Source: Dysosmobacter sp. (GTDB taxonomy: Bacteria > Bacillota > Clostridia > Oscillospirales > Oscillospiraceae). From it: DNA of 56,961 nt. The stretch is from NCBI GenBank assembly GCA_022778785.1, contig JALFSO010000010.1, forward strand, positions 1-56,961. Direction: 5' to 3'. The first letter of the stretch is position 1. Each line of letters starts with the position of its first letter. The notes under the pieces were generated by a model. That model was not told where the DNA came from. It did no database searches and saw nothing but the letters and a program-made list of their open reading frames with translations. Positions 1 to 56,961 of the stretch are shown here, piece by piece. A program made the translations under genes and the position numbers.

Positions 1-137
1 GATTGAATGCCTGCAAAAAGCCTGTGTCAGCAGGCGTTTGCGCCGCGCAGCGGCAGCTTTTCGGCCCGCTGCGCGGGCAGAAAAGCGAGGCATTGTGAAG
101 GCTGTCGAAAAAGTCCATCGGACTTTTTCGACAGCCT
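1..137 (+). repeat. Dispersed structured repeat, family 1, copy A (3' part)
   Basis: This is the right-hand part of a repeat seen six times in the window; its left part lies outside. It shows an outer stem (GAATGCCT with AGGCATT), inner hairpins around GCCTGTGTCAGCAGGC and CTTTTC...GAAAAG, and a closing 17-bp hairpin at 100-136 (arm GGCTGTCGAAAAAGTCC). It is nearly identical to copy B at 13820-13957. A short open frame beginning MPAKSL runs through it, but copy-to-copy changes preserve pairing, not protein. Confidence 0.85.
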
Positions 138-138
138 G

Positions 139-168
139 AACGCCCGCCGCGTGATCGCGGCGGGCGTT
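139..168. terminator. GC-rich hairpin next to repeat copy A
   Basis: A perfect 12-bp stem (AACGCCCGCCGC / GCGGCGGGCGTT) with a 6-nt loop abuts the end of the repeat. It lies just beyond the stop of the minus-strand gene at 179-1210 and could end that transcript, although no clear U-tract follows. Confidence 0.55.
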
Positions 169-178
169 CTGCGCTTAC

Positions 179-1210
179 TTATGGGGCGTCTACTCCGGCG
201 TCCCGCTCCCATTCGGGCAGACGCATCCGGTAGAGGTACTGTCCGCCCATGAGCTTACCGAACCGGAAGCGGTTGGCGGCGGACTCGAACAGCACGTACA
301 GCTGGCCGCCGTCGTACACCGTCTCCTCGGAGTAGGGCGGCAGATGGAGGACGTCCACGCAGCTGGCGGTGTCCAGATAGTAGATGGGGATGGGGGTGCC
401 GTCGTTCCAGTAGATGCCGTGGGGGCTTTGCACCACGGTCTTCCGGTCGTAGAAAAACAACTGGGAGCTGTTGCGGAAGCTGGAGGCCGACAGGACGATG
501 CGTCCGTCGCCGGTGACGCAGGTGCCCTGGATCCGCTCCGGGATGGAATAGGCCCGGTCCGGCTCCGGCTCCACGCCGAACTCCGCCTCGCCGTTCAAGG
601 GATAGGACAGCAGCACCGCCGTGTTGCGGTCCCCGGCGGGGGTGGTGATGTGGTGGGACTCCTCGGTTTTGAACCGGCCGTACTCATACTCCCCCACCAG
701 CAGATGGTCCTCCGTCAGATAGCAGAAGGAGGCGGCGTTGTCCGTCTTCAGCACCCCCAGCACGTTGGCCTCATAGGAGGCGCTGTCGAAAATGTCCGCC
801 GAGGGCAGGACGTAGCAGTTCCCGCCGCTGCCCGCCAGATAGGTGAAGGGCCCGTTGGTGCAGATTCCGCCGGAGTGGCTCACCAGGGGCTTTCCGTCCC
901 TGTCCACCACCCGGATCAGCCGGGCCGCGCTGTTGGCCTTGATATAGTACAGCCGGGAGACGCCGGTGGTGGAGATATAGCCGCTGATGAGGAACTCTCC
1001 GCCGCCGCAGGCCTCCAGTCCCTGGGGCACGAAGTTCTCCGCCAGGCCGGGGATGTGGACGTCCGCCACGGCGGCGCTGTAAAATTCGTTGTAATAGACG
1101 CGGAAGCCCAGCCAGAAGATGCCCAGCGGCGCCAGCACCGCCAGGATCATCAGCGCCGGCAGCCGCCGGAGCCATTTCCGGCTCCCTCCGTTCTCTCTTG
1201 ATTGTCTCAC
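179..1210 (-). CDS. Membrane-anchored or secreted protein of unknown function
   Basis: A 343-residue protein. I chose the GTG start at 1210 because AGAGAGGGGA lies about six bases upstream; longer frames reach back through sequence without a ribosome site. Basic residues are followed by one hydrophobic segment (about residues 15-35, MILAVLAPLGIFWLGF), so it is exported or N-terminally anchored. The rest is rich in Gly, Tyr and short beta-strand patterns suggestive of a beta-propeller-like extracellular fold (phrases such as FVPQGLEAC, GICTNGPFTYLAGSG, RIQGTCVTGDGRIVLSAS). I do not recognise a named family. It is transcribed away from the neighbouring plus-strand cluster. Confidence 0.75.
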   Translation of the reverse strand: MRQSRENGGSRKWLRRLPALMILAVLAPLGIFWLGFRVYYNEFYSAAVADVHIPGLAENFVPQGLEACGGGEFLISGYISTTGVSRLYYIKANSAARLIRVVDRDGKPLVSHSGGICTNGPFTYLAGSGGNCYVLPSADIFDSASYEANVLGVLKTDNAASFCYLTEDHLLVGEYEYGRFKTEESHHITTPAGDRNTAVLLSYPLNGEAEFGVEPEPDRAYSIPERIQGTCVTGDGRIVLSASSFRNSSQLFFYDRKTVVQSPHGIYWNDGTPIPIYYLDTASCVDVLHLPPYSEETVYDGGQLYVLFESAANRFRFGKLMGGQYLYRMRLPEWERDAGVDAP

Positions 1211-1374
1211 GGACGGTCCCCTCTCTCTGCATACCGGACTCACCGGCCGCGGCCGGTCCGGCAGACAGTAGTATAGCACATCCCGCCGGAAAAGAACAGC
1301 TCCCCCGGCGGCGCCGTCTTTGTGCAGGTCAACGAGGAACTGGAAAAAAACGGCGGTCATTTTGTGGATTTCTC

Positions 1375-1403
1375 TTTCCTATCCCGTCGGTTTATGCTAT
1401 TAT
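1375..1403 (+). promoter_or_regulatory. Candidate promoter for the 1485 gene cluster
   Basis: TTTCCT, a 17-bp spacer and TATTAT precede the large gene. The -10 is reasonable and the -35 weak, so this is only a candidate. Confidence 0.3.
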
Positions 1404-1484
1404 TCACTTATATGACCCATGCTATGAGCGGCCGGGACGGCCCGTGGATCGCTGTATCCGCCGTCCGCCGATGGAGGTTTTTTT

Positions 1485-4400
1485 ATGCTGATGGATATGC
1501 TGATGGAACACGATGCCGCCCTGGATGCCAGCGCCGCGCTGGAACGGGCCTTTCAGGAGCCGGGCTTCCTCCGGCGTCTGCGGATGAACCAGGCGGACGC
1601 CCGCCGCCTGCTGGAGCAGGTGAACTGGAACGCCGCCCTGCGGCCCCTGCTGCCCATCCGGCAGCGGCTGACCTGCGGCCAGGTGCTGGAGCTGTGCCGC
1701 CCCATGCTGTCCGCCGCCGCGCCGGAGCCGGAGGAGGGCTGGCTGCCCTTCGCCTATCACACGGCGGTGTCGCTGCTGTATCCGGAGCTGGACCGGAAGC
1801 ACTCCGCCGCCCAGACCGACGCCGCCCTGTGCTTTTTGCAGGTGCTGCGGGTACTGCTGGACATGGAGCGGCGGGACCTGCCCTTCGACCCCCAGTACGA
1901 CTTCGCCTTCTGCACGGAGGAGGAGATCCGCCGCAGCTTCGTGGCGGAGGAGTACCGCCGCTTCCTCACCCGCTTCCGGGAGGAACACGTCTACGAGCTG
2001 CTGCGCCTGGGCCGGGAGGTGACGCCCTTCCGCACCCTGGAGCACATCGCAGGCGTCCACCACGTGTCCATGACCGTAGCCCGGGCCTTCGAGGCCGCCG
2101 GCGGACTGGTGGATCTGGCCCTGATGAGCGGCGCCGCCGCCGGCCACGACATCGGCAAGTTCGGATGCAAGGCCGGCGAACGGGTGCCCTATCTCCACTA
2201 CCACTACACCAACCAGTGGTTCTCCCAGCGGGACCTGAACACCATCGGCCACATCGCCGCCAACCACTCCGTCTGGGATCTGGAGATCGAGAACCTGTCC
2301 GCCGAGTCGCTGATCCTGGTGTACGCCGACTTCCGGGTGAAGCAGTCCCGGGACGAGAGCGGCAACGAGATCGCCCGCATCTACTCCCTGGCGGAGGCCT
2401 TCGACGTGATCCTGGCCAAGCTGGACAACGTGGACGACGCCAAGCGCCGCCGCTACCGCTTCGTCTACTCCAAGCTCCACGACTTCGAGGAGTATCTGCT
2501 GTCCTTCGGCGTGGACGTGACGCTGCACGGCAACGACACGCCGCCCCTGCCCCGGAAGGACGCCGCCCTGCTGACCCCCGACGAGGTGGTGTCGGCCCTG
2601 CGGCGCACCGCCGTGGACCACAACATCCGCCTGATGCACAGCCTGACCCATGACCAGCTGTTCGCCAGCATTCTGGAGGCCGCCCACAGCGAGAAGGACC
2701 TGGGCCGCCTGCGGGCCTACGTGTCCGTGTTCGAGGAGTATTTCACCTATCTGTCCTCCTCCCAGAAGGACCAGACCCTGGACTTCCTGTACGAGCTGCT
2801 GATGAATCCCGACGGCGACATGCGCCGTCAGTCCGCCACCCTCATCGGCCGCATTCTGGCGGGGTATCACTCCGGCTACAAGAAGGAGCTGCCTGCGGGG
2901 TCCGCCCCGGACCCGGAGGACGACCGGCCCTTCCAGCGTTGGGCGGAGTATCTGGAGAAGCTCATCCGCCCCGACGGGCTGCTGACCCCTGCCCAGACCA
3001 GCAAGATCCGCTATACCGCCAAGCTGGTGGTGGACGCCCTGCTGGAGAACTGCTCCGACGCCGACGTGTCCCGGTTCGCCGCGGAGCTGCTGCGCCACTA
3101 TACCGACCCCGCCCAGGTGGACGTGGACACCGCCTTCGCCCTGCTGGATACGGTGGTCAGCTTCCCCGCCAGCCGCTGCGACGAGGCCACGGTACTGACC
3201 CTGGCGGACTTCGCCTCCTACTGGCTCCGCACCGGGGGACTGCCGGAGCGGGCCGCCGCCCTGCGGCTGTTTCTCCACCTGCTGGCCGTCCGGCCGGGGG
3301 ACGAGGTGCTGCGCCGGCGCATTGCCGGCGACGTGCTGGCGGCAGACTGCCAGTCCTCCGCGCCGCTGCTGTTCCTCCAGGTCCAGCTGGGCCGCGCCCT
3401 GGGCACCGACGTCTCCGCCCAGGAGCGGGAGCTGGCGGACCCGGACGTGGTCAGCAACGTCTTTCTGGACAACCTGAAGACCGCCACCCACTGGGTGCTG
3501 AAGGCCGTGGGCGTGGAATACCTGCTGGACCAGGTGGAGCGGGGCATCAACACCAACGTCCTCCACATCGCCACCCACTTCTCCAACCTGATGAAGGTCA
3601 GCGAGCACGTGGTGGTGCGGCGTCTGGCCGGCGGGTCCCTGCTGGCGCTGGCGCCGTCCCTGACGCCGGACCGGCGGAACGAGATCGCCGTGGAGCTGTC
3701 CAAGTCGTTGGAGACCGGCCAGTCGGAGATGTCCAAGTACATCCCGGAGTACCTGGGCCGGTTCGCCCTGTGGCTGACCCCCCGGGAGCTGGACGAGGTC
3801 ATCGCCCAGATGCAGTCCCTGCTGTCCTCCCCCAGCGACAGCGTGGTGGCCGCCGCCCTCAGCACCATCGGCTCCATGCTGGAGTACTACGCGGTGTACG
3901 GCGGCCGGTTCCATGAGGAGGAGGACGTGCTGGAGGCCCGCCGCCGCCAGCTGATGGGCCTGCTGCTGCGGGGCCTGGCGTCCTATCGGGAGCCGGTGCG
4001 CCAGGAGGCCCTGCGGATCCTTGGCGAGGGGCTGTACGCCTCCCAGACCCTGTCCTACGCGGAGAAGACCAGCCTGTTCACCCTCACCGCCAAGAAGGTG
4101 CTGTGCCTCATTCAGGAGGGCAACGAGGGGGATCTGATCTTCTTCTACACCGCCGCCGCCCTGTCCCACATCTACCGCTTCATCGTCCTCCACCGGATTG
4201 AAAGCGGTCCCTTCCAGTTCACCATCCCCCACAAGGCCGCCTTCTTCCCCGGCACCTTCGACCCCTTCTCCCTGTCCCACAAGGGCATCGTCCAGAACAT
4301 CCGGGACCTGGGCTTCGAGGTGTATCTGGCCATCGACGAGTTCTCCTGGTCCAAGAAGGCCCAGCCCAGCCTCATCCGCCGCCAGCTGGTCAGCATGTCC

Positions 4401-6323
4401 ATCGCCGACGAGTTCGACGTGTACCTGTTCCCCCACGACATCCCCGTGAACCTGGCCAACCCCGGCGACCTGAACCGCCTGCGGGAGGTCTTCGCCGGAC
4501 GGGAGCTGTATCTGGCTGTGGGCTCCGACGTGGTGGCCAACGCCTCGTCCTACAAGGCGCCCCCCTCCCCCGGCTCCGTCCAGAACATGAACCACATCGT
4601 CTTCCGCCGGGCCAGCGACAACGACGGCCACGAGATCGAGGCGGACCTGACCCGCATCCGGGGCAAGGTGCTGCAGCTCCAGCTGCCCACCCATCTGGAG
4701 GACATCAGCTCCACCCGCATCCGGGAGAACATCGACCTGGGCCGGGATATCTCCAACCTCATCGACCCCAGCGTGCAGGACTTCATCTACCGCAACAGCC
4801 TGTACCTCCGGGAGCCCCAGTACAAGCAGCTCATGCGGGTGGGCGCTTTGGACTTCTCCTACGCCGCCCATCCCGGCGAGGGACTGGTCCGGGAGCTGGA
4901 GGAGTTCCTGGCGGCCATCGGCCGCCGGGTGAAGCTGGACCCCCGGGACGCCCTGATGATCCTCCGGGACCGCACCGGCCGCGGCCGCATCCTGGGCGTG
5001 CTGTCCATGCGGGTGGTGAACACCGTGGGACTGTACAGCGCCCTGGGCGACGCCCGGCAGGCCAACTACATCCGGGCCCACTCCGCCGGACGGGTGTGCC
5101 TGCTGACGGGTCTGTATGCCCAGCCCCATCCCGGCGGAAACTATGACGTGCCCCAGCTGCTGCTGACCGACGCCCTGGTGCAGGCCCTGTCCGACGACTG
5201 CTGCTACGCCGTCTACGCTCCCCGGGAGTCCTCTCCCGCCGAGGTGGACGATCTGATGCGCCGCACCGGCTTCCTGCCGGTGCCCGCCGAGCCGGGGGAC
5301 CGTCCCCTGATGCTGGTGGACATGCGGGCGCCGGTGGCCGTCATCCAGAACATCCCCACCACCCTGAAGGAGCCCTTCGCCTCCGACCGCAATGTGCTGG
5401 CCGCCGTCCGGAAGGCCCACGTGAAGTTCCAGGCCGCCATCACGGAGCTGTATCCCGGCGGGCTGGTGCTGTCCCTCAACGCGGAGGTCATCTACCACCG
5501 GCTGGTGCGGAAGATCGTGGAGATCAACGGCGTCCCGGCGGAGCCCACCCATCCCCGGGTGCTGGGCCCCAAGATGTGCGTCCCCTTCGGCAAGATCCTC
5601 CGGGGCAACGCCATCCCCAACACCGTCACCAAGACCATCCACACCGACAAGGTCTTCGCTCCGGACCTGCGCTCCTTCACCATCGAGGCCTTCCCCGGCT
5701 ACGCCCCCCTGGAGAGCCAGATCCGTACCATCAAGTCCTTCCGCCGCCCCGTGATCCTGGTGGACGACCTGCTCCACTCCAGCAACCGCTTCCAGGTGCT
5801 GGACCCCATGCTCCGCCGGTACGACGTGCCCATCGACCGGGTGCTGGTGGGCGTCATGTCCGCCCGGGGCCGGGACCTGATGGCGGACCGGAACATCGCC
5901 GCCGACTGCGTCTACTTCATCCCCAACCTGCGGGCCTGGTTCATCGAGTCCACCATGTATCCCTTCATCGGCGGCGACACCGTCAGCGGCGCCAAGCCCT
6001 CGGTGCCCGGCCTGACCCCCGCCGTCAACCTGATCCTGCCCTACGCCTTCCCCAACTTCTACAAGGAGTGCAGCCACCAGACCGTGTTCCGGTTCTCCCG
6101 GGCCTGCATTGAGAACTCCCGGGACATTCTGGCCTCTCTGGAGACCGCCTACCGGGAGCGGTTCGCCCGGAACCTGACCCTGTCCCGGCTGAACGAGGCC
6201 GTCATCCTGCCGCTGTCCCCGGACAAGGGCAACTGTCTGGCCTACGACCCCAACCTGCCCGCCTCGCTGTGCCTGGACAACGACCTCCAGGCCCTGCTGC
6301 GGATGCGGAACGTGCTGGAATAA
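1485..6323 (+). CDS. Giant multidomain protein: HD, helical repeats, NMNAT-like, GNAT-like and PRTase-like domains
   Basis: A 1,612-residue protein; the start is fixed by GGAGG eight bases before ATG. Visible in order: an N-terminal helical region; an HD-type phosphohydrolase segment (HH192-193, then H221-D222 in GHDIGKFG); a long helical HEAT/ARM-like middle (about 330-900); a nucleotidyltransferase domain (about 915-1100) with FPGTFDPFSLSHKG and ISSTRIRE, both typical of NadD; a GNAT-like segment (about 1110-1290); and a type I phosphoribosyltransferase-like segment with VILVDDLLHSS (D1427, D1428). NadD transfers AMP to nicotinate mononucleotide and PRTases use PRPP, so a role in nucleotide or NAD-type cofactor metabolism or repair is inferred, not shown. 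It heads a cluster with a dehydrogenase-like and a flavin-binding protein. The GNAT assignment is the weakest. Confidence 0.85.
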   Translation: MLMDMLMEHDAALDASAALERAFQEPGFLRRLRMNQADARRLLEQVNWNAALRPLLPIRQRLTCGQVLELCRPMLSAAAPEPEEGWLPFAYHTAVSLLYPELDRKHSAAQTDAALCFLQVLRVLLDMERRDLPFDPQYDFAFCTEEEIRRSFVAEEYRRFLTRFREEHVYELLRLGREVTPFRTLEHIAGVHHVSMTVARAFEAAGGLVDLALMSGAAAGHDIGKFGCKAGERVPYLHYHYTNQWFSQRDLNTIGHIAANHSVWDLEIENLSAESLILVYADFRVKQSRDESGNEIARIYSLAEAFDVILAKLDNVDDAKRRRYRFVYSKLHDFEEYLLSFGVDVTLHGNDTPPLPRKDAALLTPDEVVSALRRTAVDHNIRLMHSLTHDQLFASILEAAHSEKDLGRLRAYVSVFEEYFTYLSSSQKDQTLDFLYELLMNPDGDMRRQSATLIGRILAGYHSGYKKELPAGSAPDPEDDRPFQRWAEYLEKLIRPDGLLTPAQTSKIRYTAKLVVDALLENCSDADVSRFAAELLRHYTDPAQVDVDTAFALLDTVVSFPASRCDEATVLTLADFASYWLRTGGLPERAAALRLFLHLLAVRPGDEVLRRRIAGDVLAADCQSSAPLLFLQVQLGRALGTDVSAQERELADPDVVSNVFLDNLKTATHWVLKAVGVEYLLDQVERGINTNVLHIATHFSNLMKVSEHVVVRRLAGGSLLALAPSLTPDRRNEIAVELSKSLETGQSEMSKYIPEYLGRFALWLTPRELDEVIAQMQSLLSSPSDSVVAAALSTIGSMLEYYAVYGGRFHEEEDVLEARRRQLMGLLLRGLASYREPVRQEALRILGEGLYASQTLSYAEKTSLFTLTAKKVLCLIQEGNEGDLIFFYTAAALSHIYRFIVLHRIESGPFQFTIPHKAAFFPGTFDPFSLSHKGIVQNIRDLGFEVYLAIDEFSWSKKAQPSLIRRQLVSMSIADEFDVYLFPHDIPVNLANPGDLNRLREVFAGRELYLAVGSDVVANASSYKAPPSPGSVQNMNHIVFRRASDNDGHEIEADLTRIRGKVLQLQLPTHLEDISSTRIRENIDLGRDISNLIDPSVQDFIYRNSLYLREPQYKQLMRVGALDFSYAAHPGEGLVRELEEFLAAIGRRVKLDPRDALMILRDRTGRGRILGVLSMRVVNTVGLYSALGDARQANYIRAHSAGRVCLLTGLYAQPHPGGNYDVPQLLLTDALVQALSDDCCYAVYAPRESSPAEVDDLMRRTGFLPVPAEPGDRPLMLVDMRAPVAVIQNIPTTLKEPFASDRNVLAAVRKAHVKFQAAITELYPGGLVLSLNAEVIYHRLVRKIVEINGVPAEPTHPRVLGPKMCVPFGKILRGNAIPNTVTKTIHTDKVFAPDLRSFTIEAFPGYAPLESQIRTIKSFRRPVILVDDLLHSSNRFQVLDPMLRRYDVPIDRVLVGVMSARGRDLMADRNIAADCVYFIPNLRAWFIESTMYPFIGGDTVSGAKPSVPGLTPAVNLILPYAFPNFYKECSHQTVFRFSRACIENSRDILASLETAYRERFARNLTLSRLNEAVILPLSPDKGNCLAYDPNLPASLCLDNDLQALLRMRNVLE

Positions 6324-6377
6324 GGCCCATCCCGCCAAGCGCCTGTGACCGGACCGGTCCGGAAAGGAGCCGTCATT

Positions 6378-6932
6378 ATGAAAGCGAAACGATCCCTTGC
6401 CCCCGTCCTGCTGCTCCTGCTGGCTCTGGCAGCCGCGGGACTGTTCGTCCTCCGGGACGCCGCCATGCTCTATCACGGACCGGTGACGGAGGGTGCCCAG
6501 GAATATTATGTCAACAGCCTCAGCCGTCGGGCCTTCGCCGGAAGCTGGCTCTGGGACGGCGACCCGGACCACATGACCGTCACCGTCCCGGACAAAATAG
6601 ACGGCGTGGCCGTCACCGCCCTGGGGGGATATCAGGGCCGGGGCGTGCCCGTCCGGTTCGGCGTGACCCTGCCGGAAGCGTACCGCTCCACCCTGGAGCC
6701 CAGTCCGGACATACCCCTTGCGGAGGAGCTGGTGTTCACCGTGGAGCTGGGGAAATCCGTCACGGAGATCCACGCGGCGGACACGGGCTATGACACCGTG
6801 GTCGTGGGCACCGGCGCCGCTGTGGCCCGGTATCACGTGTCCTACCGCTATGTCTGTGACGCGGAGAACCCCGTCTTTTACGCGGAGGACGGCGTGCTGT
6901 ACCGCCGGGACGATGGTCGGCCCGCCTTCTGA
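6378..6932 (+). CDS. Small exported protein with BspA-like repeat motif
   Basis: A 184-residue protein starting at ATG 6378 behind GGAAAGGAG; an upstream ATG in the same frame lacks a ribosome site. Residues 7-27 form a hydrophobic signal or anchor segment. The mature part contains VTVPDKIDGVAVTALGG, resembling one unit of the BspA-type leucine-rich repeat of clostridial surface proteins, followed by strand-rich sequence. It sits 54 bases after the giant gene and 33 before the next gene, so probably one transcript. Function unknown. Confidence 0.7.
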   Translation: MKAKRSLAPVLLLLLALAAAGLFVLRDAAMLYHGPVTEGAQEYYVNSLSRRAFAGSWLWDGDPDHMTVTVPDKIDGVAVTALGGYQGRGVPVRFGVTLPEAYRSTLEPSPDIPLAEELVFTVELGKSVTEIHAADTGYDTVVVGTGAAVARYHVSYRYVCDAENPVFYAEDGVLYRRDDGRPAF

Positions 6933-6965
6933 TATGATTTTCTTTGCCTGAAGGAGAGATCACCC

Positions 6966-8210
6966 ATGTACTACTATTCCCTTGATGATACCACGGCTGC
7001 CTCCCTGCTGCCGGACCTGCCCCTTCCCCACGCGGACGCCCCGGCGGAGACGCCGCAGCGGTTCCTGGTCAGCCGGGACCCGTCGGACGGCCGCGCCCTG
7101 TTCTGCGTCTCCGATCCCCGGCAGCTGGCGGCGGAGACAGACGATCTCCGCGCCCTGGACCCCGGCCGCATCCCCGGCCCCGCGCCGGAGCTGCCGGAGG
7201 ATGTGCTGCGGGCCATCGGTGAGCGGCGGCTGTCCGCCGTCAACGTCCGCCATCCCAGATGGCGGGAGGCCCTGACCTTCTGCCGCCCCCGCACCGGCAA
7301 AAAGCGGGTCCACATTCTGGCGGTGGGCGACGTGGGCAGCACCCTGCTCACCGCCCTGAAGCTGGCGGGCGGCGACTGCATCGGCACCATCGGCATCTGC
7401 GACCTCAATGAGAGCACCGTCCGGCGGTGGGTGGCGGAGATGAGCCAGATCTCCGCCCCGTGGGACTACGATTCCTTCCCGGAGGTGGTGGCCGTGGACC
7501 TGGACCACCTGTTTGACTGCGACGTGTTCGTTTTCATCGCCACCAAGTCCATCCCCGCCGTGGGCAGCGGCGTAAAAGACGTGCGGATGGCCCAGTTCGA
7601 GGCCAACCGGTCCATCGTGGCCCACTACGCCCGGCAGGCCCGGGCGGCGGATTACCGGGGGCTGTTCATCGTCATGAGCGACCCGGTGGACCCGTTGTGC
7701 AAGGCGGCGTGGCTGGCGTCCAATGAGGATGAAAACGGTGCGTGGGACGGACTGGGCCTGCTGCCGGAGCAGGTCCACGGCTTCGGTCTGGGCGTCATGA
7801 ACGCCCGGGCGGCGGCGCTGGCCAAGCAGAACGACGCCTACCGCTCCTTCCTGACGGAGGGCCGCAGCTTCGGCCCCCACGGCCAGGGGCTGATCATCGC
7901 TAACTCCGTGGCGCACTACGACGACGATGTCTCCCAGGCGCTGACGAAAGAAGTTGTGGAGGCCAACCTCCGCATCCGGGAGATGGGCTTCAAGCCCTAC
8001 GTGGCCCCGGCCATCTCCTCCGGCGCGTTGCAGTTGCTTCTGCTGCTGCGGGGCCAGTGGCACTGCGGCTCCGTCCATCTGGGCGGCGTCTGGTTCGGCT
8101 GCCGGAACCGCTACACCCCCGCCGGTCTGGAGACGGAGGCCCTGTCCTTGCCGGACGGCCTGTTCGCCCGGCTGCGGGAGACGGAGCAGATCCTGGCCGG
8201 GATCATCTGA
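6966..8210 (+). CDS. Lactate/malate dehydrogenase-like NAD-binding protein
   Basis: A 414-residue protein with AAGGAGAGAT before ATG. After about 110 N-terminal residues unlike classical LDH, a Rossmann start appears (VHILAVGDVGSTLL, about residue 116) with acidic D-L-N-E after the second strand, as in NAD-specific enzymes. Later motifs match the LDH/MDH order: MSDPVDPL resembles the NPVD loop and GPHGQG resembles the catalytic-histidine loop (GEHGDS). The reaction cannot be named; an oxidoreductase of a 2-hydroxyacid-type substrate is the reasonable guess. Its neighbours are the NMNAT/PRTase giant and a flavoprotein. Confidence 0.7.
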   Translation: MYYYSLDDTTAASLLPDLPLPHADAPAETPQRFLVSRDPSDGRALFCVSDPRQLAAETDDLRALDPGRIPGPAPELPEDVLRAIGERRLSAVNVRHPRWREALTFCRPRTGKKRVHILAVGDVGSTLLTALKLAGGDCIGTIGICDLNESTVRRWVAEMSQISAPWDYDSFPEVVAVDLDHLFDCDVFVFIATKSIPAVGSGVKDVRMAQFEANRSIVAHYARQARAADYRGLFIVMSDPVDPLCKAAWLASNEDENGAWDGLGLLPEQVHGFGLGVMNARAAALAKQNDAYRSFLTEGRSFGPHGQGLIIANSVAHYDDDVSQALTKEVVEANLRIREMGFKPYVAPAISSGALQLLLLLRGQWHCGSVHLGGVWFGCRNRYTPAGLETEALSLPDGLFARLRETEQILAGII

Positions 8211-8267
8211 CCCGGGGCGCGTTCCCGGCAGGCGCTCCGGAAACTCGATTTGGAAGGAGACAGCCCC

Positions 8268-9317
8268 ATGTCTGATCTGCTGACCGTCATCTGCCCCGGC
8301 GGCATCGCCGGGGAACGGTTCACCACCACGCTGGAATACGCCCTGAAGGGCCGTCCGGCCCGGGTGCTGACCCGGCTGGAGGGGCCCGTCTCCCATGCCC
8401 GCATCCTGTTCGCCGTCCCCCTGGACGACGCCGGCATGAACGACGGGCTGTGGCCCCTGCTGGCATATCTCCGGCGGCATCCCGGCTGTCTGGCCGGGTC
8501 CGTGGGCGGCATCCTGGTGGACGGCCCCGGCGACCTGTACACGAAAGCCGCCGCCCGGGATCTGGCCCTGGCGGCCAATCAGGCGGGGTGCCTGCTGGTG
8601 GGCCGGCCCCTGGTGGAGGCCACTGGGGACCTGCGGAACTTCACCGTCCAGGCGAAAAACGCGGACTGCTCCCTGGAGGACGCCTACCGTCTGGCGGCCC
8701 GGGATCTGGCGGCCCGGATCCTGGACTTCGCGCCGGTGCGGCATCCCCGGCCCCGGATAACGGTGCTCCACGCCTCCAGCCGCCGGACCTCCAACACCCT
8801 GGACCTGTGGGGCGCGGTGCGGTACCGGCTGGCGGACCGGTGCGACATCACGGAGATCGGCCTGCGGAACGGCACCATGGAGGACTGCGCCGGATGCCCT
8901 TACACCACCTGTCTCCACTTCGGTGAGAAGGGCGGCTGCTTCTACGGCGGCGTCATGGTGCAGGAGGTCTATCCGGCGGTGCGGGACACCGACGCCCTGG
9001 TGCTGCTGTGCCCCAACTACAACGACGCCCTGGCCGCCAACCTGACGGCGGCCATCAACCGCCTGACGGCCCTGTACCGCACCACCCCCTTCACCAACAA
9101 GGCCGTCTACGGCATCGTGGTGTCCGGCTACTCCGGCGGCGACATCGTAGCCCGGCAGCTTATCGGGGCGCTGTCCATGAACAAGGGGTTCTATCTGCCC
9201 TCCATGGCCTGCCTGCTGGAGACCGCCAACGACAAGGGCTCCGCCATGCGCCTCCCCGGCATTGAGGACCGTCTGGCCGCCTTCGCGGACCGGATGCGGG
9301 AACAGCTGTGTACGTGA
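8268..9317 (+). CDS. Flavodoxin-fold NAD(P)H-dependent oxidoreductase, two-domain
   Basis: A 349-residue protein; ATG 8268 follows AAGGAGACAGCCCC. The C-terminal half (about 165-349) is an FMN-reductase/flavodoxin-fold domain: ITVLHASSRRTSNT is the FMN phosphate loop, then the DCAGCPYTTC cysteine cluster common in clostridial flavoproteins, then LLCPNYNDALAANL. The N-terminal half is another alpha/beta segment without clear motifs. It is the last gene of the cluster and is followed at once by an intrinsic terminator. Redox partner and substrate unknown. Confidence 0.78.
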   Translation: MSDLLTVICPGGIAGERFTTTLEYALKGRPARVLTRLEGPVSHARILFAVPLDDAGMNDGLWPLLAYLRRHPGCLAGSVGGILVDGPGDLYTKAAARDLALAANQAGCLLVGRPLVEATGDLRNFTVQAKNADCSLEDAYRLAARDLAARILDFAPVRHPRPRITVLHASSRRTSNTLDLWGAVRYRLADRCDITEIGLRNGTMEDCAGCPYTTCLHFGEKGGCFYGGVMVQEVYPAVRDTDALVLLCPNYNDALAANLTAAINRLTALYRTTPFTNKAVYGIVVSGYSGGDIVARQLIGALSMNKGFYLPSMACLLETANDKGSAMRLPGIEDRLAAFADRMREQLCT

Positions 9318-9321
9318 AAAG

Positions 9322-9350
9322 GGCCCGCCGGTATCAGGCGGGCCGCCTTT
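9322..9350 (+). terminator. Intrinsic terminator of the 1485-9317 cluster
   Basis: GGCCCGCC, a 7-nt loop and GGCGGGCC are followed by GCCTTTGTC, four bases after the flavoprotein stop. Confidence 0.8.
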
Positions 9351-9364
9351 GTCAGATTCAACGA

Positions 9365-9378
9365 TTTACCGCGGTAAA
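9365..9378. promoter_or_regulatory. 14-bp perfect palindrome upstream of the trpB2 promoter
   Basis: TTTACCGCGGTAAA is a perfect palindrome 33 bp before the -35 box of the T-box transcript. It could be an operator; nothing else in the sequence supports this. Confidence 0.35.
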
Positions 9379-9411
9379 ATTTCAGCAGTCCGCCAAAATC
9401 AAAATTGGCCC

Positions 9412-9441
9412 TTGACATTTCCGCTTTCCGGGGAGTATACT
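9412..9441 (+). promoter_or_regulatory. Sigma-A promoter of the T-box-trpB2 transcript
   Basis: A perfect TTGACA, an 18-bp spacer and TATACT lie immediately upstream of the T-box leader. Confidence 0.88.
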
Positions 9442-9447
9442 CTCCAC

Positions 9448-9749
9448 AAGTTCAAAGCAGAAAACCGATGACGCAGACGAGTAAGCAGAGAACCCCTCTT
9501 TCAGAGAGCTGCCGGTGGTGGGATGGCAGCAGAGACGGCTCTGACGAATGGACTGCGGAGGGCGGGCTGAACGCGTGAGCCAGTAAGCGCCGACGGGCTT
9601 TTCCCCCGTTATCAGGGAAAGACGTGTGATGGCACGTCGCCGAGCGGGCGAGGAATTCGCCAATTTGGGTGGCACCGCAGAAGTTTCAGACTTTTGTCCC
9701 AAAGGAACCTATTCATTTAGGTCCTTTGATGGGACAGAGGTCTTTTTTG
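9448..9749 (+). promoter_or_regulatory. T-box leader, tryptophan specific
   Basis: The leader carries the diagnostic T-box sequence TGGGTGGCACCGCAG (9666-9680). Stem I is visible, and on its 3' side GACGAATGGACTG presents a specifier codon UGG (9549-9551, Trp) in the usual GAA-NNN-AC setting. A terminator (9695-9736 stem, U-run 9742-9748) follows the T-box. Uncharged tRNA-Trp would pair with UGG and the T-box, favour the antiterminator and allow transcription of trpB2. This agrees with the product of the gene downstream. Confidence 0.93.
9695..9748 (+). terminator. Regulated terminator of the T-box leader
   Basis: TGTCCCAAAGGA-ACCT pairs with AGGT-CCTTT...GGGACA with one bulge, followed by TCTTTTTT. 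It is the terminator arm that competes with the T-box antiterminator. Confidence 0.85.
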
Positions 9750-9792
9750 TTTCCTTTTCCCCAAAGGGCCGCAGGACGAAAGGAGATACACC

Positions 9793-11178
9793 ATGAAGTA
9801 CGACAACAACATCCCCTACAAGATCTATCTGGAAGAGTCCGAGATGCCCGCGGCCTGGTACAACGTCCGGGCGGACATGAAGGTCAAGCCCGCGCCGCTG
9901 CTGAATCCCGGCACCGGCCAGCCCATGGCCTTTGAGGATCTGCGGCCCGTGTTCTGCGACGAACTGATCCGCCAGGAACTGGACGACGATACCGCCTATA
10001 TCCCCATCCCCCAGGAGATCCGGGACTTCTACAAGATGTACCGTCCCGCCCCGCTGGTGCGGGCCTACTGCCTGGAGGAGAAGCTCCAGACCCCGGCGAA
10101 GATCTACTACAAGTTCGAGGGCAACAACACCTCCGGCTCCCACAAGCTGAACAGCGCCATCGCCCAGGCGTACTACGCCAAGATGCAGGGGCTGAAGGGC
10201 GTCACCACCGAGACCGGCGCCGGCCAGTGGGGCACCGCCCTGTCCATGGCCTGCTCCTACTTCGGCCTGGACTGCAAGGTGTTCATGGTGAAGGTCAGCT
10301 ATGAGCAGAAGCCCTTCCGCCGGGAGGTCATGCGGACCTACGGCGCCTCCGTCACCCCCTCCCCCTCCGAGACCACCAACATCGGCAAGGCCATCCTGAA
10401 GGAGCATCCCGGCACCACCGGCTCCCTGGGCTGCGCCATCAGCGAGGCCGTGGAGGCCGCCACCTCCACGCCCGGCTACCGCTACGTGCTGGGCAGCGTG
10501 CTGAATCAGGTACTGCTGCACCAGTCCATCATCGGTCTGGAGACCAAGGCGGCGCTGGACAAGTACAACATCGTCCCCGACATCATCATCGGCTGCGCCG
10601 GCGGCGGCAGCAATCTGGGCGGCCTGATCTCCCCCTTCATGGGCGAGAAGCTCCGGGGCGAGAAGGACTATCAGATCATCGCCGTGGAGCCCGCCTCCTG
10701 CCCCAGCTTCACCCGGGGCCGCTTCGCCTATGACTTCTGCGACACCGGCAAGGTCTGCCCCCTGGCCAAGATGTACACCCTGGGCAGCAACTTCATCCCC
10801 TCTCCCAACCACGCCGGCGGCCTGCGGTATCACGGCATGAGCTCCATCCTGTCCCAGCTGTACCACGACGGCTACATGGAGGCCCGCTCCGTGGAGCAGA
10901 CCAAGGTCTTTGAGGCGGCGGAGCAGTTCGCCCGGGTGGAGGGCATCCTTCCCGCCCCCGAGTCCAGCCACACCATCCGGGTGGCCATCGACGAGGCGCT
11001 GAAGTGCAAAGAGACCGGCGAGGAGAAGACTATCGTCTTCGGCCTGACGGGCACCGGTTACTTCGACATGGTGGCCTACGAGAAGTTCCACAACGGCGAG
11101 ATGAGCGACTATATCCCCTCTGACGCCGAGCTGGAGGCCAGCTTCGCCACCCTGCCCCAGGTCCCGGGCCAGGAGTGA
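9793..11178 (+). CDS. trpB: TrpB2-type tryptophan synthase beta chain (PLP enzyme)
   Basis: A 461-residue fold-type II PLP enzyme that condenses indole with serine to give tryptophan. SGSHKLNSA contains the PLP lysine, ETGAGQWGTA the substrate loop and GCAGGGSNLGG the phosphate-binding glycines. Length and the N-terminal extension (MKYDNNIPYKIYLEE) fit TrpB2, the stand-alone form, rather than classical TrpB1 (about 400 residues). No trpA or other trp gene is adjacent, so it may salvage free indole. The start follows GAAAGGAGATACACC. The Trp T-box directly upstream supports the assignment and gives its control. Confidence 0.92.
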   Translation: MKYDNNIPYKIYLEESEMPAAWYNVRADMKVKPAPLLNPGTGQPMAFEDLRPVFCDELIRQELDDDTAYIPIPQEIRDFYKMYRPAPLVRAYCLEEKLQTPAKIYYKFEGNNTSGSHKLNSAIAQAYYAKMQGLKGVTTETGAGQWGTALSMACSYFGLDCKVFMVKVSYEQKPFRREVMRTYGASVTPSPSETTNIGKAILKEHPGTTGSLGCAISEAVEAATSTPGYRYVLGSVLNQVLLHQSIIGLETKAALDKYNIVPDIIIGCAGGGSNLGGLISPFMGEKLRGEKDYQIIAVEPASCPSFTRGRFAYDFCDTGKVCPLAKMYTLGSNFIPSPNHAGGLRYHGMSSILSQLYHDGYMEARSVEQTKVFEAAEQFARVEGILPAPESSHTIRVAIDEALKCKETGEEKTIVFGLTGTGYFDMVAYEKFHNGEMSDYIPSDAELEASFATLPQVPGQE

Positions 11179-11182
11179 TACT

Positions 11183-11320
11183 GATTCTTGATGAAAAAAT
11201 TTCATCAAGAATCCCGCGTGCTGCGCACGCTCGAATTGTGCAGAGGCACAATTCGGCGTCTCATAAAACTGAACGCGCTTCGCGCTATCAAACGGTTTGA
11301 ACCGTTTTCATCAGTTTTAA
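11183..11320. repeat. Chained-hairpin repeat, family 2, copy 1
   Basis: Five bases after the trpB2 stop begins a run of near-perfect inverted repeats: 14-bp arms GATTCTTGATGAAA around AAA; GCGTGC/GCACGC; CGAATTGTGC/GCACAATTCG; then AAAACTGA...TCAGTTTT enclosing GCGC-TTC-GCGC and AAACGGTT-TG-AACCGTTT. A degraded relative lies at 38159-38275 in the same orientation. The first hairpin may serve as the trpB2 terminator. Confidence 0.75.
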
Positions 11321-11344
11321 TATATTTTTTCCCAAAATAGCAGC

Positions 11345-11371
11345 AGGCGCGCGGCAGTTTGCCACGCGCCT
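11345..11371. terminator. Hairpin between trpB2 and the MATE gene
   Basis: AGGCGCG...CGCGCCT arms with inner GGCAG/TTGCC pairing lie between the two converging genes. On the minus strand it is six bases beyond the MATE stop codon, so it could end that transcript. Confidence 0.6.
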
Positions 11372-11377
11372 GTTTCG

Positions 11378-12721
11378 TTATGCCCGTGGGTCTCCGCGCT
11401 TCCGCCGCCGCAGGAAGTACCCGCCGCACAGGGCGATCTGTACCACGGTGGAGGCGGGGGTGGACAGCCCCAGGTGGAACAGCGACCCCGGCGACACCCG
11501 GCTCATGAGGAACGCCATGGGCAGCCGGACGCCCAGCGCCCCGGCGAAGCCCTGGACCATGACGAACACGGTCTGTCCGCAGCCGTTGAAGTAGCCGGTG
11601 AAGCAGAACAGGAAGCTGGTCAGCAGACAGTCGATGGCGTAGGCCTTCAGATACTCCCAGGCGGCGGCGATGACCGCCGTGTCCCTGGCGAACAGTCCCG
11701 CCAGCACGTCCCCGTGGAAGAACGCCGCCCAGCCCATCAGCAGTCCCGCCGCCACGGAGGAGGCGATGCCGCAGGCCAGCGCCCGCCGTGCCCGGTCCTC
11801 CCGTCCCGCGCCGATGTTCTGGGCCACGAAGGCGGACATGGACTGCATATAGGCGGAGGGCACCAGCATCACGAAGGCGCACATCTTCTCCGCCACGCCC
11901 ACACCGGCGGAGGCCACGGTACCCATGGCGTTGGCGATGGCGATGATGGCCAGGAAGGACAAACTCACCAGCAGGTCCTGGAGGGCCACCGGACTGCCCA
12001 GCCGGAGGATGCGGCCGGTGATCTCCCGGTCAAAGCGGATGTCCGCCCGGGTCAGGGCAAAGGGCAGCTTCCGGCGGCGGATGATGACCATGGACAGGGC
12101 CACGCTGATGCCCTGGGCGGCCACGGTGGCGACGGCGGCTCCCGCCACCCCCATGCCGAAGCCCCCCACCAGCAGCAGGTCCCCGGCGATGTTGAAAAAA
12201 CAGGCGATGGCCACGGTGATCAGGGGCATGTTGGAGTCCCCCAGCCCCCGGAAGATGCTGCCCAGGATGTTGTAGGCCACAATGAACACCGCCCCTGCGG
12301 AGCAGATGCGGACGTACCGCACCGTGCCGTCGAAGGCGTCCGCCGGGGCCTGCATCACCACCGCCATTCCCGGCGCCGCCAGCAGCATGACGGCAGTGAC
12401 GATCAGCGTCACCGCGGCGAACAGGCAGATGCCGCAGCCCACGGTGCGGCCCGCCTCGTCGGGCCTGCCCTCGCCGATCTTCTGGCCCAGCAGCACCGTG
12501 ACGCCCATGGCCAGGCCCGTGATGACCATGGTGACGGTCTGCATGATCTGGCTGCCGGTGGAGACGGCGGAGATGTCCGCCGCCGCGCCGAATCTCCCCA
12601 CCACCTGCAAATCCACCGCGCCGTACATGGCCTGCAGCAGCAGCGCCAGCAGCACCGGCAGCGCGAATCGCAGCAGGGCGGACAAAATGGGTCCCTGGGT
12701 AAAATCGTGTTCCCGTTCCAT
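11378..12721 (-). CDS. MATE family multidrug/Na+ efflux transporter
   Basis: A 447-residue integral membrane protein with about twelve hydrophobic segments. Typical features are TQGPILSALLRFALPVLLA at the N-terminus, QAMYGAVDLQVVGRFG, ILGSIFRGLGDSNMPL and the internally duplicated half with FVAQNIGAGREDRA. MATE proteins export cationic drugs or metabolites using Na+ or H+ gradients; the substrate here is unknown. The ATG at 12721 follows AAGAAGGAGGAG. The frame stays open upstream through the leader, but that part overlaps a terminator-like hairpin and is probably untranslated. Confidence 0.93.
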   Translation of the reverse strand: MEREHDFTQGPILSALLRFALPVLLALLLQAMYGAVDLQVVGRFGAAADISAVSTGSQIMQTVTMVITGLAMGVTVLLGQKIGEGRPDEAGRTVGCGICLFAAVTLIVTAVMLLAAPGMAVVMQAPADAFDGTVRYVRICSAGAVFIVAYNILGSIFRGLGDSNMPLITVAIACFFNIAGDLLLVGGFGMGVAGAAVATVAAQGISVALSMVIIRRRKLPFALTRADIRFDREITGRILRLGSPVALQDLLVSLSFLAIIAIANAMGTVASAGVGVAEKMCAFVMLVPSAYMQSMSAFVAQNIGAGREDRARRALACGIASSVAAGLLMGWAAFFHGDVLAGLFARDTAVIAAAWEYLKAYAIDCLLTSFLFCFTGYFNGCGQTVFVMVQGFAGALGVRLPMAFLMSRVSPGSLFHLGLSTPASTVVQIALCGGYFLRRRKRGDPRA

Positions 12722-12742
12722 GGTTCTCCTCCTTCTTTCCGG

Positions 12743-12795
12743 GCAAAAAGAAAAGCCGGCTAAGACCCCGGGCGCACCCGGCATCTTATCCAGCT
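12743..12795 (-). terminator. Attenuator-like hairpin in the MATE leader
   Basis: On the minus strand, AGCTGG..TAAGA..CCGGG pairs with CCCGGG..TCTTA..GCCGGCT and is followed by TTTTCTTTTT, a complete intrinsic terminator between promoter and gene. Transcription would stop here unless it is opened, as in leader-regulated efflux genes. An upstream inverted repeat (TTGTGATCGCAATCGCAA) could form an alternative pairing. I do not recognise a known riboswitch. Confidence 0.7.
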
Positions 12796-12834
12796 TTGCG
12801 ATTGCGATCACAAGCCCTCCGATGAACGTCCTAT

Positions 12835-12863
12835 AATCTAGCACAGCGCCGCCGGATTGTCAA
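12835..12863 (-). promoter_or_regulatory. Promoter of the MATE gene
   Basis: On the minus strand: TTGACA, a 17-bp spacer and TAGATT. The transcript would begin about 105 bases before the MATE start codon and include the attenuator-like hairpin. Confidence 0.7.
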
Positions 12864-12991
12864 GGCCGCGCCTGAAAAAGCTGGTCTATTCCGGGCAGAC
12901 CCCTCATAGCCTGATAGTGAGCTTACGGGACACGCCTTCACCGGCGTCTCCCAATCCTGTATGAAAGATACTTACGACCGAGGTGTACGAT

Positions 12992-13597
12992 ATGGATGAG
13001 ATCAGCCGCAATCAGGTGGAGCTGGAGGGCCGGGTCCTCACCGCCCCCGTCCTCTCCCACGAAAACCACGGGACCCGCTTTTACCGCTTCTCTCTGTCCG
13101 TTCCCCGCCTGTCGGGACAGGCGGACCTCCTGCCCGTTCTGGTGACGGAGCGGTATTTGCCCCTGGCGGCGCCGGAGGCGCCCCTGCGGATCCGGGGACA
13201 GTTCCGGTCCTTCAACAACCGCAGCGGACACGGCAGCCGTCTGGTGCTGACGGTCTTCGCCCGGGAGGCGGAACCGGGCACCGGCACGCCGGAGAACCGC
13301 ATTCTCCTGTCCGGCACGCTGTGCAAGCCGCCGGTATACCGCCGGACGCCCCTGGGCCGGAGCATCTGCGACCTGATGCTGGCGGTGCCCCGCCGGTACG
13401 GCCGGGCGGACTATCTGCCGGTGATCGCCTGGGGGCAGCTGGCCTCCCTCCTCAGCAGCCGTGGGGTGGGGGATCGGTTGGCTCTGGAGGGCCGCGTCCA
13501 GAGCCGGCTCTACACCAAGGTCACGGAGGATGGCCCCCAAGAGCGCACCGCCTACGAGGTGTCGGTGATGCACCTGACGGAGGAGGACGGCCAGTAA
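12992..13597 (+). CDS. SSB-like protein with two OB-fold halves
   Basis: A 201-residue protein. The first half (about residues 5-95: NQVELEGRV, FYRFSLSVPRLSGQADLLPV) and the second half (about 98-195: RILLSGTLCKPP, ICDLMLAVPR, DYLPVIAWGQLA, VGDRLALEGRVQSRLY) each match the OB-fold pattern of single-stranded-DNA-binding proteins. Canonical SSB has one OB fold plus an acidic tail; here two are fused and no DDDxPF-type tail is present. It may therefore be a PriB-like or specialised DNA-binding protein. ATG 12992 follows GAGGTG. A terminator hairpin follows at once. Confidence 0.8.
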   Translation: MDEISRNQVELEGRVLTAPVLSHENHGTRFYRFSLSVPRLSGQADLLPVLVTERYLPLAAPEAPLRIRGQFRSFNNRSGHGSRLVLTVFAREAEPGTGTPENRILLSGTLCKPPVYRRTPLGRSICDLMLAVPRRYGRADYLPVIAWGQLASLLSSRGVGDRLALEGRVQSRLYTKVTEDGPQERTAYEVSVMHLTEEDGQ

Positions 13598-13602
13598 CGC
13601 AC

Positions 13603-13630
13603 AGCGCGCCGGGATCTCTCCCGGCGCGCT
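13603..13630 (+). terminator. Terminator hairpin after the SSB-like gene
   Basis: AGCGCGCCGGGA-TCTC-TCCCGGCGCGCT is a perfect 12-bp stem. The same stem, with the loop reverse-complemented, follows obgE at 56819-56846; both adjoin family 1 repeats. Confidence 0.8.
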
Positions 13631-13957
13631 CAGCTTGTCGAAAAACCCTGTCTGAAGGAAAAGAGTCCTTTTTTGCAGGGGGAGTACGAGGGGGCAACCG
13701 GCGAAGCGCCGCCAGCGGCGGAAAAAGCGAACCGGTTGCGAGGAAGTGGCGCGATTCCCGGCCCAAAAGAGGCCGGAAATCGCAATGCCGCGACGGTGTC
13801 CGGGAGCCCCCTCGTGTTGGATTGAATGCCTGCAAAAAGCCTGTGTCAGCAGGCGTTTGCGCCGCGCAGCGGCAGCTTTTCGGCCCGCTGCGCGGGCAGA
13901 AAAGCGAGGCATTGTGAAGGCTGTCGAAAAAGTCCATCGGACTTTTTCGATAGCCTG
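13631..13957 (+). repeat. Dispersed structured repeat, family 1, copy B (full length)
   Basis: The longest copy, about 327 bp. The left end CTTGTCGAAAAA is complementary to TTTTTCGATAG at the right end. A GC-rich arm closed by CGAGGGGGC and GCCCCCTCG encloses about 115 variable bases (13692-13808). The conserved core follows (GAATGCCT 13824-13831 with AGGCATT 13907-13913), then the closing 17-bp hairpin 13919-13955. No convincing coding frame. Confidence 0.85.
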
Positions 13958-13985
13958 AGCCACAGCAGTTTGATCTGCTGTGGCT
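13958..13985. terminator. Hairpin at the right end of repeat copy B
   Basis: AGCCACAGCAG-TTTGAT-CTGCTGTGGCT is an 11-bp perfect stem followed by ATTCTTG. It differs from the hairpin on the left side of this copy. Confidence 0.55.
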
Positions 13986-14078
13986 ATTCTTGCATTGCAT
14001 CCTGTTGTGTGATAATATGGAACCGAGCAGACCCGGAAATCGGAATTTATAGAAATATTGAATAGAGGATATTGGAAA

Positions 14079-14264
14079 ATGGGGAAAAAAGAAGAGAGAT
14101 TTGAAGTTGTATTTACCGATGGATCTCAGCTGAAAGAGTCTGGCATGCGGCAAATTCTTGTGGACGGAGAAACGGGCGTCAATTACCTGGCCTGGAAATC
14201 GGGTTATGGCGGTGGTATTACCCCTCTTCTTGATTCTGAGGGAAACGTTGTAATCAGAAAATAA
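14079..14264 (+). CDS. DUF6440-like small protein
   Basis: A 61-residue protein with ATG 14079 behind AGAGGAT. It ends in the pattern ILVDGETGVNYLAWKSGYGG followed by ITPLLDSEGNVVI, which I recognise as the DUF6440 signature (D-x-x-T-G-V-x-Y-L ... T-P-L-L-D). Function unknown. Base composition is lower in GC than its neighbours and it lies directly beyond repeat copy B. Confidence 0.8.
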   Translation: MGKKEERFEVVFTDGSQLKESGMRQILVDGETGVNYLAWKSGYGGGITPLLDSEGNVVIRK

Positions 14265-14340
14265 CATTCCGGTTTGCCGGACAGATACAGGGGCGCACTT
14301 CTGTACGGGTATCTCCCATATGTGCGCTCTGCGGGACGGA

Positions 14341-14374
14341 ACGCCCCGGACACCTGAATGTCCGGGGCGTTTTT
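14341..14374. terminator. Bidirectional terminator
   Basis: ACGCCCCGGACA-CCTGAA-TGTCCGGGGCGT followed by TTTTGC serves the DUF6440 gene on the plus strand and could also end the minus-strand pair 14376-14887. Confidence 0.8.
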
Positions 14375-14375
14375 G

Positions 14376-14633
14376 CTATGCTTCGCCTTTGGGCGGCACG
14401 TCTCCGGCCGGTTCGTCTTCCGCCGCGTTCTCCTCCGGGGACAGCCTCCGGCGGAGGGACGCCGCCAGGGCGTCCGCCAGCAGGTCCGCCGCCACCACCG
14501 CCGCGAAGACGGCGGAGAACACCGCAATGTCCCGCCGGGAGGACAGCCAGCCCAGGCCCATCAGCAGCAGCGTCAGGCAGCACCAGACGGCCCCGGCTGT
14601 CAGGAGCGTCCGCTTCAGGGAGGTTTTTTTCAT
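14376..14633 (-). CDS. Small two-helix membrane protein
   Basis: An 85-residue protein: basic N-terminus (MKKTSLKRTLL), two hydrophobic segments (about 9-30 and 36-58) and a charged C-terminal tail rich in Glu and Pro. The ATG overlaps the stop of the GIY-YIG gene by four bases, indicating translational coupling. No family recognised. Confidence 0.7.
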   Translation of the reverse strand: MKKTSLKRTLLTAGAVWCCLTLLLMGLGWLSSRRDIAVFSAVFAAVVAADLLADALAASLRRRLSPEENAAEDEPAGDVPPKGEA

Positions 14634-14887
14634 TGGGGACCGTCTCCTTTCCTGACGATGAGGTCCAGCTTTTCCGCCCGGGAGAGCCGCTTGATGGCAC
14701 ACTCCCGCCGGAGGGCAGCGGACCTGTCCGGCAGGGCCTCCCGGTACACCACCTCCACAGGCAGATGGGAGCGGGTGTATTTGGCGCCCTTTCCGCTCTG
14801 ATGGACCGCCAGCCGCCGGTCCACGTCGGCGGCGGTGCCGGTGTACAGGGAGCCGTCGCCGCAGCGGAGCATATAGACCCACCACAT
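14630..14887 (-). CDS. GIY-YIG nuclease superfamily protein (YhbQ/UPF0213-like)
   Basis: An 85-residue single-domain protein. WWVYMLRCGDGSLYTGTAAD is the GIY-YIG strand pair (VYML ... LYTG), followed by the conserved Arg (RRLAVHQSGKGAKYTR) and a Glu-containing helix (RRECAIKRLSRAEKLDLI). Members are small stand-alone nuclease-fold proteins; the role of this subgroup in DNA repair is unsettled. The start at 14887 follows GGAGG; the longer frame has no ribosome site. Confidence 0.88.
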   Translation of the reverse strand: MWWVYMLRCGDGSLYTGTAADVDRRLAVHQSGKGAKYTRSHLPVEVVYREALPDRSAALRRECAIKRLSRAEKLDLIVRKGDGPQ

Positions 14888-15001
14888 GCGCCCTCGCCTC
14901 CTTTGCCGGTGGTCTTCACAGGGACAGCATACCACAGTTCCCGGAAAAGGGCAAAGGTGTTGGTGGGAGCTGTTTACCGTGTGTTGATGACTGCCGTCTG
15001 T

Positions 15002-15331
15002 TTATACGGGCAGATTCTCATCGCCCCAGGCCTTCATGCAGTCCAAAACGGATAAAAAGCTCTTGCCGAGTTCCGTCAGGGTATACTCCACCCGGGGAGG
15101 AACCTCACAGAAGTCCCGGCGAAGAAGGAAGCCGTCCGCCTCCAGCTCCCGGAGCTGCTTTGTCAGGGAGCTTTCCGTAATTTCCCCGATCTGACGGCGA
15201 AGCTGTCCGAACCGCCGGATATCACACTTGCCGATATACCAGAGAAGCTCGATCTTATATTTTCCGCCCAGCAGCTTCTGGACCGTGGAGATCGTTTTGC
15301 AGCGGCTGACTGCCGATTCTAATTTCCTCAT
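15002..15331 (-). CDS. HxlR family transcriptional regulator
   Basis: A 109-residue winged-helix protein with the HxlR pattern: LLGGKYKIELLWYI, RFGQLRRQIGEITESSLTKQ (recognition helix) and PPRVEYTLTELG (wing). HxlR proteins bind short palindromes as dimers, often responding to reactive or electrophilic compounds. It is divergent from a radical SAM gene, and a perfect palindrome (15396-15412) lies between them on the partner's promoter. It therefore probably controls both genes. Confidence 0.9.
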   Translation of the reverse strand: MRKLESAVSRCKTISTVQKLLGGKYKIELLWYIGKCDIRRFGQLRRQIGEITESSLTKQLRELEADGFLLRRDFCEVPPRVEYTLTELGKSFLSVLDCMKAWGDENLPV

Positions 15332-15395
15332 TCTGCCTCAGCTCCCTTCCGTATCATCATACGCTGTTCCACATCAAAAGAAAAGAGTACTTCAA

Positions 15396-15412
15396 AAAAG
15401 TACAGTACTTTT
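15396..15412. promoter_or_regulatory. Candidate HxlR operator
   Basis: AAAAGTAC-A-GTACTTTT is a perfect inverted repeat abutting the -35 region of the radical SAM promoter. A further half-site (AGTACTT) lies ten bases to the left. HxlR proteins typically bind GTAC-centred palindromes. Confidence 0.72.
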
Positions 15413-15436
15413 CTTTTTGATGCGCTTTGCTATAAT
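15408..15436 (+). promoter_or_regulatory. Extended -10 promoter of the radical SAM gene
   Basis: TGCTATAAT (TATAAT at 15431-15436 with an upstream TG) is a consensus extended -10. The -35 region is poor and overlaps the GTAC palindrome, so bound regulator would block it. Confidence 0.75.
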
Positions 15437-15509
15437 GACGCCAGCGAGACAGTCATGCGCGGGCTCGTCTCGCCGCCCGCGCAGAATCCGTCAATATGAG
15501 GTGTTTATC

Positions 15510-16445
15510 GTGCATTACACAGGGGCGATCTGGCGTCCGCCCTATGAGGCGGGCTCGCTGCTTCTGGAGGTAACGGCGGGCTGCACCCATCACAGGTGCA
15601 AATTCTGTACGCTGTACAGTGATCTGCCGTTCAAATTCAGAATGTCTCCCATGGAGAATATCGAGAGTGATTTGCTGGAGGCGCAGGTCCTGCGCCACAA
15701 TCCCGCCTCCAGAATAACGGCCAAACTTCAGGGCCTGCCGCGCCCGGAGCCGGTACGCCGTGTTTTCCTGACCGGCGCGAATCCATTTGTCCTGAAAACA
15801 GAGAAGCTGCTTGAGATCGCGGCGCTCATCCGGAGGTATCTGCCGTCTGTCAGCTCCATCGGCTGCTTTGCCCGTATCACAGACTCTGCCGGAAAGACAG
15901 ATGAAGAGCTGATCCTGCTCCGGCAGGCGAGCTATAACGGGTTGACCATCGGCGTGGAGACAGGGGACGATGCGGCGCTGTCCTTCATGCGGAAGGGGTA
16001 CACTTCACAGGATATCCTGACACAGTGCGGAAGACTGGAGCGGGCGGGAATAGAGTACGGCTTCTTCTATCTGACCGGCATTTCCGGCAGGGGGAAGGGC
16101 GAGGCCGGCGCAAGGGCCTCCGCAGAAGTGTTCAATCAGCTGCACCCCTTCCTGATCGGCCCCAATATGCTGACGATCTATCCGGAATCCGAGCTGTATC
16201 AGGAGATTCAAAGGGGAAACTGGGAAGAGGAGGGCGAGCTTGAAAAATACCGGGAGCTTCGGACCCTTGTGGAAGATCTGAACATATCCACATACTTTGC
16301 GGCAATGGGAGCCTCCAATGCCTTCCGGCTGAGAGGGCGTTTGCCGGAGGAGAGGGAAACGCTGCTGGAGACGCTGGACAGGATCATTTCCGGAGTGGGT
16401 GAAGAGGAACTGCGGCGCTACAGAAAAAACCTCCCGCATCTGTAA
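15510..16445 (+). CDS. Radical SAM protein (HemN/elongator-like B12-free type)
   Basis: A 311-residue protein beginning MHYTGAIWRPPYEA from a GTG preceded by GAGGTG; this N-terminus is characteristic of a clostridial radical SAM family. The cluster-binding cysteines are CTHHRCKFC (CxxxCxxC variant), so it should carry a [4Fe-4S] cluster and cleave S-adenosylmethionine. VFLTGANPFVL, TIGVETGDD and GFFYLTGISGRG are TIM-barrel SAM-binding segments. The substrate is not evident. It is probably under control of the divergent HxlR regulator. Confidence 0.88.
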   Translation: MHYTGAIWRPPYEAGSLLLEVTAGCTHHRCKFCTLYSDLPFKFRMSPMENIESDLLEAQVLRHNPASRITAKLQGLPRPEPVRRVFLTGANPFVLKTEKLLEIAALIRRYLPSVSSIGCFARITDSAGKTDEELILLRQASYNGLTIGVETGDDAALSFMRKGYTSQDILTQCGRLERAGIEYGFFYLTGISGRGKGEAGARASAEVFNQLHPFLIGPNMLTIYPESELYQEIQRGNWEEEGELEKYRELRTLVEDLNISTYFAAMGASNAFRLRGRLPEERETLLETLDRIISGVGEEELRRYRKNLPHL

Positions 16446-16517
16446 GCGGCCGTATTTGCCGGACAGATGGGCGCGCCCCGCAGCAAAAATCACCGGAGGG
16501 AAAAGGCTTTCGACGCC

Positions 16518-16566
16518 TTGACGGCGGAGGGCGGCCGTGCTATCATGGGACCGTTCTGTTTAGAAC
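16518..16566 (+). promoter_or_regulatory. Promoter and likely autoregulatory operator of the MarR gene
   Basis: TTGACG (16518-16523), a 17-bp spacer and TATCAT (16541-16546) form a good sigma-A promoter. The inverted repeat GTTCT-GTTT-AGAAC (16553-16566) covers the expected transcription start, a common position for a MarR self-repression site. Confidence 0.7.
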
Positions 16567-16599
16567 ATGAAGCGCGTATCCGGAAGGGAGGGCCTGGCT

Positions 16600-17040
16600 G
16601 TGGACTGTTTTGAGAATGTGGATTTTCTGGCCTTCCGCCAGGCGGTGCATCACCTGTATCTCCAGTCCTTCAGCGGCATGCTGCGGGAGTTCGGGCTTAC
16701 CCAAATGGAGGCGGACATCCTGCTGTTTCTGGCCAACAATCCCCGGTACGACACGGCGGCGGAGTTGGTGAGCGTCCGGCACCTGACCAAGTCCCAGGTG
16801 TCCGGGGCCGTCGCACGGCTGGAGCGGCGGGGGTATCTCCGCCGGGAGCCGGAGGGGCGGAAGCTCCATCTGCGGCTGCTGGAGGCGGCGGAGCCTGCCG
16901 TCCGCCGTGGGCGGGTGTGTCAGGCCGGTTTTTTCCAGGCGGTGATGGGGGATCTGTCGCCCCGGGAGCGGGCGGAGCTGGGCAGGCTGCTGACCCGTCT
17001 GACGGAAAACGCCGGAGAGGCGCTGAGACAGTTGAACTGA
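16600..17040 (+). CDS. MarR family transcriptional regulator
   Basis: A 146-residue winged-helix protein. LTQMEADILLFLANNPRYDT and HLTKSQVSGAVARLERRGYL are the helix-turn-helix region, followed by the wing (REPEGRKLHLRLLEAAEP) and a C-terminal dimerisation helix. I chose GTG 16600 because GGGAGG precedes it; the in-frame ATG at 16567 has no ribosome site and overlaps the operator-like palindrome. It lies directly upstream of split sigK but ends in its own terminator. Confidence 0.88.
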   Translation: MDCFENVDFLAFRQAVHHLYLQSFSGMLREFGLTQMEADILLFLANNPRYDTAAELVSVRHLTKSQVSGAVARLERRGYLRREPEGRKLHLRLLEAAEPAVRRGRVCQAGFFQAVMGDLSPRERAELGRLLTRLTENAGEALRQLN

Positions 17041-17076
17041 CGCGGCGGAAGCGAGGACACTTCCGCCGCGTTTTTT
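17041..17076 (+). terminator. Terminator of the MarR gene
   Basis: CGCGGCGGAAG, an 8-nt loop, CTTCCGCCGCG and TTTTTT: a strong intrinsic terminator that insulates sigK from the gene before it. Confidence 0.9.
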
Positions 17077-17079
17077 ACG

Positions 17080-17109
17080 GCATGGCGGTCCCCGTCCCAC
17101 GCATACAGT
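17080..17109 (+). promoter_or_regulatory. Candidate sigma-E promoter of sigK
   Basis: CATACAGT (17102-17109) fits the sigma-E -10 consensus CATACANT exactly. GCATGGC lies 15 bp upstream and matches about four of seven positions of the sigma-E -35. In Bacillus subtilis sigK is transcribed by sigma-E with SpoIIID. The position, 21 bases before the start codon, fits. Confidence 0.55.
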
Positions 17110-17130
17110 GGGAAGAAGGGGGAATGCTTC

Positions 17131-17568
17131 ATGCTGACTGCGGCGCTGCTGCTGTTTGCCAACAATCTGCTGCTGTCCCTGCGGCTGTCGGGCAGCGGCT
17201 CGTTCCCGAAGCCGCTGACGGCGGCGGAGGAACGGGAATATCTGAACCGGTATGCCCAGGGGGACCAGGAGGCCCGGAACGCACTGATCGAGCATAATCT
17301 GCGGCTGGTGGCCCACGTGGCGAAGAAGTACTACATCCAGAGCGGGGAGCAGGACGATCTGATCTCCATCGGTACCATCGGACTCATCAAGGCCATCACC
17401 AGCTTCGATGGCTCCAAGGGCGCCCGTCTGGCCACTTACGCTGCCAGATGTATTGAAAATGCAATACAATCACAACGGAACAAACCGGAGCTGAGGTGGA
17501 AAATCGCACGCCCTCGGGCGAAAAATGGCGCGTGTTTTGCCGCTTATGCGGACATCGGTTTGTCATGA
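17131..17568 (+). CDS. sigK: sigK 5' part (pro-sigma-K, interrupted by skin-like element)
   Basis: Sigma-K-coding sequence runs from 17131 to the AATG core at 17458-17461 (109 codons plus Asn). Beyond it the frame continues into unrelated element sequence and stops at 17568. The N-terminus (MLTAALLLFANNLLLSL) is a hydrophobic pro-sequence like the one removed by SpoIVFB. FPKPLTAAEEREYL, LIEHNLRLVAHVAKKYY and DLISIGTIGLIKAI are sigma-70 region 2 motifs, ending at LATYAARCIEN. Bacillus sigma-K continues ENEILM at this point; the missing part is at 40039-40395. The truncated product lacks most of region 2.4 through region 4 and should be inactive until the 22.6-kb element is excised. Confidence 0.95.
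   Translation: MLTAALLLFANNLLLSLRLSGSGSFPKPLTAAEEREYLNRYAQGDQEARNALIEHNLRLVAHVAKKYYIQSGEQDDLISIGTIGLIKAITSFDGSKGARLATYAARCIENAIQSQRNKPELRWKIARPRAKNGACFAAYADIGLS
17458..17461. mobile_element. Left attachment core of the sigK intervening element
   Basis: AATG is shared with 40039-40042 and sits at the same codon of sigma-K on both sides (...RCIEN / NEILMY...). Recombination between the two restores RCIENEILMY. The B. subtilis skin element uses a similar short core, AATGA. Confidence 0.85.
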
Positions 17569-17690
17569 TACGAAACATATCAGACGCAATAGAAATATCC
17601 CCGCTGATCATCCTACGCTTCCCGCTGCTGGCGCCGAGGAAATTCTGCGATGCCCAGACATTCAATCTGCGGTTCTCCGATCCCTCGGAA

Positions 17691-18110
17691 ATGACGCAGA
17701 TCGCGGACAAGCTCCGATGGTACAGATATCAACACGCCATGCTTCAGAGCGAGGTGGCAGACCGGATCGGCATCGATCGGAGCACCTACACGCATTATGA
17801 AGAATACGGACGGGACTACTATCCAATCGGGCACATGCAGAAGCTGGCGGAGATGTATGGCATTCCCATTGAAAGCCTGCTGGATGACTACAACCTGTTT
17901 CTATACCACGATCAGGGGCGGCAGATTCAAGAAAAGCGTTTGTCACAGAACATGACCCAGAAAGCCTATGCCGCAAAGTTGGGTATCTCTATTGGAAATC
18001 TGAAAAGATGGGAGCAGAACCGTCTTGCGGATGTTCAAATCCACATGGGAGAAATACTTCCGGCAAGCGTAAAACGCATAAAACCGAAAGAGGAGTTTTC
18101 TGCACCGTAA
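17691..18110 (+). CDS. XRE family helix-turn-helix protein of the skin-like element
   Basis: From ATG 17691 the product is 139 residues. A clear XRE HTH (IADKLRWYRYQHAMLQSEVA, DRIGIDRSTYTHYEEYG) is followed by LAEMYGIPIESLLDDYN and a second, weaker HTH-like segment (RLSQNMTQKAYAAKLGISIG). No good ribosome site precedes this ATG. The frame is open upstream without a stop to the AATG core at 17458 and includes RVFCRLCGHRF, half of a zinc ribbon. In the excised circle this frame is continuous with the recombinase. It could be an element repressor or a directionality factor; both are inference. Confidence 0.75.
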   Translation: MTQIADKLRWYRYQHAMLQSEVADRIGIDRSTYTHYEEYGRDYYPIGHMQKLAEMYGIPIESLLDDYNLFLYHDQGRQIQEKRLSQNMTQKAYAAKLGISIGNLKRWEQNRLADVQIHMGEILPASVKRIKPKEEFSAP

Positions 18111-18475
18111 AATAAATGTGATCTCGCCGCCCGGTATCTGTTCAAAGGAATTCCTTTGTGCTAGAATAAATCAATCAACAAACAGTTCCGCATCGTTGAA
18201 TGTATTTCAAAAGAGATCGCTTCGTGAAAAATGGGTCGATCCTATTCACCAGTCTCAGTGGGAAACAACGGTGCTGTTTTTTTCGTGCCGGTTTATTGCT
18301 GCGGGATGAGCGGACGGATGAGGACCTCGCTGGACCGGGACGTAAAGATCGTGAAGCGCCTGTGTGTGACGGATCATCAGAACAAGGAGTTGCCGCGAAA
18401 GACCCGGGCGGACGCCGGATCGCCTTCGGCCTAAAACAAAAGGATGAGAGAAAAAACGGTTTTATGGGGTGAATC
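18111..18475. other. Unassigned interval inside the element
   Basis: About 365 bases without a recognised gene. Short frames exist (for example 18307-18434, 42 codons beginning MSGRMRTSLDRDVK) but none has convincing motifs or a clear ribosome site. It may hold the YitT gene promoter or be debris. Confidence 0.5.
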
Positions 18476-19138
18476 ATGAAAAAGAAGACCATCCAGATGC
18501 TCTGCTTCGACTGCGCAGGCTCCCTGTTTCTGGGGAGCAGTATCGTCTGCTTTGCGGTAGCGGCAAATTTTGCGCCCGGGGGCGTAAACGGGCTGGCTGT
18601 TATGGCAAATTACTTATTTCATATTCCCATCGGCTGGGCAACCATTCTGATCAACATTCCCATCATCCTGCTGACCTTCCGAAAACTGGGCAGAGACTTT
18701 TTCCTGATATCCGTCAAATCAATGCTGATCAGCTCGCTCTTCATTGATTACGTTCTGTGCTACCTGCCGGTATATACCGGCAGCCGGCTGCTCGCTTCTG
18801 TTTTTGCGGGGATCATGGCCGGGATCGGATACTCGCTGTTTTTTAACGAGGGCTCATCTACCGGCGGGACGGATTTCATCATCGTTGCCATGAAACAGCG
18901 CAATCCGGGACTGTCCTTCGGCGCCCTGGCCTTTGCAATCGACGGAGTCGTGATCATTCTGTCCGTTTTTGTGTTCCGTGAGATATGGGCGTTTATTTAC
19001 GGAATGGTTTACACCGTGATCACCAGCATCGCGCTGGATGGGACCACCCTGTTCCTGAAAAAGGCAAACCTCAGTATCTACCGGGATGAAAGCGAGCAGA
19101 AAACAGAGGCAGATACGGCCGGGGATCCGCAGAGCTGA
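18476..19138 (+). CDS. YitT family membrane protein, lacking the DUF2179 tail
   Basis: A 220-residue protein with five to six hydrophobic segments. Typical YitT motifs are NFAPGGVNGLAVMANYL, GWATILINIPIILL, GIGYSLFFNEGSSTGGTDFI and DGVVIILS. Standard YitT proteins are about 280 residues with a cytoplasmic DUF2179 domain; here the chain ends soon after the last helix with a charged tail (RDESEQKTEADTAG), so it is a short version. Function of the family is uncertain (possible transporter). ATG 18476 follows GGGGTGAATC. A strong terminator follows. Confidence 0.87.
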   Translation: MKKKTIQMLCFDCAGSLFLGSSIVCFAVAANFAPGGVNGLAVMANYLFHIPIGWATILINIPIILLTFRKLGRDFFLISVKSMLISSLFIDYVLCYLPVYTGSRLLASVFAGIMAGIGYSLFFNEGSSTGGTDFIIVAMKQRNPGLSFGALAFAIDGVVIILSVFVFREIWAFIYGMVYTVITSIALDGTTLFLKKANLSIYRDESEQKTEADTAGDPQS

Positions 19139-19181
19139 TCCCAATTGACAGGTACACCATATTTCGGCGCTCAGTCAGAGC

Positions 19182-19221
19182 AACCGCCCGACGCAGTCAG
19201 CTGCGACTGCGTCGGGCGGTT
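19182..19221. terminator. Bidirectional terminator
   Basis: A 17-bp perfect stem (AACCGCCCGACGCAGTC / GACTGCGTCGGGCGGTT) with a 6-nt loop lies between the convergent YitT gene and the small minus-strand gene. Confidence 0.85.
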
Positions 19222-19232
19222 CATCTATGTAT

Positions 19233-19442
19233 TCATGGTTTCGCGGCCTTCTTCTCCGCTTTGATGCCATTCACCACCGCATCCACCAGCTCCAGCTTCT
19301 GTTCGGTGGGACAGGGCATCTTTTCAATCATCTTCTGGGCGTGCTCTGCATGAAACAGGGCTAGCGTTTTTTGCAGCTCTGCTTTGCCCTGCTGTGTTCT
19401 GGGCAGGATCATGAAAACTTCTATGTCTATCCCTCCTTCCAT
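19233..19442 (-). CDS. Small conserved-looking protein, mobile-element type
   Basis: Up to 69 residues. The best ribosome site, GGAGGG, lies just inside the frame, so translation from ATG 19442 (MEGGIDIEVF) is doubtful. It would better serve an ATA codon at EVFMILP or the later ATG at 19412 (MILPRTQQGKAELQ). The core (HAEHAQKMIEKMPCPTEQKL) resembles small proteins of clostridial integrative elements from memory; I cannot name a family. It may be a relic with a damaged start. Confidence 0.5.
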   Translation of the reverse strand: MEGGIDIEVFMILPRTQQGKAELQKTLALFHAEHAQKMIEKMPCPTEQKLELVDAVVNGIKAEKKAAKP

Positions 19443-19554
19443 AGGCTGATCTCAGGATTTTCCAACCGTTACTCCACCATATGCGCCGGTCCGGTTCCTT
19501 TAGAACGACGCGGGCATATGTCCAACGCAGATCCCCCCGCAGGGATTTCCTGTG

Positions 19555-19704
19555 ATGAAGAACCCTTTGTGCAGGGAGCGAATGAGCCGCGTATGGTGGC
19601 AATGTGAGCGGGGCCATGAGTGGCAGGCGGTGATCTTCTCAAGGGTCCAGGGGGCGGGCTGTCCGGTCTGCGCCGGACGGGTGAGGGCCGGACGCACGGG
19701 TTAA
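19555..19704 (+). pseudogene. Zinc-ribbon (DUF4379-like) protein remnant
   Basis: Forty-nine codons encode one zinc-ribbon unit: RVWWQCERGHEWQAVIFSRV followed by GAGCPVCAGR, with the paired CxxxH/CPxC ligands of the DUF4379 repeat. Full proteins of this type carry many such units; here only one survives and no ribosome site is present. Together with the neighbouring small gene it looks like debris of an integrative element. Confidence 0.6.
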
Positions 19705-19804
19705 TGGCCGGAGCGCCCGGGCGTACATCCGGACAAACCAGGAGCAGCCGGCACACGGACGATCCGGCAAAAACAGACGCCCAGGAACCTCCGTCTCCGG
19801 CAGG

Positions 19805-19840
19805 TGCCCGGAAATGCTTGCAGTCAAGCATTTCCGGGCA
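19805..19840. terminator. Isolated 15-bp perfect hairpin
   Basis: TGCCCGGAAATGCTT-GCAGTC-AAGCATTTCCGGGCA followed by TCGCTTTCTTTT. It lies in the 295-base gap between the zinc-ribbon remnant and the first kinase pseudogene and may be a terminator. Confidence 0.6.
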
Positions 19841-19999
19841 TCGCTTTCTTTTGCGCTCCCTGTTTTCACGGCCCGGCCGGAAGGCTGCCCCCGGGACCGC
19901 CCCGCAAAATCCGAAAAAACCGGATGGAAATACCCGCCGGAATATGATAAGATTATTCTGCATTATTCTGTCCCGATGGCGGACAGGAGAGGAAAGCGG

Positions 20000-21664
20000 G
20001 TGGAATGCACCATGGAAATGCCTGATCTGAAAAACCGGAAAGCCCTCCTCTATGCCGTCCTCGCCGTCATTGCGGCGGCTGTGCTGCGGCAGATCGGCTT
20101 TCAGGCAGATGACCCCCTGGACTTGTTCTGCTGCATTCTCCGCCCCTCCATCTACATCGGCCTGTTCTGCGTATGGGGCGTCTCCATCCGCAAGCGGATC
20201 ATCCAGCCCCAGGTGCGCCGCTATCTCTTCGCCATCTCCGCGCTGATGGTGTTCTGGGTGACGGTCAGGACCATACGGTTCCTGTTTGCGTTGGACCCGT
20301 GGGCGCTGCGGAAGCTCTGATACCTGTACTATCTGCCCATGCTGTTCATCCCGCTTCTGACGGTGTTCGTCGCCCTGTCCCTGGGTAAGCCGGAGCGCTT
20401 CCGCCTGCCCAGCCGGACGGCCCTGCTGTACATCCCCACCGCCGCCCTCCTGCTGCTGGTGCTGACCAACGACCTCCACCAGCTGGTGTTCGTCTTCCCG
20501 CCGGACGCCGCCGTGTGGGGGAACGACTACCACTACGCCGTCGGCTATTTCCTGGCCGTGGGCTGGCTGTCCCTCTGTGCGCTGACCGCCCTGGCCGCCA
20601 TGCTGGCCAAGTGCCGCATCCCCAACAGCCGTCAGGTGATCCTGCTGCCCTTCGTCCCCGTCGCAATGGCCCTGGTCTACGGCGTGCTGTATTGTTTCCG
20701 GCTGCCGTGGCTGAGGTTCCTCGCCGGAGATGTGACCGCCGTGTTCTGCCTGCTGTTCGCCGCCGTGCTGGAGAGCTGCATCCAGTGCGGACTGATCCAG
20801 ACCAATACGGGATACGGCGCCCTCTTTGAGACCGGGACCATCGGGGCCCGGATCACCGACGCGGACTATCACACCTGGTACGCCTCCTCCAACGCCGTGC
20901 CCCTCTCTCCGGAGGTGATGCGCTCGGCGGAACAGGGCAGCGTCCTCATCGATCCGGACACCCTGCTGAGAAGCAGCCCCATCACCGGCGGCCACGTCCT
21001 CTGGCAGGAGGACGTGGCGGACATGAACGCCCTTCTGGAGCGGCTGGAGGAGAACCAGAAGACCATCGAGGCCGGCAACTGCATCGAGGAGGAGAACTAC
21101 AAAACCAAGGTGAAGATCAATACCCTGCGGGAGAAGAACCGCCTGTACGACCAGCTCCGGAGACGGACGGCCCATCAGGTGGACCTGCTGGACGGCCTGC
21201 TGCGCCGGTACGGGACGGCGGACCCGGAGACCGCCCGCAGCCTGCTGGCCAAGATCGGCGTCATCGGCGCATACATCAAACGGCGGGGCAATCTGCTCTT
21301 TGTGGAGGAGAAGGCGAAGACCACGGACACGGCGGAGCTGTCGGCCTGTCTGGAGGAGTCCTTCACCAGCCTGGAGCTCATGGGCGTGGAGTGCGCCATG
21401 GACATCCCGCCGGGGCAGACAGTGCCGGTGCGGGACGCCGCCCGGTTCTACGACTTTTTCGAGGCCGTCATGGAGGCCGCGCTGGGCGATCTTCACTCCG
21501 TGTGGCTGAAGGGCCGCGCCCTGGAGCGAACCGTCATCTTCCACATGGAGGTGGAGAGCGGGGCGGATCTGTCGCCGCTGGCGGCCCGGGCCGACGCCTG
21601 CGGCTGGGAGGACGGCGTCTGGCGCTTCACCATCCGGGTGGGAAAGGCAGGTGGACCGGCATGA
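20000..21664 (+). pseudogene. Sensor kinase-like membrane protein, in-frame stop
   Basis: GTG 20000 follows AGGAGAGG. The frame encodes about 555 codons of a 7TM-type sensor: membrane helices (LLYAVLAVIAAAVL, PSIYIGLFCVWGV), then YLYYLPMLFIPLL and LTNDLHQLVFVFPP, then a cytoplasmic part with coiled coil (LEENQKTIEAGNCIEEENYK) and HQVDLLDGLLRRY. A TGA at 20318-20320 interrupts it in frame where Trp (TGG) would fit (RKL-stop-YLYYLP). The C-terminus lacks clear ATPase N and G boxes. It overlaps the second kinase by four bases (ATGA). With the stop it would yield two fragments. Confidence 0.75.
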
Positions 21665-22950
21665 ACACAGTCCTCTTTTCCCCGCCAGCCCGGTGGTCGC
21701 TACTGCTGACGGCCCTGTTCCTGACGCTGATCTTCTCCCTGTGCCTGTTGGTCACCGTGTTCGGCGACCGCTTCCGCTGGAGGACCCGGTGGCTGAACGT
21801 GTCCGCGTTCCTGGCCCTGATCCTGCTGCTGACCTTCCTGACGGACGCCTTCGAGCGGATCAATCTGGGCCTTTCCCCCACGGGATGGCTTCCCCCCCAT
21901 GGGGCTGCTGTGGTGTGTGGCAATCGGGATGGACCTGCTGTTCCTGTGGGAGCTGCGGGAGATCCGGCGGATCAGGAGCCGGACCCTGAGCCGCGATTCC
22001 GTCAAGGAGGCCATGGACCGGCTGCCCAGCGGCATCTGCTACTTCACCATGCGGGGCGCCGTGAAGCTGTGCAATCTCCAGATGGACCGCCTGTTCCGGG
22101 TGATGGCCCAGAAGGACCTGCAAAACATCACCGAATTCCGGGAGGCGCTGGACGGCTGCGGCCCGGATACCGGCGTCATCTGCCTGTCCCGGGAACTGCA
22201 GAACTACCTGTTCCCCGACGGACGGGTCTGGCACTGCCGCCAGTCCCTGGTCCGGGACCGGGAGGGGACCCCCTACACAGAGGTGGTCTTCTCCGACTTC
22301 ACCGAGCTGTACCACCGGGAGCTGGAGCTGAAGCGCCAGACGAGAAAATTGCAGGCCATCCGTCATCACCGTGGAGAGCGCCGGGAACGGCACCGTGACC
22401 GCTGACCCGGGAGAAGGAGGTGCTGTCCGCCAAGACGAAGCTCCACGACCAGATGGGCACCGGTCTGGCGGCGGTGCGCCAGCAGCTGCTGGGGCAGGGC
22501 GCGGCGGACGGCGAGAGCGCCGTCCGGCTGCTGCGGCAGGCGGTCAGCGCCCTGCGGGACCGCAGCGAATACCCGCCGGAGGAGGATGTGCTGGCCGGGT
22601 TCATTCAGGACGCCGGGGCCCTGGGCGTGCGGGTCCATCTCACCGGCGAGCTGCCGGAGAACGGGGAACACGCCTTCGTCTTCCTGCTGGCCATGCGGGA
22701 GTGCCTGTCCAACGGCGTGCGCCACGCCGGGGCCACGGAGCTGTGGGTCCAACTGCGGCGGGAGGACGGCGCTGCCTCCGTCCACATCACCAACAACGGC
22801 GCGCCCCCGGCGGCGGAGGTGGTGCCCAAGGGCGGGCTCCACAACCTGTACCGCTGCACCCTGGACTGCGGCGGGACCATGGAGCTTCAGTCGAAGCCCG
22901 CCTTCGCCCTGACCATCACATTTCCGAGAGAAACGGAGGGAACGCCATGA
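21661..22950 (+). pseudogene. Sensor histidine kinase, two frameshifts
   Basis: The gene begins at ATG 21661 with membrane helices (SLLLTALFLTLIFSLCLLV). Reading shifts at a run of seven C (21892-21898), where six would keep MGLLWCVAIGMDLLFLWELR in frame. It shifts again at 22355-22402, where an odd stretch replaces the helix before LTREKEVLSAKTKLHDQMG. The C-terminal part has a kinase N-box (MRECLSNGVRHAGATELWV) and G-box-like region (NNGAPPAAEVV), so this was the catalytic partner of the response regulator that overlaps its end by four bases. As read it cannot make an intact kinase. Confidence 0.78.
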
Positions 22951-23600
22951 AGCGGGTACTGATCGTGGAGGACCAGCGGATGCCCCGGGAACACATGGAG
23001 CGGATGCTCTCCGACAGCGGGAAATACATTCTGGCCGCCAGCGTCGGCGGCGCGGACGTGGCCGTCCTCATCTGCCAGCGGCAGGAAATCGACCTGATTT
23101 TGATGGACGTCTGCACCACCGGCGCCAAGGACGGCATCCAGGCCGCCGCCGAGATCAAGGCGGCGTTCCCCCACATCAAAATCATCATCGTCACCTCTAT
23201 GGTGGAGGTGAGCTATCTGGACCGGGCCAGAGCCGCCCACGTGGACAGCTTCTGGTACAAGGACATCAGCCCCGAGACCCTCATCGACGTCATCGACCGC
23301 ACCATGGCGGGGGAGCATCTGTTCCCCGGCCAGACCCCGAAAGTGAAGCGGGGCCTGGCCGACAGCACCGACCTCACCGCCAAGGAGATCCAGGTGCTGC
23401 GGCTGGTCTGCGAGGGACTGGAGTACAGCGAGATCGCCCAGGCCCTGGACGTGGCGGAGAGCACCGTCAAATACCACGTGTCCAACATCCTGTCCAAAAC
23501 CGACTACTCCAACAAGACCCGGCTGGCCATCGCCGTCACGGGCAAGAAGTTCATCATCCCCAACCTCACGGAGGACCATGATCCCGGCACCACCGGATAG
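22947..23600 (+). CDS. NarL/FixJ-type response regulator
   Basis: A 217-residue protein: receiver domain (MKRVLIVEDQRMPREH; phosphoacceptor Asp in LILMDVCTTGAKDG; IIIVTSMV; FWYKDIS with the conserved Lys) and LuxR-type HTH (LTAKEIQVLRLVCEGLEYSE, IAQALDVAESTVKYHVSNIL). ATG 22947 overlaps the kinase stop and has GGAGGG upstream. The reading frame is intact although both upstream sensor genes are broken, so it may be orphaned or answer another kinase. Confidence 0.92.
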   Translation: MKRVLIVEDQRMPREHMERMLSDSGKYILAASVGGADVAVLICQRQEIDLILMDVCTTGAKDGIQAAAEIKAAFPHIKIIIVTSMVEVSYLDRARAAHVDSFWYKDISPETLIDVIDRTMAGEHLFPGQTPKVKRGLADSTDLTAKEIQVLRLVCEGLEYSEIAQALDVAESTVKYHVSNILSKTDYSNKTRLAIAVTGKKFIIPNLTEDHDPGTTG

Positions 23601-23610
23601 CGTCCCCCAC

Positions 23611-23643
23611 TCCCGGCCCCACGCGGGGCCGGGAAATTTTTTT
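23611..23643 (+). terminator. Terminator of the two-component cluster
   Basis: TCCCGGCCCC-ACGC-GGGGCCGGGA followed by AATTTTTTT. Confidence 0.9.
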
Positions 23644-23745
23644 CGCAAAAATCCGGAAACCTGTACTTTCGGCGGGGGCGGAACGTCCCGCCGTCGGGTA
23701 TGATGGTACCATCTATCATTGACAGCAGATCAGATCGGAGGTGAC

Positions 23746-24948
23746 ATGATGCGGAAGGTCGTCGTGGATATGCCATCCGCCTGGGCGGAGATCTGAAACA
23801 TGAGGTCGACTGGAATGTCAAGACCGTATTTTCTGTCCACGGTAAGAAATACCTGGACCTCAACGGCCACGATCTGTACGTCAAACGGGATGACGGCTGG
23901 ACTTCCACCATGTTTGAAATTCTCGCGGACGCCGAGCTGGTGGTCGTCGACAGCGTCGGCGGCGGCACCATCCGCTACGACGGCTACATCTTCGATGGCG
24001 CGGATTACGATTCAGGTCACCTGGCGGTGCGCCACGTCTTTGACGTGTACGGCAAGCTGACCATCAACGGCGGAAAGATCATGGGCGGCGGCCGCTCCAA
24101 GCAGCAGTGGCTGTCTGTTGCGACAAGAGAAGGCCATAGGGTGGTATACGGCTTTAACGGCTTCGTCCGCAACCAGGTCAACGGCTGCGGCGTCATTGTG
24201 GAAAATGGTGGCGAGCTGGTGGTCAACGGCGGCGACGTCACCGGCCGCGGCTATGAATACCTGACATCGGGCTCCGAAGATTCCCTTGCCGATTACGAGC
24301 CTGCCGCGGCCATCCGGATCTTGGCGGGCGCCAAGGTCACGCTGAACGACGACTTTTTCAAGGGCTACGGCGGCGCCGACGTAATCGATCTGAGAGCATA
24401 TGTCTATCAGGTCGATGTGATCATCAGAGCCAGCGTCTTCCAGACCCACAAGGTGGATAAAGTCCGTCTGCCCGACGCGACCATCACCAGTCAATACTTT
24501 GGCGGAACTCGTGACAACTACATGGACGGCACATACGGTTGGATCGGTCTGGAAAGCGAATGGATCGCTCCCGACGCCAAGGTGCTCATCGGCGGCGAGG
24601 AGGCGGCTGCCGGCGAAGACGGCCTCATCCTTTACGATCAGCATAACGGCACCACCTATACCATCGAGCCCAAGGAGAACATCCCCTCCTGGCTGAGCTA
24701 TATCCGCCCCGTAACCGGCGTGACCCTGACCGGCTCCACCACCTCCGACACGGGCAATACCTCCTCGGGCGCGTGGACCATGGGCACCACGGGCATTCTG
24801 GAGGCAGTGTTTGACGAGAACGACTACTACTGGGAGCAGGGCATTCTGGACAACGACTGCATACCGGACACCCGGCAGAAGAGCTACATAGTCTGGGAAA
24901 TCCGGGATTACTTCCGGGATAAGCATGAAACCGTGGTTTTTCGCAAAG
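23746..24948 (+). pseudogene. Beta-helix surface protein fragment
   Basis: An excellent ribosome site (GGAGGTGAC) precedes ATGATG at 23746, but that frame ends after 17 codons. The body is read one frame off from about 23760 (YAIRLGGDLKHEV, then DLNGHDLYV). It shows strand-turn repeats typical of a right-handed beta-helix (GKLTINGGKIMGG, GGELVVNGGDVTGRG, AAIRILAGAKVTLND), as in clostridial surface proteins. No signal peptide or SLH domain remains, and sequence after about 24948 is unrelated read-through. Truncated at both ends. Confidence 0.7.
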
Positions 24949-25019
24949 TGGGCCCCGCTTTGCATTGCCGCTTTCTGATACGGATTCTTCGCCGGCGGTT
25001 CCCGCCTTCGCGTCTGCGC

Positions 25020-25048
25020 TTGCGAAGCTTCGAATATTCGTATATAAT
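25020..25048 (+). promoter_or_regulatory. Promoter of the ECF sigma operon
   Basis: TTGCGA, a 17-bp spacer and TATAAT. It looks sigma-A type, not an ECF autoregulated AAC-CGT promoter. Confidence 0.7.
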
Positions 25049-25083
25049 ATATCCTGTTGAGTTATACTTTCACGGAGGCGCGC

Positions 25084-25200
25084 ATGAACGGGATCCAGGG
25101 TTCTATCTCCATACGGGAGGCATCCCGCTTCGGGCGCTCCCGGGCGATCCCGGCGGACGCGAAAAAGCCCTCTGATCCCCGCATAAAAAACACGAAGGGA
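25084..25200 (+). pseudogene. Small helix-turn-helix protein with internal deletion
   Basis: ATG 25084 follows GGAGG. SISIREA joins directly to SRFGRSRAIPADAKKPSDPR. Intact clostridial relatives have about 25 residues between these motifs, forming the HTH recognition region (general family knowledge, not checked). The deletion is in frame, but the DNA-binding core is missing and the usual Trp in GRSWAIPADA is Arg. The frame then runs into the sigma gene. Confidence 0.65.
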
Positions 25201-25210
25201 GGCGGCAGAC

Positions 25211-25765
25211 GTGATCTCAGACGAAGCCGCATACCGGCGGTATCTCGACGGAGAGGAAAAAGCCGCCGATCTGCTGGTTGAAAAATACGGCGACCCATTG
25301 ACGCTTTACATAAATGGCTATCTCAAAGATATGCACGAAGCCGAGGACTTGATGATCGAAGCATTTTCACAGATTTTTGCAAAAGAGCGTCCGATCACAG
25401 GTGCGGGAGCGTTTAAGGCGTATCTGTATAAAACGGCGCGAAATCTCGCCCTGCGCCACAGGAAAAAGCACAGGCTCAGCTTTCTGCGTTTTGACGAATT
25501 GGACTTTGAGCCGCAGAGCGGCGTGCCGGCTGACATGGAGCTTTCTCGCAGAGAGCGCAGCCGCCAGCTCTATGACGCCCTTGAAAAATTGAAGGCGGAA
25601 TACCGGGAAGCCCTTTATCTGGTCTACTTTGATGGTATGAGCTACCGCAGTGCGGCAACGGTTATGAATCAAAGCGAGGGGCAGATCACAAAGCTGGTCT
25701 ACCGTGGGAAGCAAAACCTGAAAGCGATCCTGGAACAGGAGGGATTTACCTATGCGGACGAATGA
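25211..25765 (+). CDS. ECF-type RNA polymerase sigma factor
   Basis: A 184-residue two-domain sigma factor. Region 2: DPLTLYINGYLKDMHEAEDL, then MIEAFSQIF and KAYLYKTARNLALRHRKKH. Region 4: LEKLKAEYREALYLVYFDGM, then SYRSAATVMNQSEGQITKLV. GTG 25211 follows GGGAGG. The next gene starts inside its end, so a small membrane protein is co-translated with it, the usual arrangement of a sigma factor and its anti-sigma factor. It lies within the skin-like element. Confidence 0.92.
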   Translation: MISDEAAYRRYLDGEEKAADLLVEKYGDPLTLYINGYLKDMHEAEDLMIEAFSQIFAKERPITGAGAFKAYLYKTARNLALRHRKKHRLSFLRFDELDFEPQSGVPADMELSRRERSRQLYDALEKLKAEYREALYLVYFDGMSYRSAATVMNQSEGQITKLVYRGKQNLKAILEQEGFTYADE

Positions 25766-26102
25766 GGAACGCGCCGGATTGATTCATAAGCGGACGGCGG
25801 AAATCAAACGGGAACGGCAAAAGAGGAAACAGCGCACATTGGACATGCTCTGCATGGCGGCCTGTCTGATCCTGGTCGCTGGGATCGGCTCGTTTATGCC
25901 CGGATTGACGGCAGGCATCCCCGGCGGTGAAGTCCACCATGCTTCCGGCGCGGCCAGCCTGGTTGGAAGCCACGCGGCATTGGGCTATATCCTCATGGGG
26001 ATTATGGCCTTTTTGCTTGGCGTATGCGTGGCGGTGCTTCTGTACCGCCTGCACCGCAGAAATGAGAGGAAGCAGCGGGAGAATTGGGACAATGAACTTT
26101 GA
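25752..26102 (+). CDS. Small membrane protein, probable anti-sigma factor
   Basis: A 116-residue protein. The N-terminus (about 1-28) is highly charged and helical (RTAEIKRERQKRKQR), followed by two membrane segments (about 31-50 and 78-98) separated by an extracytoplasmic Gly/His-rich loop, then a basic tail. It overlaps the sigma gene by 14 bases. Topology and position suggest an anti-sigma factor that holds the ECF sigma at the membrane. It resembles the 110-residue protein at 27506 in layout. Family not recognised, so the role is inference. Confidence 0.7.
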   Translation: MRTNEERAGLIHKRTAEIKRERQKRKQRTLDMLCMAACLILVAGIGSFMPGLTAGIPGGEVHHASGAASLVGSHAALGYILMGIMAFLLGVCVAVLLYRLHRRNERKQRENWDNEL

Positions 26103-26706
26103 ACTGATCGACAACTGTTTTCAAATTGCCGTGCTGTTGTGTGCGGCGCTGGCGGCGATCGCGGCGGAGATCCGGCACAAAGACCGCCGTTTCCTGATCC
26201 TGGCCCTGTTTTATATCTGTGTTTCCATGGGAACGCTCTATTGGGTGCTGCACATTTTCATTTTCGGCGACGTACCGCAGGTTTTCTATGTTGCGGAGTT
26301 TTCATGGCTGGCGGCGTATCTGTTCCTGCTGTCCTTCCAGATGGTGCGGACAGACCGGGCGGGGCCGCTGTTTTCCCTGCCGGCCCTGGCCTGCGCCCTG
26401 CTGGCGGCGGCGGTGGTTCTGGCGTTCCGGATTTTCGGCCCGTCCTATGTGGTTTCCGCGGCATTTGCCGGGGTTGTGTTTGCCATCGTATATCTCGCGG
26501 TCTGGCGTCTCCGGCGCAGAGGCGGCGGAGGACTGATCGACTGCTGGCTGCTGCTCTGCGTGGGATTGCAGCTGCTCCTGTATGTGGTGTCCGTCTTTAT
26601 GCAGGACTTTACCCGCTTTAATCTCTACTTTGCCGTGGATATTGCGCTGACGTTCTCATTTGCGGCGCTGCTGCCGCTGGCGCTTCGGGAGGTGGCGGGG
26701 AAATGA
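26092..26706 (+). CDS. Multi-pass membrane protein of the ECF module
   Basis: A 204-residue protein with six to seven hydrophobic helices (for example IAVLLCAALAAIAAEI, LLSFQMVRTDRAGPLF at a loop, LALREVAGK at the end). It overlaps the preceding gene by 11 bases and the PrsW-like gene by four, so all four genes are translationally coupled. No catalytic motif seen. It may be a sensor or partner of the protease. Confidence 0.7.
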   Translation: MNFELIDNCFQIAVLLCAALAAIAAEIRHKDRRFLILALFYICVSMGTLYWVLHIFIFGDVPQVFYVAEFSWLAAYLFLLSFQMVRTDRAGPLFSLPALACALLAAAVVLAFRIFGPSYVVSAAFAGVVFAIVYLAVWRLRRRGGGGLIDCWLLLCVGLQLLLYVVSVFMQDFTRFNLYFAVDIALTFSFAALLPLALREVAGK

Positions 26707-27344
26707 TCTATATTGAGAATATTTTCGTTTGCCTGGCCATCCCGCTGGCGCTCTGCATCCTATTTATCGGGGGGCGTACCCGGACATTCATGCTGTTTAT
26801 GATCGCCGGAATGAGCGTATGCCTGCTGTCCGCCTATGTGAACAGCTTCTTCATGGGATATTACGGCGCCAGCGCCACCGTCGCCGTCGTTGAGATCACG
26901 CCGGTGTGCGAGGAAGTGATGAAGCTGCTGCCGCTGCTGTTCTACATCCTGATTTTTGAGCCAAAGGTCCGGAATTTGCCCGAAGCGGCCGTTGCCCTTG
27001 CCGTGGGCTTTGCCACCTTTGAAAACGCGTGCTATCTGACGGAGAACGGCGCGGAAAACCTGATGTTCCTGCTGGGCCGCGGGCTTTCCGCCGGGGCGCT
27101 GCACATCCTCTGCGGCATTTTGATCGGGTTCGGACTGTCCTATGTGTTCCGCCGCCGGTGGCTGGCGTTTACCGGAACGGTGGGGCTGCTGGGAGCCTGC
27201 ATCGTGTTCCATGCCATCTACAACCTGCTGATCTCGGGGGACGGGGCCTGGCGCACCGCCGGCTATCTGTTTCCGTCTGTCCTGATCGCGCTCTTGTTTG
27301 CGGGAAGGCTCCTGCTTCCCAAACTCAAGATCATGTTTGCATAA
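26703..27344 (+). CDS. PrsW-like intramembrane metalloprotease
   Basis: A 213-residue membrane protein. ITPVCEEVMKLLPLLFY contains the EExxK-type motif of PrsW/CAAX proteases; GFATFENACYL, GALHILCGILIGFG and VFHAIYNLL supply the other conserved Glu and His residues. In B. subtilis PrsW cleaves the anti-sigma factor RsiW and frees sigma-W. Here the gene closes a coupled set with an ECF sigma and a small membrane protein, so the same release pathway is a strong inference. A terminator follows 14 bases downstream. Confidence 0.85.
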   Translation: MIYIENIFVCLAIPLALCILFIGGRTRTFMLFMIAGMSVCLLSAYVNSFFMGYYGASATVAVVEITPVCEEVMKLLPLLFYILIFEPKVRNLPEAAVALAVGFATFENACYLTENGAENLMFLLGRGLSAGALHILCGILIGFGLSYVFRRRWLAFTGTVGLLGACIVFHAIYNLLISGDGAWRTAGYLFPSVLIALLFAGRLLLPKLKIMFA

Positions 27345-27358
27345 CCGCTTTGCATGAC

Positions 27359-27394
27359 GGGCTGCCCCGGAAATGGGGCGGCCCCAATTTTTTT
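27359..27394 (+). terminator. Terminator of the ECF operon
   Basis: GGGCTGCCCC-GGAAAT-GGGGCGGCCC followed by CAATTTTTTT. Confidence 0.9.
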
Positions 27395-27505
27395 GAAATT
27401 TTTTGAAGAAATTGTCGTTTTGGGTGGAAGGATCTTTGATTTTATGTCTTTCAGGAAATAGAGAGATTGAGATCCCCTGAAAATCATACGGAGGGAGGTT
27501 ATTTG

Positions 27506-27838
27506 ATGACCGGTAAGACGGAAACCCGGGTGCGGGAGATCCGAAGCAGGACACGGCAGTACAGGCGGCAGCATGAAAACCGTGTGCTCTCTTCCCTTGC
27601 GGCGCTCAGCCTGTTTCTTCTCGCCGGTATCGGCTTTCTTGTCAGAAGCGTACAGACACCGGGTGTAGCGGCGGTAGCGGACGGCTACGGTGCGGTGCTG
27701 CTGCGGGACGGCGCGGTGACATATGTCGTGATCGGCATTGCCGCCTTTGTCATTGGCGTGTCTGTGACCGTACTCTGTATCCGACTGAAAAACAGATCAG
27801 CAAGCCGTACAGACTGTACGGAAGGAAGCGAGAACTGA
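27506..27838 (+). CDS. Second small two-helix membrane protein
   Basis: A 110-residue protein: charged N-terminal helix (VREIRSRTRQYRRQHENR), two membrane segments (about 28-45 and 68-90) and a polar tail. The layout matches the probable anti-sigma protein at 25752 (short charged N-terminus, two helices, Gly/Ala loop), so it may be a paralogue. GGAGGGAGG precedes ATG 27506. It lies between the ECF operon and the giant surface protein gene. Confidence 0.72.
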   Translation: MTGKTETRVREIRSRTRQYRRQHENRVLSSLAALSLFLLAGIGFLVRSVQTPGVAAVADGYGAVLLRDGAVTYVVIGIAAFVIGVSVTVLCIRLKNRSASRTDCTEGSEN

Positions 27839-27896
27839 CATCCCGGCGCAGCCGGCACGCGGCCATCCCCGCGGCGGACATGACTCCCTAAACCGC

Positions 27897-27941
27897 CCGG
27901 CAGTTCCGGAAGCGGCTTTGGGGCGCTTCCGAAGCTGCCGG
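27897..27941 (+). terminator. Strong hairpin upstream of the giant surface protein
   Basis: CCGGCAG-TT-CCGGAAGCG pairs with CGCTTCCG-AA-GCTGCCGG around a 9-nt loop. No U-run follows, so it may instead stabilise or regulate the leader of the gene at 27995. Confidence 0.5.
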
Positions 27942-27994
27942 AGGATGGCGATGACCCGTGCAGAGAATTTTCTCCCCCAGAAAGGAGCAAACAC

Positions 27995-30900
27995 ATGAAA
28001 AAAACAGCCAAAAAACTGCTGAGCATGGCACTCGCCTTTGTGATGGTGCTGTCCCTGCTGCCTGCGATGTCCGTGACGGCGCTGGCAGAGGATGAGGATG
28101 ACTCCGGCACCAAGGACGCCTTCGGCATCTCCATGACAGAATGGACGCAAGCGGAAAAGCAACAGGCGGAGAGCGAACTGCCCTTCGGCACCGGCTACGG
28201 CACGTGGACAACCCTGCTGGAAAAGAACGAACTGTACTTTACCATGGGGTATGACGGCGTCAGCACCCTGACCGGTACGTTCGACTGGAACGAGAAAACC
28301 ACCGAAACCGGCACGCCGGACGATATCCCGGACTCTGCCATCGGCGGCCACGTCATCAACCTCTCGCAGGATGATCTTACCGGCTATATGACGGGCTACA
28401 AGGCCGCGACCTCGGCGCCCGTGGACATCTACGGCACCGGCAAGAAGGAGTATGTGGCCCATCTGGTGCTGACCCATGACGCCAGTAAAATGTATCTTTT
28501 TATGACCGACAGCAACTACAAACCGGTCCTGGGCAACAATTTGGGTGTAGAGTTTACGAATATTGCCCAGCTCGGAGAAATGAAGGTCCATCAGATCAAC
28601 GGCGCGTTCTCCATCGCGGCCGGCGACTTTGACGGCGACGGCAGGGACACCGTTGTGGTCTATATCCCGCGGACCGGCAGCAACAAGGAAACCAAGAATG
28701 GAACCGCCCCGTTCATCGCGGAGTATACCTTCGGGACGGACGCCAATGGACTCTGGGGCTTCAGTAAAACACCGACCTCCACCGTCTGCTCCAACGTGCT
28801 CCAGCTGCTGGGCAACAACGAGATCAACAAGATCGACACGATGAAAAACCAGCCCATGGTGGACCTGGTGGCGGAGGACGTGGATAAGGACGGCTTTGAC
28901 GAGCTGATCGTCACCGCCGGCATGAACGACGTGACCAACAGCGACAATCAGCTGCAATCCCAGGTCTTCATTTACGATCGGCTGAGCAGCAAGACCACGC
29001 CTGTCAATGCGACCGAGGACGGCAACTGGCATCTCAGCTACCACTCTCAGGATGAGTGTAATTCTAACGGCCAGCATGCTCCCGGTTTGTATATCCGGGA
29101 GGACAACTACAGGCGCGTTGTCTGGGCCTCCTCCACGGTGGGCAATATCGAAGTGTCCACCGGTCTCGGCAGTGTGGACTACCCCGAGATCATCACCGCC
29201 GGCTTTATCGACGGTGAGCAGAGCAAAACCCAGCACATTAACGTGGATGGCAGCGATAATATCGGCGTGACCGCCGTGCGGGTGGACCCCACGGAAGAGA
29301 TCGACCAATCCAACCGGTTCACGATCACATCGGGCGGAAAAAGCATGACCGCCATCAACGTCATCTGCCAGTATGAAGAGATCCTCAACCAGAAGCTCTC
29401 GCCCAACAACTGGACCAAGGGCGGCTTCTACGAGGACGAGGACGTCAACGGCCTTTTGCAGGTGCAGGCCTATGCCGACCGCGGCCTGGAATACGCGGAG
29501 GCGGTGTTTATCTCTGGCACGGTGTACCACCTCAGCGCAAACCTCCGGCTGGAAGAGGCGTACCGGCACACTGATTTCGGCAACAAGGACTGCGGCGCAG
29601 GCTCCAACACCCTCACCAACACCACAGTCGCCACCGTCACCGCCGGCAACTTCAACGGCAACGACGACGGACGGGAGCAGCTGATCTTTGTCACCTCCCT
29701 CAAGCAGAGCGGCAAGAACAACGCCTATTCCCGGGTCTACTGCTACTATTACGACACGACCCTGGAAACAAAGGACGGCAAGCAGCAGGAGCACGGGTAC
29801 GAGGGAAAGCGCTCCAGCTACCTCACCGAGCACAAGGGCAGCTTCTATGTCTCGCTGAACGCGCTGGACACGGATAACGACAGCGTCATCGCCAAGCTGG
29901 ACAGTATCACCCGGGAATATGCCATGCCCGATGTGCTGGCCATTCTGGAGTCCACGCCTTACTTCACCGAGATCGGCGACGGACCCGACGGCGTGGGCAA
30001 CAGCGAGACCGTCTACGGCAAAAGCATAATCCAAGGCGACACCAAAAGTGCGAGCTTCGGCTTCACGGTGGGCCTGGTCACGGGCTTTGATATAGACATC
30101 GGCAAAACCAGTGGCGTCAGCCTGGAAGTGCACCTTGATCACTCCTTCAACTGGACCACCACCAAAAGCAAAGAGGTTGAATGGGGTGTGGAGTTCAAAA
30201 ACGACACCGGCGAGAATCTGGTGGTGGTGTACCGCTGCCCGGTGATCGTTTACCACTATGTGGACCTGAACGGCAATGAGCTGGTGGTGGGCAAAAGCGG
30301 CCAGCCTGCCTACAGCATGGTCACCGTGGACGAATACAATGAGGCGGCGGAGCAGTTCGGCCTTGAGGAGATCACGGACGAAAACGCCAAGCTGGCCACA
30401 CCCGGCGAACCCTCCACCTACCGCAGCACAGACCTCGGCCTGAGCGACGCCAACGTCCATAAAGAGTGGGTGGAGTATCCCAATCAAGGCACTACCTCGC
30501 AGTATCTGACTTATACGACCACAACGGAAAAGGCCTTTGAGTATGAATTCAATCTTGCCTCCACCTTCATCGGCAAAATTCACGGCTTTTTGCTGGGCTT
30601 TGACCTGGAATTCACCACAGCCCACTCCAAGGCCAGCCTGAACGGCAAGTCCGTCACCAAGTCCGGTTCGGTGAACTCGACCAACGCGGTGGACGGCTAC
30701 TCGTTCCAGTGGAAGTTTGCCACGTGGGACTGCCAGCTCAACGGCAGCACCGTGCCCGTGATCGGTTATCTGGTGAAGGACGTGAGTTCGCCGCCCTCCC
30801 CCGCCATGGGTCTGACGGCGGAGACCACCAGCACCGACAGCGTCACCCTGCGCTGGGCCCAGGGCACCCGCCTCGCCAGGCAGTACCGCATCTACCGCGT

Positions 30901-33900
30901 GCTTGACACCAGCGACACTCAATACGTGCTGGTGGGCGCGGTGCAGGGCGATCAGACCACCTGCACCCTCACCGGCCTCGAGCCCGGCGAGACCTACACC
31001 TATGTGGTACGCGGCGTGGGCTATGTGGGCGGGGAGGCCCTGGAGTCCGTGGACAGCGCACCCATCACCGTGCGCACCCAGTCGGAGGGCAGCAAGGTCC
31101 GGCTGAATCTGGTGGGAGAGTCTCTGACCAGCGACAATATCCTGCAAAGCACCGGCGCGCAGGCAAAGGTCTCCATGCAGGTGTCCGGCACAGACGGCGG
31201 CAGCATCTCCTATCAGTGGCAGGTTCTGGAATCCACCGCGGAGGGCCGCAGGAAAGGCTGGTACAACGCGGACAAGCTGGACGATACCGCTTCCGCAGGC
31301 GAGACGAAGCTGGTGGGAACGGTCACCGGCGCGAAAAGCGGCACCCTGACCCTCAATACCATTGACAAGAGCCTCAACGGCAGCAGCCTTCGCTGCGTGG
31401 TCACCATCACCACCAGGGCCGGCAATGTGGCGATCTATTATTCGCCCAGCGTCACCCTGGACCTCAACGGCCTGGACACCGCCACGACGATCACCGTCGC
31501 GGGTGCGGCAGGCAATGGAGACGGAAATATTACCGACCCGTATACGGGCACGGCGAATTACACGCAGGTCACGAAGAACGTCACCACAACCTACGTGCCC
31601 GTCCCGGTGACCGTTGAAGCGGACGGAAAAACCTACACGATCTATCAGGACGAAACGGATCCCGAGAACCCCGTATATGTGGGCGTGTATGACACTGTTA
31701 ACACGGTGGCCGGCACCACCAGCCGTACATATCACGCCGTTACAAAGAACGGCGAAACCTTCACGGTGGGCGCTGAGCTGACGCTGAGCGGCGACCGGTA
31801 TGTGGTTGACAGCGAAGGCGAGTATACCATCCCGGCGGACTTCACCGGCAGCAGCATTTATGAGGATGCGACGACTTCCTATTACGAAAAGCAGTACGTC
31901 GTGACCCCCGGCGAAAGCGTTACCACTCTCACGGAGTACTGGTACAATACCGGCGACGGCAAGTACTACACCAAAAACGCATCCGGCGGATTTGTGCTGG
32001 CCGCTCCTCAGCCTGACAAATATACGGATAATGATGGCGAGGTCTACGAAACCGGCGCCGACCTGCGCATGGCGTATTACGATGCCAACGGCACCGTGAT
32101 CCTGGGCGCGGACGGAACGGACGGCTACGACCATTACGCGGCCTATACCTATGACGCAGCGAACACCGGGTATACGCTGAGCGCTTCCTTCCACTGTGTC
32201 CCCGGCACCATGCTCAAAAACGGCACGGCTGACTACGCCGACAGCACGAAGCTGGTGACCGTCACCAGGGATAACGAGGTGGAGAATATCACCTACACCT
32301 CCTCCCCGGTGACCGGCACCCAGCTCGCCCTGAGCGCAGGCGTGAAGGACAGCAGAGGCGACACGGTCAGCACGAAGGTGATCTTCACCATCACCAACAC
32401 GGACACCGGCGCCGCGACGCAGTTCACGGCATACGACGGCACCTCCACCTGGACGGCTCCTCAATACGGACTGTACCGCATTGAGGCCGCGGCTGCCGCC
32501 ACCGCCACCACCAAAGCCAGCTCGGCCGTGTGCTACTACCTGGCTGATGACCCCAACAATGACTATCGCCTCTCTCTGTGGCAGGGCGGTAAGCAGGTCA
32601 CCAACATCACCTACAACGGGGATGATGTCACGCTGAAGCTGGAAAAGCGCGTCTATAACGGCGAAACCCCCACCTCCTCCTGGGAGGAACTGGACAGCGG
32701 CTTCAGCTATCAGGTGAACGATGCTGATTTCAGCGGCAGCAGCTACAAACCCACCGCGGCGGGCAGCTACCTCTTCTCCGCTCTGGTGGACGGCAAAACC
32801 GCTGCTTCCGCCTTCCTGGCGGTGAGCAAGATCCCCATCACCGTCAGGCCCACATGGGATCGCGAGGAAGGCAACATCAACACAGTCCCGAACTTCGGCG
32901 ACATCACGCTGGAAGCCAAAGACGCCCAGGGCAACGACGTCGATGTCGATGACGTGATGACCGTCTCCTGCGACCTGTATGACGGAACCGGCATCAAGCA
33001 GGGCGCCGCCTCCGGCGTGTACACCGTCACCCCGGCTTATCAAAATGACACTGTAAAGGCAGACTTCCTCTCCTGCTACAGCGTCACAATCAGCACAGAC
33101 AACATCTACTATATCAGAGACGCGATCACGGTGCATTTCAACGCCGGTGAAAACGGCGAGGTCTACGCCCGCTACATTGATCCCAGCGGCACCGAGTTTG
33201 CCTTTGACAACGGCAGCCAGATCAGCATGGACAACCGCCTCAAATTCGTGGCTGAGCCGGCCGACGGCTGGTTTGTGGGAGGCTGGACAGTCCTGCTTGA
33301 TGGGGAGCCTGTGGATTCGAGCTGGTACGGCTCCAACACCAGCAGATACAGTAACACACTGGAAATCACTTCCAACGGCATGGAGGCGCTGGATGACTCC
33401 GGCAAGAAGGAGATCACCGTTTCCGTCGCCTTCACCGACCAGACCCACCAGATCACCTACAGCGCCGGCGACAACGAGGGCAGTCTGCGGGCGGTGACGG
33501 GAACTTCGCAGCTCACCAGCGGCGGCTTCGTGGCCCACAACGCCGCCGTCGACTTTACCGCCGAGCCCAGCACGGGCAAGATGGTGGAAAAGTGGATCGT
33601 GGACGGAACGGAGTACAAGTGGGACGGCACGGATGCGCTCTACCGTGAGAACACCCTCGCCCTGGAGAACATCTCCGCTGCCCATGATGTTCAGGTCTTC
33701 TTCACCGACGCGGCTGTCACCAATGTGACTGTCTCCGCAGAGGATAAGGGCGGCGGTCTCTATACCGGCGCCACGGTCACCGTAACCGACGCCCAAGGGA
33801 ACACGATCACGGGCGATGCGCTCAGGAGTGTCCCCCAGTCCAATGCCCTGACCTTCACGGTGGGGATCGACAACATCGCCTCCGGCGTTGTCAAGGAGTG

Positions 33901-36900
33901 GCAGACCAGCACCAACGGCACGGATTGGACCACCGTGACCGGCTCCGGCGGACAGAATTCCATCACGGTCTATGAGCACGGCGAGACGCTCCATGTCCGT
34001 GTTGTGATCGCCGTGGCCCAGCTCTATCGGCTGAGCTGGAAGGTCATGGAAGGCGATACGGAGATCACAGACACCGGCATCGCCAATCTGGTCGTCAAGA
34101 GCGGCGATGTATTCCTCGGCGGCAACGGCAGCCTCTATGCGGTCAACACGCCTGTGGAATTCACCCTGCGGCTGGACAGCAGCTGCTATGTGGTGGGCTG
34201 GAGCAGCAATGTCACGCCCGCCGCAGACGGAAGGTCCGCGGCCATGACCCTGACCGATGACACTGTCGTCACCGTCAACGTGGCCAAAAAGCCCGTTGTG
34301 AGCATCCAGACCATCCCCGCGAATGACCACGGCACTGTCGGGATGGAGGGCACGAAGGACGGCGAGTCCTTCTTCATCCGGGATGACAGCAGCTATGTGG
34401 ACCTGGGGAGCGATCTCACCGTCACCCTCAGCCCCGACACGGGCTATGAGGTGGGCGGCAGCATCGATGCCGTCTACACCGACGGCACCGGCAGCACCAC
34501 CGACGACAAGACCTTCGCCATTTCCAACATCCAGACGAACCAGACCATCGAACCCGTCTGGACGGAGATCCCCACCGCGGCGGTCAGCCACTCTGTGGTG
34601 GACAAGAACGGTGACAGCACCGGCCTGGACGGCACCCTGACCATGTCCGTGACCCGCAAGGGCATGAGCGATTATGCCTTCACCGCCGGTGAGGACGGGA
34701 CCGACGCGGTCTATCGCGACTCTGTCGTCACCTTCACCGCCACGCCGGCTGCCGGCTACAAGACCGGCAAGTGGATCGTGAACGGCGTGGAGCAGAGCAC
34801 CGCTCCCACGCTGACCATCACCGGCAATACCCCGGCCAACCAGACCGTTCAGGTCCAGTTCGACCCCGTGGGCGAGGCGGTGACCTTCGGCTTTGACGAG
34901 AGTGGCTTTACCAACAAAGCGACACTCAGCGCCGTGTATCTGCCCAACGGCAGCAATACGGAGAGCGACTTCACCAGCGGCAACAAGCCCACGGCCAACG
35001 GCGTCATCACCTTCACGGTGGATGATCTGGCCGACGGCTATGAGGTGGAGGGCTGGTATGTCAACAGCGTCAGACAGGACGGCGAGACCGGAGAGACCTT
35101 CGACTACGACGTGACCGCCAATGTGGGCGCCAACGTGCAGGTCAAGATCATCCGCAGCTCCTACACCGTTACCTTCTCCGGCGCAAATGGTTCCGTCTCC
35201 GCCGCTGTGGGCGGGAACCCCATCAGCAGCGGCGACAGCGTTGTGGGCGACACCTCTGTTACCTTCACCGCCGCCCCCGCCGGTGCCACCGGCTACACCT
35301 TCGACGGCTGGACCGTGGACGGTGAGGCTTCGGAGAATACGGCAGAGTCCCTGACCCTGACCATCACCAAAGATACTGTGGTCAAAGCCAGCTACACCCT
35401 GGACGAGGTGCGCTACACCGTGACGTATGGCGTCATCGGTGAAAACGGCACCCTGTCCGTCCGGAAGTTGGACGCTGGAAACACCGCCGCCGCCGGCAGC
35501 GACGTGGTCTTTACCGCCACCCCCGCCGACGGCTACCGGGTCAAGGGCTGGTACAGTCATGCGGATGGTACGGCGGCGATCCCCGGCACCACCTTTGAGC
35601 AGAACAGCTACACCCTGGAAAACCTGCTTGCCAACACCAGTGTGTATGTGGCATTTGAACCCATCCCCACCTACGACATCACCGTGACCGTGACCGGACT
35701 GGGCGCCGTGACGGCCACCGTCAATGGTGAAACCGCAGAGATCACAAACAACAGGCTGACCGTCAGCCGCCATGACAATGTGGTGCTGACTGCTGCGCCC
35801 GATGCCCACCAGTACCTGACCGGCTGGACGCTGGACGGCGCAGATCAGGGCAACGGCAGCATGACCCTGACCCTCACCGATGTGACCGAGGCCCACACCG
35901 TGACTGCCGGCTTCGCGGCCAGCCAGCTGGTGAACTTCCAGACCAAGGTCGTGAACGCCGTGGGCGGCTCCCTGACTGCCAAGGCCGGTTACGGCGAGAC
36001 CCTGAGCACCATTGACGCCTCCACCGGCATCAGCATCGAGAAGGGTAAGAAGGTGGTGCTGACCGTGGTTCCCGCCGGGAACTATATGGTCAAGGCGTGG
36101 ACGGTCAACGGCGTGGTGCAGGAGAACCTGTCCAACACCCTGACCATTGAGAACCTGAGCGAGTCCACCGTGGTCACCGTGGAGTTTGAGACCCCCGTGG
36201 TCATGCGCACCATCCCGGGCGACGGCACGGACTACACCATCAGCAGCATCGTCAAGACGCCCTCGGACTACGGCGAGGCAAATCAGATCCGTGACCGCGG
36301 CACGGTGACCTTCACCGTCACCCCCGAAGCCGGCAGGTATCTGACGGAACTGACTGTCAACGGCACCGACTGCCTGACTTCCACCGGCACCAGCGGCTCC
36401 GAAAACCAGCTGACCATCCGGAGCAACGGCGACGGCAGCTTCACCATCACCGTGGCCAATGTGACGAAGGACATTGAACTGACTGCCGGATCTCTGGAAT
36501 TCCAGACGGTCCAGGAGAAGCTGACGGAAGTTCCGGCGGAGCTGGCTGACCAGTTCCAGACTGTGGACGCGCTGAAAACCGCCCTGCGCACGCAGGTGCT
36601 GAAGACCGACAGCAATGTTTCTGCCAGCCAGATCGCCCTGTTCGATATTGTGCTGAAGTATACCACGGACGGCATCACATGGGTCGAGGCTGATAAAGCA
36701 CACTTCCCGGCAGGCGGTATCACCGTGTCCATCCCGTACTCTGATCTGGGCAACACGGACAGCAGCTATACCTTCACCGTCATCCACATGTTCACCACGG
36801 ACATGGACGGCCATGGGATCGGCGACACCGAGCGCATTACCCCCACGAAGACCGCGACCGGCATCCGCTTTACTGTCACCAGCCTGTCTCCCTTCGCCAT

Positions 36901-37768
36901 CGGCTGGAGCAAGTACACCGCGCCCTCCGGCGGCGGTGGCGGCGGTGTCGGCGGTGGCGGCGGCGGTGGCGGCGGCGGTGGAGCCGCACCGGCCGTGACC
37001 GTCACCATCCCGGACAGCGTCAACGGCAAAGTCACCGCTGACAACACCGGCGCGGAGGAAGGCGATACGGTTACCCTGACGGTTGAGCCCGACAAGGGGT
37101 ACACGCTGGAGACCCTGACCGTCACCGATAAGAACGGCGAGAAGCTGGAGCTCAAGGACAAGGGCGATGGCAAGTACACCTTCACCATGCCCGCTTCCAA
37201 GGTGACCGTTGAGGCCACCTTCATGGAGGACAACTCCATGCTGAACTTCTTCGTGGATGTCCCCGCCGGCGCTTACTGCTACGACGCGGTCCTGTGGGCT
37301 GCCAAGGAGGGCATCACCGCCGGCACTACCGCCACCACCTTTTCTCCCAATGCCACCTGCACCCGCGCCCAGGCCGTCACCTTCCTGTGGCGTACTGCCG
37401 GCAGCCCCGCCCCGCAGAGCCACGTGATGCCCTTCACCGACGTGGCCGAGGGCAGCTACTATCACGACGCGGTGCTGTGGGCCGTGGAGAACGGCATCAC
37501 CAAGGGCACTACTGACACCACGTTCAGCCCCAACGCGAAATGCACCCGCGCGCAGATCGTCACCTTCCTGTGGCGCAGCCAGAAGTCTCCCGCCTCCGGC
37601 AGCGTGAATCCCTTCACCGATGTGGCGGCTGACGCTTACTACGTTGATGCAGTCCTGTGGGCCGCTGAGAACGGTATTACCGCCGGTACTACCGCCACCA
37701 CCTTCAGCCCCAACAACGACTGCACCCGCGCCCAGATCGTGACCTTCCTGTATCGCTACAAGAAGTAA
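27995..37768 (+). CDS. Giant SLH-anchored surface protein (3,257 residues)
   Basis: The start follows AAAGGAG. In order: signal peptide (LLSMALAFVMVLSLLPAM ending ALA); FG-GAP/VCBS-like calcium motifs (DFDGDGRDTVVVY about 210, DVDKDGFDEL about 296); a Gly/Ser/Thr-rich strand region (about 680-920); a fibronectin type III domain (about 931-1028); many InlB-B/Flg_new-type beta repeats (pattern VTFTAtPa.GY..gWtVnG, about 1700-3080); a poly-Gly linker (about 2979-2998) within the last part; and three C-terminal SLH domains (about 3084, 3146 and 3205, each with FxDV...YYhDAVLWA...GITxGT...FSP) that bind cell-wall polymer. It is probably an adhesin or surface scaffold. It is the largest cargo of the skin-like element and lies downstream of the ECF/PrsW module, which may control it. 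Confidence 0.9.
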   Translation: MKKTAKKLLSMALAFVMVLSLLPAMSVTALAEDEDDSGTKDAFGISMTEWTQAEKQQAESELPFGTGYGTWTTLLEKNELYFTMGYDGVSTLTGTFDWNEKTTETGTPDDIPDSAIGGHVINLSQDDLTGYMTGYKAATSAPVDIYGTGKKEYVAHLVLTHDASKMYLFMTDSNYKPVLGNNLGVEFTNIAQLGEMKVHQINGAFSIAAGDFDGDGRDTVVVYIPRTGSNKETKNGTAPFIAEYTFGTDANGLWGFSKTPTSTVCSNVLQLLGNNEINKIDTMKNQPMVDLVAEDVDKDGFDELIVTAGMNDVTNSDNQLQSQVFIYDRLSSKTTPVNATEDGNWHLSYHSQDECNSNGQHAPGLYIREDNYRRVVWASSTVGNIEVSTGLGSVDYPEIITAGFIDGEQSKTQHINVDGSDNIGVTAVRVDPTEEIDQSNRFTITSGGKSMTAINVICQYEEILNQKLSPNNWTKGGFYEDEDVNGLLQVQAYADRGLEYAEAVFISGTVYHLSANLRLEEAYRHTDFGNKDCGAGSNTLTNTTVATVTAGNFNGNDDGREQLIFVTSLKQSGKNNAYSRVYCYYYDTTLETKDGKQQEHGYEGKRSSYLTEHKGSFYVSLNALDTDNDSVIAKLDSITREYAMPDVLAILESTPYFTEIGDGPDGVGNSETVYGKSIIQGDTKSASFGFTVGLVTGFDIDIGKTSGVSLEVHLDHSFNWTTTKSKEVEWGVEFKNDTGENLVVVYRCPVIVYHYVDLNGNELVVGKSGQPAYSMVTVDEYNEAAEQFGLEEITDENAKLATPGEPSTYRSTDLGLSDANVHKEWVEYPNQGTTSQYLTYTTTTEKAFEYEFNLASTFIGKIHGFLLGFDLEFTTAHSKASLNGKSVTKSGSVNSTNAVDGYSFQWKFATWDCQLNGSTVPVIGYLVKDVSSPPSPAMGLTAETTSTDSVTLRWAQGTRLARQYRIYRVLDTSDTQYVLVGAVQGDQTTCTLTGLEPGETYTYVVRGVGYVGGEALESVDSAPITVRTQSEGSKVRLNLVGESLTSDNILQSTGAQAKVSMQVSGTDGGSISYQWQVLESTAEGRRKGWYNADKLDDTASAGETKLVGTVTGAKSGTLTLNTIDKSLNGSSLRCVVTITTRAGNVAIYYSPSVTLDLNGLDTATTITVAGAAGNGDGNITDPYTGTANYTQVTKNVTTTYVPVPVTVEADGKTYTIYQDETDPENPVYVGVYDTVNTVAGTTSRTYHAVTKNGETFTVGAELTLSGDRYVVDSEGEYTIPADFTGSSIYEDATTSYYEKQYVVTPGESVTTLTEYWYNTGDGKYYTKNASGGFVLAAPQPDKYTDNDGEVYETGADLRMAYYDANGTVILGADGTDGYDHYAAYTYDAANTGYTLSASFHCVPGTMLKNGTADYADSTKLVTVTRDNEVENITYTSSPVTGTQLALSAGVKDSRGDTVSTKVIFTITNTDTGAATQFTAYDGTSTWTAPQYGLYRIEAAAAATATTKASSAVCYYLADDPNNDYRLSLWQGGKQVTNITYNGDDVTLKLEKRVYNGETPTSSWEELDSGFSYQVNDADFSGSSYKPTAAGSYLFSALVDGKTAASAFLAVSKIPITVRPTWDREEGNINTVPNFGDITLEAKDAQGNDVDVDDVMTVSCDLYDGTGIKQGAASGVYTVTPAYQNDTVKADFLSCYSVTISTDNIYYIRDAITVHFNAGENGEVYARYIDPSGTEFAFDNGSQISMDNRLKFVAEPADGWFVGGWTVLLDGEPVDSSWYGSNTSRYSNTLEITSNGMEALDDSGKKEITVSVAFTDQTHQITYSAGDNEGSLRAVTGTSQLTSGGFVAHNAAVDFTAEPSTGKMVEKWIVDGTEYKWDGTDALYRENTLALENISAAHDVQVFFTDAAVTNVTVSAEDKGGGLYTGATVTVTDAQGNTITGDALRSVPQSNALTFTVGIDNIASGVVKEWQTSTNGTDWTTVTGSGGQNSITVYEHGETLHVRVVIAVAQLYRLSWKVMEGDTEITDTGIANLVVKSGDVFLGGNGSLYAVNTPVEFTLRLDSSCYVVGWSSNVTPAADGRSAAMTLTDDTVVTVNVAKKPVVSIQTIPANDHGTVGMEGTKDGESFFIRDDSSYVDLGSDLTVTLSPDTGYEVGGSIDAVYTDGTGSTTDDKTFAISNIQTNQTIEPVWTEIPTAAVSHSVVDKNGDSTGLDGTLTMSVTRKGMSDYAFTAGEDGTDAVYRDSVVTFTATPAAGYKTGKWIVNGVEQSTAPTLTITGNTPANQTVQVQFDPVGEAVTFGFDESGFTNKATLSAVYLPNGSNTESDFTSGNKPTANGVITFTVDDLADGYEVEGWYVNSVRQDGETGETFDYDVTANVGANVQVKIIRSSYTVTFSGANGSVSAAVGGNPISSGDSVVGDTSVTFTAAPAGATGYTFDGWTVDGEASENTAESLTLTITKDTVVKASYTLDEVRYTVTYGVIGENGTLSVRKLDAGNTAAAGSDVVFTATPADGYRVKGWYSHADGTAAIPGTTFEQNSYTLENLLANTSVYVAFEPIPTYDITVTVTGLGAVTATVNGETAEITNNRLTVSRHDNVVLTAAPDAHQYLTGWTLDGADQGNGSMTLTLTDVTEAHTVTAGFAASQLVNFQTKVVNAVGGSLTAKAGYGETLSTIDASTGISIEKGKKVVLTVVPAGNYMVKAWTVNGVVQENLSNTLTIENLSESTVVTVEFETPVVMRTIPGDGTDYTISSIVKTPSDYGEANQIRDRGTVTFTVTPEAGRYLTELTVNGTDCLTSTGTSGSENQLTIRSNGDGSFTITVANVTKDIELTAGSLEFQTVQEKLTEVPAELADQFQTVDALKTALRTQVLKTDSNVSASQIALFDIVLKYTTDGITWVEADKAHFPAGGITVSIPYSDLGNTDSSYTFTVIHMFTTDMDGHGIGDTERITPTKTATGIRFTVTSLSPFAIGWSKYTAPSGGGGGGVGGGGGGGGGGGAAPAVTVTIPDSVNGKVTADNTGAEEGDTVTLTVEPDKGYTLETLTVTDKNGEKLELKDKGDGKYTFTMPASKVTVEATFMEDNSMLNFFVDVPAGAYCYDAVLWAAKEGITAGTTATTFSPNATCTRAQAVTFLWRTAGSPAPQSHVMPFTDVAEGSYYHDAVLWAVENGITKGTTDTTFSPNAKCTRAQIVTFLWRSQKSPASGSVNPFTDVAADAYYVDAVLWAAENGITAGTTATTFSPNNDCTRAQIVTFLYRYKK

Positions 37769-37830
37769 GACAAAGGGATACGGGCAAAAGCTTTTCCCTG
37801 AATCAGCTGATTTTTTGTGGTGAATCAAGC

Positions 37831-37862
37831 ACAAGGCCGCCAGTGTAATCTGGCGGCCTTGT
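37831..37862 (+). terminator. Terminator of the giant surface protein gene
   Basis: ACAAGGCCGCCAG-TGTAAT-CTGGCGGCCTTGT, 13 bp perfect, followed by GTCATGTT. A smaller palindrome AATCAGCTGATT plus TTTT (37801-37816) precedes it. Confidence 0.75.
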
Positions 37863-37919
37863 GTCATGTTGATGAACGATTCCATTTGATTTCCTTTGGC
37901 GGCGAACCATAAGCGGCAT

Positions 37920-38158
37920 GCCGCTTCAGCATATCGAAAAACTCTGCCTGAAGGACAAGCGTTCTTTTTTGCAGGGGGAGTACGAGGGGGAAACCGGCGC
38001 GATTGGCGGCCCAGAAGGGGCCGGGAATCGCAAAGCCGCAACGGTGCCCGGGAGCCCCTTCGTGTTAAATCGAATGCCTGCAAAAAGCCTGTGTCAGCAG
38101 GTGTTTGCGCCGCGCAGCGGCAGCTTTTCGTCCCGCTGCGCGGGCAGATAAGCGGCAT
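37920..38158 (+). repeat. Dispersed structured repeat, family 1, copy C
   Basis: A near full-length copy with left end CATATCGAAAAACTC, the GCAGGGGGAGTACGAGGGGG segment, a shorter variable arm than copy B, and the core (GAATGCC at 38072 pairing with GGCAT near 38153). The closing right hairpin is missing and a family 2 repeat begins at once. It lies inside the skin-like element. Confidence 0.8.
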
Positions 38159-38275
38159 ACTCTTGATGCGCTATTTGTGATGTCCCTGCGCCGGGGCACA
38201 GTTCAGCGTCTCATAATACGGAACACGCTTCACACTGTCAAACGGCTTGAACCGTTTTCATCAGTTTTAGCATCA
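38159..38275. repeat. Chained-hairpin repeat, family 2, copy 2 (degraded)
   Basis: Aligns with copy 1 at 11183: TCTTGATG, GGCACAGTTCAGCGTCTCAT, then ACACGCTTCACACTGTCAAA and GAACCGTTTTCATCAGTTTT. Several arms no longer pair perfectly. It abuts repeat copy C and precedes the recombinase gene. Confidence 0.65.
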
Positions 38276-38336
38276 AACGGATCCCTTGGCGATATGATAG
38301 ATGGACCAACCTGCCATATCTCCGTGAGGTGCGCCT

Positions 38337-40043
38337 ATGAAAAAGGAATGCAGACAGTTTGTCATCTACTCCCGCAAATCCAAGTTCACCGGCAAGGGCG
38401 AGAGCATCGAAAATCAGATCGAGCTGTGCCGCCAGTACATTGCCGTCCACTTCAGTCAAGAGGAGGCGGACACGGCGCTGGTCTATGAAGACGAGGGCTT
38501 TTCCGGCGGAAATCTGGAGCGGCCTCAGTTCAAGAAGATGATGAAGGACTCCCGGAAAACGAAGTTTGCCGCCATTGTGGTGTACCGGCTGGACCGGATC
38601 AGCCGCAACATCGGCGACTTTGCCAAGCTCATCGAAGATCTGGGCGACCGGCACATCGACTTCATCTCCATCCGGGAGCAGTTCGACACCTCATCCCCCA
38701 TGGGGCGGGCCATGATGTACATCGCCTCCGTGTTCTCTCAGCTTGAAAGAGAGACCATCGCCGAGCGCATCCGGGACAACATGCACGAGCTGTCCAAGAC
38801 CGGGCGCTGGCTGGGCGGCACCACGCCCACCGGCTACGAATCCGAGAGCATATCCGACGTGACCGTGGACGGCAAGGTGCGCAAAGCCTGCAAGCTGAAG
38901 ATCATCCCGGAGGAGATCAGCCTTGTGCAGCTGATTTTTGAAAAGTTTCTGGAAACCGGATCGCTTACGAAAGTGGACGCCTTCCTTCTGGAAAAGCGGT
39001 ACACCACCAAGCGGGGCAAAAATTTCACCCGCTTTGCCATCAAGGGCATTTTGACCAACCCGGTCTATATGATCGCCGACGAAGCGGCCTACGACTATCT
39101 GACGGAAAACCACGTGGACCTGTTCGCGGAAAAATCCAATTTTGACGGCAAGCACGGCATCATGGCCTACAACCGCACCTTGCAGCGGCCCGGCAAGGCA
39201 CACCAGATCCGGCCTATGGAGGAGTGGATCGTATCCGTAGGCAAGCACCCCGGCGTGATCCCCGGCCGGCAGTGGATTCAGGCGCAGTCCATGCTGGCGG
39301 TCAACAAGTCCAAGAGCTACCGCAGGCCCCGCAGCAACGTGGCGCTGCTGTCCGGGCTTCTAGTCTGCGGCAGCTGCGGCGACTATATGCGCCCCAAGCT
39401 GATCAACCGCCGCGCGGGGGACGGCGAGCTGATCTACACCTATATGTGCTCTACCAAGGAGCGGAGCCAGAGCTCCCGTTGCCGGATGAAAAACGCCAAC
39501 GGCAATACGCTGGATGCAAAGGTGATCTCCGAAATCAAAAAGCTGGCTGAGGACCGGGACGTCTTTGCCGGCTTCCTGGCCCAGACGAAGAAAGCCATCA
39601 GCGGCAATCGGGACGGCTACGACGCGGAACTGCTGACCCTGAAAGAAAGGCTGGCTGAGAACGAGAGCAGCATCAAGGCGCTGGTCAGCTCCCTGACCAA
39701 GAGCGCCGGAACCTCCGCCGAGCCGTATATCATGGAGCAGATCGAAGAGCTGCACCGGACCGGCGAGGACATGAAAAAGCGCCTTGCGGAGCTGGAAGCC
39801 CTGACGGAACACCAGCGGTTTGCGGATCAGGAGTTTGCGTTCAGCCGCCAGATGATCGAATCCTTTGCCACGAACGTGGAGGACTGCACGGTGGAGGAAA
39901 AGCGGCGTCTGCTGCGGGCCATCGTGAAAAAAGTGGTCTGGGACGGCGAAAATGCCTGGGTCTACCTCTTTGCAGGCGACGGAGAGGCCGATCTGCCCCC
40001 GTTTGACGCGCCGGAAGTTCCGCTGGGTAAGGATAGCGAATGA
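38337..40043 (+). CDS. Large serine recombinase (skin excisionase, SpoIVCA-like)
   Basis: A 568-residue recombinase. N-terminal resolvase domain with FVIYSRKSKF (likely nucleophile S15), VVYRLDRISRN and SPMGRAMMYIASVFSQLERE; recombinase domain (GGTTPTGYES, then FTRFAIKGILTNPVYM); zinc ribbon (LLVCGSCGDYMRPK, CSTKERSQSSRC); and a coiled coil (about 440-500). It should catalyse recombination between the AATG-centred sites that split sigK. Its stop codon (TGA 40041-40043) overlaps the right AATG core, so excision replaces its terminus and the frame continues into the XRE frame of the left end. ATG 38337 follows GTGAGGTG. Confidence 0.95.
   Translation: MKKECRQFVIYSRKSKFTGKGESIENQIELCRQYIAVHFSQEEADTALVYEDEGFSGGNLERPQFKKMMKDSRKTKFAAIVVYRLDRISRNIGDFAKLIEDLGDRHIDFISIREQFDTSSPMGRAMMYIASVFSQLERETIAERIRDNMHELSKTGRWLGGTTPTGYESESISDVTVDGKVRKACKLKIIPEEISLVQLIFEKFLETGSLTKVDAFLLEKRYTTKRGKNFTRFAIKGILTNPVYMIADEAAYDYLTENHVDLFAEKSNFDGKHGIMAYNRTLQRPGKAHQIRPMEEWIVSVGKHPGVIPGRQWIQAQSMLAVNKSKSYRRPRSNVALLSGLLVCGSCGDYMRPKLINRRAGDGELIYTYMCSTKERSQSSRCRMKNANGNTLDAKVISEIKKLAEDRDVFAGFLAQTKKAISGNRDGYDAELLTLKERLAENESSIKALVSSLTKSAGTSAEPYIMEQIEELHRTGEDMKKRLAELEALTEHQRFADQEFAFSRQMIESFATNVEDCTVEEKRRLLRAIVKKVVWDGENAWVYLFAGDGEADLPPFDAPEVPLGKDSE
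40039..40042. mobile_element. Right attachment core of the sigK intervening element
   Basis: AATG matches 17458-17461. To its right lies GAGATCCTGATG, coding EILM of sigma-K; to its left is the end of the recombinase gene. Confidence 0.85.
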
Positions 40044-40395
40044 GATCCTGATGTACTTTCGGGCCCAGAAGAAGCTGCAGGGGGAGGTGTCTCTGTCGGA
40101 CTCCATCGACACGGACAAGGAAGGCAACGCCCTGGAGCTGATGGACGTGGTGGGGGTGGACGACACCATGCTGGAGGACCTCCACGACCGGGAGAGCGCG
40201 CTGAAGGTGCGGCGGCTGGTGAAGGAGTGCCTGACGGAGCGGGAGGCGGAGATCATCCGCCTGCGCTACGGCCTGGGCGGCACGGTGCCTCTGACCCAGC
40301 GGGAGATCGCCGCCTCCTTCGGCATCTCCCGGAGCTATGTATCCCGCATCGAAAAGCGGGCGTTGGGGAAGCTGCAGGAGGCTATGGAAAAATGA
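40039..40395 (+). CDS. sigK: sigK 3' part (sigma-K regions 2.4 to 4)
   Basis: It encodes the rest of sigma-K from NEILMYFRAQKK to the stop: VSLSDSIDTDKEGNALELMD (region 3 side), LTEREAEIIRLRYGLGG, TQREIAASFGISRSYVSRIE and KRALGKLQEAMEK (region 4). In Bacillus the matching run is ENEILMHLRALKK and SRSYVSRIEKRAL. It has no ribosome site of its own and is silent until joined to 17131-17457. The join gives 327 + 357 nt, 227 residues, in frame. Confidence 0.95.
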   Translation, partial: NEILMYFRAQKKLQGEVSLSDSIDTDKEGNALELMDVVGVDDTMLEDLHDRESALKVRRLVKECLTEREAEIIRLRYGLGGTVPLTQREIAASFGISRSYVSRIEKRALGKLQEAMEK

Positions 40396-40424
40396 CAGGA
40401 GCCGGGCGGTCTGCCCGGCTCCTG
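40396..40424. terminator. Hairpin between sigK and glyA
   Basis: CAGGAGCCGGGC-GGTCT-GCCCGGCTCCTG lies between the convergent sigK 3' part and glyA. No long U-run on either side, but it may serve both. Confidence 0.65.
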
Positions 40425-40439
40425 CCTGTGTACGAGCTG

Positions 40440-41678
40440 TTACTGATAGATGGGGAAGCGGGCGCAGAGGGCCTCCACTTCCTCCAGGACGCCGGCGGTC
40501 TCGCCCCGGGCCACCCGACCCATGAGACGGCCAATGGTCTCCATCTCCGGCTCCCGGAAGCCTCGGGTGGTGACGGCGGGGGTGCCCACCCGGATGCCGC
40601 TGGTGACGAAGGGCTTCTCCGGGTCGTTGGGGATGGCGTTCTTGTTGACGGTGATGCGCACCTCGTCCAGCCGGTGCTCCATCTCCTTGCCGGTGATGTG
40701 GAAGTTCCGCACGTCCACCAGCATCAGATGGTTGTCCGTGCCGCCGGACACCAGACGGAAGCCCTCCGCCTTCAGGGACTCCGCCAGAACGGCGGCGTTC
40801 TTCACCACTTGCTCCGCGTAGGCCTTGAACTCCGGCTTCAGCGCCTCGCCCAGGCACACCGCCTTGGCGGCGATGATGTGCTCCAGGGGACCGCCCTGGG
40901 TGCCGGGGAACACGGCGGAGTTCACCTTCTTGTAGATGTCGTCGTCGTTGCACAGGATCAGGCCGCCCCGGGGACCCCGGAGGGTCTTGTGAGTGGTGGT
41001 GGTCACCACGTCGGCGTAGGGGATGGGGGAGGGGTGGACCCCGGCGGCCACCAGGCCCGCAATGTGGGCCATGTCCACCATCAGATAGGCGCCCACCTCA
41101 TCGGCGATCTCCCGGAAGGCCTTGAAGTCGATGATCCGGGGATAGGCGCTGGCACCCGCCACGATGAGCTTGGGCTGGCACTCCTTCGCCATCTGGCGCA
41201 GGCGGTCGTAGTCCAGGCGCTCCGTCTCCGGGTTCAGATCGTACTGGACGGCGTGGAAGGCCTTGCCGGAGATATTCATGGGCGTGCCGTGGGACAGGTG
41301 TCCGCCGGCGGGAAGGCCCATGCCCAGCACCGTGTCGCCGGGGGCCATCAGGGCCATGAAGGCCGCCAGATTGGCGTTGGCGCCGGAGTGGGGCTGGACG
41401 TTGGCGTGGTTGCAGCCGAAGACCTGGCAGGCCCGCTGGCGGGCCAGCTCCTCGATCTCGTCCACGGCGTAGCAGCCGCCGTAGTACCGCTTGCCGGGAT
41501 AGCCCTCGGCGTACTTGTTGGTGGGGCAGGTGCCCATGGCCAGTATGACGGCCTCGCTGGCCAGATTCTCCGAGGCGATGAGTTCGATGTTCCGGCACTC
41601 CCGGTCGAACTCCTTGTGAATGGCCGCGCCCAGTTCGGGGTCCGTCTGGGCAATGAATCGCATGGTATCCTGGATCAT
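40440..41678 (-). CDS. glyA: Serine hydroxymethyltransferase
   Basis: A 412-residue PLP enzyme that interconverts serine and glycine while forming 5,10-methylene-tetrahydrofolate. Signatures: [29 protein letters not shown] and [17 protein letters not shown] with PLP lysine K231. Length is normal. It lies 69 bases after the 5-formyl-THF cyclo-ligase gene, so folate one-carbon functions are grouped, probably in one transcript from dinB. Confidence 0.97.
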
Positions 41679-41747
41679 GTCGCGCTCCTTTGTGTTTTTC
41701 TCTGAATTTATGAACTGTTCGCCGGTGGCCCCGGCGGAGTCATCGGA

Positions 41748-42335
41748 TCATTCGATGCGGGCGGGGACGCCGTCCTCGTAGAGGCCCCGCTCCGTCACCA
41801 CCCAGGGGATGGGCCGGTCGTGGGGTTCCACCGGCAGCTCCTCCCGGATGAGCCGCTCCCGGCACACCAGCACCGCGGCGGACCGGTAGCCCGCCAGAAA
41901 GCGGTCGTAGTACCCGCCGCCCTGGCCCAGACGCCGTCCTGCGTGGTCGCAGGCCACGCAGGGCACCACTGTGAAGTCGATCTGGTCCGGCGGGATCACC
42001 GGCGCGTCCGCGGGCGGCTCCAAAATGCCGTAGGCCCCGGGGACCAGCTGCTCCGGAGATGTAATCTGCCTGGCCTCCATGATGCCGGCGCCGGTGCACA
42101 GGGGCACGCACAGCCGCTTGCCCCGGCGGAGGGCGTCATCCAGCAGGGGACGGGTATCGATCTCGTGGGCGGTGCCCACGAAGCAGAACACGGTGTCTGC
42201 CGCCAGATACTCCGGCATGGACGTGAGATGGCCGCAGACGGCGGCAGCGGACCGGGCCTTATAGGAATCGGAAAGGGTGCGCTCTGCCGCCCGGACGGCT
42301 CTGCGCAGCGCCTGCTTTTCCTCCTGTTTTGTCAT
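41748..42335 (-). CDS. 5-formyltetrahydrofolate cyclo-ligase
   Basis: A 195-residue enzyme that converts 5-formyl-THF to 5,10-methenyl-THF with ATP. Motifs: N-terminal KQALRRAVRAAERTL, then VFCFVGTAHEIDTRPLL, KRLCVPLC and the ATP-binding end VPCVACDHAGRRLGQGGGYY followed by DRFL. ATG 42335 follows AAGGAGG; the longer frame has no ribosome site. It sits between dinB and glyA and feeds the same folate pool. Confidence 0.95.
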   Translation of the reverse strand: MTKQEEKQALRRAVRAAERTLSDSYKARSAAAVCGHLTSMPEYLAADTVFCFVGTAHEIDTRPLLDDALRRGKRLCVPLCTGAGIMEARQITSPEQLVPGAYGILEPPADAPVIPPDQIDFTVVPCVACDHAGRRLGQGGGYYDRFLAGYRSAAVLVCRERLIREELPVEPHDRPIPWVVTERGLYEDGVPARIE

Positions 42336-42368
42336 GAAAACGCCTCCTTGCGGCATCGTTGATATCTG

Positions 42369-43604
42369 TCACAGCTCCGGAGGACCGTCCTCCGAAGCAT
42401 CCATGTTCCCGGCGGCGCCAAACTGGATGGCGCCCATGCCGTACTTGCCCCGGATGGCGTCCATGGCGGCCTCAATCTTCTCCTGCCGCTCCGACCGGGG
42501 GGCGGAGGAGAACAGGTCCACCTGCTGGAAGGCCTGGTCCTCCGGCACCAGACTGATGGCCGTGACCGTCAGCATCCGGATGGGGGCCGGGGGCTTCCAG
42601 ATGGACTCCACCAGCTCCATGGACGCGGCGGTGAGATCCCGCATCAGATGGGTGGGCGCGGGGAGCTGCTTCTGGCGGCTGCGGTTCTTGAAATCCGGCG
42701 TCCGCAGCGTCACCTGGACGCCGCCGGCGTACAGCCCGGCGGCACGGAGCCGCATGGCCACGCTGTCCGCAAGCAGGGAGATGCCGGTGCGGACCTGGTC
42801 CCGGGTGGTGAGGTTTTCCCGGAAGGTGGTGCCGTTGCCCACGGACTTCACCGGCTCCCGGTCATACCGGGACCGGACCGGCTCATGCTCCAGCCCGTTG
42901 GCGTACTGATGGAGCTGGAGGCCCAGCTTGCCCATGAGGGTCTCCAGCATCTCCGGCTTGCAGGCTGCCAGCTGGCCGATGGTCCGGATGCCGAACTGAT
43001 TCAGGGTCTTCTGGGCCGCCCGGCCCACGAACAGCAGGGACTCCACCGGCAGGGGCCAGACCATGTCCCGCCAGCGGTCCGGGGGGATGACGGTGGTGGC
43101 GTCGGGCTTTTTGTAGTCGCTGCCCAGCTTGGCGAAGACCTTGTTGAAGCTGACCCCCACGGAGAGGGTCAGGCCGAACTCCCGGCGGACCCGGTCCCGG
43201 ATGCCGTCGGCGATGGCCTTCGGGTCGCCGCCGAAGAGATGGGCGGTGCCGGTGATGTCCAGCCAGCTCTCGTCGATACCGAAGGGCTCCACCAGATCGG
43301 TGTACTGCTCATAGACGGCGTTGATCTTTTTGGAATACTGCCGGTAGAGGTCGTGGTGGGGCGGCAGGAGCACCAGATCCGGGCACTTCTTCTTGGCCTG
43401 CCAGATGGTCTCCGCCGTCCGGACGCCGAAGCGTTTTGCCGGTTCGTTCTTGGCCAGGATGATGCCGTGGCGGGAGGCGGGGTCGCCGCACACCGCCGTG
43501 GGCACGTCCCGCAGGTCCGGATGGCTCAGCAGCTCCACGGAGGCGTAAAAGCAGTTCAGGTCACAGTGCAGAATGATGCGGTCCTTCGGCTCCACGGCAT
43601 CCAT
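42369..43604 (-). CDS. dinB: DNA polymerase IV (Y family)
   Basis: A 411-residue translesion polymerase. ILHCDLNCFYASVELL carries the first catalytic Asp, FGIDESWLD the second acidic pair, and LTLSVGVSFNKVFAKLGSDY is the conserved palm segment; thumb and little-finger domains follow. The ATG at 43604 lies in GGAGGGGAGGATG; a GTG nine bases on (43595) is an alternative start. No clear LexA site is visible. First gene of a likely dinB/cyclo-ligase/glyA transcript (33-base gap). Confidence 0.95.
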   Translation of the reverse strand: MDAVEPKDRIILHCDLNCFYASVELLSHPDLRDVPTAVCGDPASRHGIILAKNEPAKRFGVRTAETIWQAKKKCPDLVLLPPHHDLYRQYSKKINAVYEQYTDLVEPFGIDESWLDITGTAHLFGGDPKAIADGIRDRVRREFGLTLSVGVSFNKVFAKLGSDYKKPDATTVIPPDRWRDMVWPLPVESLLFVGRAAQKTLNQFGIRTIGQLAACKPEMLETLMGKLGLQLHQYANGLEHEPVRSRYDREPVKSVGNGTTFRENLTTRDQVRTGISLLADSVAMRLRAAGLYAGGVQVTLRTPDFKNRSRQKQLPAPTHLMRDLTAASMELVESIWKPPAPIRMLTVTAISLVPEDQAFQQVDLFSSAPRSERQEKIEAAMDAIRGKYGMGAIQFGAAGNMDASEDGPPEL

Positions 43605-43714
43605 CCTCCCCTCCGGCGGATATACCACAACAGTTTACCACAAAACACGGAAAAATGCCATAGTTCCGCAAAATTTCCGGGGCGCTCCCAAAAGTCCCCA
43701 ACTGCCGGGGGGAC

Positions 43715-43743
43715 TGTACAGACCGGGGAAAAAATGATATACT
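43715..43743 (+). promoter_or_regulatory. Candidate promoter of the FHA-FtsW/PBP operon
   Basis: TGTACA, a 17-bp spacer and TATACT, 42 bases before the start codon. Confidence 0.55.
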
Positions 43744-43785
43744 GGCCCTGATTCCAAAGGACATTTGCGGAAAGGAGGGGCAGTT

Positions 43786-45612
43786 ATGGAGCTTCTCACG
43801 GCGCCCTTGCAGACCCTGCTGGACGGACTCACCGGCTTTCTGACGGAATATCCCCTGGCGGAGCAGTGGTACTCCGCCATAGTGCGGTTCGTGTTCCCTG
43901 TGCTGGCGGCGCTGATCCTGATCCGGGCCATCCGGTCCCTGCTGAAGATCCCCCACACGCCGGAGGTCTGGAGCCAGCTGAGCCTGCCCAACGGCACGCC
44001 CATTCTGCTGACCCACTGGGAGAACATCATCGGCCGGGGAAAGACCGCCGACGTGTTCCTGAACTATCCCAGCATCTCCCGCCAGCACGCCGCGTTGTGC
44101 CGGGGCGAGACGGAGGACTGGACGGTCTACGATCTGGATTCCAAAGGCGGCACCCTGGTGAACGGAAAGCCCATCACCGGCTCCGCGCCGGTGAAGCTGG
44201 GGGACACCATCACCCTGGGGGGCGTGCCCCTGGTGTTCCTGCCCCAGACCGTGGGGGACCAGGCCGCCATGGAAAAGCGGCGGCAGGCGGAGCGTCCCGC
44301 CACGGTGTGGCCCTCCTTTTTATGGCTGACCATCTTCCAGGTGCTGACCTGCGTCCAGCTGATCATCGCCGCCGGGACGGACGCCAGCGCGGACATCCCT
44401 CTGGCCTTCCTGGGGCTGACGGCGGTGATGTGGATCTACTTCGCGGCCTTGCGGGCCGCCCGGTGCGTGGGCTTTGAGATGGAGACCATCGCCTTCTTCC
44501 TCTCCACGCTGTCCCTGGCGGTGACGGCATCCTCCACGCCGTCGGCCCTGCCCAAGCAGTTCCTGGCCATCCTGCTGGGACTGGTGCTGTTTCTGGTGCT
44601 GGGACTGTTCCTCCGGGATCTCAGCCGCACCCAGCGCATCCGGTGGCTCATGGCCGCGGCGGCCATCGGCCTGCTGGGCCTGACGCTGGTGGCGGGCACC
44701 CGGAAGTACGGCGCCGCCAACTGGATCTCCATCGGCGGCATGTCCTTCCAGCCCTCGGAGCTGGCCAAGATCTGCTATATCTTCGCCGGGTCCGCCACGC
44801 TGGAGCGGCTGTTCCGGAAGCGGAACCTGGGACTGTTCATCCTCCTCACCGGCGTGTGCATCGGCTGCCTGGGGCTCATGAGCGACTTCGGCACCGCCGC
44901 CATCTTCTTTGTCACCTTCCTGGTCATCGCCTACCTCCGCTCCGGCGACTTCGCCACCCTGGCCCTGATCTGCGGCGGAGGCGTCTTCGGCGTGGGTATT
45001 ATATTGCAGTTTAAGCCCTATATATTGAACCGATTCGCCGCCTGGGGCCATGCCTGGGAGAACGCCTCCACCTCCGGCTTCCAGCAGACCCGCACCATGT
45101 CCGCCGCCGCCTCCGGCGGCCTGGTGGGCATGGGAGCCGGCAACGGCTGGCTCCACCGGGTCCCGGCGGCGGACACGGATCTGGTGTTCGGCATGGTCTG
45201 CGAGGAGTGGGGACTGATCATCGCCCTGCTGGCGGTGGCGTCCATCGTGACGCTGGCGGTGTTCGCCGCCCGGGCCTGCGGCGTGGGACGGTCCAGCTTC
45301 TACACCATCGCGGGCTGCGCGGCGGCGTCGCTGATGGTGTTCCAGACCTGCCTGAACGTGTTCGGCTCCGTGGACATCCTGCCCCTCACCGGCGTGACCT
45401 TTCCCTTCGTGTCCAACGGCGGGTCCGCCATGATGTCCGCCTGGGGGCTGCTGGCCTTCCTGAAGGCCACGGACACCCGGGAAAACGCCAGCTTCGCCAC
45501 CAGCATGAAGCTGCGGCGGCGGATGGAGGAGGCCTCCGCCCGGCGGGTGGAGACGGCGGACGGCGCGTTCCATGAGCCGGACAGAAAGGAGCGGACCGAT
45601 GAAGAAGATTGA
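43786..45612 (+). CDS. FHA domain fused to FtsW/RodA/SpoVE-type glycosyltransferase
   Basis: A 608-residue membrane protein. After one N-terminal helix, an FHA domain (about 80-160) shows IIGRGKTADVFLNY, SISRQHAAL and GGTLVNGKPI, so it can bind a phosphothreonine partner. A SEDS polymerase follows: GAANWISIGGMSFQPSELAK, LMSDFGTAAIFF, FQQTRTMSAAASGGLVGMGA and LTGVTFPFVSNGGSAMMS. SEDS proteins polymerise peptidoglycan with a class B PBP, which is the next gene (overlap of 14 bases). Start after AAAGGAGGGG. The FHA fusion suggests Ser/Thr-kinase control, although no kinase is in this window. Confidence 0.92.
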   Translation: MELLTAPLQTLLDGLTGFLTEYPLAEQWYSAIVRFVFPVLAALILIRAIRSLLKIPHTPEVWSQLSLPNGTPILLTHWENIIGRGKTADVFLNYPSISRQHAALCRGETEDWTVYDLDSKGGTLVNGKPITGSAPVKLGDTITLGGVPLVFLPQTVGDQAAMEKRRQAERPATVWPSFLWLTIFQVLTCVQLIIAAGTDASADIPLAFLGLTAVMWIYFAALRAARCVGFEMETIAFFLSTLSLAVTASSTPSALPKQFLAILLGLVLFLVLGLFLRDLSRTQRIRWLMAAAAIGLLGLTLVAGTRKYGAANWISIGGMSFQPSELAKICYIFAGSATLERLFRKRNLGLFILLTGVCIGCLGLMSDFGTAAIFFVTFLVIAYLRSGDFATLALICGGGVFGVGIILQFKPYILNRFAAWGHAWENASTSGFQQTRTMSAAASGGLVGMGAGNGWLHRVPAADTDLVFGMVCEEWGLIIALLAVASIVTLAVFAARACGVGRSSFYTIAGCAAASLMVFQTCLNVFGSVDILPLTGVTFPFVSNGGSAMMSAWGLLAFLKATDTRENASFATSMKLRRRMEEASARRVETADGAFHEPDRKERTDEED

Positions 45613-46966
45613 GCGCCGGGCGGTGGTGTGCATTCTGCTGGCGCTGCTGCTGGCGGCGGGTACGCTGGTGTTCGTGGTGCACTGGTTCGTCAGCGGCGGC
45701 AGCTGGGTCTCCGCGGCCTTCAACCGCCATCTGTACAACACCTCCGGCCAGCTGGCGGCGGGCACGGTGCTGGACCGGGACGGCGACGTCCTCACCACCG
45801 TGGACGGCAGCGGCAAGCGCACCTATTACAGCAATGAGACGGTCCGGAAGGCAACCCTCCACGTGGTGGGGGATTTACAGGGCAATATCGGTACCGGCGC
45901 CCTCAACGCCTTCGCTGACCGTCTGACGGGCTACGGGATCGTCAACGGCGCCTTCGGCGCCCAGCGGGGGTCGGAGATGTATCTCACCATTGACGCCCGG
46001 TACAACTACGAGGCCTATCAGGCCCTGAATGGCCGCGCCGGGACGGTGGCGGTGTACAACTACAAGACGGGAGACATCCTGTGTCTGGTGTCCGCCCCGT
46101 CCTACGATCCCCTGAACGTGCCCGCCGACATCGAGACCAATGACCGGTACAAGGGAGCGTACCTGAACCGGTTCCTGTCCTCTACCTTCACGCCGGGGTC
46201 CGTGTTCAAGACCGTGACGCTGGCGGCGGCCATCGAGACGCTGCCGGACCTGGACAGCCGCACCTGGACCTGCGAAGGCAGCGTCCGCGTCGGGGACGAC
46301 ACCATCGTTTGCTCCGGCGTCCACGGGGAACAGAACATCGGCGCGGCCCTGACCAACTCCTGCAACGTGGCTTTCGCCCAGATCGCGGAGGAGCTGGGGG
46401 GTTCCACCCTGAAGAAGTACACGGAAAAGGCGGGGTTGACGGCCAGCTACTCCATCGACGGCCTGTCCACCGCCAAGGGAACCTTCAGCTTTGAGAACAT
46501 CTCCGACGCGGACCTGGGCTGGGCGGGCATCGGCCAGTACCACGACATGGTGAACCCCTGCGCCCTGATGGTGTACATGGGGGCTGTCGCAAACGGCGGC
46601 AAGGCCGCCGTGCCCCGGATCATCGACAAGACGGTGAACTCCCTGGGGCTGTACAACCCGGTGCGTATCACGGAGCGGACCGGGAAGCTCATCAGCGAGG
46701 ATACGGCTGAAAAGCTGGCGGACATGATGGCGGATACGGCGGAGAGCTACGGCCCCCAGCGGTTCCCCAACATGGACCTGTGCGCCAAGTCCGGCACCGC
46801 CGAGGTGGGGGCGGATCAGAAGCCCCACGCCTGGTTCGCCGGGTTCCTGCGGAACGAGGACGCTCCCTACGCCTTCGTGGTGCTGGTGGAGAACGGCGGC
46901 AGCGGCAGCTCCGTGGCGGGCACCGTGGCCGGGAAGGTGCTGGACATCATGGTCAACGGGTACTGA
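45599..46966 (+). CDS. Class B penicillin-binding protein (PbpA-like transpeptidase)
   Basis: A 455-residue protein with an N-terminal anchor (VVCILLALLLAAGTLVFVV) and a transpeptidase domain: active-site S201-V-F-K204 in TPGSVFK, S254-C-N256 in TNSCN and K397-S-G. It lacks a long N-terminal dimerisation module, so it resembles the short PbpA/FtsI-like partners of FtsW/RodA in Actinobacteria and Clostridia. ATG 45599 follows AAAGGAG. It cross-links peptidoglycan made by the FHA-FtsW partner. Confidence 0.93.
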   Translation: MKKIERRAVVCILLALLLAAGTLVFVVHWFVSGGSWVSAAFNRHLYNTSGQLAAGTVLDRDGDVLTTVDGSGKRTYYSNETVRKATLHVVGDLQGNIGTGALNAFADRLTGYGIVNGAFGAQRGSEMYLTIDARYNYEAYQALNGRAGTVAVYNYKTGDILCLVSAPSYDPLNVPADIETNDRYKGAYLNRFLSSTFTPGSVFKTVTLAAAIETLPDLDSRTWTCEGSVRVGDDTIVCSGVHGEQNIGAALTNSCNVAFAQIAEELGGSTLKKYTEKAGLTASYSIDGLSTAKGTFSFENISDADLGWAGIGQYHDMVNPCALMVYMGAVANGGKAAVPRIIDKTVNSLGLYNPVRITERTGKLISEDTAEKLADMMADTAESYGPQRFPNMDLCAKSGTAEVGADQKPHAWFAGFLRNEDAPYAFVVLVENGGSGSSVAGTVAGKVLDIMVNGY

Positions 46967-46988
46967 ACCCGGCCTGAATGCGAAAAAT

Positions 46989-47020
46989 ACCGGCGGATAC
47001 GGTTTCCCGTATCCGCCGGT
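46989..47020. terminator. Hairpin after the PBP gene
   Basis: ACCGGCGGATACGG-TTTC-CCGTATCCGCCGGT, 14 bp perfect, between the PBP gene and the convergent DUF2752 gene. No U-run. Confidence 0.7.
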
Positions 47021-47049
47021 GTGCGTTATGGAGAAGATTACCGAGACCG

Positions 47050-47487
47050 TCACGCCAGCGGAATGCCGAAGCCGAACCACAGCAGGTTCCGCAGAGCGCA
47101 GTTCGCCGCCAGCAGGGCCAGAAAGGCGTACAGCCACCGGATGTCCCACCGCAGGACCCATCCCCGGCGGCCCCGGAGCCGCCAGACGGTCTGGCTTACC
47201 AGATACCCGCCTGCGGAGACGGCGGCGAAGGGCACGGCGGGGTGATAATACATCGACCGCACCACCTGGCCGTGGGCCAGCGCCGTCAGGGCGCGGGTGC
47301 CGCCGCAGCCGGGGCAGTAGATGTGGAACCGGCTGTAGAACCAGCAGGCGCTGACGGTGGGCCGTCCCAGGGGGAAGCGCCACAGGAGATACCCGGCGGC
47401 CAGCAGTCCCAGCGCCGCCCACAGGGCGGGATAGACCTCCCGGTCCGTGACGGGACCTCTGGACGGCGCTTCGGAGGGAGCGCTCAT
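47050..47487 (-). CDS. DUF2752 membrane protein
   Basis: A 145-residue protein with three to four hydrophobic segments and the DUF2752 signature YCPGCGGTRALTALAHGQV, then YYHPAVPF. Function unknown. It overlaps the upstream DUF4870-like gene by four bases (ATGA), so the two are coupled. Confidence 0.88.
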   Translation of the reverse strand: MSAPSEAPSRGPVTDREVYPALWAALGLLAAGYLLWRFPLGRPTVSACWFYSRFHIYCPGCGGTRALTALAHGQVVRSMYYHPAVPFAAVSAGGYLVSQTVWRLRGRRGWVLRWDIRWLYAFLALLAANCALRNLLWFGFGIPLA

Positions 47488-47750
47488 TTCAGCAGATGGA
47501 ACTGGCCCAGCAGGGGGACCTCCTTTTCCTCGCCGTTGATAGCGGCGACGAAGCCCATGATGGCGCAGATCACGCAGAAGATGCCCCAGATCCAGCCCAC
47601 GCAGGGGATGACGCCCAGCAGGCTGGCGATCCAGATGACCAGGGCCTGGTTCACGTGGAATTTGGAGTCCTCCCGCTGGCCCAGCAGCAGGGCGATGATC
47701 AGTCCGATGGGGGTGATATAGGCCACGATATCCGTTGTTCTCTTATCCAT
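47484..47750 (-). CDS. DUF4870-like small membrane protein
   Basis: An 88-residue protein with about three membrane helices (VAYITPIGLIIALLLG, ALVIWIASLLGVIPCVGWIW, IFCVICAIMGFVAAI). The spacing YITPIG...FHVNQAL resembles DUF4870/Tic20-type proteins. ATG 47750 follows AAGGAGAACTACC. Function unknown; coupled to the DUF2752 gene. Confidence 0.75.
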   Translation of the reverse strand: MDKRTTDIVAYITPIGLIIALLLGQREDSKFHVNQALVIWIASLLGVIPCVGWIWGIFCVICAIMGFVAAINGEEKEVPLLGQFHLLK

Positions 47751-47878
47751 GGTAGTTCTCCTTATCATTCAATCGATCTGGCTGTTGTTCACTGAGGGTA
47801 GTGTATCACATTATCCGGAAAATACAAGGGCGGAAACGGAAAGGACCGCGGGGCGCGGCGGCCCGGCGGTCCGATGGG

Positions 47879-48814
47879 TCATGAGGGAGTGCCGTTCCGC
47901 TCCAGGTCCAGCAGCGCCAGACCGTACTCGCTGAGATAGGGCTCCAGGAACTCGTTGGACAGAGTGAAGACGTGGGGACCGGAGGCGTAGCAGCCCAGCT
48001 CATAGGGGGCGTAGCTCACCGTCATGCCGCCGGCGTCAAAACTGACGGTGTAGGTGGTCCAGTTGGCCAGGATGTCCTCGTAGTCCTCCCAGTAGAACTC
48101 CGCCATGGAGGTCTCGGCCTGCAGAGCGGCGGCCCGTGCCTGCCGGGCCAGATCCGCCGCCACCGTCTCCTCGAACCGGATCTCGTCCTGGGCGATCACC
48201 GGCAGGCTGAGGAACGCGCCGTCATCCAGATCAAAATTCCAGGAGCAGAAGCCGGTGTTGGGATGGGCACCGCCGTAATAGCTGTAGGTGGAGGCCAGAA
48301 CGCTGACCAGATGGTCTGTGGTGTAGACGGTGTAGGTCAGGGAGTCCTGATAGTACATGCCGTATTCCAGGAACATCTCCGGCCGCAGCTCATAGTCCGC
48401 CAGGGCCATATCCTTCACGTCCTCCATTTCGGAGCGCCAGGCGTCAAAGGCGGCGTTGAAGGTGTTGACCACCAGCAGGGCCTGTTCCTCCGCCGGGGTG
48501 GAGGCCGTCTCCAGCGTCTCACCGTCCCTGCGGAGGGCGCGGAGCACCGGCAGCTCATAGCGGGAGGAGATGAGCTTCACGCCGTCCTCGGAGAAGGACT
48601 CGCTCTCCAGGACCTCCGTCTCCACCGCATAGGTGATGCCCGCCTCCCGGGGCGTCTGAGGGACCATCCCCACGGAGGAGGCGGCGGTGCCCATGGCCTC
48701 GTACTGCACGGAGACGGAGCGGTCTACCATCATGGAGGCGGAGGCGGCGCCGCAGCCGCACAACAGTCCGGCGCACAGAAGGCAGGATGTGATATGAGTA
48801 ACAAGTGTCTTCAT
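47879..48814 (-). CDS. DUF3298-like lipoprotein
   Basis: A 311-residue protein with a lipoprotein signal (CLLCAGLLCGCGAAS; lipidated Cys in the LCGC box). The mature part has YSYYGGAHPNTGFCSWNFDL, DDGAFLSLPVI and SYAPYELGCYASGPHVFTL, features of the DUF3298/DUF4163 extracytoplasmic family found with RsiV-like anti-sigma factors. ATG 48814 follows GGGAGGGATCTCC. Its role is unknown; lysozyme binding is known for RsiV, but this protein lacks a membrane-spanning anti-sigma segment. Confidence 0.8.
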   Translation of the reverse strand: MKTLVTHITSCLLCAGLLCGCGAASASMMVDRSVSVQYEAMGTAASSVGMVPQTPREAGITYAVETEVLESESFSEDGVKLISSRYELPVLRALRRDGETLETASTPAEEQALLVVNTFNAAFDAWRSEMEDVKDMALADYELRPEMFLEYGMYYQDSLTYTVYTTDHLVSVLASTYSYYGGAHPNTGFCSWNFDLDDGAFLSLPVIAQDEIRFEETVAADLARQARAAALQAETSMAEFYWEDYEDILANWTTYTVSFDAGGMTVSYAPYELGCYASGPHVFTLSNEFLEPYLSEYGLALLDLERNGTPS

Positions 48815-48951
48815 GGAGATCCCTCCCTTGGGTGCGGCTGAAGACCGCGCCGTCAGCCGCAGTCCCACGGCCTGGGACGGCGGCTGCTCCAACGGGCCCC
48901 GGACGCGCTGCGGACTTGTCCGGCGGTCCATACCGGCCGGACGCGGAGCGA

Positions 48952-50154
48952 TTATATCATCACCGGCCCGGTCCTCCACTCGCTGCCGCCCGCGGCGGCG
49001 CTGAGATCGGGATAGGCCAGGGCATAGAGGTCCGTGGCCCGCACCTCCAGGGCGAACAGCGCCTGGGCGGCGGGGCTCAGCTGCCGCACATCGGCGGGCT
49101 TCGTCAGTACCGGGACGGCGGCGGTCTTCCGCATCCGGGCCAGCAGGGCGCGGCCCGTCTCGTTGGCGGCCAGCACCCGGAGATAGGGGACCGTCTCCGG
49201 AAAGTCCTCCGGCGTCAGCCCCAGATACGCCCACAGGACCATCCGGCGGAGCCGGGCATGGGCGTAGCGCTTCGTCTTGGCGTCCTCCAGCAGGGCGTCC
49301 AGGGTGGCGGCGGACCGGCTGGCGGCGTACAGGCGGCGGTACAGGCCCTCACGGCCCTGATCCAGGGCGGCGAAGTCCGCCTCGCTCATGCTCCGCAGCC
49401 GGGACAGAATGGCCCGCTGACAGGTCTCCAGCAGCACAGGAGCCCGGCCCGCGTCCTCCTCGCTTCTGTACAGCGGGGCCATGGACGGCGCCATCAGGGA
49501 CAGAGCGTCCTCACGCCGCCCCTGCCGCAGCAGGCGGCGGATGGCTCCGGCGGAGCCGGGGACGGCGTCGGCGCTGTCGTGGGCCCCGCCCTCCCGGAGA
49601 AAGGCCAGCGGCCGGATGGCGCTGTTCCGCAGCAGCAGGGCTTTGCAGTATTCCACGCCCAGATTGTTGTTGGGGGTCTCCAGCAGGGCGGCCTTCTCCG
49701 GCCCCAGCAGCTCCCGCACCACCGACTGGCGGCAGGCGGCGAAGCTCATGCCCTCGTTCAGAAAACGCCGGACTCCGGCGTGATATGCCTCCGTGGTGAG
49801 ACAGCGGGCGATCTCTGTCAGCACGGCCGCGTCGCCGCACTCGCTGCCGAAGGCCAGATGGGTGACGGCACCGGTGGCCGCCAGAACCGCCACGCCGCCG
49901 GCGGCGAACCGCTCCGCCGAGCTGACGGCCCAGGGCAGGGGTAGCTCCAGCACCAGGTCCGCGCCGTCCCGCACGGCGGCCTCCGCCCGGACGTGCTTGC
50001 GCAGGATGGCGGCACCGCCCCGCTGGACGAACTGTCCGCTCATGGCGCAGACCACGGCGGTGCCCGGACCCAGCGTCTCCCGGACGCGGGCCATCAGGCC
50101 CGTATGGCCGGTATGCAGGGGATTATACTCAGCTATGATACCAGCGACTTGCAT
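48952..50154 (-). CDS. tmcAL: tRNA(Met) cytidine acetate ligase
   Basis: A 400-residue nucleotidyltransferase-fold enzyme. MQVAGIIAEYNPLHTGH gives the HxGH motif; GGAAILRKHVRAEAAV and ADLVLELP are family motifs, and ETPNNNLGVEYCKALL is characteristic (YlbM/TmcAL). In B. subtilis TmcAL makes N4-acetylcytidine at the wobble base of elongator tRNA-Met using acetate and ATP. The start at 50154 is supported by AGGGTGA and the conserved N-terminus. Divergent from ackA, a frequent neighbour that also handles acetate. Confidence 0.93.
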   Translation of the reverse strand: MQVAGIIAEYNPLHTGHTGLMARVRETLGPGTAVVCAMSGQFVQRGGAAILRKHVRAEAAVRDGADLVLELPLPWAVSSAERFAAGGVAVLAATGAVTHLAFGSECGDAAVLTEIARCLTTEAYHAGVRRFLNEGMSFAACRQSVVRELLGPEKAALLETPNNNLGVEYCKALLLRNSAIRPLAFLREGGAHDSADAVPGSAGAIRRLLRQGRREDALSLMAPSMAPLYRSEEDAGRAPVLLETCQRAILSRLRSMSEADFAALDQGREGLYRRLYAASRSAATLDALLEDAKTKRYAHARLRRMVLWAYLGLTPEDFPETVPYLRVLAANETGRALLARMRKTAAVPVLTKPADVRQLSPAAQALFALEVRATDLYALAYPDLSAAAGGSEWRTGPVMI

Positions 50155-50202
50155 ATAATTCACCCTGATTCGATGACAAAAAAGTGACATTTCGGTAAAA
50201 AT

Positions 50203-50218
50203 GCAGGTTGTAACCTGC
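50203..50218. promoter_or_regulatory. Palindrome over the ackA -35 box
   Basis: GCAGGTT-GT-AACCTGC is a perfect inverted repeat that contains the -35 sequence TTGTAA. A repressor here would block the ackA promoter. No known regulator consensus is recognised. Confidence 0.55.
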
Positions 50219-50235
50219 GGAGGATTTGCTATAAT
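50208..50235 (+). promoter_or_regulatory. Promoter of ackA
   Basis: TTGTAA, a 16-bp spacer and TATAAT with an extended TG (TTTGCTATAAT). Confidence 0.8.
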
Positions 50236-50354
50236 ATATGGTAACATTGCGTTTCCCTTGGAAAATTTACGGAAAACGCATGCTGAACACAACTGTATTT
50301 TACACGAAAAACGGGATATCCGCAAGAGGGTCCCACGAAAGAGGAGTCAACATC

Positions 50355-51557
50355 ATGAACATTCTCGTCATCAACGCAGGCAGTTCCTCCCTGAAGTATC
50401 AGCTGCTGAACCCCGACACCGGCGATCTGCTGGCCAAGGGCCTGTGCGAGCGCATCGGCATCGACGGCAAGTTCACCTACAAGCCCCAGATCGAGGGCAA
50501 GGAGACCCTGAGCGCCGTGGACGTGGCCATGCCCACCCATGCCGAGGCCATCCAGGCCGTGCTGGACGCCCTGGTGGACGCCAAGAACGGCGTCATCGGC
50601 TCCATGCAGGAGATCGACGCCGTTGGCCACCGGGTGGTGCACGGCGGCGAGGCCTTCAACCAGTCCGTGGTCATCACCGACGAGGTGCTGAAGGCCATTG
50701 AGGACTGCATCCCCCTGGCCCCCCTCCACAACCCCGCCAACCTGACCGGCATCCGTGCCTGCCAGAAGGTGATGCCCGGCGTGCCCATGGTGGCCGTGTT
50801 CGACACCGCCTTCCATCAGACCATGCCCGCCAAGGCTTATATGTACGCGCTGCCCTACGCCTACTATGAGACCGACAAGGTCCGCCGCTACGGCTTCCAC
50901 GGCACCAGCCACAAGTATGTCTCCGGCCGCGCCGCCGCCATGCTGGGCAAGAAGCCCGAGGAGCTGAAGCTGGTCTCCTGCCACCTGGGCAACGGCTCCT
51001 CCATCGCCGCCGTGGACTGCGGCAAGAGCGTGGACACCTCCATGGGCTTCACCCCCCTGGCCGGCCTGCCCATGGGCACCCGCTCCGGCGACCTGGATGC
51101 CGGCATCCTCCAGTATCTGATGAACAAGTACGACATGGGCATCGACGAGATGCTGAACGTGCTGAACAAGAAGTCCGGCGTGGAGGGCCTGTCCGGCGTC
51201 AGCTCCGACTTCCGCGATCTGGAGAACGCCGCCGCCGAGGGCAATCAGCGTGCCCTGCTGGCCGAGGAGAAGTTCGCCTATGAGGTGAAGAAGTACGTGG
51301 GCGCCTACGCGGCGGCCATGGGCGGCGTGGACGCCATCATCTTCACCGCCGGCGTGGGTGAGAACGACAAGGGCATCCGCGCCATGGTCTGCCAGGGCCT
51401 GGAGTACATGGGCGTGAAGCTGGACGCCGAGGCCAACAACGTCCGGGGCAAGGAGTGCGTCATCTCCACCGCTGACTCCAAGGTGAAGATCCTGCTGATC
51501 CCCACCAACGAGGAGCTGATGATCGCCAAGGACACCGCCGCCCTGACCCAGAAGTAA
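50355..51557 (+). CDS. ackA: Acetate kinase
   Basis: A 400-residue enzyme that makes ATP from ADP and acetyl phosphate. Signatures: ILVINAGSSSLKYQLL, VGHRVVHGGE (active-site Arg), RYGFHGTSHKYV, HLGNGSSIAA, PLAGLPMGTRSGDLDAG and FTAGVGEND. ATG 50355 follows GAGGAG; the frame is open upstream without a better start. A long leader of about 115 bases separates it from its promoter. No pta gene is adjacent. Confidence 0.97.
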   Translation: MNILVINAGSSSLKYQLLNPDTGDLLAKGLCERIGIDGKFTYKPQIEGKETLSAVDVAMPTHAEAIQAVLDALVDAKNGVIGSMQEIDAVGHRVVHGGEAFNQSVVITDEVLKAIEDCIPLAPLHNPANLTGIRACQKVMPGVPMVAVFDTAFHQTMPAKAYMYALPYAYYETDKVRRYGFHGTSHKYVSGRAAAMLGKKPEELKLVSCHLGNGSSIAAVDCGKSVDTSMGFTPLAGLPMGTRSGDLDAGILQYLMNKYDMGIDEMLNVLNKKSGVEGLSGVSSDFRDLENAAAEGNQRALLAEEKFAYEVKKYVGAYAAAMGGVDAIIFTAGVGENDKGIRAMVCQGLEYMGVKLDAEANNVRGKECVISTADSKVKILLIPTNEELMIAKDTAALTQK

Positions 51558-51575
51558 GATCCCCGTCTATCGGAA

Positions 51576-51607
51576 GAATTTGTCCGCCCGCAGGGGCGGA
51601 CAAATTC
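51576..51607 (+). terminator. Terminator hairpin of ackA
   Basis: GAATTTGTCCGCCC-GCAG-GGGCGGACAAATTC, 14 bp perfect. An identical hairpin lies beyond repeat copy D at 51827. Confidence 0.8.
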
Positions 51608-51826
51608 AGCTTGCCGAAAACTTGCTGTCAGCGGACAGACTGAAAGAAGCAGGAAGGGGAGCTCGAGGGGGCGGAGCCCGCTTCGAATCAAATCAAATGT
51701 CTGCAAAAAGCCTGCGGCAGCAGGCGTTTGCGCCGCACAGCGGCAGGTTTTCAGACCGCTGTGCGGTCAGAAAACCGAGACATTATTCGGGCGCTGAAAA
51801 GGTCCGCAGGACTTTTTCAGCGGCCT
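51608..51826 (+). repeat. Dispersed structured repeat, family 1, copy D
   Basis: A shorter copy: the variable arm is reduced to CGAGGGGGCGGAGCCCGCTTCG-like pairing. The core stem AATGTCT/AGACATT replaces AATGCCT/AGGCATT of copies A and B. The TTTTC hairpin reads GTTTTC...GAAAAC with GACCGC/GCGGTC in place of CTTTTC...GAAAAG with GCCCGC/GCGGGC. Both changes keep pairing. It closes with GCGCTGAAAAGGTCC / GGACTTTTTCAGCG. Confidence 0.85.
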
Positions 51827-51857
51827 GAATTTGTCCGCCCGCAGGGGCGGACAAATT
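51827..51857 (+). terminator. Second copy of the ackA terminator hairpin
   Basis: GAATTTGTCCGCCC-GCAG-GGGCGGACAAATT followed by TTA, the same sequence and loop orientation as 51576-51607, now upstream of mtnN. Confidence 0.75.
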
Positions 51858-51885
51858 TTACCACATTTACCACAAGGGGGAATCT

Positions 51886-52572
51886 ATGAAGATCGGACTG
51901 CAATTCGCCATGCCGGAGGAGTTCCACGCCCTGCCAGGGGCCAAGGATCTGGAGCCGGTGGAGACCGTCTCCGGCGTGCCCTTCTATCAGGCGGCGCCGG
52001 GCATCCTGGCCTGCGCCGGCGGCATCAGCAAGGTCAACGCCGCCATGGCCGCCGAGATCTTTTGCCTGAAATACGGCGTGGACATGATCATCAACGCCGG
52101 CGTGGCCGGTTGCGCCACGGACCTGCCGGTGGGCTCCCTCATCGTGGCGTCGGAGTTCGTCCAGCACGACGTGGACACCACCGCCATCGGAGACCCCGTG
52201 GGTCTGGTATCCACGGTGAACCGGGTGGCCTTCCCCACCTGGGAGCCGGAGCGGTGCGCGGCCATCCTGAAGGACCTGGGCTTCAACGCCGGCATCGGCC
52301 GGGTGGCCACCGGCGACTGGTTCGCCGTCAAGGGCGACCGCTCCGCCTGGATCCGGGACACCTTCCAGCCCACCCTGGTGGAGATGGAGGGCTGCGCCAT
52401 CGCCCAGGTGTGCCTGCGGAACAACGTGAAGTTCGTGGCGGTGAAGTCCGTGTCGGACCACCTGTTCCGGGAGAACAACGCCGAGGAGTTCTTCGACTTC
52501 CAGCAGGCTCTGACGGATCTGGGCCGTCTGCTGCTGCCCCTGGCACAGACTTTGCAGAAGGAAGAACCCTGA
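51886..52572 (+). CDS. mtnN: 5'-methylthioadenosine/S-adenosylhomocysteine nucleosidase
   Basis: A 228-residue enzyme that removes adenine from methylthioadenosine and S-adenosylhomocysteine. Motifs: MKIGLQFAMPEEFHAL, GGISKVNAAMAAEIF, INAGVAGC, ASEFVQHDVDTTAIG, EMEGCAIAQVC (catalytic Glu) and SVSDHLF. AAGGGGG precedes ATG 51886. Its product S-ribosylhomocysteine is the substrate of LuxS encoded 49 bases downstream, so the pair forms the activated-methyl-cycle detoxification route. Confidence 0.96.
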   Translation: MKIGLQFAMPEEFHALPGAKDLEPVETVSGVPFYQAAPGILACAGGISKVNAAMAAEIFCLKYGVDMIINAGVAGCATDLPVGSLIVASEFVQHDVDTTAIGDPVGLVSTVNRVAFPTWEPERCAAILKDLGFNAGIGRVATGDWFAVKGDRSAWIRDTFQPTLVEMEGCAIAQVCLRNNVKFVAVKSVSDHLFRENNAEEFFDFQQALTDLGRLLLPLAQTLQKEEP

Positions 52573-52621
52573 AGACCGTTTCGATTCGTGCCGCCGGCCG
52601 GCGGCGGAAAGGGAAGACGAT

Positions 52622-53089
52622 ATGGAAGAACTGGAACGCATCGCCAGCTTTACCGTGGACCACACCAAGCTCCAGCCGGGACTGTACCTGTCCCGCCGGG
52701 ACGGGGACATCCTGACCTTCGACCTGCGGTTCAAAAAGCCCAACACCGGCGACCTGCTGACCAACAGCGAGATGCACTCCGTGGAGCATCTCATCGCCAC
52801 GCTGCTGCGGAACTCCGAGGACCAGGAGGCGGTGGTCTACTTCGGCCCCATGGGCTGTCAGACCGGCTTCTACTTCCTGTTCAACAACCAGCTGCTGTCC
52901 TGCGAGGGGGCCATCCAGCTTTTGCAGGAGGTCTTTGCCAAGGCGGCGGACTTTGCGGGGGAGATGCCCGGCAAGAGCGCCATGGAGTGCGGCAACTACG
53001 CCAATCTGGATGTAGACACCGGCAAGGCGGCCTGCCGCTGGTACGCGGAGCTGATCTCCGATTGGACCGTGGAAAAACTGGCCTACTGA
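52622..53089 (+). CDS. luxS: S-ribosylhomocysteine lyase
   Basis: A 155-residue metalloenzyme that splits S-ribosylhomocysteine to homocysteine and the autoinducer-2 precursor. Metal ligands H52-xx-E-H56 in MHSVEHLIATLLRN and C123 in MECGNYANLD; catalytic Cys C79 in FGPMGCQTGFY. Start after GGAAAGGGAAGACGAT. It forms an operon with mtnN and is followed by an intrinsic terminator. Confidence 0.97.
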   Translation: MEELERIASFTVDHTKLQPGLYLSRRDGDILTFDLRFKKPNTGDLLTNSEMHSVEHLIATLLRNSEDQEAVVYFGPMGCQTGFYFLFNNQLLSCEGAIQLLQEVFAKAADFAGEMPGKSAMECGNYANLDVDTGKAACRWYAELISDWTVEKLAY

Positions 53090-53119
53090 CCCGCCGCAAA
53101 TGCCCTTTGCGTGACATTT

Positions 53120-53155
53120 GGCCCCGGTCTGTGATAGACTGGGGCCAGAACTTTT
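53120..53155 (+). terminator. Terminator of mtnN-luxS
   Basis: GGCCCCGGTCT-GTGAT-AGACTGGGGCC (11 bp, one G-T pair) followed by AGAACTTTT. Confidence 0.8.
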
Positions 53156-53170
53156 CAGGGGGTGGGCGCC

Positions 53171-53989
53171 ATGGCGTCTGTGGGAAAGCACATCAAACGG
53201 CTCCGCGCCGCCCGGCACATGACCCAGGAGCAGCTGGCGGAGAAGCTGTTCGTCACCCGGCAGGCGGTATCCGCCTGGGAGACGGGGAAGGCCCTGCCGG
53301 ACGTGGACACGCTGGAGCGCATCGCGGCGGCGCTGGACGCCGACGTGACGGAAGTAATCTACGGCGCCCGCACCGCTCCGGACGTAGAGGCGATGAAGGG
53401 CCAATGGATCCGGCGCGGCATCTGCTGGGGCATTTTAATCGCCTGGTTTGCCAATATATTGTTCGATCAGGGGTATTTTTACAGCTGGACCCGGGGACTT
53501 GCCTATCAGTTCGGGGATCCGGCCTATGAGGTGTACGCTGCGGAGGTCCCCGGGAGCTGGCCGGTGGAGCTGGACCTCACGGACCCGTACAGCAACGAGG
53601 GCAAGATCCTCTATGAGGACGGAACCGGCTGCCGCATCACCGTGGGATCGCTGGACTGGAACGTGGACGATGACGGGGCGTGGGTGGTCTGGTTTACCGC
53701 CGAGGGTGCCTGCCGCCGGGGGCGGGGCACCATCGTCTCCGGCATGATGACTCAGTCGGATTCTCCCCTCTTTTCCCGCTATGCAACGGATGAGACGGCC
53801 AACATGACCGTCACCATCGACGGCGTCTCCCAGCCCGGCGTCCCGGTGGGGGATTCGTTTCTGGACCGGAACCGGAAGAACTTCGGCTACCGGCTGTTTT
53901 ACGGGCCGGAGGACCCGGCAGAGCTGCCGCCGTCCGTCACTGTCACGATGGAGGGGCTGATGCGGTTCACCACCGTCTGGAGCCGGTAA
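53171..53989 (+). CDS. XRE family regulator with membrane segment
   Basis: A 272-residue protein. Residues 3-60 form an XRE HTH (GKHIKRLRAARHMTQEQLAE, LFVTRQAVSAWETGKALPDV). One hydrophobic segment follows (about 82-100, ICWGILIAWFANILF), then about 170 residues predicted to be outside, rich in strands, without recognised domain. It looks like a one-component membrane-bound regulator. ATG 53171 follows GGGGGTG; the GTG at 53162 is an alternative. Confidence 0.85.
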   Translation: MASVGKHIKRLRAARHMTQEQLAEKLFVTRQAVSAWETGKALPDVDTLERIAAALDADVTEVIYGARTAPDVEAMKGQWIRRGICWGILIAWFANILFDQGYFYSWTRGLAYQFGDPAYEVYAAEVPGSWPVELDLTDPYSNEGKILYEDGTGCRITVGSLDWNVDDDGAWVVWFTAEGACRRGRGTIVSGMMTQSDSPLFSRYATDETANMTVTIDGVSQPGVPVGDSFLDRNRKNFGYRLFYGPEDPAELPPSVTVTMEGLMRFTTVWSR

Positions 53990-54025
53990 GGGTTTCGGAA
54001 AAGCGGATTTTTTCCGCCAAACCTG

Positions 54026-54054
54026 TTGACATTTTGAAAACGGACTGTTATACT
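54026..54054 (+). promoter_or_regulatory. Promoter of rplU-prp-rpmA
   Basis: Perfect TTGACA, a 17-bp spacer and TATACT. About 85 bases of leader precede rplU and could hold an L21 autoregulatory structure, but I cannot confirm one. Confidence 0.9.
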
Positions 54055-54139
54055 TGATAAGCCGCTTTGAATGGGTCTATAAGTGCGCCCTGTGCGCCGC
54101 CCCCGACAGCGAGCCCGTATTGAAGGAGTTGAAAACACA

Positions 54140-54451
54140 ATGAACGCTATCATCGAGACCGGCGGCAAGCAGTACAAGGTCGCGGAGGGTGACGTCCTGT
54201 TCATCGAGAAGCTGGACGTCAACGCCGGCGACACCGTCAAGTTCGACAAGGTCCTGGCCATCCTGGACGGCGACAACGCCACCTTCGGCACCCCCGTGGT
54301 GGAGGGCGCTTCCGTGGAGGCCACCGTCGAGAAGAACGGCAAGGGCAAGAAGATCCGTATCTTCAAGTACAATCCCAAGAAGGGTTACCGCAAGCGCCAG
54401 GGCCATCGTCAGCCCTACACCAAGGTGACCATCGGCAAGATCTCCGTGTAA
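54140..54451 (+). CDS. rplU: 50S ribosomal protein L21
   Basis: A 103-residue ribosomal protein that binds 23S r[23 protein letters not shown], then [20 protein letters not shown] and [20 protein letters not shown] followed by TKVTI are family signatures. ATG 54140 follows GAAGGAG. First gene of the conserved rplU-prp-rpmA set. Confidence 0.98.
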
Positions 54452-54452
54452 G

Positions 54453-54785
54453 ATGACCACCGTCACCTTTCACATGGAGGGCGACCGGCTCACCGGCTTC
54501 GACTCCCAGGGGCACAGCGGCTACGCCGAGGAGGGCGCGGACATCGTCTGCGCCGCCGTCACCAGCGCCATCCGCCTGGTGGAGGCCACGGTGAACGATG
54601 TGCTGGGCCTGGCCGCGTCGGTGAAGGTCCGGGAACAGGACACCCGCATTGAGCTGCGGCTCCCCGGCGGTCTCTCACCGGAGGCGGAGTACGCCTGCCA
54701 GTCCCTGCTGACGGGACTGATGGTGTATTTCGCGGAGCTTCACGACGAGTATCCTGAAAACATCGAGGTTCTGGAGGAAGAGTGA
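54453..54785 (+). CDS. prp: Ribosomal-processing cysteine protease Prp
   Basis: A 110-residue protease with the catalytic pair H21 (GHSGYAEEG) and C33 (ADIVCAAVTSA). Prp removes the N-terminal extension of L27 in Firmicutes. It starts two bases after the rplU stop, and the L27 gene downstream carries the matching cleavage sequence. The C-terminal region (LLTGLMVYFAELHDEYPENI) is typical. Confidence 0.96.
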   Translation: MTTVTFHMEGDRLTGFDSQGHSGYAEEGADIVCAAVTSAIRLVEATVNDVLGLAASVKVREQDTRIELRLPGGLSPEAEYACQSLLTGLMVYFAELHDEYPENIEVLEEE

Positions 54786-54827
54786 TTCCTCCCCATTCTA
54801 AAATCTACAGAAAGGATGGTCCCTAAC

Positions 54828-55112
54828 ATGATCCGTATCGGTTTACAGTTCTTCGCCCACAAAAAGGGCGGCGGCTCCACCAAGAACGGCCGTGACTCTC
54901 AGGCCAAGCGCCTGGGTCCCAAGCGGGCTGACGGCCAGTTCGTCAAGGCCGGCAACATTCTGGTGCGCCAGCGGGGCACCCACATCCATCCGGGTGTGAA
55001 CGTGGGCATGGGCACCGACAATACGCTGTTCGCCAAGGCTGACGGCGTGGTGCGTTTCTCCCACCTGGGCAAAGACCGCAAGCAGGTCTTCATCGAGACT
55101 GTCGCGGAATAA
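54828..55112 (+). CDS. rpmA: 50S ribosomal protein L27
   Basis: A 94-residue ribosomal protein near the peptidyl transferase centre. The N-terminus [17 protein letters not shown] has the Prp site [44 protein letters not shown] and [11 protein letters not shown] are family motifs. ATG 54828 follows AAAGGATGG; the in-frame ATG at 54816 lies inside the ribosome site. Confidence 0.98.
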
Positions 55113-55123
55113 CTGGCTGACAG

Positions 55124-55157
55124 AACGGCCCCCGGACGCTTGTCCGGGGGCCGTTTT
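55124..55157 (+). terminator. Terminator of rplU-prp-rpmA
   Basis: AACGGCCCCCGGAC-GCTT-GTCCGGGGGCCGTT followed by TTC. The inner stem CCCCCGGAC/GTCCGGGGG recurs beyond repeat copy E with the loop reverse-complemented. Confidence 0.85.
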
Positions 55158-55366
55158 CTGCGGGGTCGTTTCCTGAAAAAGAAAGGTCATCCGCTGCGGG
55201 GGGAGCTCGAGGGGGCGGAGCCCGCCTCGAATGGGATCGGATGTCTGCAAAAAGCCTGCGGCAGCAGGCGTTTGCGCCGCACAGCGGCAGGTTTTTGGAA
55301 CGAACAGCGTTCCAAAAATCGAGACATCAGGCAGAGCGGCAAAAGCATTCGTTTTTGCCGTTCTGC
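55158..55366 (+). repeat. Dispersed structured repeat, family 1, copy E
   Basis: The most diverged copy. The core stem is GATGTCT/AGACATC; the TTTTC hairpin has become TTTTTGGAACG/CGTTCCAAAAA; the closing hairpin is GGCAGAGCGGCAAAAGC paired with CGTTTTTGCCGTTCTGCC. All three differ in sequence from copies A-D while remaining fully paired. It lies between rpmA and obgE. Confidence 0.82.
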
Positions 55367-55399
55367 CGCCCCCCGGACAAGCGTCCGGGGGGCGTTTTT
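55367..55399 (+). terminator. Terminator hairpin right of repeat copy E
   Basis: CGCCCCCCGGAC-AAGC-GTCCGGGGGGCG followed by TTTTT: the rpmA terminator stem again, inverted, between the repeat and the obgE promoter. Confidence 0.8.
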
Positions 55400-55444
55400 C
55401 ACAGAGCGCCGCCGGTGCGAAACCGCCGGATTTGCCCCATTGTC

Positions 55445-55473
55445 TTGACGAGTGCCGGTGTTTTCGCTAAAAT
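55445..55473 (+). promoter_or_regulatory. Promoter of obgE
   Basis: TTGACG, a 17-bp spacer and TAAAAT. It gives obgE its own transcript, separated from rplU-prp-rpmA by two terminators and a repeat. Confidence 0.8.
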
Positions 55474-55526
55474 GGACGAAACTGGACATTCTAATGACAA
55501 GACATCAATTTTGAGAGGATACAGAG

Positions 55527-56813
55527 ATGGCAACAACATTCATCGATAAAGCCCGTATCACCGTCCGGGCGGGCAACGGCGGCAACGGCGTGGTGGCCTT
55601 CCACCGGGAGAAGTACGTGGCCGCCGGCGGTCCCGACGGCGGCGACGGCGGACGGGGCGGCTCCATCATTCTCCAGGTGGACGACAACATGTCCACCCTG
55701 ATGGACTTCCGCTACAAGCGCAAGTACGTGGCCCCCAACGGCGCCGACGGCCAGGGCGCCCGGAAGTCCGGCAAGGACGGTGCGGACCTGATCATCAAGG
55801 TGCCCCTGGGCACGCTGGTGCGGGACGCCGAGACCGGTGAGATCATGAAGGATATGTCTGACCGGGAGCCCTTCGTCCTGTGCCGGGGCGGCCGGGGCGG
55901 CTGGGGCAACATGCACTTCGCCACCCCCACCCGGCAGGTGCCCCGGTTCGCCAAGGGCGGCCTTCCCGGCGAGGCCCATGACGTGATCCTGGAGCTGAAG
56001 CTGCTGGCGGACGTGGGCCTCATCGGCTTCCCCAACGTGGGCAAGTCCACGCTGCTGAGCGTGGTGTCCAAGGCCCAGCCCAAGATCGCCAACTACCACT
56101 TCACCACCCTGTACCCCAACCTGGGCGTGGTGTGGGTGGACGAGGGCGTCAGCTTCGTCATGGCGGACATCCCCGGCATCATCGAGGGCGCCAGCGAGGG
56201 CGCGGGTCTGGGCCACGACTTCCTGCGGCACATCGACCGCTGCCGTCTGCTGGTCCACGTGGTGGACGTCTCCGGCAGCGAGGGCCGGGACCCGGTGGCG
56301 GACTTCGACGCCATCAACGAGGAGCTGAAGCAGTACAGCGCCGAACTGACCAACCGCCCCCAGATCGTGGCCGCCAACAAGGTGGACATCATGGAGGATC
56401 CGGAAAATCTGGAGCGGCTGCGGAAGCACGCGGAGGAACTGGGCTATCCCGTGTTCGAGATCTCCGCGGCGGCCCACATGGGAACCCGGGAGATGGTGAA
56501 GAAGGTGGCGGAGATGCTGTCCGTGCTACCGCCGGTGCGGGTGTTCGAGCCGGAGTACGTGCCCCAGCCCCCCAAGCCGGACACGGACCAGCCCCTGGAC
56601 ATCCAGCGGGTGGACGATGGCCACACCTGGATCGTGGAGGGCCCCTGGCTGGCCCGGGTCATGTCCAACACCAACTTCAGCGACTACGAGAGCCGGATGT
56701 ACTTCGACAAGACCCTGCGGGAGTCCGGCCTGTTCCAGCGTCTGGAGGAGATGGGCATTCAGGACGGCGACACCGTCTCCATGTACGACTTCGAGTTTGA
56801 ATATCAACGGTAA
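55527..56813 (+). CDS. obgE: GTPase ObgE
   Basis: A 428-residue GTPase involved in late 50S ribosome assembly and stress response. Glycine-rich Obg domain (VRAGNGGNGVVAFHREKYVA, GGPDGGDGGRGGS), G domain with G1 GFPNVGKS (about 168), G3 DIPG and G4 NKVD, and a C-terminal OCT domain (about 360-428) as in many Firmicutes. Start after GAGAGGATACAG. Normally follows rpmA, as here, though with a repeat in between. Confidence 0.97.
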   Translation: MATTFIDKARITVRAGNGGNGVVAFHREKYVAAGGPDGGDGGRGGSIILQVDDNMSTLMDFRYKRKYVAPNGADGQGARKSGKDGADLIIKVPLGTLVRDAETGEIMKDMSDREPFVLCRGGRGGWGNMHFATPTRQVPRFAKGGLPGEAHDVILELKLLADVGLIGFPNVGKSTLLSVVSKAQPKIANYHFTTLYPNLGVVWVDEGVSFVMADIPGIIEGASEGAGLGHDFLRHIDRCRLLVHVVDVSGSEGRDPVADFDAINEELKQYSAELTNRPQIVAANKVDIMEDPENLERLRKHAEELGYPVFEISAAAHMGTREMVKKVAEMLSVLPPVRVFEPEYVPQPPKPDTDQPLDIQRVDDGHTWIVEGPWLARVMSNTNFSDYESRMYFDKTLRESGLFQRLEEMGIQDGDTVSMYDFEFEYQR

Positions 56814-56818
56814 ACAAC

Positions 56819-56846
56819 AGCGCGCCGGGAGAGATCCCGGCGCGCT
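56819..56846 (+). terminator. Terminator of obgE
   Basis: AGCGCGCCGGGA-GAGA-TCCCGGCGCGCT, 12 bp perfect; the reverse complement of the hairpin at 13603-13630. It abuts repeat copy F. Confidence 0.8.
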
Positions 56847-56961
56847 CAGGCTGTCGAAAAAGTCCGATGGACTTTTTCGACAGCCTTCACAATGCCTCGC
56901 TTTTCTGCCCGCGCAGCGGGCCGAAAAGCTGCCGCTGCGCGGCGCAAACGCCTGCTGACAC
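56847..56961 (-). repeat. Dispersed structured repeat, family 1, copy F (partial, inverted)
   Basis: The right end of the element in opposite orientation: closing hairpin GGCTGTCGAAAAAGTCC / GGACTTTTTCGACAGCC, then the reverse complement of the core, cut off by the window end. It nearly matches copies A and B. Confidence 0.85.

Follow-up and report, generated by a model that had tools for sequence, protein, structure and literature searches.

A 22.6-kb element within sigK

In the window, the 56,961-nucleotide stretch of DNA that was analysed here as a whole, an element of 22,581 bp interrupts the coding sequence of sigK after codon 110, and both parts of the gene are incomplete (Table 1). Sigma-70 region 2 is found in the left part (Pfam, 57 bits), which by eye also bears an N-terminal stretch resembling a pro-sequence, and region 4 is found in the right part (60 bits). 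Both ends of the element share the tetranucleotide AATG, in copies 22,581 bp apart, and computed removal of the element by a precise join at this short core brings the flanks together in frame as a sigma-K of 227 residues. An earlier note, made from the letters alone, had sigK halting at 17460 and resuming at about 40039, with AATG at both junctions, an in-frame joined product of this length and a large serine recombinase ending on the right core. All of this was confirmed, and the recombinase stop codon (TGA, 40041-40043) straddles the core.

Table 1. Features of the interrupted sigK locus, with positions in the window
Feature	Position	Strand	Basis
sigK 5' part, residues 1-110	17131..17460	+	sigma-70 region 2
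Left attachment site, made up of the AATG core (17458-17461) and an element arm reaching ~17482	17458..17482	+	attP arm symmetry
HTH protein at left end of element; ORF called from GTG 17496	17460..18110	+	Pfam HTH_3
Cargo: YitT-family membrane protein	18476..19138	+	Pfam
Candidate recombination directionality factor; called with 69 residues, though translation may begin further in	19233..19442	-	family in 22/22 complete elements
Cargo: 7TM sensor protein	20339..21664	+	Pfam HisKA_7TM, 28.7 bits (cut-off 28.6)
Cargo: histidine-kinase-like ATPase domain	22420..22950	+	below Pfam cut-off
Cargo: response regulator with LuxR/GerE-type HTH	22947..23600	+	
Cargo: ECF-type sigma factor	25211..25765	+	
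Cargo: PrsW-family membrane protease-like protein	26703..27344	+	
Cargo: 3,257-residue surface protein with FG-GAP, fn3 and InlB-B repeats and three SLH stretches	27995..37768	+	
Large serine recombinase, 568 residues; stop straddles right core	38337..40043	+	Resolvase, Recombinase and zinc-ribbon domains
Right attachment site: element arm (GGATAGCG adjoining core) and core AATG 40039-40042	40016..40042	+	attP symmetry
sigK 3' part, residues 111-227 and stop	40042..40395	+	sigma-70 region 4

The attP of the window is an imperfect palindrome with arms symmetric at 14 of 21 positions (p = 0.0005, the floor of 2000 shuffles), and several positions of its left arm differ from the family consensus. 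Symmetry was likewise found in all 21 scorable elements (p 0.0005-0.02), L220 being excluded from this score for a left end without AAT. The core of the B. subtilis skin element is the 5-bp AATGA.

The assembly consists of 121 contigs and is 95% complete. A second intact sigK elsewhere, named in the earlier note as what would speak against its reading, was not found in it; the next best match, 42% identical over 105 residues, is another sigma factor. Values of dN/dS of 0.09-0.24 against six intact relatives indicate purifying selection on both sigK halves, in an estimate that also spans the time before insertion, and the recombinase is under purifying selection as well (0.077 against that of L141).

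The sigE gene, which the model proposed below requires, was not found in the assembly, nor were spoIIGA and ftsZ. The ftsZ gene is near-universal, and because it is missing too, the absence of sigE and spoIIGA is read as probably an assembly gap; loss of sporulation was considered as an explanation for the missing sigE and rejected.

A Pfam scan of 18 window proteins, of which 17 lie at least partly in the element, gave no phage structural or replication protein, and no relaxase or conjugation gene appeared among the element proteins scanned, which took in only part of the small ORFs. A holin-like match at 25752-26102 stayed below threshold (21.8 bits against a cut-off of 28.4). The scanned cargo is thus not phage-like, in agreement with the earlier note's view of it as unlike the classical phage-derived skin. 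Cargo differs among the elements of relatives, for which 30 of 68 prepared proteins were scanned with Pfam and a further scan covered ten, two of them from those 68. A search with the cargo of the window other than the response regulator found none of it in the nearest recombinase relatives within up to about 10 kb before the recombinase, and the PrsW-like protein occurs in three genomes of a 61-genome genus sample, one of them the window's own. A LysM protein of one relative (L182:8304-9782) overlaps the Phage_tail_X model and was read as LysM repeats rather than as a tail protein.

The recombinase and interrupted sigK genes in relatives

The element encodes its own large serine recombinase, the single recombinase among its scanned proteins. 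The best PDB matches of its profile are large serine integrases of the same class, TP901-1 and SPbeta SprA/YokA, with the N-terminal region of YokA (profile positions 61-250) as the best-matching stretch, and the top-ranked phage record is the integrase of Terrisporobacter phage TPELB_ph1 (38% identity over 94%).

Judged by sequence, this recombinase is part of a family of elements that interrupt sigK, and the same sigK arrangement appears in dozens of relatives. In the genus sample of 61 genomes, which includes the window's, a sigK 3' half adjoins the recombinase in all six genomes that have it (E 1e-60). In a named collection, 76 of the 80 loci returned carry a sigK half that lies within 300 bp of the recombinase and ends at the same site; two of the others have it further off (L219 at 1.4 kb, L192 at 6 kb), and for L168 and L205 none was found on the stretch examined. 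A sample of 300 family genomes gave 29 recombinases, 24 of them beside sigK and five with no sigK half on the fetched stretch. Where recombinase relatives have no adjoining sigK (the genomes of L088, L094, L096, L097 and L099), the gene neighbourhoods gave no clear target. The sigK site is the same in records under the titles Oscillospiraceae, Lachnospiraceae and others, and L186, one of the loci with the same junction, belongs to Clostridiales bacterium CCNA10, whose record is titled complete genome. The recombinase occurs with very different cargo across these relatives. With its flank, it shares 90% DNA identity with a record under the title Candidatus Fournierella pullistercoris, at 46% protein identity in the right sigK part; one such module has recently been transferred between distant hosts. 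The earlier idea of a skin-like element with its own recombinase and non-phage cargo is supported by the join, the single sigK, the conserved recombinase and candidate directionality factor, the palindromic attP, the selection and the relatives.

The search of related genomes for an intact sigK that the earlier note had suggested found the gene uninterrupted over at least residues 1-212 in 28 of 61 genus genomes, in a tally made by hand. By hand count, too, sigK is interrupted in 15 of the 43 genus genomes in which it could be classified, and interruption therefore looks common in gut commensal Clostridia; a split sigK may be scored as absent in gene-presence surveys. In sixteen of the 61 genomes, no match at E 1e-30 could be assigned to sigK rather than to other sigma factors, and the left sigK part was not found in three interrupted cases (G026, G029, G043). 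The smallest forms of the element, at 2.7 kb, offer a compact recombinase, a directionality-factor candidate and a set of attachment sites for tests of direction control. Elements also occur in records that name strains, namely [Clostridium] viride DSM 6836 (10.7 kb), Lacrimispora xylanisolvens DSM 3808 (7.8 kb) and Mediterraneibacter agrestimuris DSM 111629 (4.9 kb).

In relatives, sigK is also cut near codon 64, by an element with a second recombinase, and in two of them both elements occupy one sigK on one contig, with a 46-codon middle piece remaining between the sites. Of the relatives with both elements, G171 and G150, the latter has a type-A recombinase that looks truncated. The cutting of sigK at two sites by different systems raises the question of why excisable DNA has been captured there repeatedly, and what effect a two-step lock on sigK would have on the timing of sporulation.

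A candidate directionality factor and the predicted circle

Two proteins are common to all 22 complete elements, the recombinase and a small protein of 55-122 residues, and their genes lie on opposite strands in every case. Protein clusters of 21 and 13 members were dropped as overlapping frames of the recombinase gene, and L143 was omitted from the complete elements because its extra sigK-half matches look like another sigma gene. In the 300 family genomes, the recombinase is found in 29, the small protein in 28 and both in 24 (Fisher p = 1.3e-26, with related genomes counted apart); five of the 29 lack the small protein (G083, G146, G150, G228, G264), and four genomes have it but no recombinase. 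The small protein is a candidate directionality factor.

Promoters were scored with a sigma-E consensus. A sigma-E-like promoter lies upstream of the small gene in 12 of the 22 elements, while the other ten miss p 0.05, and the signal combined over all 22 gives p = 7e-11, uncorrected for relatedness. The small gene of the window has no significant sigma-E-like promoter (p = 0.55). Before the recombinase, none was detected over the 22 elements (combined p = 0.51; L187 alone reached 0.01). The small protein has no match in PHROGs, and its profile matched no directionality factor in PDB, including YotN, presumably the SprB of SPbeta. A similarity to PDB 9hnh (E 1.6e-4) was dropped, as it covers 27 residues with no single stretch passing.

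In the integrated state, the stop codon of the recombinase is supplied by the host gene, and it would be lost in the circle, where the computed frame continues into the left-end HTH gene as a fusion of 784 residues. This read-through frame occurs in a subset of elements, in a check that omitted L219, L220 and L189 as unusable. The earlier note mentions neither the small gene nor the read-through in the circle, nor the second position at which sigK is cut in relatives.

A joint reading, which we offer tentatively and find somewhat doubtful, would have excision mend both sigK and a recombinase-HTH gene, the relatives hold a double lock, and the elements be germline-only DNA. If so, the HTH tail might signal the circle state to the recombinase and could either latch against re-integration or license it. 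Relatives with two independent recombinase locks would then need two DNA excisions for late sporulation, and the dying mother cell could discard the elements as germline-only DNA.

Proposed excision during sporulation, its alternatives and known systems

The reading that best fits these data, and that we consider very probable, is a non-phage skin element in sigK that is excised in the mother cell during sporulation. The element would stay in sigK during growth and in the forespore, so that no full-length sigma-K could be made, and the large serine recombinase on its own would favour integration. During sporulation the mother cell would make the small protein, possibly with sigma-E timing, and this putative directionality factor would attach to the recombinase and turn it towards attL x attR recombination. 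Crossover, probably at the AA within AATG, would release the circle and rejoin sigK in frame, and pro-sigma-K, presumably once its pro-sequence is processed, would drive the late mother-cell genes. With excision restricted to the mother cell, as we suppose, the element and its cargo would be inherited through the spore, because the mother cell dies.

A mobile island might instead use sigK as a site by chance and excise at random or under stress, with sporulation control a side effect or absent. Such an island could account for the very different cargo, the movement between hosts (90% DNA against 46% sigK protein identity), the lack of a detected sigma-E promoter in the window and the five of 29 family recombinases without a sigK half on the fetched stretch. 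We nevertheless think it unlikely, as the site lies inside a late sporulation gene and is kept across Oscillospiraceae, Lachnospiraceae and other records, 12 of the 22 elements have a sigma-E-like promoter upstream of the small gene, and the sigK halves are still under purifying selection.

It is still less likely that sigK is dead, with the element stuck in a strain that no longer completes sporulation. Both sigK halves of the window have open, conserved frames, as do the recombinase and the small protein, and the missing ftsZ makes the sigE gap look technical, even if the 16 of 61 genus genomes without a sigK match suggest that loss may occur in the genus and the left part was not found in G026, G029 and G043. 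An assembly chimera that fused two contigs at sigK can be conceived for a draft genome of 121 contigs, but the recurrence of the same junction at 76 of 80 loci, L186 with its record titled complete genome among them, makes it extremely improbable.

Programmed excision of the kind proposed here for the sigK element is described, in the accounts cited below, for sporulation in Bacillus and its relatives and in a few clostridia, mostly with prophage-like elements. In B. subtilis, skin (SpoIVCA, Skr) lies in sigK and is excised by a large serine recombinase in the mother cell (PMC6957869, PMC4191935), with a core given as five nucleotides (PMC13141910). The present element resembles it in the interruption of sigK, the large serine recombinase and the very short core, and the candidate small protein would be the counterpart of Skr, described as a directionality factor of 64 residues. 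Skin, however, is 48 kb and prophage-like, whereas the present element is not phage-like; and skr overlaps the 5' end of spoIVCA, while here the recombinase and the small gene are on opposite strands, often at a large distance. The sigK gene is also reported as an integration site of phages, namely MMB025 of Alicyclobacillus (PMC13141910) and phiS63 of C. perfringens, as cited in PMC13141910 and PMC5595907; both are phages, unlike the element described here, and the core reported for MMB025 is TCTC rather than AATG.

The gin element in gerE of Bacillus cereus (GirC, GirX) is described as an intervening element without phage genes that has a recombinase and a directionality factor (PMC5595907). 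The present element shares with it the insertion in a sporulation gene, the lack of phage genes among the proteins scanned and the pairing of a recombinase with a small candidate factor; gin differs in its target, its three recombinase genes, against one here among the proteins scanned, and the 42 residues of GirX. The directionality factor of C. difficile is reported to be CD1234, a protein of 72 residues controlled by sigma-E and SpoIIID (PMC5025042). The C. difficile skin (CD1231, CD1234) is prophage-like, and its sigma-K has no pro-sequence, whereas one seems present here. As described, it likewise interrupts sigK and pairs a recombinase with a small factor that carries the sigma-E control, and the promoter pattern over our 22 elements, with a signal before the small gene and none before the recombinase, matches this control through CD1234.

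The interrupted sigK gene and its relatives

The window is contig C108 of an assembly of 121 contigs that is 95% complete. Its sigK gene lies in two parts (see table), with AATG common to both junctions (17458 and 40039; spacing 22,581 bp). The two parts carry different sigma-70 regions and the flanks, when joined computationally at AATG, give an in-frame sigma-K of 227 residues, so both the split and the rejoined protein described in the earlier note are borne out. A second intact sigK elsewhere, which would have made this copy irrelevant, was looked for in the genome and none was found; the next match is 42% identical across 105 residues. We consider it very likely that the insert is a working skin element, in which the recombinase and a small protein would excise the element in the mother cell, sigma-K would be made and then processed, and the spore would keep the element. 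That it is excised, in which cells and when, is our inference. sigE, spoIIGA and ftsZ were each looked for in the assembly and none was found; because spoIIGA and ftsZ are absent too, an assembly gap is the simplest reading of the missing sigE.

Features of the sigK locus, in window coordinates
Feature	Position	Strand	Remark
sigK residues 1-110	17131-17460		sigma-70 region 2 (Pfam), left
Left-end HTH gene	17460-18110	+	at the left end of the element
Small protein	19233-19442	-	candidate directionality factor
Open frame, 3,453 residues	27797-38158	-	opposite the SLH protein gene
Large serine recombinase (type-A)	38337-40043	+	
sigK residues 111-227	40042-40395		sigma-70 region 4 (Pfam), right

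The recombinase is present in 6 of 61 genus genomes, the window's included (E 1e-60), and adjoins the right sigK half in all six. It occurs in 29 of 300 family genomes (E 1e-100), with a sigK half inside the fetched flank in 24. A named genome collection holds at least 529 confirmed relatives. Among the best 80 of these 529, which were examined, a sigK half lies no more than 300 bp from the recombinase in 76 loci, each ending at the codon-110 site; it is further off in two and there is none in two. The right half was found in 54 of these 80 loci, the left in 3 and both in 21, the last figure including L143 as a probable miscount. Record titles among the 80 include Oscillibacter, Flavonifractor, Pseudoflavonifractor, Intestinimonas, [Clostridium] viride, Lacrimispora, Mediterraneibacter, Hungatella and Holdemania.

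Intact copies do occur in related genomes, where the earlier note had suggested looking for them. By hand count, sigK is uninterrupted over at least residues 1-212 in 28 of the 61 genus genomes, interrupted in 15 (G043 being classed solely from a contig ending at the junction), partial at contig ends in 2 and not found at E 1e-30 in 16, a count that lumps together loss, splitting and gaps; four of these 16 are at least 90% complete. The left sigK part was not found in three of the interrupted genomes (G026, G029, G043).

At locus L149, from a record titled Faecalibacterium prausnitzii APC923/61-1, the recombinase is accompanied by a right half that is sigK-like (43%); the genus Faecalibacterium is not known to sporulate. 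Three IMG/VR loci filed as viral (L100, L101, L103) have it beside a sigK-like right half (44-50%). At L224 (G092) a divergent small gene is close by the recombinase (C9:583606-585252), and the stretch has no sigK part.

The small protein, attachment sites and predicted circle

Only two real protein families are found in all 22 complete elements compared (the window, G017 and 20 named loci; 2.66-35.5 kb): the recombinase and, encoded on the other strand, a small protein called at 55-122 residues. The small-protein profile matched 28 of the 300 family genomes, 24 of them within the 29 that bear the recombinase (Fisher p 1.3e-26). The four genomes with the small protein and without the recombinase are 65-82% complete, and the profile did not find the protein in 5 of the 29 (G083, G146, G150, G228, G264). 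It had no PHROG match. It is of like size to two precedents for such a factor, the 72-residue CD1234 of C. difficile (PMC5025042) and the 64-residue Skr of B. subtilis (PMC6957869). Because of its size, its partnership with the recombinase and these precedents, we regard it as a candidate directionality factor.

Promoters were scored with ATA, 15-18 bases, CATACANT, which we take to be the sigma-E consensus. With this consensus, a sigma-E-like promoter stands 5' of the small gene at p of about 0.05 or less in 12 of 22 elements, commoner than in shuffles (combined p 7e-11, related elements counted apart). There was no signal before the recombinase (combined p 0.51; L187 alone p 0.01). The window's own small gene has no significant sigma-E-like promoter (p 0.55), and sigma-E timing is therefore only putative for this organism.

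In many loci the recombinase-side arm approximates GAGGATAGC-RAAT and the opposite arm GCTATCCTATCATAGCGG. Joined as attP, the arms form an imperfect inverted repeat with 10-18 of 21 positions symmetric in the 21 elements scored (p 0.0005-0.02, one arm shuffled, floor 0.0005). The window has 14 of 21 (p 0.0005), and its repeat is centred on AA (17458-17459 and 40039-40040), which we take, from attP symmetry, as the putative crossover dinucleotide. An inverted order, with the recombinase beside the left sigK half, would be permitted because attP is nearly symmetric; it was seen at L078, L081, L083, L170, L172 and L189, of which L172 and L189 are the same records as L078 and L081, leaving at least four cases. 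At L061 (G003) the left sigK part appears twice (405-740 and 3087-3380), about 2.3 kb apart with an attL-like arm after each, one copy being 11 codons short. The contig of L059 (G043) ends at the sigK att core (3205-3208), which might be how an assembler treats a population in which some copies are excised and others integrated.

The recombinase ends in GAT AGC GAA TGA, the TGA being completed by host sigK. In the predicted circle its frame would run into the left-end HTH gene, for 784 residues. Relatives of this gene occur in nine elements (window, G023, G344, G340, L220, L201, L198, G138, G003), and all nine agree in its reading frame with respect to the core (six by script; G344, G138 and G003 by eye from DNA). 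A start codon is absent between the core and the conserved KWR-like motif in G023 (by script) and in G344 and G003 (by eye). Because the circle frame continues more than 60 codons beyond the core in only 3 of 19 computable elements (window, L198, L201), stops at the core in five and stops before it in one, read-through is predicted to be a feature of a subset. The L198 frame is broken further on; that of G023, computed apart from the 19, also reads on.

A second site and possible double locks

In seven genus genomes sigK is split near codon 64 (site B). Element lengths, measurable in four, are about 5.0 and 5.1 kb (G011, G044), 15.8 kb (G051) and 19.6 kb (G041). Another serine recombinase adjoins the split in six of the seven; the stretch fetched for G053 does not contain it. 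Relatives of this second recombinase turn up at E 1e-120 in 49 of 300 family genomes, with sigK pieces adjoining in all of the best 20 loci; among weaker matches G171 alone was checked. The arms, GGTTGAAGC..GGAAGGAG and CTCCTTTTGCTTCA, are unlike those of codon-110 elements, and the small protein also differs: in all eight elements it has 37-103 residues, and it overlaps the recombinase start in seven and precedes it in one. This layout resembles that of skr and spoIVCA in B. subtilis, as described in PMC6957869. Site-B elements of about 5 kb at L066 (5604-10690) and L067 (4690-9710) carry a Crp-like regulator, a hybrid-cluster (Prismane) protein and a TspO protein, assigned by Pfam for L066 and by ORF likeness for L067.

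Both elements interrupt one sigK on one contig in G150 (L294/L295), as 11,217 bp, a 46-codon middle piece and 6,910 bp; joining the three pieces gives an open frame of 222 residues, counted from a script-chosen start. Since the type-A recombinase there is shorter (a 344-residue frame) and the profile did not detect its small protein, this lock (one putatively excisable element in sigK) may be stuck. G171 (L296) has 8,415 bp, 46 codons and 7,740 bp, a sigK join of 234 residues and a small protein matched at E 1e-7. In G344 (L234-L236) the middle piece lies between both recombinases, on a contig that lacks the first piece. Both elements are also present in G020 and G213, each next to a sigK piece but on different contigs. 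Searches of open-licence papers showed no earlier description of sigK with two interruptions.

Cargo, transfer and likeness to skin

The window element carries genes for a YitT membrane protein, a sensor and response regulator, an ECF-type sigma factor and a PrsW-like protein. It also encodes a surface protein of 3,257 residues that has SLH domains; we regard the long frame opposite this gene as a side effect of GC-rich repeats. Elsewhere the cargo includes type IV pilus genes, an AMP-binding enzyme, a spore germination permease, an ABC transporter, a nickel-iron hydrogenase subunit, and LysM and SLH proteins. In [Clostridium] viride DSM 6836 (L182, 4979-7266), the sigK element contains panB, panC and panD, and the genome (99% complete) has no second panC copy. 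The non-phage cargo proposed earlier holds among the proteins scanned: no clear phage structural gene was found in 30 of 68 prepared cargo proteins or in 10 from a further scan.

The recombinase region has 90% DNA identity to a Candidatus Fournierella record in which the right sigK part has 46% protein identity, and a search of the examined part of that record did not find the cargo of the window. Because of this disparity and the missing cargo, the sequences argue for a recent transfer of the recombinase module, probably accompanied by a change of load.

New here are the scale, the cargo of non-phage type, the recombinase and small protein as a defined pair, a second site in sigK and the occurrence of double locks. 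The window element shares the anatomical criteria of the skin group and would work like skin, and it falls outside the prophage-derived subtype of that group.
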